Source: Owenia fusiformis (Eukaryota; Annelida; Polychaeta; Sabellida; Oweniidae). Taken from it: DNA of 64,000 nucleotides. Where the stretch lies: the NCBI GenBank assembly GCA_903813345.2, contig CAIIXF020000007.1, forward strand, positions 7,135,730 to 7,199,729, in the 5' to 3' direction. Shown in pieces: positions 1 through 64,000 of this stretch. The stretch's first letter is position 1. The number at the start of each line of letters is the position of its first letter. The notes under the pieces were generated by a model. It searched no databases. It was not told the DNA's origin and worked only from the letters and a program-made list of their open reading frames with translations. The translations under genes were made by a program, and so were the position numbers.

Positions 1-2024
1 ACATGGGCATGTTCATGTATGTATGACCCAGATATTACCCGATTCAGATATTACCAAAAAGATACCAATATCTAACCAAAGAGTCAAAATAACTATAGGC
101 TCACGGTTATGCAACAGCTATGCCATTGATTTCTTTAATTCCAGTACTCATAATTATCAAATTATTGATAAATGGAGAATGAAAATAAAGAAACTCACAG
201 TCCATAATTTTCGAAAAATTAATCCGTCAGAATCCAATAAAATTGTGGATATATTCGTATTCTGTTATCAAAGCGTTTCTGAGGACTAATGAACGAAATA
301 ATTTAATTCTTATTTAGCATTTGAATTTTGCATTTGCATACATTTAAAACTATCTGAAGTGCTATAGATAGTTCAGAAGAAATCGAACTGATTTTTGTGA
401 AGTGCCCAATATTCCAGGTATACACGTATGAGCAACGATGTAAATCAGCATACATGTAAGATTCTCGTAAACAATCAAAGAACAAACACACATTCATAAA
501 GAAAACATTTCCTTTATTTTTTAAGATTTTAACCACAATGTGAATAATTAATAACTAGAACGTTCCTAAAACGACAAGAAAATTACTGGTTTCCAGTTTC
601 TGTATAAAGTTCGACAACTTTGCTGCAAACAATATAATGACTTTTAAACATGCATGAAACATGTGTAAAGGTTTTCCAGATGTGGATTATAATCGTCGAC
701 ATAACAGATGTATTTTGACAGTTTGGAATTATGTCATCAAGAATGATGAATGGATGGAATTCGGGGAAAATAGAGGCTTCTATCTGCGAAACTAAGTTTC
801 GGGTCTATCATTTACCATTAGATTCTCTTATATTTCGATATAATTTGAAAGGGTTTGCAATCAAGACTTAATTATAATTGGATATAATTTTCACCAATTA
901 CACCTCCTTAATTCAATCAAATCCAATTTAGACATTGAATGTGCTTTTAATATGGATACTTCATGGAAAAGTCAGAAAGCGCTCACGATTAAAGTAGGGT
1001 AATTTCTAGGGGATAATTTCTTATGTAGTTGATAACTGAGATCTCATCAGCTACTATCGGCGAAGCGGCATTAATGTCACCAATAGAATCTACTCTCACT
1101 TCTCCCGTCGCCATAACGACCTATACAATTCTTCTAATCCCCAATACTCTCGAGAGTTGCATTAATTGACAATTGAAATTCAAATGTAATAATTTTTAAA
1201 AGCTTTCCATCAAGTTTTCCCGAGCTCATTTTCTCTCTTTTATTCCAACTTGACGGCTTAATCACTCAAATTGACCCTTTCTTGTTATCATTTTCGGTTA
1301 CAGTCACTAAATTATAAGGCTGGCATATTGGATTTGGTTACCTGTACAGGTAGACTATCATTAAGTTAATCTAAAGCGCGGAATAGGGTTGTTAATTAGT
1401 GTTATTTGGCTCTTGTAAGATACAGTTATGTGACCCGCGCATCCTTCCTACGAAATGATACCTATCCATAATGTCTAATTGGATAATGCTATCACTGATT
1501 GTGTACATGTTGATTAAACATAACATATGTGAGTCATGTACTGGAGGTGTGTATCCCTTATCATATGAATCATCACAATTTACATCATAAACGTTGCGAT
1601 AGTATAGCAAATAGCCTCTGCAACCCCCCCCCCCCCCCTCTACTCGACTTTTAATTTTGAAAAATATCATAATTTTCCAATATTGTATGCACTCATCATT
1701 CCATGCCATGCCTTTGTCTAAACATACCTACAGTTCTGACATTTTTTCAAGATGTTTTTGGCCTAAAATATTTAAAATCAATTCTGGCCACTATTTCTCC
1801 TGTTAAAAGCCAGAACTCATGGTTTATCTAACTTAAAACCCACACTGACTGTTATGAAAGGTAAATGGTCCATAATCCTTTAAAGCTTAAACTATTCCAC
1901 TGTAGAATTTGATTTATTTTGTATTGACTATTCTCTTATTGATACTAGAGGTAAGTAAGTTGATGAGTGAGAGAGTAGGGTCTAATTAGTAAAACTTCAG
2001 TGCACTACATGGACCATTCCAGGT
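1..2024. other. no gene recognised
   Basis: AT-rich sequence with only short, unconvincing reading frames. A homopolymer C run lies near 1624-1638. I see no tRNA, no coding exon with credible splice sites and no repeat with defined ends. Confidence 0.5.
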
Positions 2025-2032
2025 ACACTGAA

Positions 2033-3090
2033 GGCTTCCTAGTCAACTCGTACCCAAGACAACTTGTACCCAAGACAACTCGTACCCAAGTCAACTGGTA
2101 CCCAAGACAACTCGTACCCACGTTTATTTTCTGTATTATGGGTGCATATAAGAAAACAAATTGAGTCTGTGTCAAAATGTTTAATGTTATAATGTTACTC
2201 AATATTTTTTCTGAATTTAGAAGACATTTTTTCTTAATGGATTAAGCAAAGCATTTTGTTTTAACTTGGATTACCTTTGAAGTGCTTTGAAGGGCTTGTT
2301 CTCAACTTTTTTTGTAATACATATATATAAATGAATATAATTAAAACAGTAACTTTTCAATAAATGAATCAAACAATTAATTAAGCTTAGTGCATTCAGA
2401 GAAAATTAATAAGGGAACTTTAATCTGTTAATTTCTTTTCCATTTTGAACTTAATTGGATTATATTTGAACACATGCATGCAAAGTGTATTATATCATGT
2501 ATGAATAAGTATCAAAATAATATTTGATATTCATATTATTTAGAATATTTTTTATTGCTTAATTTTATGAAGGTGACTTCTTAGAATTATCATTCTTTAA
2601 TCTGATAATATGAAATCCTAAATAGATTATCTGTTTAATAAGAAATAGGCGCAAGTTTTGAAAATCTTTATATTTTTGATAATACCATATTTCAAGATGA
2701 ATTAGATCTGATACTTGTTCCAAACACTCATTAACATACAAAAATACCACTAATATTGTGAACAATGATTATGAATATGTGGAATAAACATAAATCTCTT
2801 CCCTCGAACATCTGAATCTGTGACCAATATATTTGGTCACAAATTTCAATCGATTTCTTCCAAAAACTCTTCTACATACATCAAACTATTCTGAACTGTA
2901 TGTAACCGTTATAATATGTATATCTATACCCATTCCCAGCCCAACACTTGATTCAAAACAAAAGATATACTTGGGTACAAGTTGTCTTGGGTACGAGTTG
3001 TCTTGGGTACGAGTTGTCTTGGGTACGAGTTGTCTTGGGTACGACTTGACTTGGGTACGAGTTGTCTTGGGTACGAGTTGACCAGTTACC
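2033..3090. mobile_element. element A: TIR element with 16-bp minisatellite arms
   Basis: Non-autonomous DNA transposon. It is flanked by an 8-bp direct repeat ACACTGAA (2025-2032 and 3091-3098), begins GGCTT and ends TTACC. The left arm (about 2040-2125) is a 16-bp minisatellite of unit CAACTCGTACCCAAGA; the right arm (about 2968-3082) is the same satellite in inverse orientation, so the two arms can fold together. The core of about 840 bp has no recognisable coding sequence. The same termini, arm design and duplication length occur in element B at 51206-52585. An 8-bp duplication is typical of hAT-type and some other superfamilies, so class assignment is inference. Confidence 0.8.
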
Positions 3091-3289
3091 ACACTGAAGA
3101 CATTGAACTAGAAAAAATTTGTAAGTAAGCTTAGAAAATTGAAATTTAAAGAAATGCAAAGTAACAAAAGGAGAGTCTAAATGATGGAAATCATCAAAAA
3201 CTGTCAATAGTATTTTGTGGCGCGTATTTTGTGCGTGTTCTCTAAAAGCAATAAAAGCAAAGTACTCTTCTTTTGATTCAACTAATTAA

Positions 3290-3350
3290 CCACAATCGCC
3301 TTCTAATCGAGGGGTCGTGGGTTCGATCCCCACTTGGGTGGAGGGACTCT
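3290..3350 (+). repeat. tRNA-derived 3'-half relic (possible SINE head)
   Basis: Contains a good RNA polymerase III B box (GGGTTCGATCCCCAC, near 3319-3333) preceded by an anticodon-arm-like stretch, but no matching 5' half or A box. It resembles the tRNA part of a SINE or an isolated tRNA pseudogene. It differs from the initiator-tRNA copies that start about 250 bp downstream. Confidence 0.35.
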
Positions 3351-3702
3351 TTCACATCAACCCTTATATATTTGCACAGAATTTCGTTCTGTGTTTTCAT
3401 TAACTCTTTAACCACAGTTCATTCTAATGTGCTGCAACCTAAGTGGGATTGAAATAGGATAACTCTTCCACGAAACCACTCTGCTTAGACATAAACCCGT
3501 TTCAGTAAGTGATAACTCGAAAGTTTCTTCCAAATCCATTACAAGATGATGTTTGAAACATTGTAAAATAAGAGAGCAAGGTTTCGATACTCTGCACGCT
3601 TCTACTACGCCACTCTGTTGTGATACAAACCTGATTTAGTAAGTAATCACTCGAAAGTTTATATTCAGTGAATTACAAATGTTTTGACACATTGCAAAAT
3701 AT

Positions 3703-3774
3703 TAGCAGAGCAATGTTTCGATCCTCAGACCTCTGGGCTATGGGCCAAGCATGCTTTCACTGCACCGCTCTGCT
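3703..3774 (-). pseudogene. tRNA-iMet(CAT) array 1 unit 1, decayed
   Basis: Anticodon CAT is kept, but the anticodon stem, T stem and D arm carry several changes from the consensus. Confidence 0.6.
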
Positions 3775-4103
3775 ATGATACGAAGCTGTTACATCAAGTA
3801 ATCACTCGTAGGTATATTTTTCTAATGGATTACAAATGTTTGGGTATATTGCAAAATATTAGGCAGAGCAGCACGCTTCCACTGCGCAACTCTGCTACGA
3901 TACGAAGCTGTTTCCATTAAGTAATCACTCGTAAGTTTGTTTTCAGTGGATTACAAATGTTTTGAAATATTGCAAAATAATATAATCATTCGTAAGTTTG
4001 TTTTCAGTGGATTACAAATGTTTTGAAATATTGCAAAATAATGTAATCACTCGAAAGTTTATTTTCAACGGAGTACAAATGTCTTGAAATACTGAAAAAA
4101 TAT

Positions 4104-4175
4104 TAGCAGAGCAAGGTTACAATCCTCGGGCATCTGGGTTATGGGCCCAGGACGCTTCCACTGCGCCACTCTGCT
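4104..4175 (-). tRNA. tRNA-iMet(CAT) array 1 unit 2
   Basis: T-loop and variable-region changes; anticodon arm intact. Confidence 0.6.
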
Positions 4176-4260
4176 ATGATACGAAAATGTATCAGTAAGT
4201 AATCACTCGAAAGTTTATTTTTTCAATGGATTACAAACGTTTTGATATATTGCAAAATAT

Positions 4261-4332
4261 TAGCAGAGCAAGGTTTCGATCCTCGGACCTCTGGGTTATG
4301 GGCCCAGCACGCTTCCACTGCGCCACTCTGCT
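4261..4332 (-). tRNA. tRNA-iMet(CAT) array 1 unit 3
   Basis: Consensus 72-nt copy. Confidence 0.9.
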
Positions 4333-4420
4333 ATGATACGAAGCTGTTATGTCAAGTATCACTCGAAAGTTTTTTTTCAATGAATTACAAATACAAATGT
4401 TTTTATATATTGCAAAACAT

Positions 4421-4492
4421 TAGCAGAGCAAGGTTTCGATCCTCGGACCTCTGGGTTATGGGCCCAGCACGCTTCCACTGCGCCACTCTGCT
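4421..4492 (-). tRNA. tRNA-iMet(CAT) array 1 unit 4
   Basis: Consensus copy. Confidence 0.9.
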
Positions 4493-4579
4493 ATGACACG
4501 AAGCTGTTACATAAAGAAATCACTCGAAAGTCTTTTTTTTCAATGGGTTACAAATGTTTTGATATATATTGCAAAATAT

Positions 4580-4651
4580 TAGCAGAGCAAGGTTTCGATC
4601 CTCGGACCTCTGGGTTATGGGCCCAGCACGCTTCCACTGCGCCACTCTGCT
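4580..4651 (-). tRNA. tRNA-iMet(CAT) array 1 unit 5
   Basis: Consensus copy. Confidence 0.9.
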
Positions 4652-4735
4652 ATGATACTAAGCTGTTACGTCAAGTAATGACTCGAAAGTTATTTTTCCA
4701 ATGAATTACAAAAGTTTTTATATATTGCAAAATAT

Positions 4736-4807
4736 TAGCAGAGCAAGGTTTCGATCCTCGGACCTCTGGGTTATGGGCCCAGCACGCTTCCACTGCGCCA
4801 CTCTGCT
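4736..4807 (-). tRNA. tRNA-iMet(CAT) array 1 unit 6
   Basis: Consensus copy. Confidence 0.9.
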
Positions 4808-4891
4808 ATGATACTAAGCTGTTACGTCAAGTAATGACTCGAAAGTTATTTTTTCAATGAATTACAAAAGTTTTGATATATTGCAAAATAT

Positions 4892-4963
4892 TAGCAGAGC
4901 AAGGTTTCGATCCTCGGACCTCTGGGTTATGGGCCCAGCACGCTTCCACTGCGCCACTCTGCT
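4892..4963 (-). tRNA. tRNA-iMet(CAT) array 1 unit 7
   Basis: Consensus copy. Confidence 0.9.
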
Positions 4964-5047
4964 ATGATACTAAGCTGTTACGTCAAGAAATGACTCGAAA
5001 GTTATTTTTTCAATGAATTACAAAAGTTTTGATATATTGCAAAATAT

Positions 5048-5119
5048 TAGCAGAGCAAGGTTTCGATCCTCGGACCTCTGGGTTATGGGCCCAGCACGCT
5101 TCCACTGCGCCACTCTGCT
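5048..5119 (-). tRNA. tRNA-iMet(CAT) array 1 unit 8
   Basis: Consensus copy. Confidence 0.9.
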
Positions 5120-5203
5120 ATGATACTAAGCTGTTACGTCAAGTAATGACTCGAAAGTTATTTTTTCAATGAATTACAAAAGTTTTGATATATTGCAAAA
5201 TAT

Positions 5204-5275
5204 TAGCAGAGCAAGGTTTCGATCCTCGGACCTCTGGGTTATGGGCCCAGCACGCTTCCACTGCGCCACTCTGCT
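5204..5275 (-). tRNA. tRNA-iMet(CAT) array 1 unit 9
   Basis: Consensus copy. Confidence 0.9.
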
Positions 5276-5359
5276 ATGATACGAAGCTGCTACGTCAAGT
5301 AATCACTCGAAAATTATTTTTTCAATGAATTACAAAAGTTTTGATATATTGCAAAATAT

Positions 5360-5431
5360 TAGCAGAGCAAGGTTTTGATCCTCGGACCTCTGGGTTATGG
5401 GCCCAGCACACTTCCACTGCGCCACTCTGCT
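5360..5431 (-). tRNA. tRNA-iMet(CAT) array 1 unit 10
   Basis: One T-loop change (GATCAAAACC in the B box) and one D-stem change. Confidence 0.7.
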
Positions 5432-5515
5432 ATGATACTAAGCTGTTACGTCAAGTAATGACTCGAAAGTTATTTTTTCAATGAATTACAAAAGTTTTGA
5501 TATATTGCAAAATAT

Positions 5516-5586
5516 TAGCAGAGCAAGGTTTCGATCCTCGGACCTCTGGGTTATGGGCCCAGCACGCTTCCACTCGGCACTCTGCT
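5516..5586 (-). pseudogene. tRNA-iMet(CAT) array 1 unit 11, D-arm deletion
   Basis: 71 nt; the D arm/A box is altered and one base short. Rest is consensus. Confidence 0.6.
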
Positions 5587-5670
5587 ATGATACGAAGCTG
5601 TTACGTCAAGTAATCACTCGAAAATTATTTTTTCAATGAATTACAAAAGTTTTGATATATTGCAAAATAT

Positions 5671-5742
5671 TAGCAGAGCAAGGTTTTGATGATCGGACCT
5701 CTGAGTTATGGGCCCAGCATGCTTCTACTGTGCCACTCTGCT
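5671..5742 (-). pseudogene. tRNA-iMet(CAT) array 1 unit 12, decayed
   Basis: Member of the subclass with altered T arm, anticodon stem and D arm; CAT kept. Confidence 0.6.
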
Positions 5743-5828
5743 ATGACAGGAAGCTGTTACATAAAGTAATCACTCGAAAGTCTTTTTTTCAATGGGTTAC
5801 AAATGTTTTGATATATATTGCAAAATAT

Positions 5829-5900
5829 TAGCAGAGCAAGGTTTCGATCCTCGGACCTCTGGGTTATGGGCCCAGCACGCTTCCACTGCGCCACTCTGCT
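5829..5900 (-). tRNA. tRNA-iMet(CAT) array 1 unit 13
   Basis: Consensus copy. Confidence 0.9.
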
Positions 5901-5976
5901 ATGATACTAAGCTAAGTAATGACTCGAAAGTTATTTTTTCAATGAATTACAAAAGTTTTGATATATTGCAAAATAT

Positions 5977-6048
5977 TAGCAGAGCAAGGTTTCGAACCTC
6001 GGACCTCTGGGTTATGGGCCCAGCACGCTTCCACTGCGCCACTCTGCT
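5977..6048 (-). tRNA. tRNA-iMet(CAT) array 1 unit 14
   Basis: A54 of the T loop is replaced by T, giving an elongator-like TTCGAAA loop; otherwise consensus. Confidence 0.8.
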
Positions 6049-6132
6049 ATAATACGAAGCTGCTACGTCAAGTAATCACTCGAAAATTATTTTTTCAATG
6101 AATTACAAAAGTTTTGATATATTGCAAAATAT

Positions 6133-6204
6133 TAGCAGAGCAAGGTTTTGATCCTCGGACCTCTGGGTTATGGGCCCAGCACGCTTCCACTGCGCCACTC
6201 TGCT
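6133..6204 (-). tRNA. tRNA-iMet(CAT) array 1 unit 15
   Basis: Single T-loop change in the B box. Confidence 0.8.
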
Positions 6205-6288
6205 ATGATACTAAGCTGTTACGTCAAGTAATGACTCGAAAGTTATTTTTTCAATGAATTACAAAAGTTGTGATATATTGCAAAATAT

Positions 6289-6359
6289 TAGCAGAGCAAG
6301 GTTTCGATCCTCGGACCTCTGGGTTATGGGCCCAGCACGCTTCCACTTGGCACTCTGCT
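6289..6359 (-). pseudogene. tRNA-iMet(CAT) array 1 unit 16, D-arm deletion
   Basis: 71 nt; D-arm change similar to the unit at 5516. Confidence 0.6.
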
Positions 6360-6443
6360 ATGATACGAAGCTGTTACGTCAAGTAATCACTCGAAAATTA
6401 TTTTTTCAATGAATTACAAAAGTTTTGATATATTGCAAAATAT

Positions 6444-6515
6444 TAGCAGAGCAAGGTTTTGATCATCGGACCTCTGAGTTATGGGCCCAGCATGCTTCTT
6501 CTGTGCCACTCTGCT
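6444..6515 (-). pseudogene. tRNA-iMet(CAT) array 1 unit 17, decayed subclass
   Basis: Altered T arm, anticodon stem and D arm; near-identical copies recur at 8563 and 9345. Confidence 0.6.
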
Positions 6516-6602
6516 ATGACACGAAGCTGTTACATAAAGTAATCACTCGAAAGTCTTTTTTTTCAATGGGTTACAAATGTTTTGATATATATTGCAAAAT
6601 AT

Positions 6603-6674
6603 TAGCAGAGCAAGGTTTCGCTCCTCGGACCTCTGGGTTATGGGCCCAGCACGCTTCCACTGCGCCACTCTGCT
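6603..6674 (-). tRNA. tRNA-iMet(CAT) array 1 unit 18
   Basis: One T-loop change in the B box (GGAGCGAAACC). Confidence 0.75.
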
Positions 6675-6758
6675 ATGATCCTAAGCTTTTACGTCAAGTA
6701 ATGACTCGAAAGTTATTTTTCCAATGAATTACAAAAGTTTTTATATATTGCAAAATAT

Positions 6759-6830
6759 TAGCAGAGCAAGGTTTCGATCCTCGGACCTATGGGTTATGGG
6801 CCCAGCACGCTTCCACTGCGCCACTCTGCT
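6759..6830 (-). tRNA. tRNA-iMet(CAT) array 1 unit 19
   Basis: Position 43 changed, opening the outer anticodon-stem pair; otherwise consensus. First of the units with this change. Confidence 0.8.
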
Positions 6831-6897
6831 ATGTCAAGTAATGACTCGAAAGTAATTTTTCAATGAATTACAAAAGTTTTGATATATTGCAAAATAT

Positions 6898-6969
6898 TAG
6901 CAGAGCAAGGTTTCGATCCTCGGACCTCTGGGTTATGGGCCCAGCACGCTTCCACTGCGCCACTCTGCT
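6898..6969 (-). tRNA. tRNA-iMet(CAT) array 1 unit 20
   Basis: Consensus copy after a short (139-bp) spacing. Confidence 0.9.
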
Positions 6970-7053
6970 ATGATACTAAGCTTTTACGTCAAGTAATGAC
7001 TCGAAAGTTATTTTTCCAATGAATTACAAAAGTTTTTATATATTGCAAAATAT

Positions 7054-7125
7054 TAGCAGAGCAAGGTTTTGATCATCGGACCTCTGAGTTATGGGCCCAG
7101 CACGCTTCCACTGCGCCACTCTGCT
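7054..7125 (-). tRNA. tRNA-iMet(CAT) array 1 unit 21
   Basis: T-arm changes (GATGATCAAAACC) and one anticodon-stem change; D arm consensus. Confidence 0.6.
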
Positions 7126-7209
7126 ATGATCCTAAGCTTTTACGTCAAGTAATGACTCGAAAGTTATTTTTCCAATGAATTACAAAAGTTTTTATATATT
7201 GCAAAATAT

Positions 7210-7281
7210 TAGCAGAGCAAGGTTTTGATCATCGGACCTCTGAGTTATGGGCCCAGCACGCTTCCACTGCGCCACTCTGCT
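7210..7281 (-). tRNA. tRNA-iMet(CAT) array 1 unit 22
   Basis: Same T-arm and anticodon-stem changes as the unit at 7054. Confidence 0.6.
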
Positions 7282-7365
7282 ATGATACTAAGCTTTTACG
7301 TCAAGTAATGACTCGAAAGTTATTTTTCCAATGAATTACAAAAGTTTTGATATATTGCAAAATAT

Positions 7366-7437
7366 TAGCAGAGCAAGGTTTCGATCCTCGGACCTATGGG
7401 TTATGGGCCCAGCACGCTTCCACTGCGCCACTCTGCT
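7366..7437 (-). tRNA. tRNA-iMet(CAT) array 1 unit 23
   Basis: Position-43 variant. Confidence 0.8.
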
Positions 7438-7521
7438 ATGATCCTAAGCTTTTACGTCAAGTAATGACTCGAAAGTTATTTTTCCAATGAATTACAAAAG
7501 TTTTTATATATTGCAAAATAT

Positions 7522-7593
7522 TAGCAGAGCAAGGTTTCGATCCTCGGACCTATGGGTTATGGGCCCAGCACGCTTCCACTGCGCCACTCTGCT
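7522..7593 (-). tRNA. tRNA-iMet(CAT) array 1 unit 24
   Basis: Position-43 variant; followed by the short spacer. Confidence 0.8.
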
Positions 7594-7660
7594 ATGTCAA
7601 GTAATGACTCGAAAGTAATTTTTCAATGAATTACAAAAGTTTTGATATATTGCAAAATAT

Positions 7661-7732
7661 TAGCAGAGCAAGGTTTCGATCCTCGGACCTATGGGTTATG
7701 GGCCCAGCACGCTTCCACTGCGCCACTCTGCT
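7661..7732 (-). tRNA. tRNA-iMet(CAT) array 1 unit 25
   Basis: Position-43 variant. Confidence 0.8.
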
Positions 7733-7816
7733 ATGATCCTAAGCTTTTACGTCAAGTAATGACTCGAAAGTTATTTTTCCAATGAATTACAAAAGTTTTT
7801 ATATATTGCAAAATAT

Positions 7817-7888
7817 TAGCAGAGCAAGGTTTCGATCCTCGGACCTATGGGTTATGGGCCCAGCACGCTTCCACTGCGCCACTCTGCT
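7817..7888 (-). tRNA. tRNA-iMet(CAT) array 1 unit 26
   Basis: Position-43 variant; short spacer follows. Confidence 0.8.
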
Positions 7889-7955
7889 ATGTCAAGTAAT
7901 GACTCGAAAGTAATTTTTCAATGAATTACAAAAGTTTTGATATATTGCAAAATAT

Positions 7956-8027
7956 TAGCAGAGCAAGGTTTCGATCCTCGGACCTATGGGTTATGGGCCC
8001 AGCACGCTTCCACTGCGCCACTCTGCT
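7956..8027 (-). tRNA. tRNA-iMet(CAT) array 1 unit 27
   Basis: Position-43 variant. Confidence 0.8.
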
Positions 8028-8111
8028 ATGATCCTTAGCTTTTACGTCAAGTAATGACTCGAAAGTTATTTTTCCAATGAATTACAAAAGTTTTTATATA
8101 TTGCAAAATAT

Positions 8112-8183
8112 TAGCAGAGCAAGGTTTCGATCCTCGGACCTATGGGTTATGGGCCCAGCACGCTTCCACTGCTCCACTCTGCT
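8112..8183 (-). tRNA. tRNA-iMet(CAT) array 1 unit 28
   Basis: Position-43 variant plus one D-stem change. Confidence 0.75.
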
Positions 8184-8267
8184 ATGATCCTAAGCTTTTA
8201 CGTCAAGTAATGACTCGAAAGTTATTTTTCCAATGAATTACAAAAGTTTTTATATATTGCAAAATAT

Positions 8268-8339
8268 TAGCAGAGCAAGGTTTCGATCCTCGGACCTATG
8301 GGTTATGGGCCCAGCACGCTTCCACTGCGCCACTCTGCT
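8268..8339 (-). tRNA. tRNA-iMet(CAT) array 1 unit 29
   Basis: Position-43 variant; short spacer follows. Confidence 0.8.
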
Positions 8340-8406
8340 ATGTCAAGTAATGACTCGAAAGTAATTTTTCAATGAATTACAAAAGTTTTGATATATTGCA
8401 AAATAT

Positions 8407-8478
8407 TAGCAGAGCAAGGTTTTGATCATCGGACCTCTGAGTTATGGGCCCAGCACGCTTCCACTGCGCCACTCTGCT
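8407..8478 (-). tRNA. tRNA-iMet(CAT) array 1 unit 30
   Basis: T-arm/anticodon-stem variant as at 7054. Confidence 0.6.
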
Positions 8479-8562
8479 ATGATACTAAGCTTTTACGTCA
8501 AGTAATGACTCGAAAGTTATTGTTCCAATGAATTACAAAAGTTTTGATATATTGCAAAATAT

Positions 8563-8634
8563 TAGCAGAGCAAGGTTTTGATCATCGGACCTCTGAGTTA
8601 TGGGCCCAGCATGCTTCTTCTGTGCCACTCTGCT
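8563..8634 (-). pseudogene. tRNA-iMet(CAT) array 1 unit 31, decayed subclass
   Basis: Copy of the subclass seen at 6444. Confidence 0.6.
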
Positions 8635-8720
8635 ATGACACGAAACTGTTACATAAAGTAATCACTCGAAAGTCTTTTTTTCAATGGGTTACAAATGTTT
8701 TGATATATATTGCAAAATAT

Positions 8721-8792
8721 TAGCAGAGCAAGGTTTCGATCCTCGGACCTCTGGGTTATGGGCCCAGCACGCTTCCACTGCGCCACTCTGCT
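8721..8792 (-). tRNA. tRNA-iMet(CAT) array 1 unit 32
   Basis: Consensus copy. Confidence 0.9.
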
Positions 8793-8876
8793 ATGATACT
8801 AAGCTTTTACGTCAAGTAATGACTCGAAAGTTATTTTTCCAATGAATTACAAAAGTTTTTATATATTGCAAAATAT

Positions 8877-8948
8877 TAGCAGAGCAAGGTTTCGATCCTC
8901 GGACCTATGGGTTATGGGCCCAGCACGCTTCCACTGCGCCACTCTGCT
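8877..8948 (-). tRNA. tRNA-iMet(CAT) array 1 unit 33
   Basis: Position-43 variant. Confidence 0.8.
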
Positions 8949-9032
8949 ATGATCCTAAGCTTTTACGTCAAGTAATGACTCGAAAGTTATTTTTCCAATG
9001 AATTACAAAAGTTTTGATATATTGCAAAATAT

Positions 9033-9104
9033 TAGCAGAGCAAGGTTTCGATCCTCGGACCTCTGAGTTATGGGCCCAGCACGCTTCCACTGCGCCACTC
9101 TGCT
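9033..9104 (-). tRNA. tRNA-iMet(CAT) array 1 unit 34
   Basis: One anticodon-stem change; T arm consensus. Confidence 0.75.
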
Positions 9105-9188
9105 ATGATACTAAGCTTTTACGTCAAGTAATGACTCGAAAGTTATTTTTCCAATGAATTACAAAAGTTTTTATATATTGCAAAATAT

Positions 9189-9260
9189 TAGCAGAGCAAG
9201 GTTTTGATCATCGGACCTCTGAGTTATGGGCCCAGCACGCTTCCACTGCGCCACTCTGCT
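9189..9260 (-). tRNA. tRNA-iMet(CAT) array 1 unit 35
   Basis: T-arm/anticodon-stem variant as at 7054. Confidence 0.6.
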
Positions 9261-9344
9261 ATGATACTAAGCTTTTACGTCAAGTAATGACTCGAAAGTT
9301 ATTTTTCCAATGAATTACAAAAGTTTTTATATATTGCAAAATAT

Positions 9345-9416
9345 TAGCAGAGCAAGGTTTTGATCATCGGACCTCTGAGTTATGGGCCCAGCATGCTTCT
9401 TCTGTGCCACTCTGCT
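9345..9416 (-). pseudogene. tRNA-iMet(CAT) array 1 unit 36, decayed subclass
   Basis: Copy of the subclass seen at 6444. Confidence 0.6.
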
Positions 9417-9553
9417 ATGACACGAAACTGTTACATAAAGTAATCACTCGAAAGTCTTTTTTTCAATGGGTTACAAATGATTTGATAAATATTGCAAAAT
9501 ATTTTTTTTTCAATGAATTACAAATACAAATGTTTTTATATAATGCAAAATAT

Positions 9554-9625
9554 TAGCAGAGCAAGGTTTCGATCCTCGGACCTCTGGGTTATGGGCCCAG
9601 CACGCTTCCACTGCGCCACTTTGCT
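9554..9625 (-). tRNA. tRNA-iMet(CAT) array 1 unit 37
   Basis: Single acceptor-stem mismatch; otherwise consensus. Confidence 0.8.
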
Positions 9626-9710
9626 ATGATACTAAGCTGTTACGTCAAGTAATCACTCGAAAGTTTATTTTTTCAATGGATTACAAACGTTTTGATATAT
9701 TGCAAAATAT

Positions 9711-9782
9711 TAGCAGAGCAAGGTTTCGATCCTCGGACCTCTGGATTATGGGCCCAGCATGCTTCCACTGCGCAGCTCTGCT
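9711..9782 (-). tRNA. tRNA-iMet(CAT) array 1 unit 38 (edge unit)
   Basis: Scattered changes in D arm and anticodon stem; the unit nearest the LINE insertion. Confidence 0.6.
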
Positions 9783-9810
9783 ATTATATAAAGCTGATTC
9801 AGTAAGTAAT

Positions 9811-10650
9811 ATATATATCTTTTATTGACTCTCTTATGTCATTGCAATGACATAATAGTCACTACAAACTACAATATGCAAAATTAAACTAAGACTAAAC
9901 TAACTACTTCATAGGAAATATACAAAGTTGTAAAATACAATTACAGCATCACAAAATGTAAAATACAAAAATATGAGATAGTTGTAAAATACAAATACAA
10001 ATACAACATGACAGAATTTAAAACATCAGTGTGATGTATCATTGTCACAATATTAATCCAGTTTTTTGAATGAATGATAAATGAACTTTGCTAGATGTAA
10101 AATTACATACGAATTTTTATGAGACAAAAGCTTTTTGAAAATAAAATCAGGACTTCCTACAAAATTAAATTGTGTAAGGGTGTCAAACAGAAATTTTCTT
10201 TCTGTTGTATTTTTCTTACACATCATGATAAAGTGTTGTTCATCTTCTAAAATACCACACACATTACATAAACGTTCATCCAAAGGTCTTGGCTTAGGCT
10301 TCAAATGACGACCAATTTCAATATGTAATTTGTGTGAACTAAGCCTAAATCTACTAATTGCTTGTCTGTAATTTTTATTTTGTATATTTAAATAACCCTC
10401 TCTTTCAAAGACATTTTTGAATGTTACGGAAGTTCTTAAAACAGGATATTTGAAAATGTCTTTCTGCCATTGAGACTTATTATTCTGATACAGTTTTTTT
10501 GTTATCATCTTGATAAAAATATAATCATCATCAATCTTTTGAGTTCCCCAATATGAGAATAAATCACTTTTTTAAAATATCAGTGATTTTGTTTGACCAA
10601 GTGCCTTTAAAACCCAGTTGGCTCATTTCAAGGTCATGCGTATATGTTTT
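9811..10650 (-). mobile_element. 5'-truncated LINE inserted in the array 1 edge spacer
   Basis: A minus-strand frame at 10053-10508 (151 codons) has the C-terminal layout of non-LTR reverse-transcriptase polyproteins: the phrase SRFRLSSHKLHIEIGRH, then a CCHC zinc-knuckle-like motif (ERLCNVCG...HFIMMC). The frame continues upstream in the same register to about 10563 with a YWG motif, but no palm-domain motifs are present, so only the 3' end was inserted. The downstream 3' region ends in an AT repeat at about 9811-9819. Array spacer stops at 9810 and resumes at 10651 (CACTAGAAAGTTTATTCAG), so the element split a spacer. No clear target duplication was seen. Clade not assigned. Confidence 0.8.
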
Positions 10651-13528
10651 CACTAGAAAGTTTATTCAGTTAAAATAACAGACAGCAAATAAACAGTATA
10701 AACATTCATTCATAAAATATTTAAAATGCACCGTGCTTTACCTGTAAGTTAAAATCAGTAATGATGACAGCTCTCTCCACAACACTCAATTATAACAATC
10801 TAAATAGACTAATTACATCTTCATTTTGAAAATTTAATTTTGGAAATAATTCAAAATGGCAACAAATGATATGCCTCTATGTTTTGATGAAGTGATAGAA
10901 ACACGTACATCAGTTCGGGTGACAGTGTAATTATAAGTCACGCGCCATCAAGGCGAGTCTACCCGATCATAACGTATCATCATCCCAGAAAATTATAATC
11001 ATTTATATTTCTTCATCATCCTCTTTTAATTGTTTAATAACGATCTCGGTTTCTTAGTGTACGATATTAATGGAAACTCATGTAAAATACATGAATATGC
11101 TCATGTGAGTGCGTGTATAATTTTGGCTCGCAACACCGACTCCCTGCTTGATAATTTTGGTATGTGTTTTTATCTCAGAAAAAAATAAATGGGAATTCAT
11201 TTTCATGACCAATATAATATGGGATCGCCATGCTCATACATATTCAACTCTGTTGGTAAAACGACTGAATACTAGTATACCATAAAAAATTTACTGCTGA
11301 GTCAGGTGCGTACAAGTTCGTATGTATAAATTTATGTTCTATATATACTCCTCGGAAAAAATGATTGAACCAGTACATAAAATTACAAACAAAATATCTA
11401 TAGTGATGATAGTGATAGAGTGATAGTGTTCATTAAATCTAAAATACAATCTCAAATGGATATGCCGCAGTTCAAATTGATAATCATATACATAAACATA
11501 AGATAAACATGATATTTATTTGCGGTTACCATAGATACCATGTCTTCTACCTGCACTAAGATATTCACTTACCATAGTGCTTACGTTTTCTTAAAAATAA
11601 GTCACTCGAATCGACTTATGGAACCACAGTAGGCTCGTAAATTACGCTAGAATAACCACGATCTATTTATGAATTTATAATACGCGTGTAACAAGCATAT
11701 TTTTATGTATTTCAATTAAAAGTTATCATTAAGATATCCTTACCAGTTTATAACTAACACCTGGGAACACAACGATGAGTTCTTCAGTTATTTTTATTTG
11801 ATGTTCTGCATTGTGTTCCGTACCCCCTTCCCGTTAGTACAACTCGCTCGTATTTTTCCGCTATCCTTTTAACATGACAAGTCGACTATTTAGCAGCGAT
11901 TTACTGCTTGCCGTTTTAACTTTGATAATTGATAAGAAAAAAGTAATATTTTGGTTTAATGGGCAAGAAGTACATGCAGACGTATGTACTACAACAAAAC
12001 AAGGGCCATTTTGTCTGCGGGCTTCGTATCATTTTGTTTATCACCAATTACTGGAACTGTATTTTTCTCGCTGGTGCAACTTTAATGATAGAGAAGACTC
12101 AGAGACTTTAACTTTACTGTGTATGATAGATGTTTACGTCTTCATCTCAATAAAGTTACAAATCTAATTCATCACCTGACCACTCCCCTCTTACAGTTGA
12201 AAGCCGCTATGAACAATTGAGTCTCAATAATTGTGTATTTTTCATTTTCATTTCTCCAATTAAATTGTAAATAAAAGAGATAGCTTGGTGAGGACATTTG
12301 GAGACATTCAAGCTGCAATTTATGTGAGAAGATTCAAATTTTATGAGTAACATGTAAAAATAAATGATTTATATCTATCTAAGAATTTGAGATAAATCAG
12401 TCAATCCGAAAGTTTTGCAAAGTTAACCGATGATGCTGCAACACACAAAGTACCATGGCACAATAAATACAATGCAAACATTAAATAGTTTATAACATAG
12501 ATCATGAGCACATATGAAACTTCCACTAAATCATAGTTCAAAAGAAAAAATCGAACATATTTCACCCCGTCGGTTAATTCACTTCTGATCAGGTACTAAA
12601 TGTCCCACATCAATCACATGCTCCTTGTTTACTCATCACGAAGATGGACAAAACTCAAATTGAATGGATGTGATAGCAATGGCAAAGTTATTTTCAAAAA
12701 ATTGAAAACGATAAGTCACCATTGATTTTTCAGTGATGCACGTTTAAACAATGTTTGAAAATTGTTATGCAATGAGTACAATTTAGGTTACTTGCGCACA
12801 GTGTACATGTATATAATTCGTACATTTGGTATATACCCTACTGTTTGAAATAAAAATTTGTCATGGTCCCTTGATCGGACAGAAAACAAGTAGGAAACGA
12901 CCAGGTTTACTTCTCATCCCATTGCCGTCCAATCCGGGGAAACTCCGGGGAAGCATGGTCAGTGAAAACTCCCTAATGAAATATAGAAAAGCGATCATGA
13001 TTAATGTTCCCCCTTACCCTCCCCTTGCCTGAGGCACGAGTCCTTTTTGAAAGAGTTCACAAAAGATGGACATAAAATTGACATCAACTTCTACATAAAT
13101 GTGATATATGGTACTAAGTTTGATTTTCATAGATTATTTCCAAGCTGTATTGTAACGAGTGATGCAGGGCGTGAAAGCCCGAGGGTAGAGCTATTTTACG
13201 AGTAAAGAGTCTGTAGAGAGACGGTCACTGAGAAAGGTCAGACACCTGAATTCTAGCAGAGAAAATATTTTTCAAACGTTTAAGAGAATGAGAAAGTTAT
13301 TGGTGAAAAGTTGTGCTCGTCCAAAATCGAGGGCTCGTAAATAATGTCAACCAAGAATTCTCAGCTACTTTGTGATATACGATTAATTTAAAAAAAACGA
13401 ACTTATAAAATTTTGTATTAAGCATAAAAGTAGTTTTTAGAAAATTAAAGTCCATTGAATTACAGAACTGACATATGAAAACATTAATAAATGGTTATCA
13501 AAATGTTTTATAACCTTAACAAGAAAGT
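10651..13528. other. no gene recognised between the arrays
   Basis: AT-rich DNA separating the two divergent arrays. One open frame at 11874-12167 (97 codons) has no recognisable domain or splice context and is not called. No repeat with defined ends was seen. Confidence 0.45.
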
Positions 13529-13529
13529 A

Positions 13530-13598
13530 CCAGAATAAGGTTGCGATCCTCGACCTCTGGGTTATGGGCCCAGCACGCCTCCACTTCGCCACTTTGCT
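13530..13598 (-). pseudogene. solitary tRNA-iMet(CAT) relic
   Basis: Isolated, decayed copy with the anticodon arm intact but deletions and changes in the T arm and acceptor stem. It lies between the two arrays in array 1 orientation. Confidence 0.65.
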
Positions 13599-13755
13599 TT
13601 GCAAAAACTGTGTGAATAACCTTTCGCAAAATATTACTCATAAGTTACTAATCAATGGAATATGACATACTATTTGTTCCAATGTCTTTAGCTTCCGCCC
13701 GCAATAAAATACGTACTTTGCTGGGTGTGTATTGTAAAACGATATATACTAGGGG

Positions 13756-13828
13756 CTGGGCGAGGTTCTGATCCCCTGACCTCTAGAGTATTGGCTGAAG
13801 ATGCCTTCCAGAGCGTCACTCTACTTGC
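13756..13828 (-). pseudogene. strongly decayed tRNA-iMet-like relic
   Basis: Only the overall layout (A-box-like start, anticodon-arm region, B-box-like GGATCAGAACC) still aligns with the initiator family; the anticodon is no longer CAT. Confidence 0.4.
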
Positions 13829-14806
13829 ACGTCAAACGATAAAATATTTCCAGTTTAACGTTTCATGACGTATTTTGATCATTTATTTCCATTTTTCATA
13901 AAGATTTACTATTTTGCATTTATATCATATTTTGATTTTTTTAATTGAGTTCACTCATGTAGGTGCTTTTAATTGTACTTCTGAAGCATCCGACATTGCG
14001 ATCACCTCTGCTTTTAACTGACATTAAATTCGAGAGTGAACTAAAACGGAGAATTCGTTGTAATAGGGCCACTAATTTGCTTTCAAATTTAGATTCTTGA
14101 TCAAGTGTTGATAATATAATAGCATACACAATCAATTACAAACCGGGCGTCTGCAAACATGCAAATTGACTTCATTTTTTGTCAATCGAAACAATGCAAA
14201 CAGTTTCATAACATTTTGTTAGTATTGTCTTAATGATATATATATTTCAATCAGTTTTGATGAGTAAACTATGTTAATTAACATGGAAATAATCATTTAA
14301 TCGTATAAGTGACGACTGACTTTAATCGTATGTATGCTTTATAATTAATTTAATTGATGAATTTATTCATTGACTTATCTATATCTTTTCATATAAATCC
14401 TGCACCTATGTATGATTTATTTTGCTCTATGTTGGATGCAGTCGGGGACATAAAAAATTAAATGACTCCAAAGGAGTGGAATGTTGAACTGTTAACTCAT
14501 GTTGAACAGGGACTAGTTCTCAAAGAAACAGTTAGAGTGAACCATTGGTGCTGACATCTTAATTTCAAAAAATGCGCTAAAGGGATCTCGTTTGATGGGC
14601 AGGGATAGCAATGATGACATCTATTAATATGGTGTATATGCAGAAATATATAGATAGACCAAATACTTTATCCCAAAATGGAATATTGTTCCGAGGATCG
14701 AAACCTTGCTCAGCTATTATTTTGCCAAAGTTCTCGAACATCCCTTCAATCATTTCTAGCATAGCATGTATTCTGGATTGCGAACAGGATATGTGTGCTA
14801 TCAGAA

Positions 14807-14878
14807 AGCAGAGTTGTGCAGTGGAAGCGTGCTTTGCCTATAATGCAAAGGTCCGAGGATCGAAACCTTGCTCTGCTA
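14807..14878 (+). tRNA. iMet-like tRNA, anticodon TAT, array 2 unit 1
   Basis: Anticodon loop CCTATAA; A box is TTGTGCAGTGG rather than TGGCGCAGTGG; anticodon stem weakened. Confidence 0.65.
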
Positions 14879-14968
14879 ACATTTTGCCAAAGTTCTCGAA
14901 CATCCCTTCAATCGTTTCTAGCATAGCATGTATTCTAGATTGCTAACAGGATATTTGCGCTATCAGAA

Positions 14969-15040
14969 AGCAGAGTGGCGCAGTGGAAGCGTGCTGGGCC
15001 CATAACCCAGAGGTCCGAGGATCGAAACCTTGCTCTGCTA
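14969..15040 (+). tRNA. tRNA-iMet(CAT) array 2 unit 2
   Basis: Consensus copy. Confidence 0.9.
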
Positions 15041-15135
15041 ATATTTTGCCAAAGGTCTCGAACATCTCTTTAATCATTTCAAACATAGCATGTATTCTAC
15101 AGGTATATTGCGAACAGGATTTTGTGCTATCAGAA

Positions 15136-15207
15136 AGCAGAGTGGCGCAGTAGAAGCATGCTGGGCCCAAAACCAAGAGATGCGAGGATCGAAACCTTGC
15201 TCTGCTA
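15136..15207 (+). tRNA. iMet-like tRNA, anticodon CAA, array 2 unit 3
   Basis: Anticodon position reads CAA; further changes in the anticodon and T stems suggest an edge pseudogene. Confidence 0.5.
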
Positions 15208-15297
15208 ATATTTTTCCAAAGTTCTCGAACATCCCTTCAATCATTTCTAGCATAGCATGTATTCTAGATTGCGAACAGGATATGTGTGCTATCAGAA

Positions 15298-15369
15298 AGC
15301 AAAGTGGTGCAGTGGAAGCGTGCTGGGACCATAACCCTTAGGTCCGAGGATCGAAACCTTGTTATGCTA
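15298..15369 (+). pseudogene. tRNA-iMet(CAT) array 2 unit 4, decayed
   Basis: Acceptor, anticodon-stem and 3'-end changes. Confidence 0.6.
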
Positions 15370-15465
15370 ATATTTTGCCAAAGGTCTCGAACATCTCTTT
15401 AATCATTTCAAACATAGCATGTATTCTACATATATATTGCGAACAGTATATGTGTGCTATCTGAA

Positions 15466-15537
15466 ACCAGAGTGGCGCAGTGGAAGCGTGCTGGGCCCAT
15501 AACCCAGAGGTCCGAGGATCGAAACCTTGCTCTGCTA
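15466..15537 (+). tRNA. tRNA-iMet(CAT) array 2 unit 5
   Basis: One change at position 2 of the acceptor stem. Confidence 0.8.
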
Positions 15538-15836
15538 ATATTTTGCCAAAGTTCTCGAAAATCCCTTCAATCATTTCTAGCATAGCATGTATTCTAGATT
15601 GCGAACAGGATATGTGTGCTATCAGAAACCCAGAGGTCCGAGGATCGAAACCTTGCTCTGCTAATATTTTGCCAAAGTTCTCGAACATCCCTTCAATCAT
15701 TTATAGCATAGCATGTATTCTAGATTGCGAACAGGATATGTGTGGTCTCGAACATCTCTTTAATCATTTCAAACATAGCATGTAGACTAATGTATTTTAG
15801 GTGTATATTGCGAACAGGATATGTGTGCTATCAGAA

Positions 15837-15908
15837 AGCAGAGTGGCGCAGTGGAAGCGTGCTGGGCCCATAACCCAGAGGTCCGAGGATCGAAACCTTG
15901 CTCTGCTA
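15837..15908 (+). tRNA. tRNA-iMet(CAT) array 2 unit 6
   Basis: Consensus copy, first full unit of the duplicated segment. Confidence 0.9.
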
Positions 15909-15998
15909 ATATTTTGTCAAAGTTCTCGAACATCCCTTCAATCATTTCTAGCATAGCATGTGTTCTTGATTGCGAACAGGATATGTGTGCTATCAGAA

Positions 15999-16070
15999 AG
16001 CAGAGTGGCGCAGTGGAAGCCTGCTTGGCCTATAACGCAGAGGTCCGAGGATTGAAACCTTGCTCTGCTA
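15999..16070 (+). tRNA. iMet-like tRNA, anticodon TAT, array 2 unit 7
   Basis: TAT with consensus A box; B box has one change (GGATTGAAACC). Confidence 0.65.
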
Positions 16071-16160
16071 ATATTTTGCCAAAGTTCTCGAACATCCCTT
16101 CAATCATTTCTAGCATAGCATGTATTCTTGATTGCGAACAGGATATGTGTGCTATCAGAA

Positions 16161-16232
16161 AGCAGAGTTGTGCAGTGGAAGCGTGCTTTGCCTATAATGC
16201 AGAGGTCCGAGGATCGAAACCTTGCTCTGCTA
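16161..16232 (+). tRNA. iMet-like tRNA, anticodon TAT, array 2 unit 8
   Basis: TAT; variant A box as in unit 1. Confidence 0.65.
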
Positions 16233-16322
16233 ATATTTTGCTAAAGTTCTCGAACATCCCTTCAATCATTTCTAGCATAGCATGTATTCTGGATTGCGAA
16301 CATTATATGTGTGCTATCAGAA

Positions 16323-16394
16323 AGCAGAGTGGCGCAGTTGAAGCGTGCTGGGCCCATAACCCAGAGGTCCGAGGATCGAAACCTTGCTCTGCTA
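16323..16394 (+). tRNA. tRNA-iMet(CAT) array 2 unit 9
   Basis: One D-loop change. Confidence 0.85.
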
Positions 16395-16484
16395 ATATTT
16401 TGCCAAAGTTCTCGAACATCCCTTCAATCATTTGAAGCATAGCATGTATTCTTGATTGCGAACAGAATATGTGTGCTATCCAAA

Positions 16485-16555
16485 AGCAGAGCTGGCAGTG
16501 GAAGCGTGCTTGGCCTATAATGCAGAGGTCCGAGGATCGAAACCTTGCTCTGCTA
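16485..16555 (+). pseudogene. iMet-like tRNA, anticodon TAT, array 2 unit 10, D-arm deletion
   Basis: 71 nt; A box damaged. Confidence 0.55.
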
Positions 16556-16646
16556 ATATTTTGCTGAAGTTTCTCGAACATCCCTTCAATTATTTGTAGC
16601 ATAGCATGTATTCTAGATTGCGAACAGGATATCTGTGCTATCAGAA

Positions 16647-16718
16647 AGCAGAGTGGCGCAGTGGAAGCGTGCTGGGCCCATAACCCAGAGGTCCGAGGAT
16701 CGAAACCTTTCTCTGCTA
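16647..16718 (+). tRNA. tRNA-iMet(CAT) array 2 unit 11
   Basis: One T-stem base changed. Confidence 0.85.
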
Positions 16719-16808
16719 ATATTTTGCCAAAGTTCTCGAACATCCCTTCAATCATTTCTAGCATAGCATGTATTCTAAATTGCGAACATTATATGTGTGC
16801 TATCAGAA

Positions 16809-16880
16809 AGCAGAATGGCGCAGTTGAAGCGTGCTGGGCCCATAACCCAGAGGTCCGAGGATCGAAACCTTGCTCTGCTA
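16809..16880 (+). tRNA. tRNA-iMet(CAT) array 2 unit 12
   Basis: One acceptor-stem and one D-loop change. Confidence 0.8.
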
Positions 16881-16975
16881 ACATTTTGCCAAAGGTCTCG
16901 AACATCTCTTTAATCATTTCAAACATAGCATTATTCTAGATGTATATTGCGAACAGGATATGTGTGCTATCAGAA

Positions 16976-17047
16976 AGCAGAGTGGCGCAGTGGAAGCGTG
17001 CTGGGCCCCTAACCCAGAGGTCCGAGGATCGAAACTTTGCTCTGCTA
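16976..17047 (+). tRNA. iMet-like tRNA, anticodon CCT, array 2 unit 13
   Basis: Single anticodon change CAT to CCT; anticodon stem still GGG:CCC. Confidence 0.65.
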
Positions 17048-17143
17048 ATATTTTGCCAAAGGTCTCGAACATCTCTTTAATCATTTCAAACATAGCATGT
17101 ATTCTACATGTATATTGCGAACAGGATATCTGTGCTATCAGAA

Positions 17144-17215
17144 AGCAGAGTGGCGCAGTGGAAGCGTGCTGGGCCCATAACCCAGAGGTCCGAGGATCGA
17201 AACCTTGCTCTGCTA
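17144..17215 (+). tRNA. tRNA-iMet(CAT) array 2 unit 14
   Basis: Consensus copy. Confidence 0.9.
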
Positions 17216-17304
17216 ATATTTTGCCAAAGTTCTCGAACATCCCTTCAATCATTTCTAGCATAGCATGTATTCTTGACCGGAACAGGATATGTGTGCTATC
17301 AGAA

Positions 17305-17376
17305 AGCAGAGTTGTGCAGTGGAAGCCTGCTTGGCCTATAATGCAGAGGTCCGAGGATCGAAACCTTGCTCTGCTA
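17305..17376 (+). tRNA. iMet-like tRNA, anticodon TAT, array 2 unit 15
   Basis: TAT; variant A box and an extra D-stem change. Confidence 0.6.
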
Positions 17377-17466
17377 ATATTTTGCTAAAGTTCTCGAACA
17401 TCCCTTCAATCATTTCTAGCATAGCATGTATTCTAGATTGTGAACAGGATATATATGCTATCAGAA

Positions 17467-17538
17467 AGCAGAGTGGCGCAGTGGAAGCGTGCTGGGCCCA
17501 TAACCCAGAGGTCCGAGGATCGAAACCTTGCTCTGCTA
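17467..17538 (+). tRNA. tRNA-iMet(CAT) array 2 unit 16
   Basis: Consensus copy. Confidence 0.9.
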
Positions 17539-17634
17539 ACATTTTGCCAAAGGTCTCGAACATCTCTTTAATCATTTCAAACATAGCATGTATTCTACAT
17601 GTATATTGCGAACAGGATATGTGTGCTATCAGAA

Positions 17635-17706
17635 AGCAGAGTGGCCCAGTGGAAGCGTGCTGGGCCCATAACCCAGAGGTCCGAGGATCGAAACTTTGCT
17701 CTGCTA
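17635..17706 (+). tRNA. tRNA-iMet(CAT) array 2 unit 17
   Basis: A-box change (GGCCCAG) and one T-stem change. Confidence 0.75.
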
Positions 17707-17802
17707 ATATTTTGCCAAAGGTCTCGAACATCTCTTTAATCATTTCAAACATAGCATGTATTCTACATGTATATTGCGAACAGGATATCTGTGCTATCAG
17801 AA

Positions 17803-17874
17803 AGCAGAGTGGCGCAGTGGAAGCGTGCTGGGCCCATAACCCAGAGGTCCGAGGATCGAAACCTTGCTCTGCTA
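17803..17874 (+). tRNA. tRNA-iMet(CAT) array 2 unit 18
   Basis: Consensus copy. Confidence 0.9.
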
Positions 17875-18089
17875 ATATTTTGCCAAAGTTCTCGAACATC
17901 CCTTCAATCATTTCTAGCATAGCATTTATTCTCGACCGGAACAGGCTATGTGTGCCATCTTGCTCTGCTAATATTTTGCCAAAGTTCTCGAACATCTCTT
18001 CAATCATTTCAAACATAGCATGTATTAATCATTTCAAACATAGCATGTATTCTACATGTATATTGCGAACAGGATATGTGCTATCAGAA

Positions 18090-18161
18090 AGCAGAGTGGC
18101 GCAGTGGAAGCGTGCTGGGCCCATAACCCAGAGGTCCGAGGATCGAAACCTTGCTCTGCTA
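18090..18161 (+). tRNA. tRNA-iMet(CAT) array 2 unit 19
   Basis: Consensus copy. Confidence 0.9.
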
Positions 18162-18253
18162 ATATTTTGCCAAAGTTCTCGAACATCCCTTCAATCATTT
18201 TTCTAGCATAGCATGTATTCTTGATTGCGAACAAGATATTTGTGCTATCAGAA

Positions 18254-18325
18254 AGCAGAGTTGTGCAGTGGAAGCGTGCTTGGCCTATAATGCAGGGGTC
18301 CGAGGATCGAAACCTTGCTCTGCTA
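18254..18325 (+). tRNA. iMet-like tRNA, anticodon TAT, array 2 unit 20
   Basis: TAT; variant A box; one variable-region change. Confidence 0.6.
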
Positions 18326-18415
18326 ATATTTTGCTAAAGTTCTCGAACATCCCTCCAATCATTTCTAGCATAGCATGTATTCTAGATTGCGAACAGGATA
18401 TATGTGCTATCAGAA

Positions 18416-18487
18416 AGCAGAGTGGCGCAGTGGAAGCGTGCTGGGCCCATAACCCAGAGGTCCGAGGATCGAAACCTTGCTCTGCTA
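18416..18487 (+). tRNA. tRNA-iMet(CAT) array 2 unit 21
   Basis: Consensus copy. Confidence 0.9.
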
Positions 18488-18577
18488 ATATTTTGCCAAA
18501 GTTCTCGAACATCCCTTCAATCATTTCTAGCATAGAATGTATTCTGGATTGCGAACAGTATATGTGTGCTATCAGAA

Positions 18578-18649
18578 AGCAGAGTGGCGCAGTTGAAACG
18601 TGCTGGGCCCATAACCCAGAGAACCGAGGATCGAAACCTTGCTCTGCTA
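18578..18649 (+). tRNA. tRNA-iMet(CAT) array 2 unit 22
   Basis: D-arm and variable-region changes. Confidence 0.75.
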
Positions 18650-18746
18650 ACATTTTTGCCAAAGGTCTCGAACATCTCTTTAATCATTTCAAACATAGCA
18701 TGTATTCTACATTTATATTGCGAACAGGATATGTGTGCTATCAGAA

Positions 18747-18818
18747 AGCAGAGTGGCGCAGTGGAAGCGTGCTGGGCCCATAACCCAGAGGTCCGAGGAT
18801 CGAAACCTTGCTCTGCTA
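18747..18818 (+). tRNA. tRNA-iMet(CAT) array 2 unit 23
   Basis: Consensus copy. Confidence 0.9.
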
Positions 18819-18914
18819 ATATTTTGCCAAAGGTCTCGAACATCTCTTTAATCATTTCAAACATAGCATGTATTCTACATGTATATTGCGAACAAGATAT
18901 TTGTGCTATCAGAA

Positions 18915-18986
18915 AGCAGAGTGGCGCAGTGGAAGCGTGCTGGGCCCATAACCCAGAGGTCCGAGGATCGAAACCTTGCTCTGCTA
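18915..18986 (+). tRNA. tRNA-iMet(CAT) array 2 unit 24
   Basis: Consensus copy. Confidence 0.9.
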
Positions 18987-19075
18987 ATATTTTGCCAAAG
19001 TTCTCGAACATCCCTTCAATCATTTCTAGCATAGCATGTATTCTTGACCGGAACAGGATATGTGTGCTATCAGAA

Positions 19076-19147
19076 AGCAGAGTTGTGCAGTGGAAGCCTG
19101 CTTGGCCTATAATGCAGAGGTCCGAGGATCGAAACCTTGCTCTGCTA
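19076..19147 (+). tRNA. iMet-like tRNA, anticodon TAT, array 2 unit 25
   Basis: TAT; copy of unit 15 at +1,771 bp. Confidence 0.6.
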
Positions 19148-19237
19148 ATATTTTGCTAAAGTTCTCGAACATCCCTTCAATCATTTCTAGCATAGCATGT
19201 ATTCTAGATTGTGAACAGGATATATATGCTATCAGAA

Positions 19238-19309
19238 AGCAGAGTGGCGCAGTGGAAGCGTGCTTGGCCCATAACCCAGAGGTCCGAGGATCGAAACCTT
19301 GCTCTGCTA
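19238..19309 (+). tRNA. tRNA-iMet(CAT) array 2 unit 26
   Basis: One anticodon-stem change. Confidence 0.8.
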
Positions 19310-19405
19310 ACATTTTGCCAAAGGTCTCGAACATCTCTTTAATCATTTCAAACATAGCATGTATTCTACATGTATATTGCGAACAGGATATGTGTGCTAT
19401 CAGAA

Positions 19406-19477
19406 AGCAGAGTGGCCCAGTGGAAGCGTGCTGGGCCCATAACCCAGAGGTCCGAGGATCGAAACTTTGCTCTGCTA
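19406..19477 (+). tRNA. tRNA-iMet(CAT) array 2 unit 27
   Basis: Same A-box and T-stem changes as unit 17. Confidence 0.75.
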
Positions 19478-19573
19478 ATATTTTGCCAAAGGTCTCGAAC
19501 ATCTCTTTAATCATTTCAAACATAGCATGTATTCTACATGTATATTGCGAACAGGATATCTGTGCTATCAGAA

Positions 19574-19645
19574 AGCAGAGTGGCGCAGTGGAAGCGTGCT
19601 GGGCCCATAACCCAGAGGTCCGAGGATCGAAACCTTGCTCTGCTA
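19574..19645 (+). tRNA. tRNA-iMet(CAT) array 2 unit 28
   Basis: Consensus copy. Confidence 0.9.
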
Positions 19646-19734
19646 ATATTTTGCCAAAGTTCTCGAACATCCCTTCAATCATTTCTAGCATAGCATTTAT
19701 TCTTGACCGGAACAGGCTATGTGTGCTATCAGAA

Positions 19735-19806
19735 AGCAGAGTTGTGCAGTGGAAGCGTGCTTGGCCTATAATGCAGAGGTCCGAGGATCGAAACCTTGCT
19801 CTGCTA
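19735..19806 (+). tRNA. iMet-like tRNA, anticodon TAT, array 2 unit 29
   Basis: TAT; variant A box. Confidence 0.65.
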
Positions 19807-19896
19807 ATATTTTGCTAAAGTTCTCGAACATCCCTTCAATCATTTCTAGCATAGCATGTATTCTACATTGCGAACAGGATATATGTGCTACCAGAA

Positions 19897-19968
19897 AGCA
19901 GAGTGGCGCAGTGGAAGCGTGCTGGGCCCATAACCCAGAGGTCCGAGGATCGAAACCTTGCTCTGCTA
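19897..19968 (+). tRNA. tRNA-iMet(CAT) array 2 unit 30
   Basis: Consensus copy. Confidence 0.9.
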
Positions 19969-20058
19969 ATATTTTGCCAAAGTTCTCGAAAATCCCTTCA
20001 ATCATTTCTAGCATAGCATGTATTCTAGATTGCGAACAGGATATGTGTGCTACCAGAA

Positions 20059-20130
20059 AGCAGAGTGGCGCAGTGGAAGCGTGCTGGGCCCATAACCCAG
20101 AGGTCCGAGGATCGAAACCTTGCTCTGCTA
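20059..20130 (+). tRNA. tRNA-iMet(CAT) array 2 unit 31
   Basis: Consensus copy. Confidence 0.9.
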
Positions 20131-20219
20131 ATATTTTGCCAAAGTTCTCGAAAATCCCTTCAATCATTTCTAGCATAGCATTTATTCTTGACCGGAACAG
20201 GCTATGTGTGCTATCAGAA

Positions 20220-20291
20220 AGCAGAGTGGCGCAGTGGAAGCGTGCTGGGCCCATAACCCAGAGGTCCGATGATCGAAACCTTGCTCTGCTA
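20220..20291 (+). tRNA. tRNA-iMet(CAT) array 2 unit 32
   Basis: One T-stem change. Confidence 0.8.
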
Positions 20292-20381
20292 ATATTTTGC
20301 CAAAGTTCTCGAACATCCCTTCAATCATTTCTAGCATAGCATGTATTCCTGATTGCGAACAGGATATGTGTGCTATCAGAA

Positions 20382-20453
20382 AGCAGAGTGGCGCAGTGGA
20401 GGCCTGCTTGGCCTATAACGCAGAGGTCCGAGGATTGAAACCTTGCTCTGCTA
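20382..20453 (+). tRNA. iMet-like tRNA, anticodon TAT, array 2 unit 33
   Basis: TAT; consensus A box; B-box change as in unit 7. Confidence 0.6.
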
Positions 20454-20543
20454 ATATTTTGCCAAAGTTCTCGAACATCCCTTCAATCATTTCTAGCATA
20501 GCATGTATTCTTGATTGCAAACAGGATATGTGTGCTATCAGAA

Positions 20544-20615
20544 AGCAGAGTTGTGCAGTGGAAGCGTGCTTTGCCTATAATGCAGAGGTCCGAGGATCGA
20601 AACCTTGCTCTGCTA
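20544..20615 (+). tRNA. iMet-like tRNA, anticodon TAT, array 2 unit 34
   Basis: TAT; variant A box. Confidence 0.65.
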
Positions 20616-20913
20616 ATATTTTGCTAAAGTTCTCGAACATCCCTTCAATCATTTCTAGCATAGCATGTATTCTAGATTGCGAACAGGATTGTGTGCTATC
20701 AGAAACCCAGAGGTCCGAGGATCGAAACCTTGCTCTGCTAATATTTTGCCAAAGTTCTCGAACATCCCTTCAATCATTTATAGCATAGCATGTATTCTAG
20801 ATTGCGAACAGGATATGTGTGGTCTCGAACATCTCTTTAATCATTTCAAACATAGCATGTAGACTAATGTATTTTAGGTGTATATTGCGAACAGGATATG
20901 TGTGCTATCAGAA

Positions 20914-20985
20914 AGCAGAGTGGCGCAGTGGAAGCGTGCTGGGCCCATAACCCAGAGGTCCGAGGATCGAAACCTTGCTCTGCTA
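20914..20985 (+). tRNA. tRNA-iMet(CAT) array 2 unit 35
   Basis: Consensus; duplicate of unit 6 at +5,077 bp. Confidence 0.9.
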
Positions 20986-21075
20986 ATATTTTGTCAAAGT
21001 TCTCGAACATCCCTTCAATCATTTCTAGCATAGCATGTATTCTTGATTGCGAACAGGATATGTGTGCTATCAGAA

Positions 21076-21147
21076 AGCAGAGTGGCGCAGTGGAAGCCTG
21101 CTTGGCCTATAACGCAGAGGTCCGAGGATTGAAACCTTGCTCTGCTA
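21076..21147 (+). tRNA. iMet-like tRNA, anticodon TAT, array 2 unit 36
   Basis: Duplicate of unit 7. Confidence 0.65.
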
Positions 21148-21237
21148 ATATTTTGCCAAAGTTCTCGAACATCCCTTCAATCATTTCTAGCATAGCATGT
21201 ATTCTTGATTGCGAACAGGATATGTGTGCTATCAGAA

Positions 21238-21309
21238 AGCAGAGTTGTGCAGTGGAAGCGTGCTTTGCCTATAATGCAGAGGTCCGAGGATCGAAACCTT
21301 GCTCTGCTA
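21238..21309 (+). tRNA. iMet-like tRNA, anticodon TAT, array 2 unit 37
   Basis: Duplicate of unit 8. Confidence 0.65.
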
Positions 21310-21399
21310 ATATTTTGCTAAAGTTCTCGAACATCCCTTCAATCATTTCTAGCATAGCATGTATTCTGGATTGCGAACATTATATGTGTGCTATCAGAA

Positions 21400-21471
21400 A
21401 GCAGAGTGGCGCAGTTGAAGCGTGCTGGGCCCATAACCCAGAGGTCCGAGGATCGAAACCTTGCTCTGCTA
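21400..21471 (+). tRNA. tRNA-iMet(CAT) array 2 unit 38
   Basis: Duplicate of unit 9. Confidence 0.85.
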
Positions 21472-21561
21472 ATATTTTGCCAAAGTTCTCGAACATCCCT
21501 TCAATCATTTGAAGCATAGCATGTATTCTTGATTGCGAACAGAATATGTGTGCTATCCAAA

Positions 21562-21632
21562 AGCAGAGCTGGCAGTGGAAGCGTGCTTGGCCTATAATGC
21601 AGAGGTCCGAGGATCGAAACCTTGCTCTGCTA
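21562..21632 (+). pseudogene. iMet-like tRNA, anticodon TAT, array 2 unit 39, D-arm deletion
   Basis: Duplicate of unit 10. Confidence 0.55.
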
Positions 21633-21723
21633 ATATTTTGCTGAAGTTTCTCGAACATCCCTTCAATTATTTGTAGCATAGCATGTATTCTAGATTGCGA
21701 ACAGGATATCTGTGCTATCAGAA

Positions 21724-21795
21724 AGCAGAGTGGCGCAGTGGAAGCGTGCTGGGCCCATAACCCAGAGGTCCGAGGATCGAAACCTTTCTCTGCTA
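21724..21795 (+). tRNA. tRNA-iMet(CAT) array 2 unit 40
   Basis: Duplicate of unit 11. Confidence 0.85.
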
Positions 21796-21885
21796 ATATT
21801 TTGCCAAAGTTCTCGAACATCCCTTCAATCATTTCTAGCATAGCATGTATTCTAAATTGCGAACATTATATGTGTGCTATCAGAA

Positions 21886-21957
21886 AGCAGAATGGCGCAG
21901 TTGAAGCGTGCTGGGCCCATAACCCAGAGGTCCGAGGATCGAAACCTTGCTCTGCTA
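21886..21957 (+). tRNA. tRNA-iMet(CAT) array 2 unit 41
   Basis: Duplicate of unit 12. Confidence 0.8.
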
Positions 21958-22052
21958 ACATTTTGCCAAAGGTCTCGAACATCTCTTTAATCATTTCAAA
22001 CATAGCATTATTCTAGATGTATATTGCGAACAGGATATGTGTGCTATCAGAA

Positions 22053-22124
22053 AGCAGAGTGGCGCAGTGGAAGCGTGCTGGGCCCCTAACCCAGAGGTCC
22101 GAGGATCGAAACTTTGCTCTGCTA
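22053..22124 (+). tRNA. iMet-like tRNA, anticodon CCT, array 2 unit 42
   Basis: Duplicate of unit 13, keeping the CCT change. Confidence 0.65.
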
Positions 22125-22220
22125 ATATTTTGCCAAAGGTCTCGAACATCTCTTTAATCATTTCAAACATAGCATGTATTCTACATGTATATTGCGAACA
22201 GGATATCTGTGCTATCAGAA

Positions 22221-22292
22221 AGCAGAGTGGCGCAGTGGAAGCGTGCTGGGCCCATAACCCAGAGGTCCGAGGATCGAAACCTTGCTCTGCTA
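22221..22292 (+). tRNA. tRNA-iMet(CAT) array 2 unit 43
   Basis: Consensus copy. Confidence 0.9.
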
Positions 22293-22381
22293 ATATTTTG
22301 CCAAAGTTCTCGAACATCCCTTCAATCATTTCTAGCATAGCATGTATTCTTGACCGGAACAGGATATGTGTGCTATCAGAA

Positions 22382-22453
22382 AGCAGAGTTGTGCAGTGGA
22401 AGCCTGCTTGGCCTATAATGCAGAGGTCCGAGGATCGAAACCTTGCTCTGCTA
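22382..22453 (+). tRNA. iMet-like tRNA, anticodon TAT, array 2 unit 44
   Basis: Duplicate of unit 15. Confidence 0.6.
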
Positions 22454-22543
22454 ATATTTTGCTAAAGTTCTCGAACATCCCTTCAATCATTTCTAGCATA
22501 GCATGTATTCTAGATTGTGAACAGGATATATATGCTATCAGAA

Positions 22544-22615
22544 AGCAGAGTGGCGCAGTGGAAGCGTGCTGGGCCCATAACCCAGAGGTCCGAGGATCGA
22601 AACCTTGCTCTGCTA
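22544..22615 (+). tRNA. tRNA-iMet(CAT) array 2 unit 45
   Basis: Consensus copy. Confidence 0.9.
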
Positions 22616-22711
22616 ACATTTTGCCAAAGGTCTCGAACATCCCTTTAATCATTTCAAACATAGCATGTATTCTACATGTATATTGCGAACAGGATATGTG
22701 TGCTATCAGAA

Positions 22712-22783
22712 AGCAGAGTGGCCCAGTGGAAGCGTGCTGGGCCCATAACCCAGAGGTCCGAGGATCGAAACTTTGCTCTGCTA
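22712..22783 (+). tRNA. tRNA-iMet(CAT) array 2 unit 46
   Basis: Duplicate of unit 17 (A-box change). Confidence 0.75.
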
Positions 22784-22879
22784 ATATTTTGCCAAAGGTC
22801 TCGAACATCTCTTTAATCATTTCAAACATAGCATGTATTCTACATGTATATTGCGAACAGGATATCTGTGCTATCAGAA

Positions 22880-22951
22880 AGCAGAGTGGCGCAGTGGAAG
22901 CGTGCTGGGCCCATAACCCAGAGGTCCGAGGATCGAAACCTTGCTCTGCTA
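22880..22951 (+). tRNA. tRNA-iMet(CAT) array 2 unit 47
   Basis: Consensus copy. Confidence 0.9.
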
Positions 22952-23166
22952 ATATTTTGCCAAAGTTCTCGAACATCCCTTCAATCATTTCTAGCATAGC
23001 ATTTATTCTCGACCGGAACAGGCTATGTGTGCCATCTTGCTCTGCTAATATTTTGCCAAAGTTCTCGAACATCTCTTCAATCATTTCAAACATAGCATGT
23101 ATTAATCATTTCAAACATAGCATGTATTCTACATGTATATTGCGAACAGGATATGTGCTATCAGAA

Positions 23167-23238
23167 AGCAGAGTGGCGCAGTGGAAGCGTGCTGGGCCCA
23201 TAACCCAGAGGTCCGAGGATCGAAACCTTGCTCTGCTA
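23167..23238 (+). tRNA. tRNA-iMet(CAT) array 2 unit 48
   Basis: Consensus copy. Confidence 0.9.
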
Positions 23239-23330
23239 ATATTTTGCCAAAGTTCTCGAACATCCCTTCAATCATTTTTCTAGCATAGCATGTATTCTTG
23301 ATTGCGAACAAGATATGTGTGCTATCAGAA

Positions 23331-23402
23331 AGCAGAGTTGTGCAGTGGAAGCGTGCTTGGCCTATAATGCAGGGGTCCGAGGATCGAAACCTTGCTCTGC
23401 TA
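23331..23402 (+). tRNA. iMet-like tRNA, anticodon TAT, array 2 unit 49
   Basis: Duplicate of unit 20. Confidence 0.6.
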
Positions 23403-23492
23403 ATATTTTGCTAAAGTTCTCGAACATCCCTCCAATCATTTCTAGCATAGCATGTATTCTAGATTGCGAACAGGATATATGTGCTATCAGAA

Positions 23493-23564
23493 AGCAGAGT
23501 GGCGCAGTGGAAGCGTGCTGGGCCCATAACCCAGAGGTCCGAGGATCGAAACCTTGCTCTGCTA
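23493..23564 (+). tRNA. tRNA-iMet(CAT) array 2 unit 50
   Basis: Consensus copy. Confidence 0.9.
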
Positions 23565-23654
23565 ATATTTTGCCAAAGTTCTCGAACATCCCTTCAATCA
23601 TTTCTAGCACAGAATGTATTCTGGATTGCGAACAGTATATGTGTGCTATCAGAA

Positions 23655-23726
23655 AGCAGAGTGGCGCAGTTGAAACGTGCTGGGCCCATAACCCAGAGAA
23701 CCGAGGATCGAAACCTTGCTCTGCTA
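23655..23726 (+). tRNA. tRNA-iMet(CAT) array 2 unit 51
   Basis: Duplicate of unit 22. Confidence 0.75.
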
Positions 23727-23823
23727 ACATTTTTGCCAAAGGTCTCGAACATCTCTTTAATCATTTCAAACATAGCATGTATTCTACATTTATATTGCGA
23801 ACAGGATATGTGTGCTATCAGAA

Positions 23824-23895
23824 AGCAGAGTGGCGCAGTGGAAGCGTGCTGGGCCCATAACCCAGAGGTCCGAGGATCGAAACCTTGCTCTGCTA
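23824..23895 (+). tRNA. tRNA-iMet(CAT) array 2 unit 52
   Basis: Consensus copy. Confidence 0.9.
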
Positions 23896-23991
23896 ATATT
23901 TTGCCAAAGGTCTCGAACATCTCTTTAATCATTTCAAACATAGCATGTATTCTACATGTATATTGCGAACAAGATATTTGTGCTATCAGAA

Positions 23992-24063
23992 AGCAGAGTG
24001 GCGCAGTGGAAGCGTGCTGGGCCCATAACCCAGAGGTCCGAGGATCGAAACCTTGCTCTGCTA
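23992..24063 (+). tRNA. tRNA-iMet(CAT) array 2 unit 53
   Basis: Consensus copy. Confidence 0.9.
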
Positions 24064-24152
24064 ATATTTTGCCAAAGTTCTCGAACATCCCTTCAATCAT
24101 TTCTAGCATAGCATGTATTCTTGACCGGAACAGGATATGTGTGCTATCAGAA

Positions 24153-24224
24153 AGCAGAGTTGTGCAGTGGAAGCCTGCTTGGCCTATAATGCAGAGGTCC
24201 GAGGATCGAAACCTTGCTCTGCTA
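24153..24224 (+). tRNA. iMet-like tRNA, anticodon TAT, array 2 unit 54
   Basis: Duplicate of unit 25. Confidence 0.6.
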
Positions 24225-24314
24225 ATATTTTGCTAAAGTTCTCGAACATCCCTTCAATCATTTCTAGCATAGCATGTATTCTAGATTGTGAACAGGATAT
24301 ATATGCTATCAGAA

Positions 24315-24386
24315 AGCAGAGTGGCGCAGTGGAAGCGTGCTTGGCCCATAACCCAGAGGTCCGAGGATCGAAACCTTGCTCTGCTA
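24315..24386 (+). tRNA. tRNA-iMet(CAT) array 2 unit 55
   Basis: Duplicate of unit 26. Confidence 0.8.
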
Positions 24387-24482
24387 ACATTTTGCCAAAG
24401 GTCTCGAACATCTCTTTAATCATTTCAAACATAGCATGTATTCTACATGTATATTGCGAACAGGATATGTGTGCTATCAGAA

Positions 24483-24554
24483 AGCAGAGTGGCCCAGTGG
24501 AAGCGTGCTGGGCCCATAACCCAGAGGTCCGAGGATCGAAACTTTGCTCTGCTA
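24483..24554 (+). tRNA. tRNA-iMet(CAT) array 2 unit 56
   Basis: Duplicate of unit 27 (A-box change). Confidence 0.75.
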
Positions 24555-24650
24555 ATATTTTGCCAAAGGTCTCGAACATCTCTTTAATCATTTCAAACAT
24601 AGCATGTATTCTACATGTATATTGCGAACAGGATATCTGTGCTATCAGAA

Positions 24651-24722
24651 AGCAGAGTGGCGCAGTGGAAGCGTGCTGGGCCCATAACCCAGAGGTCCGA
24701 GGATCGAAACCTTGCTCTGCTA
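24651..24722 (+). tRNA. tRNA-iMet(CAT) array 2 unit 57
   Basis: Consensus copy. Confidence 0.9.
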
Positions 24723-24811
24723 ATATTTTGCCAAAGTTCTCGAACATCCCTTCAATCATTTCTAGCATAGCATTTATTCTTGACCGGAACAGGCTATGTG
24801 TGCTATCAGAA

Positions 24812-24883
24812 AGCAGAGTTGTGCAGTGGAAGCGTGCTTGGCCTATAATGCAGAGGTCCGAGGATCGAAACCTTGCTCTGCTA
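24812..24883 (+). tRNA. iMet-like tRNA, anticodon TAT, array 2 unit 58
   Basis: Duplicate of unit 29. Confidence 0.65.
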
Positions 24884-24973
24884 ATATTTTGCTAAAGTTC
24901 TCGAACATCCCTTCAATCATTTCTAGCATAGCATGTATTCTACATTGCGAACAGGATATATGTGCTACCAGAA

Positions 24974-25045
24974 AGCAGAGTGGCGCAGTGGAAGCGTGCT
25001 GGGCCCATAACCCAGAGGTCCGAGGATCGAAACCTTGCTCTGCTA
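24974..25045 (+). tRNA. tRNA-iMet(CAT) array 2 unit 59
   Basis: Consensus; last full unit of the duplicated segment. Confidence 0.9.
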
Positions 25046-25135
25046 ATATTTTGCCAAAGTTCTCGAACATCCCTTCAATCATTTCTAGCATAGCATGTAT
25101 TCTAGGTTGCGAACAGTATATGTGTGCTATCAGAA

Positions 25136-25206
25136 AGCAGAGTGGCGCAGTGCAACGCGCTGGGCCCATAACCCAGAGGTCCTAGGATCGAAACCTTGCT
25201 CTGCTA
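25136..25206 (+). pseudogene. tRNA-iMet(CAT) array 2 unit 60, decayed
   Basis: 71 nt with D-arm and T-stem changes. Confidence 0.65.
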
Positions 25207-25296
25207 ATATTTTGCCAAAGTTCTCGAACATCCCTTCAATCATTTCTAGCATATCATGTATTCTAGATTGCGAACAGGATATGTGTGTTATCAGAA

Positions 25297-25369
25297 AGCA
25301 GAGTGGCGCAGTGGAAGCGTGCTGGGCCCATAACCCAGAGGTCCGATGGTCGAAACCTTAGTTCTGCTG
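25297..25369 (+). pseudogene. tRNA-iMet(CAT) array 2 unit 61, edge copy
   Basis: T-arm changes and a one-base insertion in the 3' acceptor strand. Confidence 0.6.
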
Positions 25370-26010
25370 GTATTTTGTCAAAATTCTTAAACATCCCTTC
25401 AATCATTTATTCTATAGAAGTATAAAATGCAGGATAGGCATGCTATGTGAAAGCAGGGTGTTCCAGTGGAAGCGGGGTGTGCCCATAAGTCCGAGTATTG
25501 AAACCTTGCTCAGCTGCTATTTTGCCCATAACCCAGAGGTCCGAGGAACGGAACCTTGCTCAGCTATTTTTTTCAATCATTTAAAACATTGCTGGTATTC
25601 TCGCTTATATAAGAACGAATTCAGGCCTCCTAGACTTCCAACAACGCGAACATCAGTTCTGATACCGCGAACTACGTTCCTTGCACTCGAACCACGAATC
25701 TCATATCGCGAACGTGAAATCTTATGTCGCGCACCACCATTTCCTTGTTTCCGAACATATTTCTTGTACCGCGCACAAAGATCCGTTACCGCGAACCACG
25801 CATCTGATCAAAAAAAGTCCGTAATTTTGTTCGTATTATTACGCATAAGTATAATTCCAAAGAGGTGTTTTCATCTGGAATTCGGAAGAAATATTTTCCC
25901 AGTTTTTCATGCATGTAAATGAATATCCAATCATTGACGATAACAGTATTTTCAAGCTCTGGGAAACACAAGATATTGGGACTACCTTGCAATCACGCGC
26001 ATTGACATTT

Positions 26011-26352
26011 TCAGTGAAAGGGCTGGGTAATAACAACAAAAACCTGACTTTTGAGTAACAACACGTATGGCCAAATTAGTGACATCCTCCGATCACAGAG
26101 CTTCAAAATCCAGAATATCTTCTTTATTTTTACCAGCTTTTTCCAAATTTTTCCATTTGAGCCGATGATTGCATCATAATAAAGATGTGCTATATCTGTC
26201 GCTCCAGCTACTGATAATTTGAAGATGCTATCCTTTGCCTGTAAAACCACGATGCCCATGTCAAGCAACGCGTCTACTAGGCACGCAGTTTGAAACTCTG
26301 ACAAACTGCGCGCATATTTCAAAATGGAAGACGGGGAGGACACGACTCCCAA
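26011..26352 (-). CDS. unrecognised open frame in the core of element C
   Basis: A 113-codon frame containing FQTACLVDALLDMGIVVL and DIAHLYYDAIIGSNGKIW, which reads like real protein rather than low-complexity noise. No family recognised and no clear splice or promoter context. It could be a fragment of a transposon or captured host gene, or chance. Confidence 0.25.
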   Translation of the reverse strand: MGVVSSPSSILKYARSLSEFQTACLVDALLDMGIVVLQAKDSIFKLSVAGATDIAHLYYDAIIGSNGKIWKKLVKIKKIFWILKLCDRRMSLIWPYVLLLKSQVFVVITQPFH

Positions 26353-26379
26353 AATGAGCCAAAATACGAAAAATACAAG
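26324..26379 (+). CDS. candidate first exon inside element C
   Basis: ATG in a good initiation context (CAAAATGG) encoding MEDGEDTTPKMSQNTKNT, followed directly by a GTTAGT donor. No downstream exon was identified, so this is only a start-exon-like signal. Confidence 0.25.
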
Positions 26380-26745
26380 GTTAGTCTCGTTCTTAAGATA
26401 GTACCATTCTGTGAAGATGAACTTAATTTACTCATAGTACTCAATGTTGTTCCCGATGTAAACCTAGTTATCTCAATATAAGGGTCTTAAGTAACTTTTG
26501 TGTTCAAAATTTACAGTGTAAAGTTATATCTATGTCTTTTTATCGTCATTTGCCGTTTATTCAGCCATTGTGTCTGTGTATGCTAGAATATATAGGATCA
26601 CTCCATCTGATTAAAGCAGCATAGTTTGTGTGTAAAACAATATTCGAACATGACTGTATTCGCGCCTTCTATAAACTGTAAACAAAGTCAATGCTTCAGC
26701 TGGGTTATATTCGAGATCAATAACCCAGTTAATACGTGTAATGTG

Positions 26746-26753
26746 TGACGTCA
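26746..26753. promoter_or_regulatory. palindromic CRE/ATF-type site TGACGTCA
   Basis: Perfect TGACGTCA octamer 18 bp upstream of the ATG at 26772. Position and sequence fit a CREB/ATF site in a TATA-less promoter; binding is inference. Confidence 0.4.
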
Positions 26754-26771
26754 TAACGGTGGGTCGTAGAA

Positions 26772-26805
26772 ATGGCGGAGCATGATGAATATTCGAAACA
26801 ATTTG
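26772..26805 (+). CDS. candidate first exon downstream of the CRE-like site
   Basis: GAAATGGCGG start context, encoding MAEHDEYSKQF with phase-1 donor GTGAGT. Further exons not found; product unknown. Confidence 0.3.
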
Positions 26806-26838
26806 GTGAGTTTTCATGTTCGAATCGTAATATAGACC

Positions 26839-26988
26839 TCAAAGCGGGGCTAATATCGTCGAATACACCCCTTGGGGCTACGCACAAACGCTTACGAACC
26901 CCTCACTCCCTTTGGTCGTTCGGGGTACAGAAAACGTTTGTGCCTAGCCCTGTGGGGTGTATTCGACGATATAACCCCTGCTTTAGTA
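26839..26988. mobile_element. 150-bp foldback MITE
   Basis: Near-perfect palindrome: left arm with ATATCGTCGAATACACCCC, right arm GGGGTGTATTCGACGATAT, with pairing continuing through CGTTTGTGC/GCACAAACG towards a short loop. Nested in the core of element C. Confidence 0.65.
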
Positions 26989-27358
26989 GAACCCCATAAT
27001 TGAAACACTATGAGAGTCCATCCACCAAGATGGTGATCTGAAAATAAACGTTTTTTTTCGTTCCCAACTTAATTGTCAGACTCACTTCTATTATACATTT
27101 TGACTTTAAATATGAAAATCTCATAAAATCTGACGATAAAACAAAATTTCCAAAGCTATATGAAAAACACCTACACGTGCCTCTGTAGAAATTCCAATGA
27201 TAATATGTAGTTTTAATAGTGTATGCGCCCAGTTTGCAATTTCTGGCTAAAATAGGCGCGCAGTTTGTGCTTTATTTCTTTTTAATCTCTGAAATAAATG
27301 TGTGTTGACGAGTCCTGTAGTTAATTAATCTTGGTTTTAAAACCGAAGCTTTCATTGT

Positions 27359-27387
27359 GGCCCATGGGCTGCCCCGCCCATGGGCCA
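27359..27387. repeat. short perfect hairpin
   Basis: GGCCCATGGGC and its complement around a 6-base loop. No terminator T-run; role unknown. Confidence 0.4.
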
Positions 27388-28523
27388 TTTTGCCCTACTC
27401 TCAACATTATTTTCGAACACTCTGAAAAATCACAGAAAATGTGAAATATAATCCCTTCATAAGATGGAACATGAAAGTTCGCGATGATTGACAGATTAGA
27501 AAAACATCTGCACGGATCAAACTATTATGAGGGCCGTTTTGCCCCATGTTCCCCAAAAATTCCTGACTTCAGCAACCAGGACGATATCTGACCCAAGACA
27601 TGTGGAGCGCTAAAATGTCGGACCCTTTTTTCTGGGCCCATCTCAGAGGGAGGGGCGGACCAGTGCATATACACAGAATACAGCCATAACTGATTACTAC
27701 AATGTAGGTGTACTGTATAAAAGTAAACCTTGTAGTTAAAGGTCGCATGATGCAGTGTGACCAGGATCACACTGACCATGGTCAGAATGACCCTAGACAT
27801 GATGAAATAACTTTTTCAGTCCTCTGAAAAGGTCACTGTAAATAGTTTTAAGTAGGAGCATAGGAAAGGTCAATGAACTGAACAGAGTCTTTTGAATTTT
27901 TCAGAAAATGTGCCCAATATATTGCTCTAAATGATACAATCTTTAAAATTTTAGAAACTTGTCTGAAAAAATGGCGGTCATAAAAAGGAAAAAAATATCG
28001 CTTTTACAAATGACATCTCCTATTACACCACACCGTGCGCAGATACTCTCTGATCCAAAAATGAATGACTGTGGGACGCCGTGCTTTCCTTTGACACATC
28101 ATTTAAAGCCCTGCCAACTCGGGGCGTGGATGTCAATCTTAAAATTACGTTTTAAAATACAGTGACGAATGGGTCATCTAACATGCAAGTGCATGCTTTT
28201 CATAGGAACGAAAGTCCGGCGAAAGCGGAGGAGAAACTGAATTTCGTTTCCTTGTTTCACTCCGTTGCATATTGGTATATACATGTAACTTGGAATCCCA
28301 AACACCCGGATGTATTATGTACAAATTGTTCGCGGTAACGGATCTCTGTGCGAGGTACAAGAAATATGTTCGGAAACAAGGAAATGGTGGTGCGCGACAT
28401 AATATTTCACGTTCGCGATATAAGATTCGTGGTTCGAGTGCAAGGAACGTAGTTCGCGGTATAAGAACTGATGTTCGCGTTGTTGGAAGTCTAGGAGGCC
28501 TGGAATTGTACATGATATGTCTA

Positions 28524-28594
28524 TGCAGAGTGGCGCAGTAGAAGCGTGCTTGCCCAATATCAAGAGGCCCGAGGATCGAAACCTTGCTCTGCTT
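28524..28594 (+). pseudogene. decayed tRNA-iMet-like unit right of element C
   Basis: A and B boxes and the acceptor stem are still clear, but the anticodon region reads CCCAATAT and the T arm differs. It shows that the array originally continued past element C. Confidence 0.6.
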
Positions 28595-28670
28595 ATATTT
28601 TGCCAAGTTCTCAAACATTTCTTCGATCATTTCAAACATAGCATGTATAAAACTCGAAAAAAATACAAAT

Positions 28671-28880
28671 TACGTCGTGCACCACCATTTCCTCGGTCCC
28701 AAACATATTTCTCCACTCGCAAACAGAGATCCGTGCTAGCGAGCCACACAACTGATCGAAATGGTGGTGCACGACAAAAGATTTCACGTTCGGGACGTGA
28801 GAATCGTGGTTCGAGCGCAAGGAATGTAGTTCACGAGCTCATAACTAATGTTCGCGTTGGTGGAAGTCTAGCTACGAGGT
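28671..28880. mobile_element. element D: palindromic remnant related to the element C arms
   Basis: Two inverted arms of the same 21-bp-unit sequence placed almost back to back (left about 28671-28755, right about 28760-28877), diverged from element C and lacking its core. It lies between two decayed tRNA units. Confidence 0.55.
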
Positions 28881-28906
28881 CTGTATACGTACAGATTAGG
28901 TGTCAA

Positions 28907-28975
28907 AGCAGAGTGGCTCAGTAGTGCTGGCCTCAAAGCTCATCAGAAATCCGAGGAGCGCACCTTGCTTTTAGA
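28907..28975 (+). pseudogene. last decayed tRNA-iMet-like unit of array 2
   Basis: Acceptor stem and A box (TGGCTCAGTAG) recognisable; anticodon arm and T arm largely lost. Confidence 0.5.
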
Positions 28976-29319
28976 ACATTTCCTCGCGCGATCATTTGAA
29001 TATTTTTCCAGTGTTCTAGATCAGAAGTCAAAGTTTGGCCATTTTATGTGAGAAACCTTACTCTGATAATTACCAAGTTTAAAAACAATAAATTGTATCT
29101 GCATCTCTGAGAGTCTGCTTTAAATACTATCAATTTGTTTTGTTTTTTTCGTTTAACCAAATTAACAAGTAACAAATAACAAACATAGTTTTAATGTTCA
29201 TTGCAAAATATATTCATAAAATAGTTTTCAAGTTATTAAATGTAGATTTGAATCATTGAAGCACTCTGTATGGTTGATACTGCCCTGCTTGATTGTTTGT
29301 AAAAATCCTCATTTGTCTC
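28976..29319. other. no feature recognised
   Basis: AT-rich sequence between array 2 and the 3' end of the secreted-protein gene. It probably holds that gene's 3' UTR, but I could not fix a poly(A) signal. Confidence 0.35.
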
Positions 29320-32300
29320 CTATATACTACCAAATCCTGGTATAAACTGCCTTGTTGCTGAAAAAGTAATACATAGATAATATTTTATTTGTCGTTACAT
29401 ATAACAATAGACTGACATATTGTCTCAAACGGGCCTTGTAATTACCCATTTTAAGAAGCCATTTGCTATCAATGAGAGGGTGTTCTCTATGGACTCACTA
29501 GGAAATTGGAATGGAGGTCAGACTCTTAAAGCCGACCCTCTCAGCTTTCCAACGATGGAAAACAATGCATCCTTTTTCATAAACATAGGAATTATATAAA
29601 TAAAGACACTTACTGCAGCTAGTTTTCTTGTAATGGGCACAGAGATTCTTCTGGTAGAGGGTGTTGCAGGATGTAGTGAGGGTATGTGGCCAGCAGGTGC
29701 CCTCTCCGGCATTATAGTCAACAGCCATACAACTACCGTCAGCAGTACAAGCGGCCAGACAGCCGGACAAGCTGTAGATGCCACTCAGTGGTGTTGCTCC
29801 GAAGATATGGTAACCAGTGATGAAGGATGTGTATCCAGTTGGTGGAACTGAAATATAGTAATTGCGTAATTTTACATCCGGGTATTATAGATATTTCTTG
29901 CATCTTAATTATTTGTTTGCAAATTGATTGTTATTTATATAGCGAGATTCATCCATAGCATTTTTTCTCAGAGCATACAACTCGCCGTTGAGCGCCATTG
30001 TCCATATTGAATCAGCAACAACCCGATGAATGTGATTCATACCTGGTCCAATGGCAGGAGAACCGCTGAAACATTCGATTCTCTTGTAGTGTTGACAGAA
30101 CGCTTTGGAGACGAGGGCGTTGCAAGAGGTGACGTTGGTGTGGAACCAACAGCTTCCTTCAGCGTTGTAATCCACGGCGAGGCAGGTTGTGGAGGCTGTG
30201 CAGGCGGATAGGCAAGAGTCAAGGGTGAAGGTACCGCTCTGTTTGGTTCCACTTAAGACGTGATATCCGGAGCTAACGGACAGGTAACCGCTTGGCAGAC
30301 CTAAAATAAATATTGTACACATTCTAAACGGTGAAAATGTTGTTCCATATAAGTATGATATCCCATTTCCTTTGCTTTTGCACCGATTTGTGTATAATGT
30401 ACACGTATCTTTTGAAAAAAACAAAATTCCTATTTGGGCTACAATCAAACAAAATATAAAATATTTAGATTTTCACAGATATATCCAAATCAGATTCTAA
30501 AAATAAATTGTAATCGACATCCATAATGTATGATTGATTAACTTACCAGCGTTTTGTGCACAGGCAGTCTTTCTGAAGTGAACGACATTCTGGACATTCA
30601 TGTTGAGGATGCCGAGGGTAGCATCGGTGTGCATGTAGCACTGGTTGAGGCCGGTGTTGAAGTCAATAGCCATGCAATCAGCCATTATAAGACATTGTTG
30701 TTTGCAGGTTTCTATGGTGACGATATTAGCAATCAGAGATCCACCAGCCATGTTGGCATTGTCCGTCCTCAAGAAAGGAGCGGGACATCCTGGTAAATAA
30801 ACGCCGTGACAATAACAGGAATCAAAACAAATGTAGTGCACAGAAATTGAACCAGTCCCCCTTTACAACAGGCTAATATTTGACATACTTAAATAGGACG
30901 ACGACACTTTGTAGATGATAAACATGGTATCGGTGACCTCCACCGTTGAGCATTATATCTTATATTGGATAAATATGTCACACTTACCAGTGTCTGGGAT
31001 TGTTGCACTTGCAGCTGCTGTGGTAGTAGTAGAAAGAGTAGATGGAACAGCAGTAGTTGTTGCAGTTGTTGCAGGTGCAGCTGTTGTAGTTGTGGTAGCA
31101 GGAGCAGCTGTTGTAGTTGTGGTAACAGGAGCAGCTGTTGTAGTTGTGGTAGCAGGTGCAGCTGTTGCGGTTGTGGCAGCAGTTGTTCCAGCTGCAGTCG
31201 TTGTGGTTGCAGGAGCAGCGGTTGTTGTGGTTGCAGGAGCAGCGGTTGTTGTGGTTGCAGGAGCAGCGGTTGATGTGGTTGCAGGAGCAGCTGTTGATGT
31301 GGTGGTGGCGGGTGCAGCTGTGGTTGGTGCAGCTGTTGTTGTTGTGGTGGGTGCAGCAGTAGTGGGTGGCAGGGGTGTAACTGTGTCGGACAGATGTTTA
31401 TATATGTTTGTATTTTGATTAATTACATTGCTTGACTTGAAATTATTGACTTTTCCGAGTTTTCATTCAATTACAAAATGGAGATACTTTTACCTTTAGA
31501 AAATTACATTTTCAATCAGAAATATACTGTATATAAAACGACATTTCTGCCCAAAACAAAACAAATTGGACCTATCGTGCCCCTTGTCAATTAATGGAAT
31601 GTTATGGATAGATTAGCCTTGCCCAAGTCGGTATCTTTTTACTAATCTGATTTTGAATGGTCATAATAGAAATCAAGATAAGTAAAAGAGACCGACTTGG
31701 GCAAGGCTATGGATAGATAAGAGTGCCAGATGCACGTGTATATCGAATATATAATATAACTATCTTTACTACTAACATAATATCATAACCCATTTAGTTT
31801 TATTTTAAGTTGTTCTTGGTCTCCTATTTGATCATTCCCACAATCCTTACTTGTCGCGCTCTGTATTCCACAGGTGCCTATGATCTGTGAGCAAGGACTT
31901 CCACCGCTGCCGTTATCAACATAGTTGCTTGGGACTCCGGTTCCAGGAGCACATCGGAACTTAATGGGTGATAGTCCCACACAGCGGAAGAAGAAGCAGT
32001 TGTCAAATATATCCCTCAGGTATTCGCCGTCGAACTGGCAGGCTGGCAAGTACAGAATCAGTTTTTAGTAACATTATACAGTAAAACCTGTGTATGTTAA
32101 ACAATATTTCGTGAAAAACCTTCACTGTGTGGGTAGGTGATCACAGAAAAGGTAATTTATGGAGGATTCAATAGAGTATTTGCCAATGAAGGGTGTCCAC
32201 TAGAGACAGGTGTTCACTAGAAAGAGGTGTTCACTAAGACAGGTTTTAATGTATACTGACAACATATAAGAATAAGTATACGAGCGAATCAATGTGAATT

Positions 32301-32605
32301 TATCTTAATTAATGTAATAACTAATACAAAGATATATAAATCGTGCATAAATTAAATACATCGAAATGTTTTACAACACTTTTTATGTTGACTTTCAAAT
32401 GATATTGAAATTGGCATAGATTTTAGATGCACATTGCAGAATCTATTTCTTTTGACAAAACAAACATTATATCAATAAGAAACTTCTTCATATGATGTCA
32501 ATAACAAGCACCCTTTTTATAAAAATTAAACCTACCTTTTGATGGTACACTGGCTTTAGAGACAGCTACAAGAGCGAATAATGCGATAATCCGTATAGCG
32601 TTCAT
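29320..32605 (-). CDS. secreted chitin-binding-like / mucin / triple PAN-domain protein
   Basis: Seven exons: 32536-32605, 31851-32042, 30988-31380, 30547-30789, 30043-30300, 29614-29847, 29320-29357. They total 1,428 nt (475 codons plus TAG), all with GT-AG borders and phase-1 introns, which supports the model. Exon 1 starts MNAIRIIALFALVAVSKA, a signal peptide. Exon 2 has six Cys spaced 13-4-9-19-6, as in ChtBD2/peritrophin-A domains. Exon 3 is a Thr/Ala/Pro linker of about 130 residues with TTTTAAPA-type repeats, probably O-glycosylated. Exons 4-6 each encode one PAN/apple-like domain (for example SLSGCLAACTADGSCMAVDY). Exon 7 adds TTRQFIPGFGSI. Likely an extracellular matrix, mucus or shell-associated protein that binds glycans; the exact role is inference. 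The start is chosen for the signal peptide. Confidence 0.85.
31614..31709. mobile_element. 96-bp MITE in intron 2 of the secreted-protein gene
   Basis: Inverted arms TAGCCTTGCCCAAGTCGGT / complement, extending to about 28 bp with TCTTTTTACT, flanked by the 9-bp direct repeat TGGATAGAT (31605-31613, 31710-31718). Confidence 0.75.
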
Positions 32606-33341
32606 TTTGCTACGATCTCTCAGTAGCTTCGAAATGGAATACTTACTATGACACTGAAATGAAATCTGAATCCAAAATGTTTCAATAAGTAAGATCAGGA
32701 AATCGTCAATCCCTAATACCCCCTGGCCAATAATCATACACGCTTGCATCTAATTAATCGACACTTGCACCTACAACAGGTAGATTTTGATTGACATAGT
32801 GGAAATTGCTTTTATTAAATTGGTTATTCATTACATTTTTGCCAAAAGGCATGATGCGGTCATTTTATATTATGTTAGGGTTTGTCATCCTGTAATATCC
32901 TTTAAAATATATATTTCAACCATGATATGAGTATTACGTCATTTTTTCAATCTGGTTTACAAGATGCATGATGTCACTTCCCTGACTAGTGCACAAAGTG
33001 CAGCATATTAACCGAATCAATTGTTACTTCAAAAAGCAGAGGATTCGTACAGAGAATGGATTTCTTGTCTTGTGGATTAAAATGTAATTTTAAATGAGCC
33101 ATTTTCAAGTCATATCTTAAAATTAAAATTGGAGTGAAAGTGAAAATATATGAATTTCGAAAAGGATTTTGTCCTACAAAACTTACAAAACTCCTCTCAC
33201 ATTTATTTGAGAGACAAGCCAGAATTTCTTGAAACATCCTGTCGGGTTTGGTTTTTGATAAAAATAAAGTTTTAACACAATCCTTTGATTCAAACATACT
33301 TTAAACAAGCAATGTCCAGTGGCTACAGCCTTTCACATCCA
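32606..33341. other. intergenic, no feature recognised
   Basis: Upstream region of the secreted-protein gene on the minus strand. No TATA box or repeat with clear ends was identified. Confidence 0.35.
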
Positions 33342-33454
33342 GCTCCAGTGGCGCAATCGGTTAGCGCGCCGTACTTATAGACAGTGAGCAGGCCTCCAGT
33401 GCTACATAGTGCTAGGAAATGCGGAGGTTGTGAGTTCGAGCCTCACCTGGAGCA
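33342..33454 (+). tRNA. tRNA-Ile-TAT: tRNA-Ile(TAT) with 39-nt intron, copy 1
   Basis: GCTCCAGTGGCGCAATCGG start, anticodon loop CTTATAA interrupted after position 37 by a 39-nt intron, B box GAGTTCGAGCC, acceptor end CTGGAGC plus A discriminator. Mature length is 74 nt. Intron-bearing tRNA-Ile(UAU) is the normal animal arrangement; it decodes AUA. It forms an inverted pair with the copy at 33701. Confidence 0.95.
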
Positions 33455-33700
33455 TGGTTTCTTTTATAAATCGAATTCGACACATTACATGTAAGTCGGA
33501 ATTAAAGCTATAAGCTTGCTTCGATCAAAATTGTTGTACTTTTTAAAGTTAAAGCATATTTTAGTAGTCATGGAATATATTCAAAGCGTTTTGTAACTTT
33601 GACAATGTTGCTAAATTAAGTGTAGGGAAAATAGTAAACTTTGGCATAAGAAGGCATCCCAAATTATTCAATATTCAATTTTTTGATAAAATAGTAACCG

Positions 33701-33813
33701 TGCTCCAGGTGAGGCTCGAACTCACAACCTCCGCATTTCCTAGCACTATGTAGCACTGGAGGCCTGCTCACTGTCTATAAGTACGGCGCGCTAACCGATT
33801 GCGCCACTGGAGC
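33701..33813 (-). tRNA. tRNA-Ile-TAT: tRNA-Ile(TAT) with 39-nt intron, copy 2
   Basis: Same gene as 33342-33454 including the intron, in opposite orientation. The 246-bp gap between them makes a large inverted repeat. Confidence 0.95.
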
Positions 33814-35080
33814 TGGATGAGAAAAAATGTAAATGCTTTTTAAATTGTTTTAGCAGTACATCGTAGTGTTTATCGTAGTTTAATTAGCATGCTTAACAAC
33901 TCAATAGGTTTCGCTAAATTAAACAACTCCTTGGAAATAAAATGTAACTAGAAAATATTTTGCAGCCCCTAATTCAAGTCATTTTTCATTACTTAAAGGG
34001 ATCCAACACCTTACAAAACTTCTTAACGGAGAGGAATAAGGGAAAATGCTTGCCGGATTCTGAATCTGTATATTTTTTAATGATTTTTCACCGTCTTAGA
34101 ATTTCAATTTATTTCCTTTGAAAAAATGAGATTTGCATTGTTTTCCAATTAGAAAAATGAGTAAACATGAATAGCTCGAAATCTAACGGTGAGATTTTGT
34201 TTTAAAAAATCATGGATATCAAGGCTAAATATAGCTATAAAGTAAACATAAAAAAGCAATGCGTGGACTCTTCATATTCACACAAAAAATTAATTAGTAA
34301 ATGAGGTTTGATATTTGTGAGAATAAGTTGTACGAGGTGCAATGCTCTACAAACACCAGACTACAGGGTGGATTAGGATCAATGACACACATAAAAATTA
34401 ATTTAAAAATATTTCATGATAATTATCTCAAACAAAAGCAGTCGGCGAAGGATACGTTTCATTACACTCAATAAATAGTTATCACTTTTGACTATATATA
34501 CATATCTCATGGGAATGTATTTCCATCTGCTCAAGATATTATATTTTAGCTTCGAAAATCACAATCGTTGGATAATACATTTGTCTCAGAATGATAGGCC
34601 ACCCTGTAGCAATGTAGCTTTCACTTGAAGTGTACCCTTGAGAATAATGAACCTTAATACTTTCAAATTGGTCTTGCTTTTGTGGTGTATGTGGCTTTTT
34701 AGCAAATCTGCCACGCTCATTTCTTTCCAGAACCATCATCTTGTTCAAAAGTATCACTATACGCGCATGTATAGACAGATGACATAGATATACATATAAA
34801 TTATATATTGCACCTGTATTTACTTACATGGGAATATACAGGTATACCCTTTGGAAAAATGCAAATGCATGAACATATATTTTCAACTTATATATGACTT
34901 CAAGCTAACATATTATTTCATATTTATATTTTCATAGTTAGTTTAACATGAATAATAGATCCATGAGAACAATATTCTTTGTTTTTTTTAAATTGATGGG
35001 TTTACTGTGAATTCAATAAATTACAATTTGCAAGGGGTAAGTATACTGTATGAGCTAGCTAGTGGCTTTGTATTTTATGT
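33814..35080. other. intergenic, no feature recognised
   Basis: AT-rich; only short frames without domain similarity. No defined repeat recognised. Confidence 0.35.
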
Positions 35081-35084
35081 TAGG

Positions 35085-35495
35085 CCAGGGTAATTAAATT
35101 AGTTGTTTCTCTTTCTTCTATTTTTCAAAATGGATACGGGAATGACGGTTTTTATATTACCTTTTTTTGTCTATCTAAAATGCTAATAAGGGACGGGGTG
35201 ATTTTTTCTTTAAAATAACTGTAAAAACAAATAAATAACTTTGAAGGAAATAAACTGAGTTTATCTTGAATTTATATGTTGAATTTAGCCTACTTTACTG
35301 GTATATTAGATCATATATCAGTACCACGATATTGTCAATTATCCTGATCCATAAAAAGTAAAAAAAAAAGTGTTTCACACGCCATGGATGCGCGCGAGGT
35401 ACGGTGTTTTTTTCTCAGAAATGGCAGAAAAAGGTGGAGGGGGATTGGGCCACACGCGGGCAAGAATGAGAAACAACTAATTTAATTACCCTAAC
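35085..35495. mobile_element. about 410-bp MITE
   Basis: Perfect 25-bp inverted ends: AGGGTAATTAAATTAGTTGT plus TTCTC at 35088-35112 and the complement at 35468-35492. The interior is non-coding. Confidence 0.75.
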
Positions 35496-35500
35496 CTTAG

Positions 35501-36208
35501 TTCATCCAGTAGTACGTTTTTAGTGCAAAGTAGTGTTTTTATATGCAGCTTAATAGCATAAAATATGTTGAATGAAGCATATGGTGTGGATTAGTCGTGT
35601 GACACACAAACTGACCAATACATGAGGGTATTAGCTACTTTTCACATAAACCAAAGGAGGACAGTGCTTTTATTTCAACTGGGAGCTTACCTCCACACGA
35701 CTGATCATGTGACCATGGTGGTGGTCCCCTTTAATGCTAGATTTTTTGTTTTTATGAATGAACTGCAAGTATTTCTCTCTATAAATTGATACTCTCTCAT
35801 ACATTTGGTTAATTAAGATGCTGATTTGAAATCAGGAGTTGAAAATGTCTTCTGTTCATCCAGTAGTACGTTTTTAGTGCAAAGTAGTGTTTTTATATGC
35901 AGCTTAATAGCATAAAATATGTTGAATGAAGCATATGGTGTGGATTAGTCGTGTGACACACAAACTGACCAATACATGAGGGTATTAGCTACTTTTCACA
36001 TAAACCAAAGGAGGACAGTGCTTTTATTTCAACTGGGAGCTTACCTCCACACGACTGATCATGTGACCATGGTGGTGGTCCCCTTTAATGCTAGATTTTT
36101 TGTTTTTATGAATGAACTGCAAGTATTTCTCTCTATAAATTGATACTCTCTCATACATTTGGTTAATTAAGATGCTGATTTGAAATCAGGAGTTGAAAAT
36201 GTCTTCTG
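35501..36208. repeat. 354-bp tandem duplication
   Basis: 35501-35854 is repeated at 35855-36208, starting TTCATCCAGTAGTACG and ending AATGTCTTCTG, with no difference noticed. The sequence is non-coding and begins directly after the MITE. Either a very recent duplication or an assembly artefact. Confidence 0.9.
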
Positions 36209-37629
36209 GAACCGTTCTTATTTTCGAAAAGCGGCTTCATATGATGGCCCTAAAGTAGTCATAGTCCATATGTGTAATTTGACACATTAACAAACATGTA
36301 TTGTGTGTTAACAAAATTTGATTTTTATTTATTTTTTGAGCAAAAACATTTCAATGTCAGTACTACATTTCCTCAAAACGTAACTATCCATGAACATGTA
36401 ATTTAGAATCGAAATAGAAGATACCATATTTATCTATATTTCTTTTGACATTGCATTCATTTAAAATATCACAACCAATATAGTGCAAAAGTTAAATTCA
36501 GATATAATTTAAATTAAAGTAGTGTAATTTCACGCAGTGTAGTCAGTCAGGGCAAACTTTCCTTTCACTCTCACACGGAATCTTAGTGTTACAAAAGTGT
36601 GTTACTTTATAATATATACATTTCTATATGTAAACAACTAAACATCTTACATCCGAATTCAAATCTTAATTCAATAGTCCAGATGCGAGTAGAAAGAATC
36701 TTAATTTACATCATTAAAAATTCAGTCAAACTGATGTCATATTTGGAATCTACATGTTAAATTACATCTAGAAATGTGGTTTTGAAAATAGCTTATCAAT
36801 TTAAAAAAATTAATTTTCTTTGAAAATGCGACTTCTATGGTCGGTGAGATTCCCCATAGACCCCATGTTGTAGAATCACAAAACGTGAAATATCTTTACT
36901 TGTGTTTGGCAGATAATATTTTCCTTAACTGGACATATTTTAATTTGTGTAACTATTAGATACATAAGGGTACTATGAAAAGTGAACCACTAAAACTGAT
37001 GAATATTAAAGTTTAAGGGAACTTTGTAATACCCTGCCATGTCATTTCCCCCGAATTAGCCATCTGGTGGCGAAACTGGTAACTACCAACTCGCATCTGA
37101 GTAATTGCCCAAAAGTTTGTTTAGCTGTTATATACATGTTCAAAGTCTATCATAATACAAATCTGCTTGACAAGAGGCATTGGTGAATTTGAAGAGTTTT
37201 CGCAAATAGCTATCACTAGAAATAAAGTGGATGTTTATTTACTGACTTTGGATAACAGACTAATCGATTAAAATAGTATATACTAACATTAAAATGTAAA
37301 CAATGGGTAAGCAGAACAGATCTAGAAGAATCTATTATAATACAAAATATAGATAACCTTAAGTGTAAGCTTTAAAATTGAATTTTATAGGCGGAACTGG
37401 ACTATATAACAGTAGAAGCAATGTACAGTGAGTGATAATACCAATTATCAACCTTTTTCTCCTAAGGCAACAAAGTTTTCAATTCTTTAGAAATAGCTAT
37501 CATTCGTTTAAATCCTATTTCAAAACGTATGAAAAAACATCTTCATTCAATGTGCAAGCGCAATATTATACAATATTCAATATAAAACACTATCCTTATT
37601 CTTACATCCGTCTGATCTCTTTTGGTAGT
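36209..37629. other. no feature recognised
   Basis: AT-rich sequence downstream of the long minus-strand gene; it may include that gene's 3' UTR. Confidence 0.3.
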
Positions 37630-37686
37630 CTAGCTCCAAGTCCAGTTGTTAGCGTAGATAGTCCAGGATCTTGAAGCAAGACTACT
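37630..37686 (-). CDS. tentative last exon of the long cassette-exon gene
   Basis: A pyrimidine-rich acceptor (TTTATTTACCAACAG) is followed in phase 0 by SSLASRSWTIYANNWTWS and TAG. A second acceptor 17 bases on would give ILDYLR and stop. Neither resembles the rest of the gene, so the 3' end is unresolved. Confidence 0.25.
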   Translation of the reverse strand, partial: SSLASRSWTIYANNWTWS

Positions 37687-38712
37687 CTGTTGGTAAATAA
37701 AGAGAAGTGATGAATCAAACATGGACTGCGAAATTTCTAGTCCAATACAAAGATGATATTTGAACCATTTATGAATACAAACTATGTCCATGATTGTTTA
37801 TATAGATGTTGTTCTGTGTTGTCTTGGCAGTGTTGTTATTGTAAGAATTATACATGATCAGTGCCATCTATATAGTCTCATTAAATATATTTACACCACC
37901 GTAGATGTTGATGTTATTATCACCACTGAAATATAGAGAGCCAAAATTTACATCTTACTGAATACACTGTCCGCTATAAGTTTAAAAATCGGAAGTCCTT
38001 TTTTGGAACAGGTGTCCAAACCTGTTTATTCTTGGCAATTTTAACAAAATCAAAGCTGTCATAAATTTCTGAGCGTTTTCGAATATTGAAGATTTAAACA
38101 TAACTGGCTTTAATACCTGACCATCGGGGACTTCCGATGGCTAAACAATTGTTTGAATGAAGTAATATAAAATCAAGTCATTCAAACTTTCTGAAATCCT
38201 TACTCAATTGAATGTACAAGACAACCCAAAATTCAGTCAACTTCATGGTATGCAGAAGACAGGAATTGTTTTCAAAATAAATGATACTTGTAGGCATTAT
38301 GAGGTCGTTATTTGCCTTATTATGAGAAAATAACACAACCGTAATTTTTTAACGAGAGCATTTTTATCCGAATAATTTATAGACCACATTTCGTATAATA
38401 ACATTAAATTTGTGAAACACATTTAAAGGTTGCTGTATCATTAAACTTGAAAGTAGGCATTAATTTAAACGAGACGACTGAACATGAAGTTATGATATCT
38501 TTGTTGTGCTTACGGTTGAAATACATTGACACAGTATATACACTCCCCTCCATAAGTTTTGACATCTGGAACTTCTCGATTGGACAGCATATAAAAGTCT
38601 ATTAATATTGTATCTTAATGTTGTTCCTTAATTACAATAGTTCGGAAATTTATGACATTTTTTGTTAATTTTTTAATTTGCAAGACATGAACAGGATTTT
38701 ATAAATGATCCA

Positions 38713-39209
38713 AAGGGGACTTCGTGTTGCCAAGATTATGATGGGGGTGTAGGGGGACTTCCTGTTGCCAAGATTATGATGGGAGTGTAGGGGGACTTCC
38801 TGTTGCCAAGATTATGATGGGAGTGTAGGGGGACTTCCTGTTGCCAAGATTATGATGGGAGTGTAGGGGGACTTCCTGTTGCCAAGATTATGATGGGGGT
38901 GTAGGGGGACTTCCTGTTGCCAAGATTATAATGGGAGTGTAGGGGGACTTCCTGTTTCCAAGATTATGATGGGGGTGTAGGGGGACTTCCTGTTGCCAAG
39001 ATTATAATGGGAGTGTAGGGGGACTTCCTGTTGCCAAGATTATGATGGGGGTGTAGGGGGACTTCCTGTTGCCAAGATTATGATGGGAGTGTAGTGGGGA
39101 CTTCCTGTTGCCAAGATTATGAATGGAGTGTAGGGGGACTTCCTGTTGCCAAGATTATGATGGGAGTGTAGGGGGACTTCCTGTTGCCAAAATTATGATG
39201 GGAGTGTAG
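38713..39209. repeat. 38-bp minisatellite, about 13 copies
   Basis: Unit GGGGGACTTCCTGTTGCCAA followed by GATTATGATGGGAGTGTA, with G/A variants. It lies just beyond the LDDDEDAG mini-exon, in an intron or the 3' flank. Confidence 0.9.
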
Positions 39210-39235
39210 CTAAATTAAATTGAAAGTATGCCTAC

Positions 39236-39259
39236 CCCAGCATCCTCGTCATCGTCGAG
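39236..39259 (-). CDS. long gene: mini-exon LDDDEDAG
   Basis: 24 nt, acceptor ATTTTATAG, donor GTAGGC. Last confidently in-phase exon. Confidence 0.5.
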
Positions 39260-42200
39260 CTATAAAATACAAAAAAATAATCCTTTTAGTGTATTGTTAA
39301 TTATCATAAAAAATAATGTAATATATAATTATGCTATTGTAATGTACTGTCCTTATAAACAATTTATACTTAACTATGTTATAAAAAATAAATCAGGTAT
39401 CAAAATTACATTGTCTGGGGGACATGACGCCATAGGAGCAAATAATAACTAATATACATTATAATATCTATTATGATTCTAAAATTCACTCACAAAACTT
39501 TTCTTCTTGAAAGTAATTTTCTCAGCGGTAGCTGAAAGATGTTTTTCCTGGAAAGTGTAGAAATAGTGTTACAATATGGGACTTATAACATTTAGAAATC
39601 TAACAAAGCTGTTGTAAAAAAGTTTTCTCTTATCTTGCATGCATGACAAATGTAGATGATATATACTTTTTATTGCTTAGTATGATACCGTATGCATTAC
39701 GTTAAAGGCTATGCAGAATGTAATGTTTACAGAACTTAACTCAAAAGCGAGAAGAAAAGTGGTTAAGAGAATTTCAAAATTTGATTCTCATTGAATCCAA
39801 TGGTGCATAAATATTTAAACCATGATAAAAACTGAATTTCAACATACATAGGCCAATAATATTGTTGCATGTAGAACGTTTAGCATATTTGATAAATATT
39901 TGTAGAAGAAAAAGTTTTTTGACCATATACGAAAAATTATTTGAATACCCGAGCGTGACATAATAGCAGTGTACACGTATCATCCTGACATCACAATTTT
40001 AGAATGTATTAAAAGTTTATTATATATGCTTGAAATTGAATGATTGAAATATGACATTTAAGTAATAAGTACAATGGAATAGAGAAAAAATACTTTTTCA
40101 AAGTTAAGCGTTGTATTTGTTGATCTAAAATCTAAACGTTTGTTTCTGAAATTCAAATATTTGGAAATTATAAGATGAGCAACTTTTTTCAAAAGTCATA
40201 TTTTTCGAAAAATATCTCAAATGGTTTTTCAAGTCATTCAAAATAATAATTGACTCATTTACCAATATTTTCAAACTTTACATCGGACCTTTAAGACTGA
40301 ACTAATTTGAGCATATATATTATGTAGGGAGTGGCACATACAAAGCAGTTGTTCAATGAATGTAAATTTTTTATTTTAGATCCTAAATGCAATGCATTGT
40401 ACATAGTTCATTCAACTGTACAATACTATTCTGTAAAGTGTAAAGATCTATTCCATCATGATAACATACATATACAAATAGTCAACGTCTCTCTTTACAA
40501 ATTGATCTGTGCTCTATATTTGCTACGGAAGTAGATCATCAGTGAATTTTACACAAAATGCAAAGTCGAAATATCTACGTTCAGTAAAAAGGTACATTTT
40601 AGATGAGAGATATGTTCCAGTTTTTTATTACCGTGTATATGTTTAAATGTTCATGATGAAAGTTTCACACTTATGATTACATATATTTGGAAATATTTTT
40701 TCTATGTTGGCAGAGTAATTGCAAAAGAGTCACGATTAGCAAGAGTTTGAAGAGATAGAAACGCAGCGTTCAAGGCTAAAATACTTTGAACACATATGGA
40801 TATACAGCATGTATTAGTAGTGATATGTAGTTGTACTTTACCTCGGCAAACGATGATGATGATTCGCTGGATGCTTCCACCTTAGTTTCCACTGAAGAGG
40901 GTAGAGGAAATATTGGCAAAGCAAAGATTAAAATTGGATTGATTATTATAATTTTAGACTAATACTAAAATGTAATAATCAAATGTACAGGAGAGAGGAT
41001 GTAGTATATGTTTCAAAATTCGCTTGAAAAATTATTTCACTTCAATTTATGTTAACAAGTCTGTTTGTTTATTTTTATTTTGTGTCTAAACATCATATAT
41101 CATATAAATATGTATTTAAGAAGCTGACATAACTGAAATTACATTTAAATAAACGTTAAAAGATATTGAAAAAGAAAACATAAAATGGTACACGTGAAAT
41201 AATTTGTTCATAGTGACAAAAGCATAAGAGCCTTCCATAGTTGTCAAAGTTATGTGCAATGTCAATGCTACCATTTAACATAAGTAATAATCATACAGTT
41301 CATTCACATGTTTCTATTTCAATGGTACATGATACATGTACATAACCATTTTGAAATACCATGGGTGACTCTATTGGTAAGCAATTAACTACACAATCCA
41401 AGGCATAGTTTCAAATGGCTCAAATTAAGATAATCCTACATTGTTTTTATCGACGAATTTTGGGGGTCTGATCGTTAAGACTGCAAATCTTTTTACGATG
41501 GAACATTAGTTTTGGTTGGATTAGGGAATTATAAATATGATCAAAAGTTGATGAGATATCTTTACGTATATATTATCAGTGCTTTTATCTAATTGAATTT
41601 AATATTATAGTCGTACTTATATTATTTACTTATTTAAATCTCAATTAGTGTAGATCGAACTAATAGTAGGAAATTCATGGTATCGAAATGTATGGTAACA
41701 CCTCTACCTAATACAAACGTTGACACGTGTTAATTAATTAATATATTATTCACCTTTAGTTTCGGATCTACTGGATGTCTTCACACTCCTACTTTCTTCG
41801 TGTCTGGCTGTACCCTAAACATACAAATCAAACAGTGATCATTAAAGATCATCTATAAAAAGTTACAACTATTTTCATACTTTCGATTGCATTTCCATCA
41901 TACCAATTTTGAGGGAAAGAAGAGATCCATTTTCATTATATGTCATATAAACCTTCTTCTGTTGAATGAGACCTAATCCAAAGTTATCCGATATCTAAAC
42001 ATGCCTACAGATCTGAGTTTATACCTTTTCTAAACTTTCTGCATTTTCCTCTTCCTAAAATACAAATAAGGAAGTTATTTAACAAATCAGGATGAAGAAT
42101 ATAAGCAGAACGTATGATATGCTGTTGGTGGCAGAGATAAGCGTCATTAGATCATACATTTGGAAGATAGTGATGTTGATATCATCCATACATGAGTAAA

Positions 42201-45200
42201 TAAGAAGGATGGGTACATATTTGAAGCAGAAAGAAAGCTAAATAGACACTTAAATATACACTTGGTGTTTATATCACTCATACAAAAGAAAATCACTTGG
42301 ATAATATTTGAAGCAGAAAATTATATATAATATATAGAGGCTATATAGAATAAACATTCCATTCCAAACCCATGTAACAGCCAAGCGTGACACACAATAT
42401 ACTGTAGAAACGCGTCATAACATAAACATATTCAATCGAAACAAGAACGGTGCATTCCAGCAATTAGTACGTTTTCCAAGGACAATCATATTATGTAAGT
42501 TGGCAGGAAGGCCAGTCGATCCATGCTTTTTCAATGAATGAAGCAGATGACATACGTGCTGATGAATCATATGAAGTAGCAACCCATTGATAACGAAACA
42601 TGAATGTGGTTTAGAATTTAAATAAAATAAAATTGTTTCAGAGTATCGTCCGTAAAACATAGGATTAGTTTCATTGTGTTTTCCTTAATCTTGCAATAAG
42701 CCATATTAGTCTGTGGTAACAGCTTCCTCAAATATGATCTTTAAACCATGGTCGAAAGCAAACAACTTTGAAAGTTACCAATTTTTGAATGGATTGTGTT
42801 TCATCTAAGCTCTCTTGTCGAATTTGTTTTGCTTTAGCCTTCAGAGCTGCTAAATCTGCTTTAGCTTTGGCAAGGACATCACTAATCTTGATCTCTTCAA
42901 CCATAGGCTGAACATCCTCAACCTCAGTGGTTGTAGTTTCACTGACTTCAGTTACCCCACCAGAAGTAATCTCAACCCTTTCGGTGGTAGTTTTAGAAGA
43001 GAACGATGAGCCAGATTGTACAGTGGTTGTTTCTGATGATGACCCTTCTGTAGATGAAGCCAACAAAGAAAGGGCATCTTTTGCATCTTGTTGGACCTTG
43101 CTGACAACCTAAATTGCATTATTTCAATTTTAGAGATTGGAAAGAATTGTTAACTCTGATCAAAGAATTTTCATTCAAATTCTAGATCAAATCGATATGT
43201 TTATTTTTATTATTCTGTTTTCGAATAGGTAGCACGAGTGCTTTTAGGTTAACTGGCTGACAATTTGTTAGTCAATCAATATGTAATAAACACTACGACA
43301 TAAAAATCAGTAAAACTAGTTCAACCCTATCCATTTCATTCGTCTGTTTGGTTGAACTAAAACTGAAAGGAAAAAATAATTGTAGGATAAATCAAATACT
43401 ATCAGTTTAAGATAAAATAATATCTGAAAACGTGATCATTCTCCAACTTCAGTGCAGTCACCAATACCTCCATATCATCTGCAACAGTGGAATCTTCATC
43501 TGTTGCTGGTTGTTTAGAGTCGTCACTGCACTCATTTGCCTCTTCCTTTGGGGACTCGTCTCCTTCCAAGTTCTCCCCATCTTTGGTGTCATTAGATTCT
43601 GAATTTTGCGGTTCTGAAAGCTCTGGTTCACTTTTTGTTTCTTCTGCCTTTACATTTTCCAAAATGGACTTATCAGTTGTTTCCTGGTCTGGGTCCATTA
43701 ACACATTTTCTTCGATTACACACTCTGTAGTGTTATCATCCGGACCTTGTTCTTCTTTAGTTGATCCTTTCTCCGCCTCGTCGTCCTCATATGACGACTC
43801 CTGTTTACTGGCATTTAAACTTGCTTCGTCTGCTACACCATTATCTTCTCCTTTGGCTTCACCAACTTCACCAACTTCACCTGTGTTATCGCTACTTTTA
43901 AAATTGTTCGTTTGATCCCTCTCAATCGTCTGTGCCTCCTCACTTGTAATCAAGTTTATGGATTCTTTATTTGATTCTTCTTCAACGACAGCATTTTCTG
44001 TCGAATTAGAATCTTGGCTTGCATCATCTAGTCCAGCTAGCAAAGCTAAAGCATTTTGGGCATCTTGCTTAACTTGATCTTCGTTTGTGGTCTATAGGTA
44101 CAGATCAATGTTAGAAGCATTTCATGTTGCAACTAACGATGCAAACATCATCAACATTATAGTTTGGTGTACATACCAATAAAATATAGATTGAAAGAAA
44201 GTAACATTTAAATACAAAGAAAAATAGTTTGGACAAAAAGGTTAAATAAGAAGTTCAAATTACAAAATAACATAAGTTTTATGAACATGAATATATTTAG
44301 ACTATATGGTAAAATAGAGAAAAATAGAATGAATGTCTCAGTGTGGTTTGATAATTTGCGTAAATGACTGACTGCTATAAGTGAATTCGATAGAATCAAG
44401 TTTTTGATCAAGAATTGATTAATTTACCTCGGATTGTTCATCCAGTTTAGCTTCAGCTGTTTTTTCTTCAGACTTATCTAGGGAAGCGAGTAGTTCTAAT
44501 GCATCCTTGGCATCTTGTTTCACTTTCTCATCATCCTAAATATATATAAATATATTGCTTGGGATGCAGCCATTTTAAAAGAAAACATTCATTTTGTTGA
44601 TGTATTTCTGTCATGTCCAAATACAAAATACGTTAAATAATGTAGTTGAATCGTATGGAGATGTACGATACAAGATATATATTCATTTATAAAACAAAAC
44701 AATAATTTGAATCGTATTTCATTATTGCAGGTACTATCTTAATCTATCTATAGTTATACGTATTTCGGTTGGATACAATCTACACTTCTAAAATATTGTC
44801 TCTAACTAAAAGCAACCAACATTATAAGATACATTAACAAGACACAAACATAACATGTTTTACGTCTATTGGAAGAGAAATCATCATAGTCAACTAAGCA
44901 GCACAACGTTCAGTGCGTTCTTTTTGCCTCTGAATACTTTAACTATTTCTTGGCCCCGGGTTCTTGACATGAATCTGAGATAAACCAGCGCTATATTAAC
45001 ATCTTCCAGAAAGAAGGAAGAAGCTTCGAACGCACTGAATGAATTGCTGGGAGATTGTCTTCCCATTATGCTATAGCTATCTATGGCAAGTGCAGATATA
45101 CCCTACAATAAGTGCAGTAAAAATCAATGTATATATTCAAGAATATTTTATAAACATCAAAAGCCAAACAACCAGCATGTTATTAAATTTGACAACCACC

Positions 45201-48200
45201 TTTTCATCAAGAGCTGGCTCCGTGTTATCATCATCCTAGTTAAAAAACGAATTAATAAATTAGTAAGTTATTTACCCAATTTGTAGTCTCACCCTATTCT
45301 GTTCTATTTCATGTATTTCATGCTAAACCCCTATCAAAGATTGAATGTGACCGCAGTTAAGGAATTCAATTATTCAAATAATTGGAAAGTAATTCAAACT
45401 GAAGAGTACATGTATATTCAATATCAGTCACAAGTCAATAAAGTAAAAGGACAAGAGTTGATAATTACTAAAGAATTCTATGTAGCTTACCCAAGGATCT
45501 CTCTTTTTGAATGTTACTTTTTCAAGCACCTAAAGAGCAGAAAGGCAAAAGCAATGCGTGTTAATGCAGTATATGGTCGAACACAGCTTGTGAAGTCATT
45601 CGAGAATGCAATGTAAGAGTTGTCAATTTCATTGATAACATTCTGTATATAGCCTACTGTATTTGAAATCAAGCAAAACAATATACTAAAAATTGTGATT
45701 GGTGATCTAAAATGTACATTGAAAACTGAAACTGCAATATGTATATGAAATGAAAAATAAAATGTTTATATTATATGGGATGCGATGATTGGTGTATTGG
45801 TAATCAGTGCGCGTATATTCTTACTGATCGTCTACGCAATTCATTCCCCAAGGTGTCACACGTCGTTGTGCCTGGGCATTCCAATTCTGCCTAAAGTATT
45901 GCTTTGCGTATTACTTGCAACCATAACGTTTTGTAAGCATTCTGTTCTATTCTGTATGTGAATAAAGTGTGCACTAAAATCTACATATATGTGCTATGTG
46001 CGATATACCTCTTCTTTTTCATGTACTGTTTCTTCTTTACATGATTCAGTATCGGTTTTTACATCATCATCCAGCCCATTCACTTCTTCCATAGCAACAT
46101 CAATTCTAGGTCTTTCAGAATCAGATTCGAAATAAGCTTCGATGCTATTGTTAGCAATCGAGTCGTTGGTTCGCCCAGACTCTTCAGATATATTCTGTTC
46201 TGGGCCTTTGTTATTAGGATAGGATTCATTGCCTATATTAGATATATCTTGACTTGAGTCGGTTTTAGTTTCTTCAATCTTAGAATCCACTTCTGACTCT
46301 GAATTGTCATTGTCAAGTTTCTGTCCTTCAATTTGTTCTTCTCGTTTTGCCATTCCAGACAAGAGTTTTAAAGTATCTTTTGCATCCTTCCAAGTATCCA
46401 ACATAGTTCCAAGATCATCATCGTCGTCGTCGTCATATTGGATTTTATATGGCTATAAATTGATGTACGATTGGAACCGTGGGTAGATTATTTTGTGATA
46501 CTAACAATATCCATTAGAATATCGAGATATGATCTACCGAGAAATCTGATATCGAAGATTATAGTTTTCAAAGACAACTCTTAATAATTTATATATTAAC
46601 CAACGCCTAAATTGACATTTTGGCGTCTCGCACATATTGGATTATATAAAAGCATTAATCAGTTTTAGTTGCAATATAACATGCACATAATGAATTATAT
46701 ATATGGAAATATGCTTACCGTTTTCTTCTCCTCTAAAGGCTGAAATATTGAATTGTATACTGCTATTATATTTTCAGATTGGATCCAATGGATAAGTATC
46801 ATATACATGTATGTACATAGTTACTAATAATTAGTACTAATACTAGTACATAGTACTATTTAAATATACAGCATCACTTACGTCTATTAAAACATTTAAA
46901 TTTGATCAATGTCAGATATTACATATGCTTCTATATTCTATCATTGGAGCTGGGACCTTAATAAAAACAATTTAATCTTAAAAGGTTATTTGAAATTAAT
47001 GCATAAGGACTCACAAAATTCTTTCGACTAGACTAATTGTTACTTCTTGTTATTTTTCACAAACAATATTTGGATAAATCAGTTTTGATATATTGGGATT
47101 GAAAAATGGCAAATATTGCAATTGATACCAGGGATGAATAGTAAAGTGATAGTATAGTATAGTATTAATGTATAGGATAGTTTCACAAAAATACTGATAG
47201 AAGTATAGTATTGACAAACCAAAAATCAAAAAGAGTGTTTTAAGGGTTATTCAAATAAATTGATAGAAATATCTTGATTAGACAATGTTCACTCCCTTTA
47301 AGCTGGTAGCATAAGAGTTCATTCTCGAGCTCCTTATAATATCATGACGTATTATCAGCCTAAAGGGTAGTCGCAATTGCAATTATAAGGCTACATTATA
47401 TGATAACTACTGCCCAATAGAAGTCTTTAAAGTCCCCATGTAAAGTTTGAAAATATTTTTTATCATTCATTTACTATTTGTCATGACTTTAAAAGTTATT
47501 TTAGAGATTTTTGAAAAAAATAAGAAAAAAAGTTGTGAGCATTTCATATCTCAAATATTCAAATTTCCCGCAATTTTTCAAAAAAAGTTGAAACTTTTTA
47601 ATCATCAAATATTTCTTCATACATTTCAAAAAAATATAATATTTTTAACACCAATGCAAAGATTGAACAAAGGACACACTATTTCAATAATAAAATGCCA
47701 TATTTAATGGCCACTTCAATGTTTTAGCATATCAAAAACATTTTGCATCATTAGTGATGTCATTATGACTCACTCAGGTGGCAAAAACTTTGTGAAAAAT
47801 TGAGTTTTTTTTCTCTGTCAGTCTTTTCTAAATAAGCTAAACTCCAATAATAAACCAATGTTGATTGTCTAACCAGGTTGAAAGGAAGAATATATATTAT
47901 GTTTTTGATTTTATTGTACCATTGGTTTCTATGTAAACTAGAATTTTGAAATGCATTTTTCTCTGAACAATTTTCATGCACTGATGAGTTCATTTCTAGC
48001 ATATTTATGAACCGATTTTCTTAATTTTTTCGGCAAAAACATGCGAGAATGAATGCTATGCCTTGAAATGAATTGTGGCTTATTAAAAGATACTTGTGAC
48101 CTCTAAATGTTAGTTTGAAATAAATACACGATTTTTTTTATCAAAAAGTTCAAAAACCACTTTTTGAAATTAAAAAAAAAGTTTCACATGTCACACTTTG

Positions 48201-51200
48201 CTAACATTTGGTAGGACTACAATATAGGCCAAAGTGGTTTAAACTTTATATGGGGACTTTAAGCAACATTGCACGAAACTTCCATTTGAATTGAAGGTCA
48301 ATTTGAAGGTCATGTAACCATATGTGATCGAAAACTCGAACTCAACTTCATTCCCTAATATAGTAGACTTTAAGGAGTTCGCGCCAGTCCATTCACTGCC
48401 TATAGGAAATATGTGAGTATCCCATTTCTGCCCAGCCTGTATAATGTTCGTTTTTCATTTACATTCCCATAAAAGGTCATTAAATCGAGGTCATTTCGAT
48501 GATATTAGCGTCTGAACTGTAAAATCATTTTGTGATTCACTTATCATATGAGAGGGACTCTTGGGGTATGATTATTAACACATTTGCACCATGTTGCCTT
48601 ATAATCAAAATAAGATAGCTTGTCAAAATCAAGTATATTTTTGAATTTCATAGATTACCACACTTAATACTTCAAAATATAAACTTGCTTTTGATTTTCT
48701 ACCTTGGTACAAACCATTTCACGTCTAGTCAGACATATCAATCAAATGGTAGAAAGACTTCAATTGTAGGTATGTGTTTGGTTCACGTTCACGCCATTCT
48801 CAAAACTAAGAACACCCAATACCTTAAAATCATTAAATAAACCCATCGTTTCTTCGGTTTGTACACCTATTGAATTTAATCGACCAGTAATACGTACAAC
48901 TTCAACGGTCTTTTCCTCCTCCTTGGACTCCTCCTTGGTCGTTTCATCGACCTAAATTAAAATTGTAACATCAAAAATCATAATAATGTTAATAACAGTG
49001 TATTATTGTCAATAGTGTTACGGCCTTTGTGTATAAAGCATGTTATATTAGGATTTCGGAAATACTAAGACCTTTCTCACAAATCACGTCACCTATTGCT
49101 ACATCAAGAACGAAGTGTAAATTGGCTAGATACTCATGTTCTTTGGTGTAGCAATAGATCCAAGAGTTTGTTGTACTATAACTACGCGAATGTCTATGGT
49201 AATCTAAGGTTAAACTGCGTTTGAATCAAGAAGAGAAAATATGATAGGCAATGGTTAAGTGGCATGGTATTGGTGAACTAAAAGCTATTGAAATAGTTAT
49301 TTCTGATGGTAATTAAGCACAATTTAATTACTTTTGATTCTTCTTTGGGGACTTCTGTTTCATTAACTTGTTCTGCTTCTACCACATCATCCTTTGCAGT
49401 TGCCTGCTCCTCATCTGCAGCCTTTACGTCGACACTGTCTTTAACATCCTCGCCACTGGAGCTTTCTGACTGTTCTCCCTTGCCTTCTGCCGTTTCCTCG
49501 TCGACCTTAGTGTCTTCTTTTGTTGTTTGTTCTTCTGTTACTTCACCTGCCTTTGGTTCTTCTGTTACTTTGTCCTTCTTCGGTTCTTCTGTTGCTTCAT
49601 CCGCCTTTGGTTCTTCTGTGGCTTCATCCACCTTTGGTTCTTCGGTGGCTTCTTCCGCCTTCGGTTCTTCTGTAACTTCGGCCGGTTTTAAATCTTCTGT
49701 TACTTCATCCGCCTTTGGTTCTTCTGTGGCTTCATCTACCTTTGTTTCTTCTGTGGCTTCATCCGCCTTTGGTTCTTCTGTGACTTCGGCCGGCTTTGGT
49801 TCTTCTGTTGCTTCATCAGCCTTTGGTTCTTCTGTTACTTCATCTGTCTTTGGTTCTTCCGTTACTTCATCTGTCTTTGATTCTTCAGCGTTTTCTTCTG
49901 CCTTTGGTTCTTCAGGTTTCTCTTCTGCTTTTGCTTCTTCGTTAGACTTTTCTTGTGTTTCCTCTACCACATCGTCTTTGGCCGGTTCTTTTACTTCCTC
50001 TTTTACGTCTTCAACTGTTTCAGATGTAGCTTCATCATCGACACTATCCTATAAACAGTAGTCAGTATGTCCAGGCATGCTACTTTGATTATGTTTTGGT
50101 ATTTGTGTTGTCTTGTGAGAATAAAAATATTATAAAATAGTTAAAAAGAATCTCGACTGAAAAAACATGGGATAGGCCTATGTACTTTTAGTAGCGATGG
50201 GTTTTGAGGATTTTAGAATCGAAGAGATAAAGATAGTTTGGTTATGGGACTTATTAAATTATTTGTAAAGCATCTTTAACTATACTTAGATCAATATTTT
50301 ATTTTGCATATAGATATGAACTTACCCAGGCATGTTTGGCACGGAAGCTAAGTTTGGGCAAAGCCTGAAGAAGCAAACAGCATAGAGGATAGAAAAGAAA
50401 AGCTAAGAAATTATATTATTATATGACTAACTGAAGCATTTCAAAACAACGAAACATTTGGTTATTTGATTTATAACATTTGAATGCTATAACTCAAACA
50501 GAGCCAAGCATTCCGGCATTTTGAAATGAAGCGACTACCTACAGTTATTATAAAACACATATCACAAACTATTATTATTTAACATTTATAAAATAACATG
50601 ACCAATTCAAAAAATAAAGCTCGAGAATACTGGTCAATGATTGGTATATCATTTAAAACTAAAGCTACACCCTAATCAGCATCACCTCTCAAACAAATAA
50701 GAATAACTTAGGGTAATTATGAAAGTTTGACTTATTCGTAAAAACAATTACAAACACACGACCAATTATATTTGTATGTGAATCAGTATAATAACGTGTT
50801 ACCTTTAATTAAGTGAATAACAAATTTGTACTTGTGCAGCATAAAAACACACGTGCAGCATGTTCACATACCATTCCTTTCTTATCTTCCACCTCCTTCT
50901 TTGATGCATCTTCTTTCGTTTCTTCTTTAGCAGTCTCTTCTTTTGGTTGATCCCGTTCCTCTTCTTTCTTTGCTTCTACTTTGACATCAACTGTTTTTGT
51001 CTCTTCTTCTGCTGCCGCGGCTGGAGTGTCCTCCTTAACATCTTCCTGTTTTGAAGATGGTTCGACTTCCTTTTCTTTTGTCGTTTGATCTTCTTCGACG
51101 CTATCCTCCTATTAATGTAGATGTTATATTTTTTCGAATTTACATATTTTTAAAAGTCACAATGTAGTTTTCAAATAAATCAAACGTCTTATGTATAAAT

Positions 51201-54200
51201 CCCACGGCTTACGGACAACTCATCCCCTAGACAACTCATCCCTGGACATCTCATCCCCTAGACAACTCATCCCCTGGACATCTCATCCCCTAGACAACTC
51301 ATCCCCTGGACAAGTCATCCCCTAGACAACTCATCCCCTGGACAAGTCATCCCCTAGACAAGTCATCCCCTGGACAACTCATCCTTCATCACATGAAGCT
51401 AAATTGTAAAGTGTGTCTTGAAAATAAATACTTAGTAAATACATCTTAGATCATTCAAAATATTATTTTTTACTTTACTGACACAAATAAACAGTCAAAC
51501 GATGTCATTAAAACTCTCATCTCTTATTCTTATATTACATAACTCAATATTTCCTGACCAAACAAATAAAATTCTCTTTGTGTCTAAGTTAAACATGAAC
51601 TTCATTAACTTCATCTGTGAATGCTGTGAAAAAATAATCTTTGGATTAAAGAATATTTGAGCTATGAACAAACATTTATAACATCAAAGGAACTTCTTCA
51701 ATCAATGGTAATACAGAGACATATAATGTTTTATATGTCTCTGGTTAATATCATATCGAAATGAAAAATAAATATTTACAAAACAAATCACAGATTAATT
51801 GGTTGATTATCTCTTTGTTTTTAGCAATTTTCCCCTCCAGAAAGATTTTGTTTATCACTGGTACTCCACTAGATTATGCTGGTTACGGAAACAGATCGTA
51901 ACAAAATGTCAAAGAAACACTTTTGATTTTTACCTAATTCCGGTGTTGCAGCCAGAATTCCCACGACATTTTTATCACAAACGTTTGTCGGTTTCATATG
52001 TTTAAGAAAATGTACATGTTTGACAGAATCGTTGATTTAATACCTCACTATTGTTACATAAACGGAATCGGTTAGAAGTGCAGATCTTAACCGTTTTAGA
52101 AGTTCTGTTTACATAAAGTAACAAAAGTGAGATATAGAATGTCATGGGAATTCTGCCTACAACTCGTGATATGAGGAAAAAAGAAAAATCGTATATACCT
52201 TTGAGGCTCGAACATTTTGTTACCCAGACGGATCAACATCATAATCGAGTGGAGTAACATTGTTCATGTAATATATGTTTTTTGAAACTTAAAGCTGACC
52301 ATATTCACAACCAAAACATTAAAAAATCATTTGAATATCAGATATGAATTGGTAATATAATATTAAATTACAATACTCAAACATGCTTAAAGATTAGTCA
52401 TCCAGGGGATGAGTTGTCCAGGGGATGAGTTGTCTAGGGGATGAGTTGTCCAGGGGATGAGTTGTCTAGGGGATGACTTGTCTAGGGGATGACTTGTCTA
52501 GGGGATAAGTTGTCCAGGGGATGAGTTGTCTAGGGGATGAGTTGTCCAGGGATGAGTTGTCTAGGGGATGAGTTGTCCGGTTACCAATCCCACTTCGTGT
52601 TAGCATACAAATATTCCTAAAACTAAATTTTACTCTCAAAGCCGTTTTATGATAATCAAACACTCTGGATATGTGAACTATTTTCCATATGGTGGTGTTA
52701 GTAAACTTACCCAAGCATGTTTGCTGCGGAAGCTTAGTTTGGGTAAAGCCTGAAGATGCAAACAGATGTGTTATCTTAATAAACAAGATATACACACAAA
52801 CAACACACTGACAGAAACAAACAAAACACAACAAATATTGCGACCCTTGACTTGAACTTCGTAGATTTTCCTCTCTGACATTCGTATAATCAAATATACA
52901 AGTGATATCTATCACTCTTAGGGAAATCTTCAATCTGGTTACGAAAACGGACCCTCCTCGGTTACTAGATGGAGCAGCCTGGTAGGTTTATTTTTTATGA
53001 TTTCACGAGTTGTAGGCAGGTTCTTCATCACCTTTTGGCACACACAGTCGTATATCAGAATCATATATGTTTTAGAAACGCTAAGCGTTTGCGAAGGAAT
53101 ACTTCGTGAGATCCATGAATGATCAAAACAATTCCCACTATCGTTACGGAAATGGACGGTTCCGTTTACGTAACAAAAATGAGGAATTATATTCTGGTGT
53201 CTCGTGAACTATTATTAAGCAAACGCTTAGATTTCTCAAAACACATGATTCCAACCCACGTTTGTGCCGAAAAGGCCGTGGATTAGATGCATATATCCCA
53301 TGAAATCATGGAAAGGGAAAAATCGAACCTTCAAGGGTCCTCCATTTTGTTAATGAAACGGATCCGTTTTCTTAAACATGCTATGGGCTGAGCCACAATG
53401 ATACTAGGCAGGACATGGCTCCATAGGCCTTTAATCACTTGGTATTAAACCGAGAGTTTTGGAAAAGTTAAGGGCTTAAACATCTTGTGAGTAATCACGA
53501 AGTACAGTATTGGTTCAATACATGTTCACACAAAAACGTGTCATCACACTTAATCCAGCGACACATTTGACATATACATATAGATACATCGTTATCTATG
53601 ATCTATATGTTTAAATAACTATGTATATCGATCACTATGAACTCATATTCTAGCTTTATTTGAAGGAACAATTGTCAACTTAAAAGTAACTCCACAAAAG
53701 TCCCCTTCAAATAAGAGATTAGAATGGTAATCGACAAAGCAAAAGCCTCGGTCATATTTGCTCCCATTTATCGGCCGGCGTCCGGCCGATTGAGTCTACA
53801 AAATACTCAATCGGCCGAGCGGCGGTTGATGAATCGGAGCAAATGTGGCTCAGCTTTTATTCTAACGCCTAACACAACTAACGCCTGACGGCTACCGGAT
53901 TTACCTGCTATTTAATGGGCAACTCATTTAGATATGAATAGTACCTGCCACTATTACATTCATACTTGAATGAGTTCGTCATGAAAATTAGGTTAATCTG
54001 GTAGCCGAACGGCGTTAGTTGTATTTGCGAATACAAGCTCAGGCTCTAGTTAGGATTTGATTATAGGCATGGGTCTCTAACAAAACAAAGGCAATTTAAA
54101 TGGATGCATTGATGTTTAATGTGCTACCGTTTTACTATATGTACTGTACATACTAATCAACGTGTAAAAAGATTAAGTAACATTAAGTATAAAATGCATC

Positions 54201-57200
54201 TTTTAGAACTAATTTCAAAAAGGCCTTAGTTAGCCTTAATGTCCTGTTTAAGAACCCACATTCTTATCGAAAATGGATTCTTGCAGTACTATCCCATGCC
54301 ACATGTTGAGACTCAATCAACTTGAGTTCTTCTGAGAAAAAATAGGATTTCAGCAAGGGTGCATTGATGTTTAGAACTTTTTGTTGGTACAATTTTGAGG
54401 TTTTGAGAAACACAAAATGGTCGTAAATAGGTTATTCCTAGGATGATATTCAATCCGTATTCAACCAAGCTCCAGTGGCGCAATCGGTTAGCGCGCCGTA
54501 CTTATAGACAGTGAGCAGGCCTCCAGTGCTACATAGTGCTAGGAAATGCGGAGGTTGTGAGTTCGAGCCTCACCTGGAGCAAGGTCATTTTTAGAAAATT
54601 GGCGAAGGTTTTTTAATATAAACCTTGAACCGTGAACACTAACTTTTGAATAGAATTAAATATCACAACTATGACCTCACCCTCATCACACCAAACTAGT
54701 TCTTGACCGTTCTTGCCAGTCCTACGAAAACTCCGTAAAACGGGCTCAATCTGGCTGTGGTCGGGGAATATGTCTAAAATAATTTGCTGCTTCGTTCATA
54801 AATCCGGGAACGTCCATGAAGTTCGTAAACAGACAGTTTAAAACCAATTTTGAAGAACGCAGTGGCAACTTGCTTGTTGTGATAGCTATATTTTTGCTAA
54901 CTCGTTGATAAATACGTTCTTATTCAGTTTTAACCCGTTTGCAGTTAGTTCTACCTCGTTCTCAATACGTCCTTAGACAGTTCAACTCGTTGTAAAAACG
55001 TCCCTAGTAGGATTGAAGTACGACGGTTCCGTTCGTAGTACGTCTAGCTCGTCGTTAGTAGGTTGTCACTCGTTCTAATTGTAGAACGTGACGACCAAGA
55101 GAACATTTTGAGCATGTTCTAAGTTCTAGAGGACCTACCCGTTCGAGTACGTTCGATGAAGTTTGTAAATAGACCCCAAACGGTTCTGAGTACTCCAGTC
55201 CATTCGTACACAGTTGAAACACGTTTTCGAGAACGTAGTGAGAACTAGTTTGGTGTGATAGTAGGGTAACGTATAATAAGCAACACTACGGAGTTTAAGA
55301 TTAGCATAAATAACCCATTTACCAATACCTATACGTAGTTTGTTATAACACTAAGCGGTATTTTACCTAAGTTACAGGGTTTGCGATACGTAATTACATT
55401 TAAATGGCCGAATATAGGTAATTCGAAAACGTATGCTTTTATCCAAGAAATTATGTCATTTGTAGATCAAATATCATTCATTAAACTTTAAAATAGTAAC
55501 AACAAACAGTTTTCATTCGATCTGCATAAAAATTAGGTGGTCGAACACATTCATTGATGCGATAAACGATGCCATGTGATGATGCATGAAATTGTTGGAT
55601 TTACACATTCTTCATCAGTTTTGCTTATTGCATGGGCTCTATCAGAGTGGTAGAGCCCATGCTTATTGTAAATGTATGAAATTAGCCATTTTCTCGTGGT
55701 TTTAATTGTTTAATTTTACTATTTGTTCACTCTCATTGCTGGATCATGCTAGAAGTTAACATTTCGCCCACTACCCAATTTGCGGGCCAACAAGGAACAC
55801 CCCCTCCCAACTACAGTAGTAGCTACACCACTCTCTCTGAAGTATATAACTTCTTGGAGGTGACATGTACTGGTATATGCCATATAAGCCATCGCATGGT
55901 TTTCGTTCTACAGATGTCATTTTTATCATAAATTGTAGCATACGGTTTCGTAGCCTTTTTCGTTAATCTTAAACTCATTTTGCAATACGCATTACCTATA
56001 CGCATCCGTGACAAACATACGGATAGGGATATAGGTACACGTATATTTTTACGCTAATCTTAACCTCCCTACTGTATGATACTCGCTCCCAACTATCATA
56101 TAGTTCAGGAACCAGCATTATTACAATCCAAGATTTCAAACGCACTGAAGACCATTACAACCCACGTTGAAGAATAAATTATGACCAAAACTCTGGAAAT
56201 CAAAAACTGTTGAATATGAGGATTCACACAATGTGTTACTCAGGTTCGACTAATGGGCCTGACAATATCCTGTCTCAAAAGTTCATTAGAGTATCAAAGG
56301 TCAACACCAATCTTTTCAAACCAGTCATAATGATAATTAATATAACCGTAGCTCCAGTGGCGCAATCGGTTAGCGCGCCGTACTTATAGACAGTGAGCAG
56401 GCCTCCCGTGCTAAACAGTGCTAGGAAATGCGGAGGTTGTGAGTTCGAGCCTCATCTGGAGCAACGAACTTTTTGCTACAAAAAATCATATTTGCCAAGA
56501 GTGCCAATTGAAGAAATGTAGGTTTGTCAATGATAATAGGGAGTTTAAAATTAGCGTAAACAACCCATTACGCATACCTATACGTGGTTTGTTATTGCAC
56601 TAAGCGGTTTTTCAACTACGTTTTAAGGTTTGCGATACGTAATTATCTTTAAGTGACTCAAGATAGGTAATTCGAAAACGTAAAACAAAGTATGTCATTT
56701 GTGGATCAAACAGCATTCATTAACTGTACAATAGTTGCAACAAACATTTCCTATTCGATCTTTAAAGAAATTAAGTGGTCGAACACAACCATTGATGCGA
56801 TCAACGATGCCATGTAATTAAGTGCATTTAGTCCTTTTCTCGTGTCTTAGACTGTTTTACTATCTTGTAACTCTATTGCTTGATCATGCTAGATATTTAA
56901 CACTTCGTCTCAGTTCATTGCCCCATTAGCAACACCCCCCCCCCTCCCGTATCCGTAGCAAACATACGGATAGGGATAGGTATATGTATAATCTTACGCT
57001 AATCTGAAACCCCCTAATATGACTTAACGTTATTTAAGTGCTAAGTCGTATGGATGGTTATTACTTATTGTTCTGCACCATATTGCATCTTTCATTTAAT
57101 ATTTCGTTAATGTAAATAGAAGATTGAAATATTGATCGCCATCGCGCTATGCAAAACTTCACACAATCCGATCCAATTAGCACATGATCAATCAAACACC

Positions 57201-58885
57201 CCATTCAAGCTCCAGTGGCGCAATCGGTTAGCGCGCCGTACTTATAGACAGTGAGCAGGCCTCCAGTGCTACATAGTGCTAGGAAATGCGGAGGTTGTGA
57301 GTTCGAGCCTCACCTGGAGCACAGATATTCTTTTACCCTAAGTTTTCAATAAATGTAAGCATGAATTGTGATGCAACTGCGAGGATATCCTCGGTTGTTT
57401 TAGTGTCACTTTATATAAAACACAAACAAGCATAATTACGGTAGATTTCCCTGTGGCATCCTCTTTGAGCTTAGAGTCGTCTACAGGTTTTTGCTCATCG
57501 TCTTTCTTCTCAGCTTCATCTCCTTCATCAATTGGTGCCTCGGGTTTTACCTGAAGGATTAGAATTTTACATGCATTCTATTTGTTGGTGCCCATTTCCC
57601 TAGCTAACTGGTGATAAAACCTGAAGTTCTAAGACGTGCTCCGTATATAACCATACTATGCGATATAATCTCCTCACCTCAGGTGTGTCTCCGGCAACCT
57701 TAGTTTCTGGTATTTTGGCATCTACGGCGTCTTCTGGTTCACTTGGTTTATCCTCTGAATCTGATTTCTAAAATATAATATATACAGTATAGTCGAATAA
57801 AATATACTAATGGCCTACACATATATCGGTGTAATGTTTTATATGTCAAAATGCGCAATAAACCGAGCTGAACATATTAGTATCAGCGGGTGAACGTGAA
57901 GTCTTAAGAATTGAAACTATCAAATAAAACAACCCATTGAAATGCAATTGTGTCATGAATCTGAACGCCATTGGATGAAATCAAATTTAAGATTTCTGTG
58001 TTAGTTTTAATTACAAGTGAATCAAAGACATGTGATGATAATAGATAGAGAGTAGTCTTGCTTCAAGACAATGGACCCCCCCCCCCCTATTCTTCACCGA
58101 ATCAACACATCCTTTAGTTAAAGTAGATAAGGGAGGGGGTCCAGAGGGTCTTGAAGGAGACTGGATTGAGAGCAATGTCTGCAGAAACACACCGCGAGCG
58201 AGATTGTTACCTTGACCAGAGGCGCCAATTCATTGCTAATTGTAACATTGAAGCCTGGTAGCTCCTCGCCTCCCATTTTCACAGAAACATCCTATTGAAA
58301 TGACATGCAAACAGCAGAAACGTGTATGTTAAGTGGTGTCAACTCAGAGAAGGTGAGTCCATAAAAACAGATTCAGAAGAATTCGCTTTTCTCCTATTTT
58401 CATGAACACCCTCTGAGAGGAACATACTTGCCAGTGCAATTATCAGATCAAAGATTGGTCTAATATCTATGCAGCTGATTGTGAAAAAAGTTGGCGTTTA
58501 TCATGATATCTGGAAGAATTTTCAATCAATATTGAGTAAGAGACTGCCAAGTATGTTCAGACAAAATGTGCAAAGTATAGCCTTGAGGCGACATCTTACG
58601 TTTTGCATTTGGAGTTTTCGCTTGGAGATCAGTCACTATGGTTTATCTCTTATCATACGATCCTTTACAATTGATTTTCAAATTGGTAATTCTTCTTAAT
58701 ATATGATAATATTATGTATTTAAAGATGTCTCTCAAGGCTATATTACAAAGTACAAATAGACTGCGCATTAATATCAGCTTAAATTATATGATACTACTA
58801 TTCTCAAGAAGTTAATTTTGAGTCTACTAAAAGGAAAGGAATTCGAAAAAGAAGTTCAAGAAAAATAGGAAGAGAAAGATATACG

Positions 58886-58932
<47 letters not shown>

Positions 58933-61900
58933 GAAGTACATGCAAATCAGTAAGTAATAGTAGCACGGAATAAAGTAAGTGATTTTACCCAAACGGCATC
59001 TTTGTCTTTTGGTGTATTGTCTTCATCCTGTATGGTAGTAATGAATACGAAGCAAGCATTAGTAGACGCACATGTTGGTCAATCCATGTTGTTTAATTTG
59101 CGAGTTGTGGTTTTATCATGTGGAATAAAAGCTTATTATTACATTACGCGTGTGGCAGTGGAATCACGTCGAATCACATGTGCAGATTGAACCATACGTG
59201 TTTTTATTTCAAAAGGTAAAAGTATATACGTAGGTAAATTGACAGTCAGTAATATGTAGAAATCATTACGATATTTCATGTTTAATATAAGCATTTAAAT
59301 CATTACTTATTTACATAAGTTACCTTATATGTGTTATAGCATGTTGTTACCTTTACAGTTCTGTTACTTATGAATCCATGCTTTAATGTTAACAATTGTC
59401 TTCGTGACGGTCGATAGATGGCAGAACTGAACTTTGAAATTAAACGATGTATTCTACATACATTGCTATATAAGGAAATATGTTTTAATAATAAACCCAA
59501 TTGTAAAAATAGTTTACATAATGTAAAACAATAAACCAAATTATAGTAGTTTTAAGCATATTATTTTCCTCAGGGTTATTGCAATGGTTTTGAATTGCAG
59601 TTTTACTTCTGTTGAAGCAGCATTTTCAGATATGGCGTGCCATCTATACGAGTCCCGAAGACCACACTAATTAAGAATAAGAATTATCAATGTATTACAA
59701 TAGAAATTATTCATACGTTACATAACCTACCCATGCACTCTGTTGTTTTCGAAACGTTAGTCGTTTCTGCTGTTATAAAAATAAGTAAAGCAATATGAGA
59801 ATCGATTACATGTAGCTGGAGAAATCAATGATTAAACAAAAAATAAAATAACTTAAACAATGCATGCATCATACAAGGAAAAAAATATGACAACGTTTTA
59901 TAGAAAATGGCATTAGTTGCATGCAAAATTTACATTTAGTACTACATGTAGCATAACATAGGAAATAGGGAAATACAGGGACCTATATGTACGTCTAATT
60001 CGAAATCACTGTTATAAAATAAATGAAAATTGATCAAGTCAAAATGTCTTACTTACCATAAATGCTGGAGGAGTAGTAGGTGGGGTGACTTTCGAATCCT
60101 TGAAAACAATAACTTTATTCACGAGCACATAAAACAATCTGTCACCTATATTCCTATAATAGTAGTAGTGTTTTACATTGTTTTTCCTTCATATTTCTTT
60201 TTTTAATTTTTATTGCAAAATAATATTTGCAATTTTCTCACATTGTTCTCATATGTCCAAAATAAGATTTATACATTGTGAAATCGATGACAATGGGGAA
60301 AACATTGAAACATTTTGTTTTCAGTTGTTATATGTTTTACATCGATTGATTTCAACCCGTAGTCTTTATCAATTTCTATTTGCGAATGCTTTGGAAATAA
60401 TTTTTAGAATTATCAAACTTGTACTTACCTTTTCTGATTTTTCTTCCTCTTGTTTCTCGACAACATCTTTATCATGTTCTTCCACACTCGTAGCTATGGC
60501 AACTACAGATCTACCAGCATCTTCAAGACCAGCATCACTCAACATCTTCTCAATGGAATCGTCTAAAGCCTTTTCGGTTTTCTGTTCTTCCGTCAACGGT
60601 CCCTTTGCTTCCTTTTCCTCAGCCTCGTCAGTTTGAGGTAAATGGATAACCTTTTCATCTTTGGCATCCTTGGGTGTGGACTCTATTGGTTCAACGTCAC
60701 TTGGTTCGACTGCTTCTTCCACAACTGGTTGAGATTCTGATGGTGCTGATTCAACTGCAGTTATTTCCTCACTCTGAACTTCCTCTTTTACCGCTGATAC
60801 GGCCTCTTCTTTTCCTTCATCAACATCTGCTTTATCCTCGATTGGTTGTGATTCCGAAGGTGCTGATTCTACTGCAGTTACTTCCTCGATTTGAACTTCC
60901 TCTTTCACCGCTGGTACGTCCTCTGGTTTCTTATCTGCTTTATCCTCTGCTTTAACTTCTTCAGAAGGAGCCCTTTCATCTTGTTTATCAGCTTCTGTAG
61001 GTGCTTCTTCAACTGGTGTTTTCTCTTTTGTTTCTTCCTCTTTCGGTACATCTTTTGAAACAGTAGCTTCGTCTGCTGGTATGGGAGTTGATTCCACTGA
61101 TGTTTCTTCGACTGCCTTATCACTAGATGGCTTATCTGAAGGCTTTGCTGCTGTATCCTCCTCCGACTTAATATCTTGCAATGGTGCTTCGGATTCAACG
61201 TCTTCTTTTGCTTCTACTTTAGATTCAGTCTCTACTTTTTGTTCTTGTTTTACATCATCATTACTACTTATGTCCTTAGAAGTTGTTTCTTCAACTGATT
61301 TATCTTGTTGAATATCATCAACTATTTTGCTTGCTTCTTTTTCTATTTCAGAAAATGACTCTGTTTTTGGTGCAGATTCCACTGGGGCTGATTCAACAAC
61401 GGATATTTTCTCAGTTACAATTTCCTCATTTTGTGTTTTCTCTTTATTTTTTAAATTTTCTTCAACAACCTTTGCATCCTCCTTTAGTTCACGTTCTTTC
61501 CTTTTTTCTCGGGCCGCTTTTATCAATTCCTCTTTTTCTTCTTCTTGTTTTTGTTTTTCTTCTTCTTTGCGTTTGAGTTCCTCATACTTTGCATTGTCAA
61601 TAGGCTTATCTTTATCAACGTCTCTGGCAGCATCAACCCTTCTCGACGGATCCTTCTCGCCGAAATCTTCTCGAAGAAAACGAGATTTTTTCTTCTGTTT
61701 GTCGTCATCTTTGTTTGTTGCATCCTTCTTCTCTTCCTTGGCCTTCTCAGACTGAAAACCATAATCCCAAAATGGATAATTTAGTCAACCGATATTTTTA
61801 ACTAAAAAAGACTTAACCTCGGACTATGTTTTCTTCATTAAAATCAATAAGAAAAGATTGGAAGCCGGTATACTTAGGATGCCACGATTCGATGATAACA

Positions 61901-63300
61901 AGTAAACTAATTACTTATTCGTGAAAAACTTGAATATAAGAGTTAAAGGAGGAAGTTCCGCTGAACATTGCAAGTGAAAAGGTCAATTACGTCTGTTTCA
62001 TCTCCAACTGGCACCCAGTGAAATGGCTGAGCAAGGTTATGAAATGTAAACTCATTTACTTCAACGTTTACAATAATATATTTTTCCTCTCAGCAGTATT
62101 CGAATAAAAAAGGTGTAAACGCTAACGGCGTTGCACAAAAAACTAGAAACACAACGTTACAGTAGAAGAATTTGCAAAGATTGACAAAGGCATATGTTGC
62201 CTCTTCATAAACATAACATAATAGATAAATCGTGAAGTGTATGTTTTGGGAATCTATGCAACCATCCATCCAGTTATAGAAAATTTGTCTTATCAGTGGA
62301 CGCTGAAAATAACTGACCAGTATGCCAAAATTTAGGAACAGACACTTTGCGTATTAATCAGGGGGAATATATTTATCTTATATTCTGCAGCAGATAGGCT
62401 AAGCAAGTTAGCATGACTTGTTTTGTTGTTTTTCTAACCTTTCCATTTCTATTTAAGAATGCTATTTTAGGTTACACTAGATACATGTACTTAATTTCAG
62501 ATTTATCAATTGCAGCTTCTATAATTGTACGTATTAAAGTAAGTGTCCGTTCAGCAGTTCACTGTTCGTTACCCTTCGCATTCTTTTGACTTCTTCATAA
62601 AAGATAGCTTCGTCTTCGTTACTTCAGAACTAACGTCTGCGCTTAGGGTACTGCTCACTTGTAAGTATCCTGCTTTAAGGGCGTGGCCAGTTTTCAGTCA
62701 GGGGGTGCGATTGCCAAATTTGTTTTAGGTTTTTAGTCAGTGGGATAAGCAAGACAAAACATTATTTTAAGAATTGTTTTGAATTTTACAAAAATTGATG
62801 CAACTTTCTTCAAAATTGTGCTAGAAGCTTCAAATAAAATTTTTAGAGCTCTTTTCTTCTATCTAATGGTACTATTTCCATTTGATATATGCTAGGTGCT
62901 GTCCTACGTTTATTCAATGATTAAGAGTAAAGTTAACACTATTTACAAAGAGCAGCATGTAAGAGACATGTTCAGCAAAATGCGATATAAAACTAATGAT
63001 AAATATCAATTGTTGAGATCCTAAACGCATAGATTCTGTAGATCTGACTGGCCCGGCATGATATGCCCTAGCAGTCTATGAGCCAATCAAATTCAAGAAA
63101 ACACAATTATATACCTAATAGTCGTCTTTTGACCAATCAGATTAAAGATAATTTTAAGTGATATGTTATATATTTACAACGTATACATATAGAGAATACA
63201 AAGTATATACAAAGATTATAATGTATCGTTAAAGTTGGATACTAAAAAGATCACCTACCCAGGCTTGGTCTTTGGTCATCCAGTATCCCTTGTCGGGCGA
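39236..63300 (-). CDS. long Glu/Lys-rich cassette-exon gene (5' end outside window)
   Basis: Exons in transcript order: 63259-63300, 61991-62026, 60429-61751, 60057-60098, 59731-59769, 59607-59666 (tentative), 58989-59027, 58211-58291, 57678-57767, 57440-57550, 52711-52749, 50872-51108, 50326-50364, 49332-50048, 48823-48951, 46719-46739, 46009-46452, 45200-45235, 44428-44535, 43468-44091, 42779-43108, 42025-42054, 41754-41814, 40842-40891, 39494-39547, 39236-39259. They sum to 4,806 nt in one open frame. All introns are phase 0 except one matched phase-1 junction (41754/40891). Composition is acidic KEKE-type with duplicated mini-exons, so many can be skipped without frameshift. No catalytic domain is seen; cytoskeletal or scaffold role is a guess from composition only. 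Product not recognised. Confidence 0.7.
39494..39547 (-). CDS. long gene: mini-exon EKHLSATAEKITFKKKSF
   Basis: 54 nt, donor GTGAGTG. The end ITFKKKSF fits the basic mini-exon motif with Phe in place of Trp. Confidence 0.65.
40842..40891 (-). CDS. long gene: 50-nt exon, phase-1 acceptor
   Basis: Completes Val, then ETKVEASSESSSSFAE; returns the frame to phase 0. Confidence 0.6.
41754..41814 (-). CDS. long gene: 61-nt exon, phase-1 donor
   Basis: GTARHEESRSVKTSSRSETK plus one base; the split codon is completed by 40842-40891. Confidence 0.6.
42025..42054 (-). CDS. long gene: mini-exon EEENAESLEK
   Basis: 30 nt, acceptor TTTTAG, donor GTATAA. Confidence 0.5.
42779..43108 (-). CDS. long gene: 110-residue exon with VQQDAKDAL motif
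   Basis: Starts VVSKVQQDAKDALSLLAS, then a Ser/Thr-rich stretch, then a helical LAKAKADLAALKAKAKQIRQ segment. Donor GTAACT. Confidence 0.8.
43468..44091 (-). CDS. long gene: 208-residue exon with VKQDAQNAL motif
   Basis: Starts TTNEDQVKQDAQNALALLAG; the remainder is Glu/Asp/Ser/Asn-rich low complexity. Donor GTATTG. Confidence 0.8.
44428..44535 (-). CDS. long gene: 36-residue exon with VKQDAKDAL motif
   Basis: Encodes DDEKVKQDAKDALELLASLD and an acidic tail. Acceptor ATTTAG, donor GTAAAT. Confidence 0.75.
45200..45235 (-). CDS. long gene: mini-exon DDDNTEPALDEK
   Basis: 36 nt; the donor GTGGTT is weak. Confidence 0.45.
46009..46452 (-). CDS. long gene: 148-residue exon with Asp tract and DAKDTL motif
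   Basis: Starts PYKIQYDDDDDDDLGTMLDT, then WKDAKDTLKLLSGM, the diverged first member of the DAKDAL helix family; the rest is Glu/Ser/Asn-rich. Confidence 0.75.
46719..46739 (-). CDS. long gene: 7-residue micro-exon PLEEKKT
   Basis: 21 nt with acceptor ATTTCAG and donor GTAAGC, phase 0. Confidence 0.5.
47431..48258. mobile_element. 828-bp TIR element with TTAA flanks
   Basis: Ends AGTCCCCATGTAAAGTTT and the complement of AGTCCCCATATAAAGTTT (one mismatch in 18), each flanked by TTAA (47427-47430, 48259-48262). Such flanks suggest a piggyBac- or Kolobok-type non-autonomous element. No transposase. It lies in an intron of the long gene. Confidence 0.75.
48823..48951 (-). CDS. long gene: 43-residue exon
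   Basis: VDETTKEESKEEEKTVEVV, then a less acidic tail with RITGRLNSIGVQTEETMG. Donor GTATTG. Confidence 0.65.
49332..50048 (-). CDS. long gene: 239-residue exon with nonapeptide repeats
   Basis: About 13 tandem copies of TEEPKADEV/TEEPKADEA-type nonapeptides in the middle, flanked by non-repeat acidic sequence ending EVPKEESK. Acceptor TTTATAG, donor GTAATT. Expected to be disordered and strongly acidic. Confidence 0.85.
50326..50364 (-). CDS. long gene: mini-exon ALPKLSFRAKHAW
   Basis: 39 nt, acceptor CTTCAG, donor GTAAGT; near-duplicate of 52711-52749. Confidence 0.75.
50872..51108 (-). CDS. long gene: 79-residue KEKE exon
   Basis: Starts EDSVEEDQTTKEKEVEPSS and ends KKEVEDKKGM; donor GTATGT. 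Confidence 0.75.
51206..52585. mobile_element. element B: TIR element with 16-bp minisatellite arms
   Basis: Flanked by the 8-bp direct repeat AATCCCAC (51198-51205, 52586-52593); begins GGCTTACGG and ends GGTTACC. The left arm (about 51213-51385) is a 16-bp minisatellite with unit GGACAACTCATCCCCT, and the right arm (about 52390-52578) is its inverse. The unit aligns with that of element A (both contain ACAACTC then T/A-CCC). The core of about 1 kb has no recognised coding. Inserted in the intron between exons 52711-52749 and 50872-51108. Confidence 0.82.
52711..52749 (-). CDS. long gene: mini-exon ALPKLSFRSKHAW
   Basis: 39 nt, donor GTAAGT. Differs by one residue (S to A) from the mini-exon at 50326. 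Confidence 0.75.
53741..53858. mobile_element. 118-bp foldback element
   Basis: Two arms of about 55 bp pair around a 9-base loop; the inner 13 bp (CGGCCGATTGAGT) are perfect and the outer part is imperfect. Confidence 0.6.
53875..54021. mobile_element. 147-bp MITE
   Basis: Inverted ends CAACTAACGCC...CGGCTACCGGATT and GCGTTAGTTG, about 27 bp with a small length difference. Immediately right of the previous foldback. Confidence 0.6.
54469..54581 (+). tRNA. tRNA-Ile-TAT: tRNA-Ile(TAT) with 39-nt intron, copy 3
   Basis: Identical to the copy at 33342 including the intron. Antisense within the large intron of the long gene. Confidence 0.95.
54679..55268. mobile_element. about 590-bp MITE
   Basis: Inverted ends share ATCACACCAAACTAGTTCT (left near 54684, right near 55242-55261), with outer CCCT. 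No clear target duplication found. Confidence 0.55.
55289..56069. mobile_element. TA-flanked MITE M1 (781 bp)
   Basis: Ends CGGAGTTTAAGATTAGC and GCTAATCTTAACCTCCC, flanked by TA on both sides, as for Tc1/mariner-type elements. Shares diverged interior sequence with M2. Confidence 0.65.
55630..55662. repeat. perfect 12-bp-stem hairpin inside M1
   Basis: GCATGGGCTCTA, a 9-base loop TCAGAGTGG, then the complement. The loop plus right arm (AGAGTGGTAGAGC) resembles a tRNA D arm / A box. Confidence 0.5.
56351..56463 (+). tRNA. tRNA-Ile-TAT: tRNA-Ile(TAT) with 39-nt intron, copy 4 (diverged)
   Basis: Intron differs at a few positions and the T stem has one wobble pair (CTCAT for CTCAC); exon parts are otherwise as in the other copies. 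Confidence 0.88.
56539..57014. mobile_element. TA-flanked MITE M2 (476 bp)
   Basis: Ends GGGAGTTTAAAATTAGC and GCTAATCTGAAACCCCC with TA flanks; interior homologous to M1 (for example GTGGTCGAACACA, GATGCGAT, GATGCCATG), but about 300 bp shorter. Confidence 0.65.
57209..57321 (+). tRNA. tRNA-Ile-TAT: tRNA-Ile(TAT) with 39-nt intron, copy 5
   Basis: Identical to copy 1 including the intron; about 120 bp from the exon at 57440, on the opposite strand. Confidence 0.95.
57440..57550 (-). CDS. long gene: 37-residue acidic exon
   Basis: Starts VKPEAPIDEGDEAEKKDDEQ; donor GTAATT. The following intron of about 4.7 kb hosts three tRNA-Ile genes and several MITEs. Confidence 0.65.
57678..57767 (-). 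CDS. long gene: 30-residue acidic exon
   Basis: Starts KSDSEDKPSEPED; acceptor TTTTAG, donor GTGAGG. Confidence 0.65.
58211..58291 (-). CDS. long gene: 27-residue exon
   Basis: Encodes DVSVKMGGEELPGFNVTISN followed by ELAPLVK; the only exon with ordinary globular-looking composition. Acceptor CAATAG, donor GTAACA. Confidence 0.6.
58885..58933. repeat. (GAAA)n microsatellite
   Basis: About 12 GAAA repeats in an intron of the long gene. Confidence 0.9.
58989..59027 (-). CDS. long gene: mini-exon DEDNTPKDKDAVW
   Basis: 39 nt, acceptor CCATACAG, donor GTAAAATC; ends in Trp like the basic mini-exons but is acidic. Confidence 0.55.
59607..59666 (-). CDS. long gene: tentative mini-exon CGLRDSYRWHAISENAASTE
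   Basis: 60 nt, phase 0, between TTAATTAG and GTAAAA. Weak splice signals; may not be real. Confidence 0.3.
59731..59769 (-). CDS. long gene: mini-exon QKRLTFRKQQSAW
   Basis: 39 nt. Member of the [LI][ST]F[RK]xKxxW mini-exon family. Confidence 0.65.
60057..60098 (-). CDS. long gene: mini-exon DSKVTPPTTPPAFM
   Basis: 42 nt, Pro/Thr-rich, donor GTAAGTAAG. Confidence 0.65.
60429..61751 (-). CDS. long gene: largest exon, 441 residues
   Basis: Acceptor TTTTCAG, donor GTAAGTAC, open throughout. The first third is highly charged: KKKSRFLREDF, then ELKRKEEEKQKQEEEKEEL, a likely single alpha helix or coiled coil, then KAAREKRKERELKED. The rest is low-complexity Glu/Ser/Pro/Val with two copies of a block of about 40 residues containing EVTAVESAPSESQP and EITAVESAPSESQP. 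It ends in EKALDDSIEKMLSDAGLED, a short predicted helix. Disordered acidic scaffold character. Confidence 0.85.
61991..62026 (-). CDS. long gene: mini-exon PFHWVPVGDETD
   Basis: 36 nt between a CTTGCTCAG acceptor and a GTAATT donor, phase 0. Confidence 0.55.
63259..63300 (-). CDS. long gene: mini-exon SPDKGYWMTKDQAW
   Basis: 42 nt, acceptor ATTTACAG, donor GTAGGTGA. First exon visible in the window; it ends in AW like several later mini-exons. Confidence 0.65.
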
Positions 63301-64000
63301 CTGTAAATAGAAGTAAAGATCAACTGCCATGGAAATGAACGATAGAAAGATCATTTTGGTATGTTAAAGGGAAGACTACAATCAAAGAAAATGCTTCGTC
63401 CTCTTCGGAAAACACCGTGATGTAATCAAACATATCTTTTTGCGTTTAGTGTTTAGCTAGCTGTAAATGTGATTTAAAATAGAACTACTTTCTTGTACAA
63501 CACATCGGCACAAAGATAATCATTACTTCTGAGCAGATCTGCTTCTCTACCTGAAAAGTGATATGGAGAAAACATTCTGAACCCACCACGTGTCCGTAGG
63601 TACTGTAACTATAACAGCAGGGACTGTCTGGATCATATAGCTTTAGTTACAATTACACTTAAAGGGGCGTAACCAGAAATGGCGAGGCAAATTTTATATT
63701 TGGCGAGGCAAATTTAGGATAAATGTGAAATAACACTATCACATTCATAAATTAGATTTAATTGAATTTTCTTGAACAACTTGGTGAGGTAACTCATGCC
63801 TGACTACGCTCATGTCTTATGTAACACGTTTTCCTACACGTATTTTAAACATGCAGACTGTGATTGCTTTCATTCTGATACTCATCACATCTTTCTGTCT
63901 TTAAGCCCATGGTGAAACTAATAGAAGACCATGATTTCTCATGATGGATTGCTGCATATGTTGGATGCCAGTGTGTAGCTTAGCTCGATAACTATTGTAA
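63301..64000. other. no further exon recognised
   Basis: Upstream side of the long minus-strand gene. No start codon with leader or promoter was identified; the gene probably continues beyond the window. Confidence 0.35.

What the first reader, a model, noticed from the sequence alone, without database searches (positions are those of the whole stretch)
3571..25570. Two divergent arrays with 99 full-length initiator-tRNA units
Thirty-eight minus-strand and 61 plus-strand units, each with its own A box, B box and T4 terminator, sit in two arrays 4.9 kb apart. Thirty-two match the CAT consensus exactly. Animal genomes usually carry a modest number of dispersed initiator genes, so this is either extreme amplification of functional tRNA or a tRNA-born satellite. 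Both arrays share only the tRNA and the ATATTTTGC 3' flank, so a small tRNA-plus-terminator seed may have been amplified twice with different spacers.
Basis: partly seen in the sequence, partly recalled or inferred. Interest (0 to 1): 0.85.

Follow-up and report, generated by a model that had tools for sequence, protein, structure and literature searches.

The report
Two tandem arrays of initiator-tRNA genes
An invertebrate chromosome carries two opposite-facing blocks with 99 copies of the tRNA gene that starts protein synthesis, about 40 of them apparently intact and the rest altered, in a genome that groups several other tRNA genes in tandem as well.

Summary
The arrays are real: 38 minus-strand and 61 plus-strand units, 32 identical to one 72-base initiator-tRNA consensus, T4 after all 99. 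"99 initiator tRNAs" overstates it: 20 of 61 plus-strand units have lost the CAT anticodon, and 38 of 99 pass a strict test (cloverleaf, CAT, initiator marks, T4). The same 72-mer occurs at ten other places, six of them clustered on C1. Spacer 1 and a 27-base piece of spacer 2 were found only at this locus; the spacers do not resemble each other beyond nine bases. Other tRNAs are also grouped in tandem: Lys next door, elongator-Met-like genes with introns in two opposite-facing arrays, Asn, smaller Arg and Gln groups. Close published precedents exist: 90 tRNA-Ser copies with 80-bp spacers in Nippostrongylus, tRNA arrays in Hydractinia. Best reading: initiator-tRNA genes amplified and turned over by unequal exchange, leaving intact, probably transcribed genes among altered copies. 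Constraint is modest in array 1 and weak or absent in array 2, so an inert satellite is not excluded. New member of a known kind.

The parts
3573..9815 (-). Array 1: 38 full-length iMet units (3703-9782) plus partial pieces at 3573-3617 and 3869-3896; period about 156 bp (72 bp tRNA + 84 bp spacer)
4261..5275 (-). Seven consecutive units identical to the 72-nt consensus
14690..25566 (+). Array 2: 61 full-length units (14807-25368) plus partial units at 14690, 15627, 20704, 25452 and 25524; period about 162-168 bp (72 bp tRNA, spacers mostly 89-97 bp)
15613..20075 (+). First copy of a 5077-bp-offset duplication inside array 2 (boundaries approximate)
   Evidence: eight mismatches to the second copy between 15613 and 20075, three of them at 20029-20053 near the boundary
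20690..25152 (+). Second copy of that duplication (boundaries approximate), 25 full-length units
14807..24883 (+). 17 interspersed TAT-class units (14807, 15999, 16161, 16485, 17305, 18254, 19076, 19735, 20382, 20544, 21076, 21238, 21562, 22382, 23331, 24153, 24812) with a changed anticodon arm; ARAGORN calls them tRNA-Tyr(ATA)
13528..13598 (-). Isolated degenerate iMet copy between the arrays; no T4 directly downstream
28525..28648 (+). Isolated fragment derived from array 2 (tRNA plus about 54 bp of the array-2 spacer)
33342..33454 (+). Intron-bearing tRNA-Ile(TAT), one of five in the window (also 33701-33813 -, 54469-54581 +, 56351-56463 +, 57209-57321 +); neighbouring tRNA genes, not part of the arrays
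   Evidence: isotype assigned by recalled resemblance

Best explanation
Two tandem arrays of the initiator-tRNA (iMet) gene with unrelated spacers, made and turned over by unequal crossing-over or segmental duplication, in a genome that groups tRNA genes in tandem at several other places. Shown: repeated iMet units followed by T4; 32 consensus-identical units; altered units amplified together with good ones; a recent 5-kb duplication inside array 2; the same 72-mer at other loci with unrelated flanks. Inferred: the intact units (about 38 by strict criteria) are transcribed by Pol III from their A and B boxes, end at T4 and add to the iMet pool, perhaps mainly where demand peaks, as with the oocyte-specific tRNA arrays of Xenopus. 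The other units are probably weak genes or pseudogenes carried along.
For: Both array consensuses are identical to ten iMet genes elsewhere with unrelated flanks. T4 is intact in 99 of 99 units; in the non-duplicated array-2 set (33 units) only 2 of 87 spacer 4-mer windows are fully conserved and TTTT is one of them; in array 1 (36 units) 15 of 81 are. Mean pairwise diversity is lower in the tRNA than in the spacer: 0.049 vs 0.088 in array 1 (32 of 38 units), 0.065 vs 0.088 in array 2 (57 of 61), bootstrap intervals of the difference excluding zero. Array 1 has fewer distinct changes in the tRNA (23 in 72 sites) than in the spacer (46 in 84), p = 0.006. For unequal exchange: the 5077-bp duplication, mean identity falling with distance in array 1, partial units at the ends of both arrays. 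Other tandem tRNA groups exist in this genome.
Against: Array 2 shows no deficit of distinct changes in the tRNA (34 in 72 sites, 31 of 61 units) against the spacer (43 in 90), p = 1. 20 of its 61 units have lost CAT. Conservation of the A and B boxes lies within the range of spacer windows in both arrays, and the A box of array 2 is below the spacer median. Units are related by duplication, so the tests are not on independent samples. Strongly altered units also lie inside the arrays, not only at the ends, and identity does not fall with distance in array 2. No expression, Pol III or chromatin data could be examined.
Confidence: 0.66

Rival explanations
1. An inert satellite born from a tRNA gene: units spread by neutral unequal exchange and are not used; the iMet supply comes from the ten other genes.
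For: Altered units are amplified along with good ones (20 of 61 array-2 units without CAT). No deficit of distinct changes in the array-2 tRNA. Ten exact iMet genes elsewhere; of these, four have a first T run of five or more and five more have T4 followed closely by TTTATTTT, whereas array units mostly have a bare T4. Spacer matches were found only at this locus.
Against: tRNA diversity is below spacer diversity in both arrays. T4 is intact in all 99 units. 32 units keep the exact sequence of the genes elsewhere.
Confidence: 0.25
2. Assembly expansion or false duplication: the true locus has far fewer units, or the 5-kb duplication joins two haplotypes.
For: The two 4.46-kb copies in array 2 differ at eight positions, which could be allelic.
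Against: Apart from that duplication (lag 29, identity 0.972) mean identity at lags 1-28 in array 2 is 0.877-0.914, so the units are not copies of a few reads. The window has no N. The 115 iMet matches listed lie on C1, C7, C10 and C12, none on the small contigs. Removing the 25 units of the second copy would still leave 74.
Confidence: 0.06
3. A tRNA-derived SINE or other retroposon inserted repeatedly.
For: The unit is a tRNA head plus unrelated sequence; a fragment with tRNA plus array-2 spacer lies apart at 28525.
Against: Spacer matches were found only at this locus (the full 90-base spacer 2 was not scored). Units are head-to-tail at near-constant spacing. The iMet search lists no dispersed degenerate copies outside the window except one next to the C1 cluster.
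Confidence: 0.02
4. A chromatin element (overlaps with the other readings): Pol III factor binding at the arrays acts as boundary or clustering site and the RNA product is secondary.
For: T4 is kept in all units while the anticodon is lost in 20 of 61 array-2 units. Boundary roles of tRNA genes are recalled; that a tRNA tandem repeat is known in mammals is stated in PMC11067881.
Against: A and B boxes are not specially conserved against the spacer. No chromatin data.
Confidence: 0.08

Closest known systems
tRNA-Ser and tRNA-Trp tandem repeats of Nippostrongylus brasiliensis (PMC5765664; passages seen)
   Same: One tRNA gene plus a short lineage-specific spacer in a single long array: 90 copies with an 80-bp spacer (Ser), close to 150 copies of an about 200-bp repeat (Trp).
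   Different: Different isotypes, and a nematode; here initiator tRNA, two opposite-facing arrays with unrelated spacers, and an interspersed altered-anticodon class.
ncRNA tandem arrays of Hydractinia and Nematostella (PMC11067881; passages, section 14 read)
   Same: Animal genomes with tRNAs in tandem arrays; in Hydractinia evenly spaced arrays of tens or hundreds of similar copies.
   Different: [quoted passage not shown] here mostly 84-97 bp. [quoted passage not shown] I sampled only some isotypes.
[quoted passage not shown] passages seen)
   Same: Tandem tRNA arrays activated at zygotic genome activation; an iMet plasmid was the test gene there. This is the proposed mode of use.
   Different: Expression was not testable here. 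That the Xenopus repeat is a long unit holding several different tRNA genes is recalled.
tRNA arrays of Entamoeba (PMC2652664; passages seen)
   Same: tRNA genes in tandem arrays; intergenic sequence differs between species.
   Different: In E. histolytica almost all tRNA genes are in arrays, with up to five genes per unit, over 10% of the genome.

Membership tests
Eukaryotic initiator tRNA (iMet) gene | CAT anticodon in a full cloverleaf | tested here: met
   Met by the consensus and its 32 exact copies. By unit: CAT in 38 of 38 and 41 of 61; full cloverleaf in 16 of 38 and 26 of 61
Eukaryotic initiator tRNA (iMet) gene | Initiator marks A1-U72, three G-C pairs at the anticodon stem end, A54, A60 (recalled definition) | tested here: met
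   Met by the consensus; together with CAT, cloverleaf and T4 in 14 of 38 and 24 of 61 units
Eukaryotic initiator tRNA (iMet) gene | Transcribed by Pol III and charged with Met | not testable with these tools
   No expression data
Tandem single-tRNA array | Head-to-tail tRNA + spacer units, spacer particular to the array | tested here: met
   TRF periods; units and spacers; spacer matches only at this locus (with a 27-base piece of spacer 2; the full 90-base search was not scored)
tRNA-derived SINE | Many dispersed copies with the same tRNA-unrelated body | tested here: not met
Inert satellite DNA | No excess conservation of the tRNA over the spacer | tested here: inconclusive
   Excess by diversity in both arrays; by distinct changes in array 1 but not array 2
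Oocyte-type tRNA array as in Xenopus | Stage-specific Pol III activity | not testable with these tools
   No expression or chromatin data

The most novel reading that the evidence does not exclude
The 17 TAT-class units of array 2 are a new tRNA species derived from iMet. All 17 share three changes (consensus positions 28, 33 and 39) that favour an anticodon stem moved by one position, with U33 and anticodon AUA. Four units (14807, 16161 and the two identical to 16161, at 20544 and 21238) form all six pairs of the new stem. If expressed, the array would be turning an initiator into an elongator-like or regulatory RNA in plain sight.
Probability: 0.04. Interest if true: 0.75.

Novelty: new member of a known kind. 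Interest (0 to 1): 0.38.

Why it matters
If the arrays are transcribed, they are a natural case of very high initiator-tRNA gene dosage, and array-specific trailers would let one ask which of dozens of near-identical genes are used and when. They also show a tRNA array in the course of growth and decay: exact genes, near-misses and an altered-anticodon class lie side by side with a very recent duplication. As an object it extends published tRNA tandem arrays to a named initiator case. I saw no initiator array of this size in the listings (few of the listed papers were opened), but the Hydractinia arrays cover all 20 amino acids and may include it.

Tried and rejected
SINE origin: rejected because spacer matches were found only at this locus. 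Homology between the two spacers: not supported (p 0.43 global and 0.85 local after dropping the first nine bases; 0.031 with them). CpG decay as a mark of methylated, silent units: 24 of 77 substitutions in array 1 and 17 of 163 in array 2 are CpG transitions; not decisive. Species identity: the COX1 search found nothing and the 18S search failed. PF16915, which I recall as an annelid haemoglobin linker domain, gave three matches over its cut-off on C6, one with a stop inside (its controls are prokaryotes, so they do not test specificity among animals). An annelid is my guess; the species is unknown. ORFs across the arrays are translations of repeated tRNA, not genes. Pfam on ten window ORFs: five had matches at E 0.01 or better, one (a PAN domain) over its cut-off; nothing links them to the arrays. 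The register-shift simulation (1.8e-4 for five and 3.7e-4 for six random changes in the arm) is post hoc and not a significance test; energies in both registers were computed for six of the 17 TAT-class units.

Limits: genome searches score only the best candidates (63 of 33,560, 40 of 165, 40 of 494), so counts elsewhere are lower bounds and I cannot say this is the genome's largest tRNA array. Units used: diversity, 32 of 38 and 57 of 61 (spacer-length limits); distinct changes, 36 of 38 and 31 of 61; window conservation, 36 of 38 and 33 of 61 (second copy of the duplication and long spacers dropped).
Full report
Observation. A BLAST of the 72-nt consensus on the window gives 42 minus-strand and 67 plus-strand matches; 39 and 63 cover at least 68 consensus positions. 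Leaving out the isolated copies at 13528 and 28525 and the shortened one at 25452, there are 38 units in array 1 (minus, 3703-9782) and 61 in array 2 (plus, 14807-25368). Thirty-two are exact (10 and 22). Rfam lists 94 tRNAs in the window, five of them intron-bearing tRNA-Ile, so 89 array units pass its cut-off. ARAGORN lists 88. Units repeat every 156 bp in array 1 and about 162-168 bp in array 2. The counts in the finding are right.

What the units are. The consensus has CAT, C33, A1-U72, the three G-C pairs, A54 and A60 expected of an animal initiator (marks recalled; counted). By unit, CAT is kept in 38 of 38 and 41 of 61; a full cloverleaf in 16 of 38 and 26 of 61; all marks plus cloverleaf, CAT and T4 in 14 of 38 and 24 of 61. 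So 38 of 99 are strict initiator genes. The strict A-box motif is kept in 33 of 38 and 46 of 61 and the B box in 27 of 38 and 50 of 61, so 'each with its own A box and B box' is too strong. TTTT within 14 nt is kept in 99 of 99.

Elsewhere in the genome. The window lies in a 498-Mb, 525-contig assembly. The exact 72-mer occurs at ten places outside the window: six in a cluster at C1:46.153-46.156 Mb, of which four, with a shortened copy before them, are 189-192 bp apart; two singles on C1; one on C10; one on C12. The flanks of these genes are unrelated to the window arrays by eye, and in local alignments of 90-base and 60-base flanks the lowest chance values were 0.01-0.04 among 40 comparisons. 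Spacer 1 matches only array 1 (41 of 41 HSPs). A 27-base piece of spacer 2, with up to three mismatches, matches 61 places, all in array 2; the full spacer-2 search was not scored. The two spacers show no similarity past ATATTTTGC. ATATTTT also follows three of the four single iMet genes, so the shared nine bases are weak evidence for a common seed.

Other tandem tRNA groups. An array of ten ARAGORN genes, nine called Lys and one Glu, ends about 2.3 kb before the window. Five tRNA-Lys genes stand about 365 bp apart on C8. An elongator-Met query finds copies on C1 in two groups on opposite strands about 9 kb apart; the two stretches fetched hold eight and six Rfam tRNA matches in units of about 200 bp. 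I read them as elongator Met with introns of two lengths; ARAGORN, without introns, calls seven of the first group tRNA-SeC and none of the second. tRNA-Asn shows five copies about 172 bp apart on C11, and tRNA-Asp 15 copies over 48 kb on C4 (where 40 of 494 candidates were scored; no Gly or Phe row was among the 45 listed). tRNA-Arg and tRNA-Gln form small groups. Five of seven tRNA-Ile(TAT) matches in the genome lie in this window. The paired, opposite-strand layout of the iMet arrays is therefore seen at least once more in this genome.

How it evolves. Array 2 holds a 5077-bp-offset duplication with eight mismatches between 15613 and 20075; 25 of the 61 units lie in the second copy. Mean identity falls with distance in array 1 (0.89 at lag 1, 0.80 at lag 32) but not in array 2. 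Partial units lie at the ends of both arrays, although units with seven differences also lie inside. Some array-1 units combine a consensus first half with the second half of a divergent type (7054 and 7210). These are consistent with unequal exchange and conversion. Altered units are copied along with good ones.

Is it used? Mean pairwise diversity is lower in the tRNA than in the spacer: 0.049 vs 0.088 in array 1 and 0.065 vs 0.088 in array 2, bootstrap intervals of the difference excluding zero. Counting distinct changes, array 1 has 23 in 72 tRNA sites and 46 in 84 spacer sites (p = 0.006), but array 2 has 34 in 72 and 43 in 90 (p = 1). TTTT is fully conserved in both arrays, as are 2 of 87 spacer windows in array 2 and 15 of 81 in array 1, itself included. 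The A and B boxes (0.75 and 0.64 of units intact in array 1; 0.55 and 0.79 in array 2) lie within the range of spacer windows (medians 0.61 and 0.58). I read this as partial constraint: some units matter, or mattered until recently, and many do not. Transcription is inferred, not shown.

The TAT class. Seventeen array-2 units share changes in the anticodon arm. In the six for which I computed it, the normal register scores -5.4 to -9.7 kcal/mol and a register moved by one position -13.5 to -18.7; the consensus in its normal register scores -25.0. The moved register has U33 and anticodon AUA, and ARAGORN reads these units as tRNA-Tyr(ATA). Free folding gives no plain cloverleaf for the seven I folded, but it does not for the consensus either, so that says little. 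The simulation of chance was post hoc. Most likely these are pseudogenes.

Known relatives. Nippostrongylus brasiliensis has 90 copies of tRNA-Ser with an 80-bp spacer and close to 150 copies of an about 200-bp tRNA-Trp repeat (PMC5765664, passages). Hydractinia and Nematostella have tRNA tandem arrays (PMC11067881, section read). Xenopus has oocyte-specific tandem tRNA genes that are activated at the onset of zygotic transcription (PMC11500080, passages of a commentary). PMC2888827 (passages) reports wide variation in tRNA clustering among animals, with 89% of Nematostella tRNA loci clustered. The window arrays are a new member of this kind. The organism was not identified; three PF16915 matches make an annelid my guess.

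Noticed in passing
G000:C7:7130645-7133382 (L014), about 2.3-5 kb before the window: Tandem array of ten ARAGORN tRNA genes (nine called Lys-TTT, one Glu), interleaved with partial copies.
   Followed up: partly
window 33342-57321: Five intron-bearing tRNA-Ile(TAT) genes, one pair in opposite orientation at 33342 and 33701; five of the seven genome matches lie here.
   Followed up: partly
L036 and L037 (C1:40.061-40.063 and 40.072-40.073 Mb): Elongator-Met-like tRNA genes with introns of two lengths in two opposite-strand tandem arrays; introns in this isotype are, as I recall, unusual in animals.
   Followed up: partly
window 2044-3080 and 51214-52578: Two pairs of inverted 16-bp minisatellite blocks about 1 kb apart, looking like the ends of foldback-type mobile elements.
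   Followed up: no
window 35500-36208: A 354-bp unit duplicated in tandem with 100% matches.
   Followed up: no
window 25618-25796 and 28328-28507: Inverted repeat of about 180 bp (96.7% identity) just after the end of array 2 and just before the stray array-2 fragment at 28525; it may mark a mobile element that carried the fragment.
   Followed up: no
window 38715-39209: 13 copies of a 38-bp tandem repeat.
   Followed up: no
G000:C4:7364202-7412432: 15 tRNA-Asp copies on one strand at 0.7-9 kb spacing; the order of spacings partly repeats, suggesting a larger repeating unit.
   Followed up: no
L034 7496-7565 and 8991-9060 (after the window): Two further Rfam tRNA matches, one called tRNA-Lys(CTT) by ARAGORN.
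   Followed up: no
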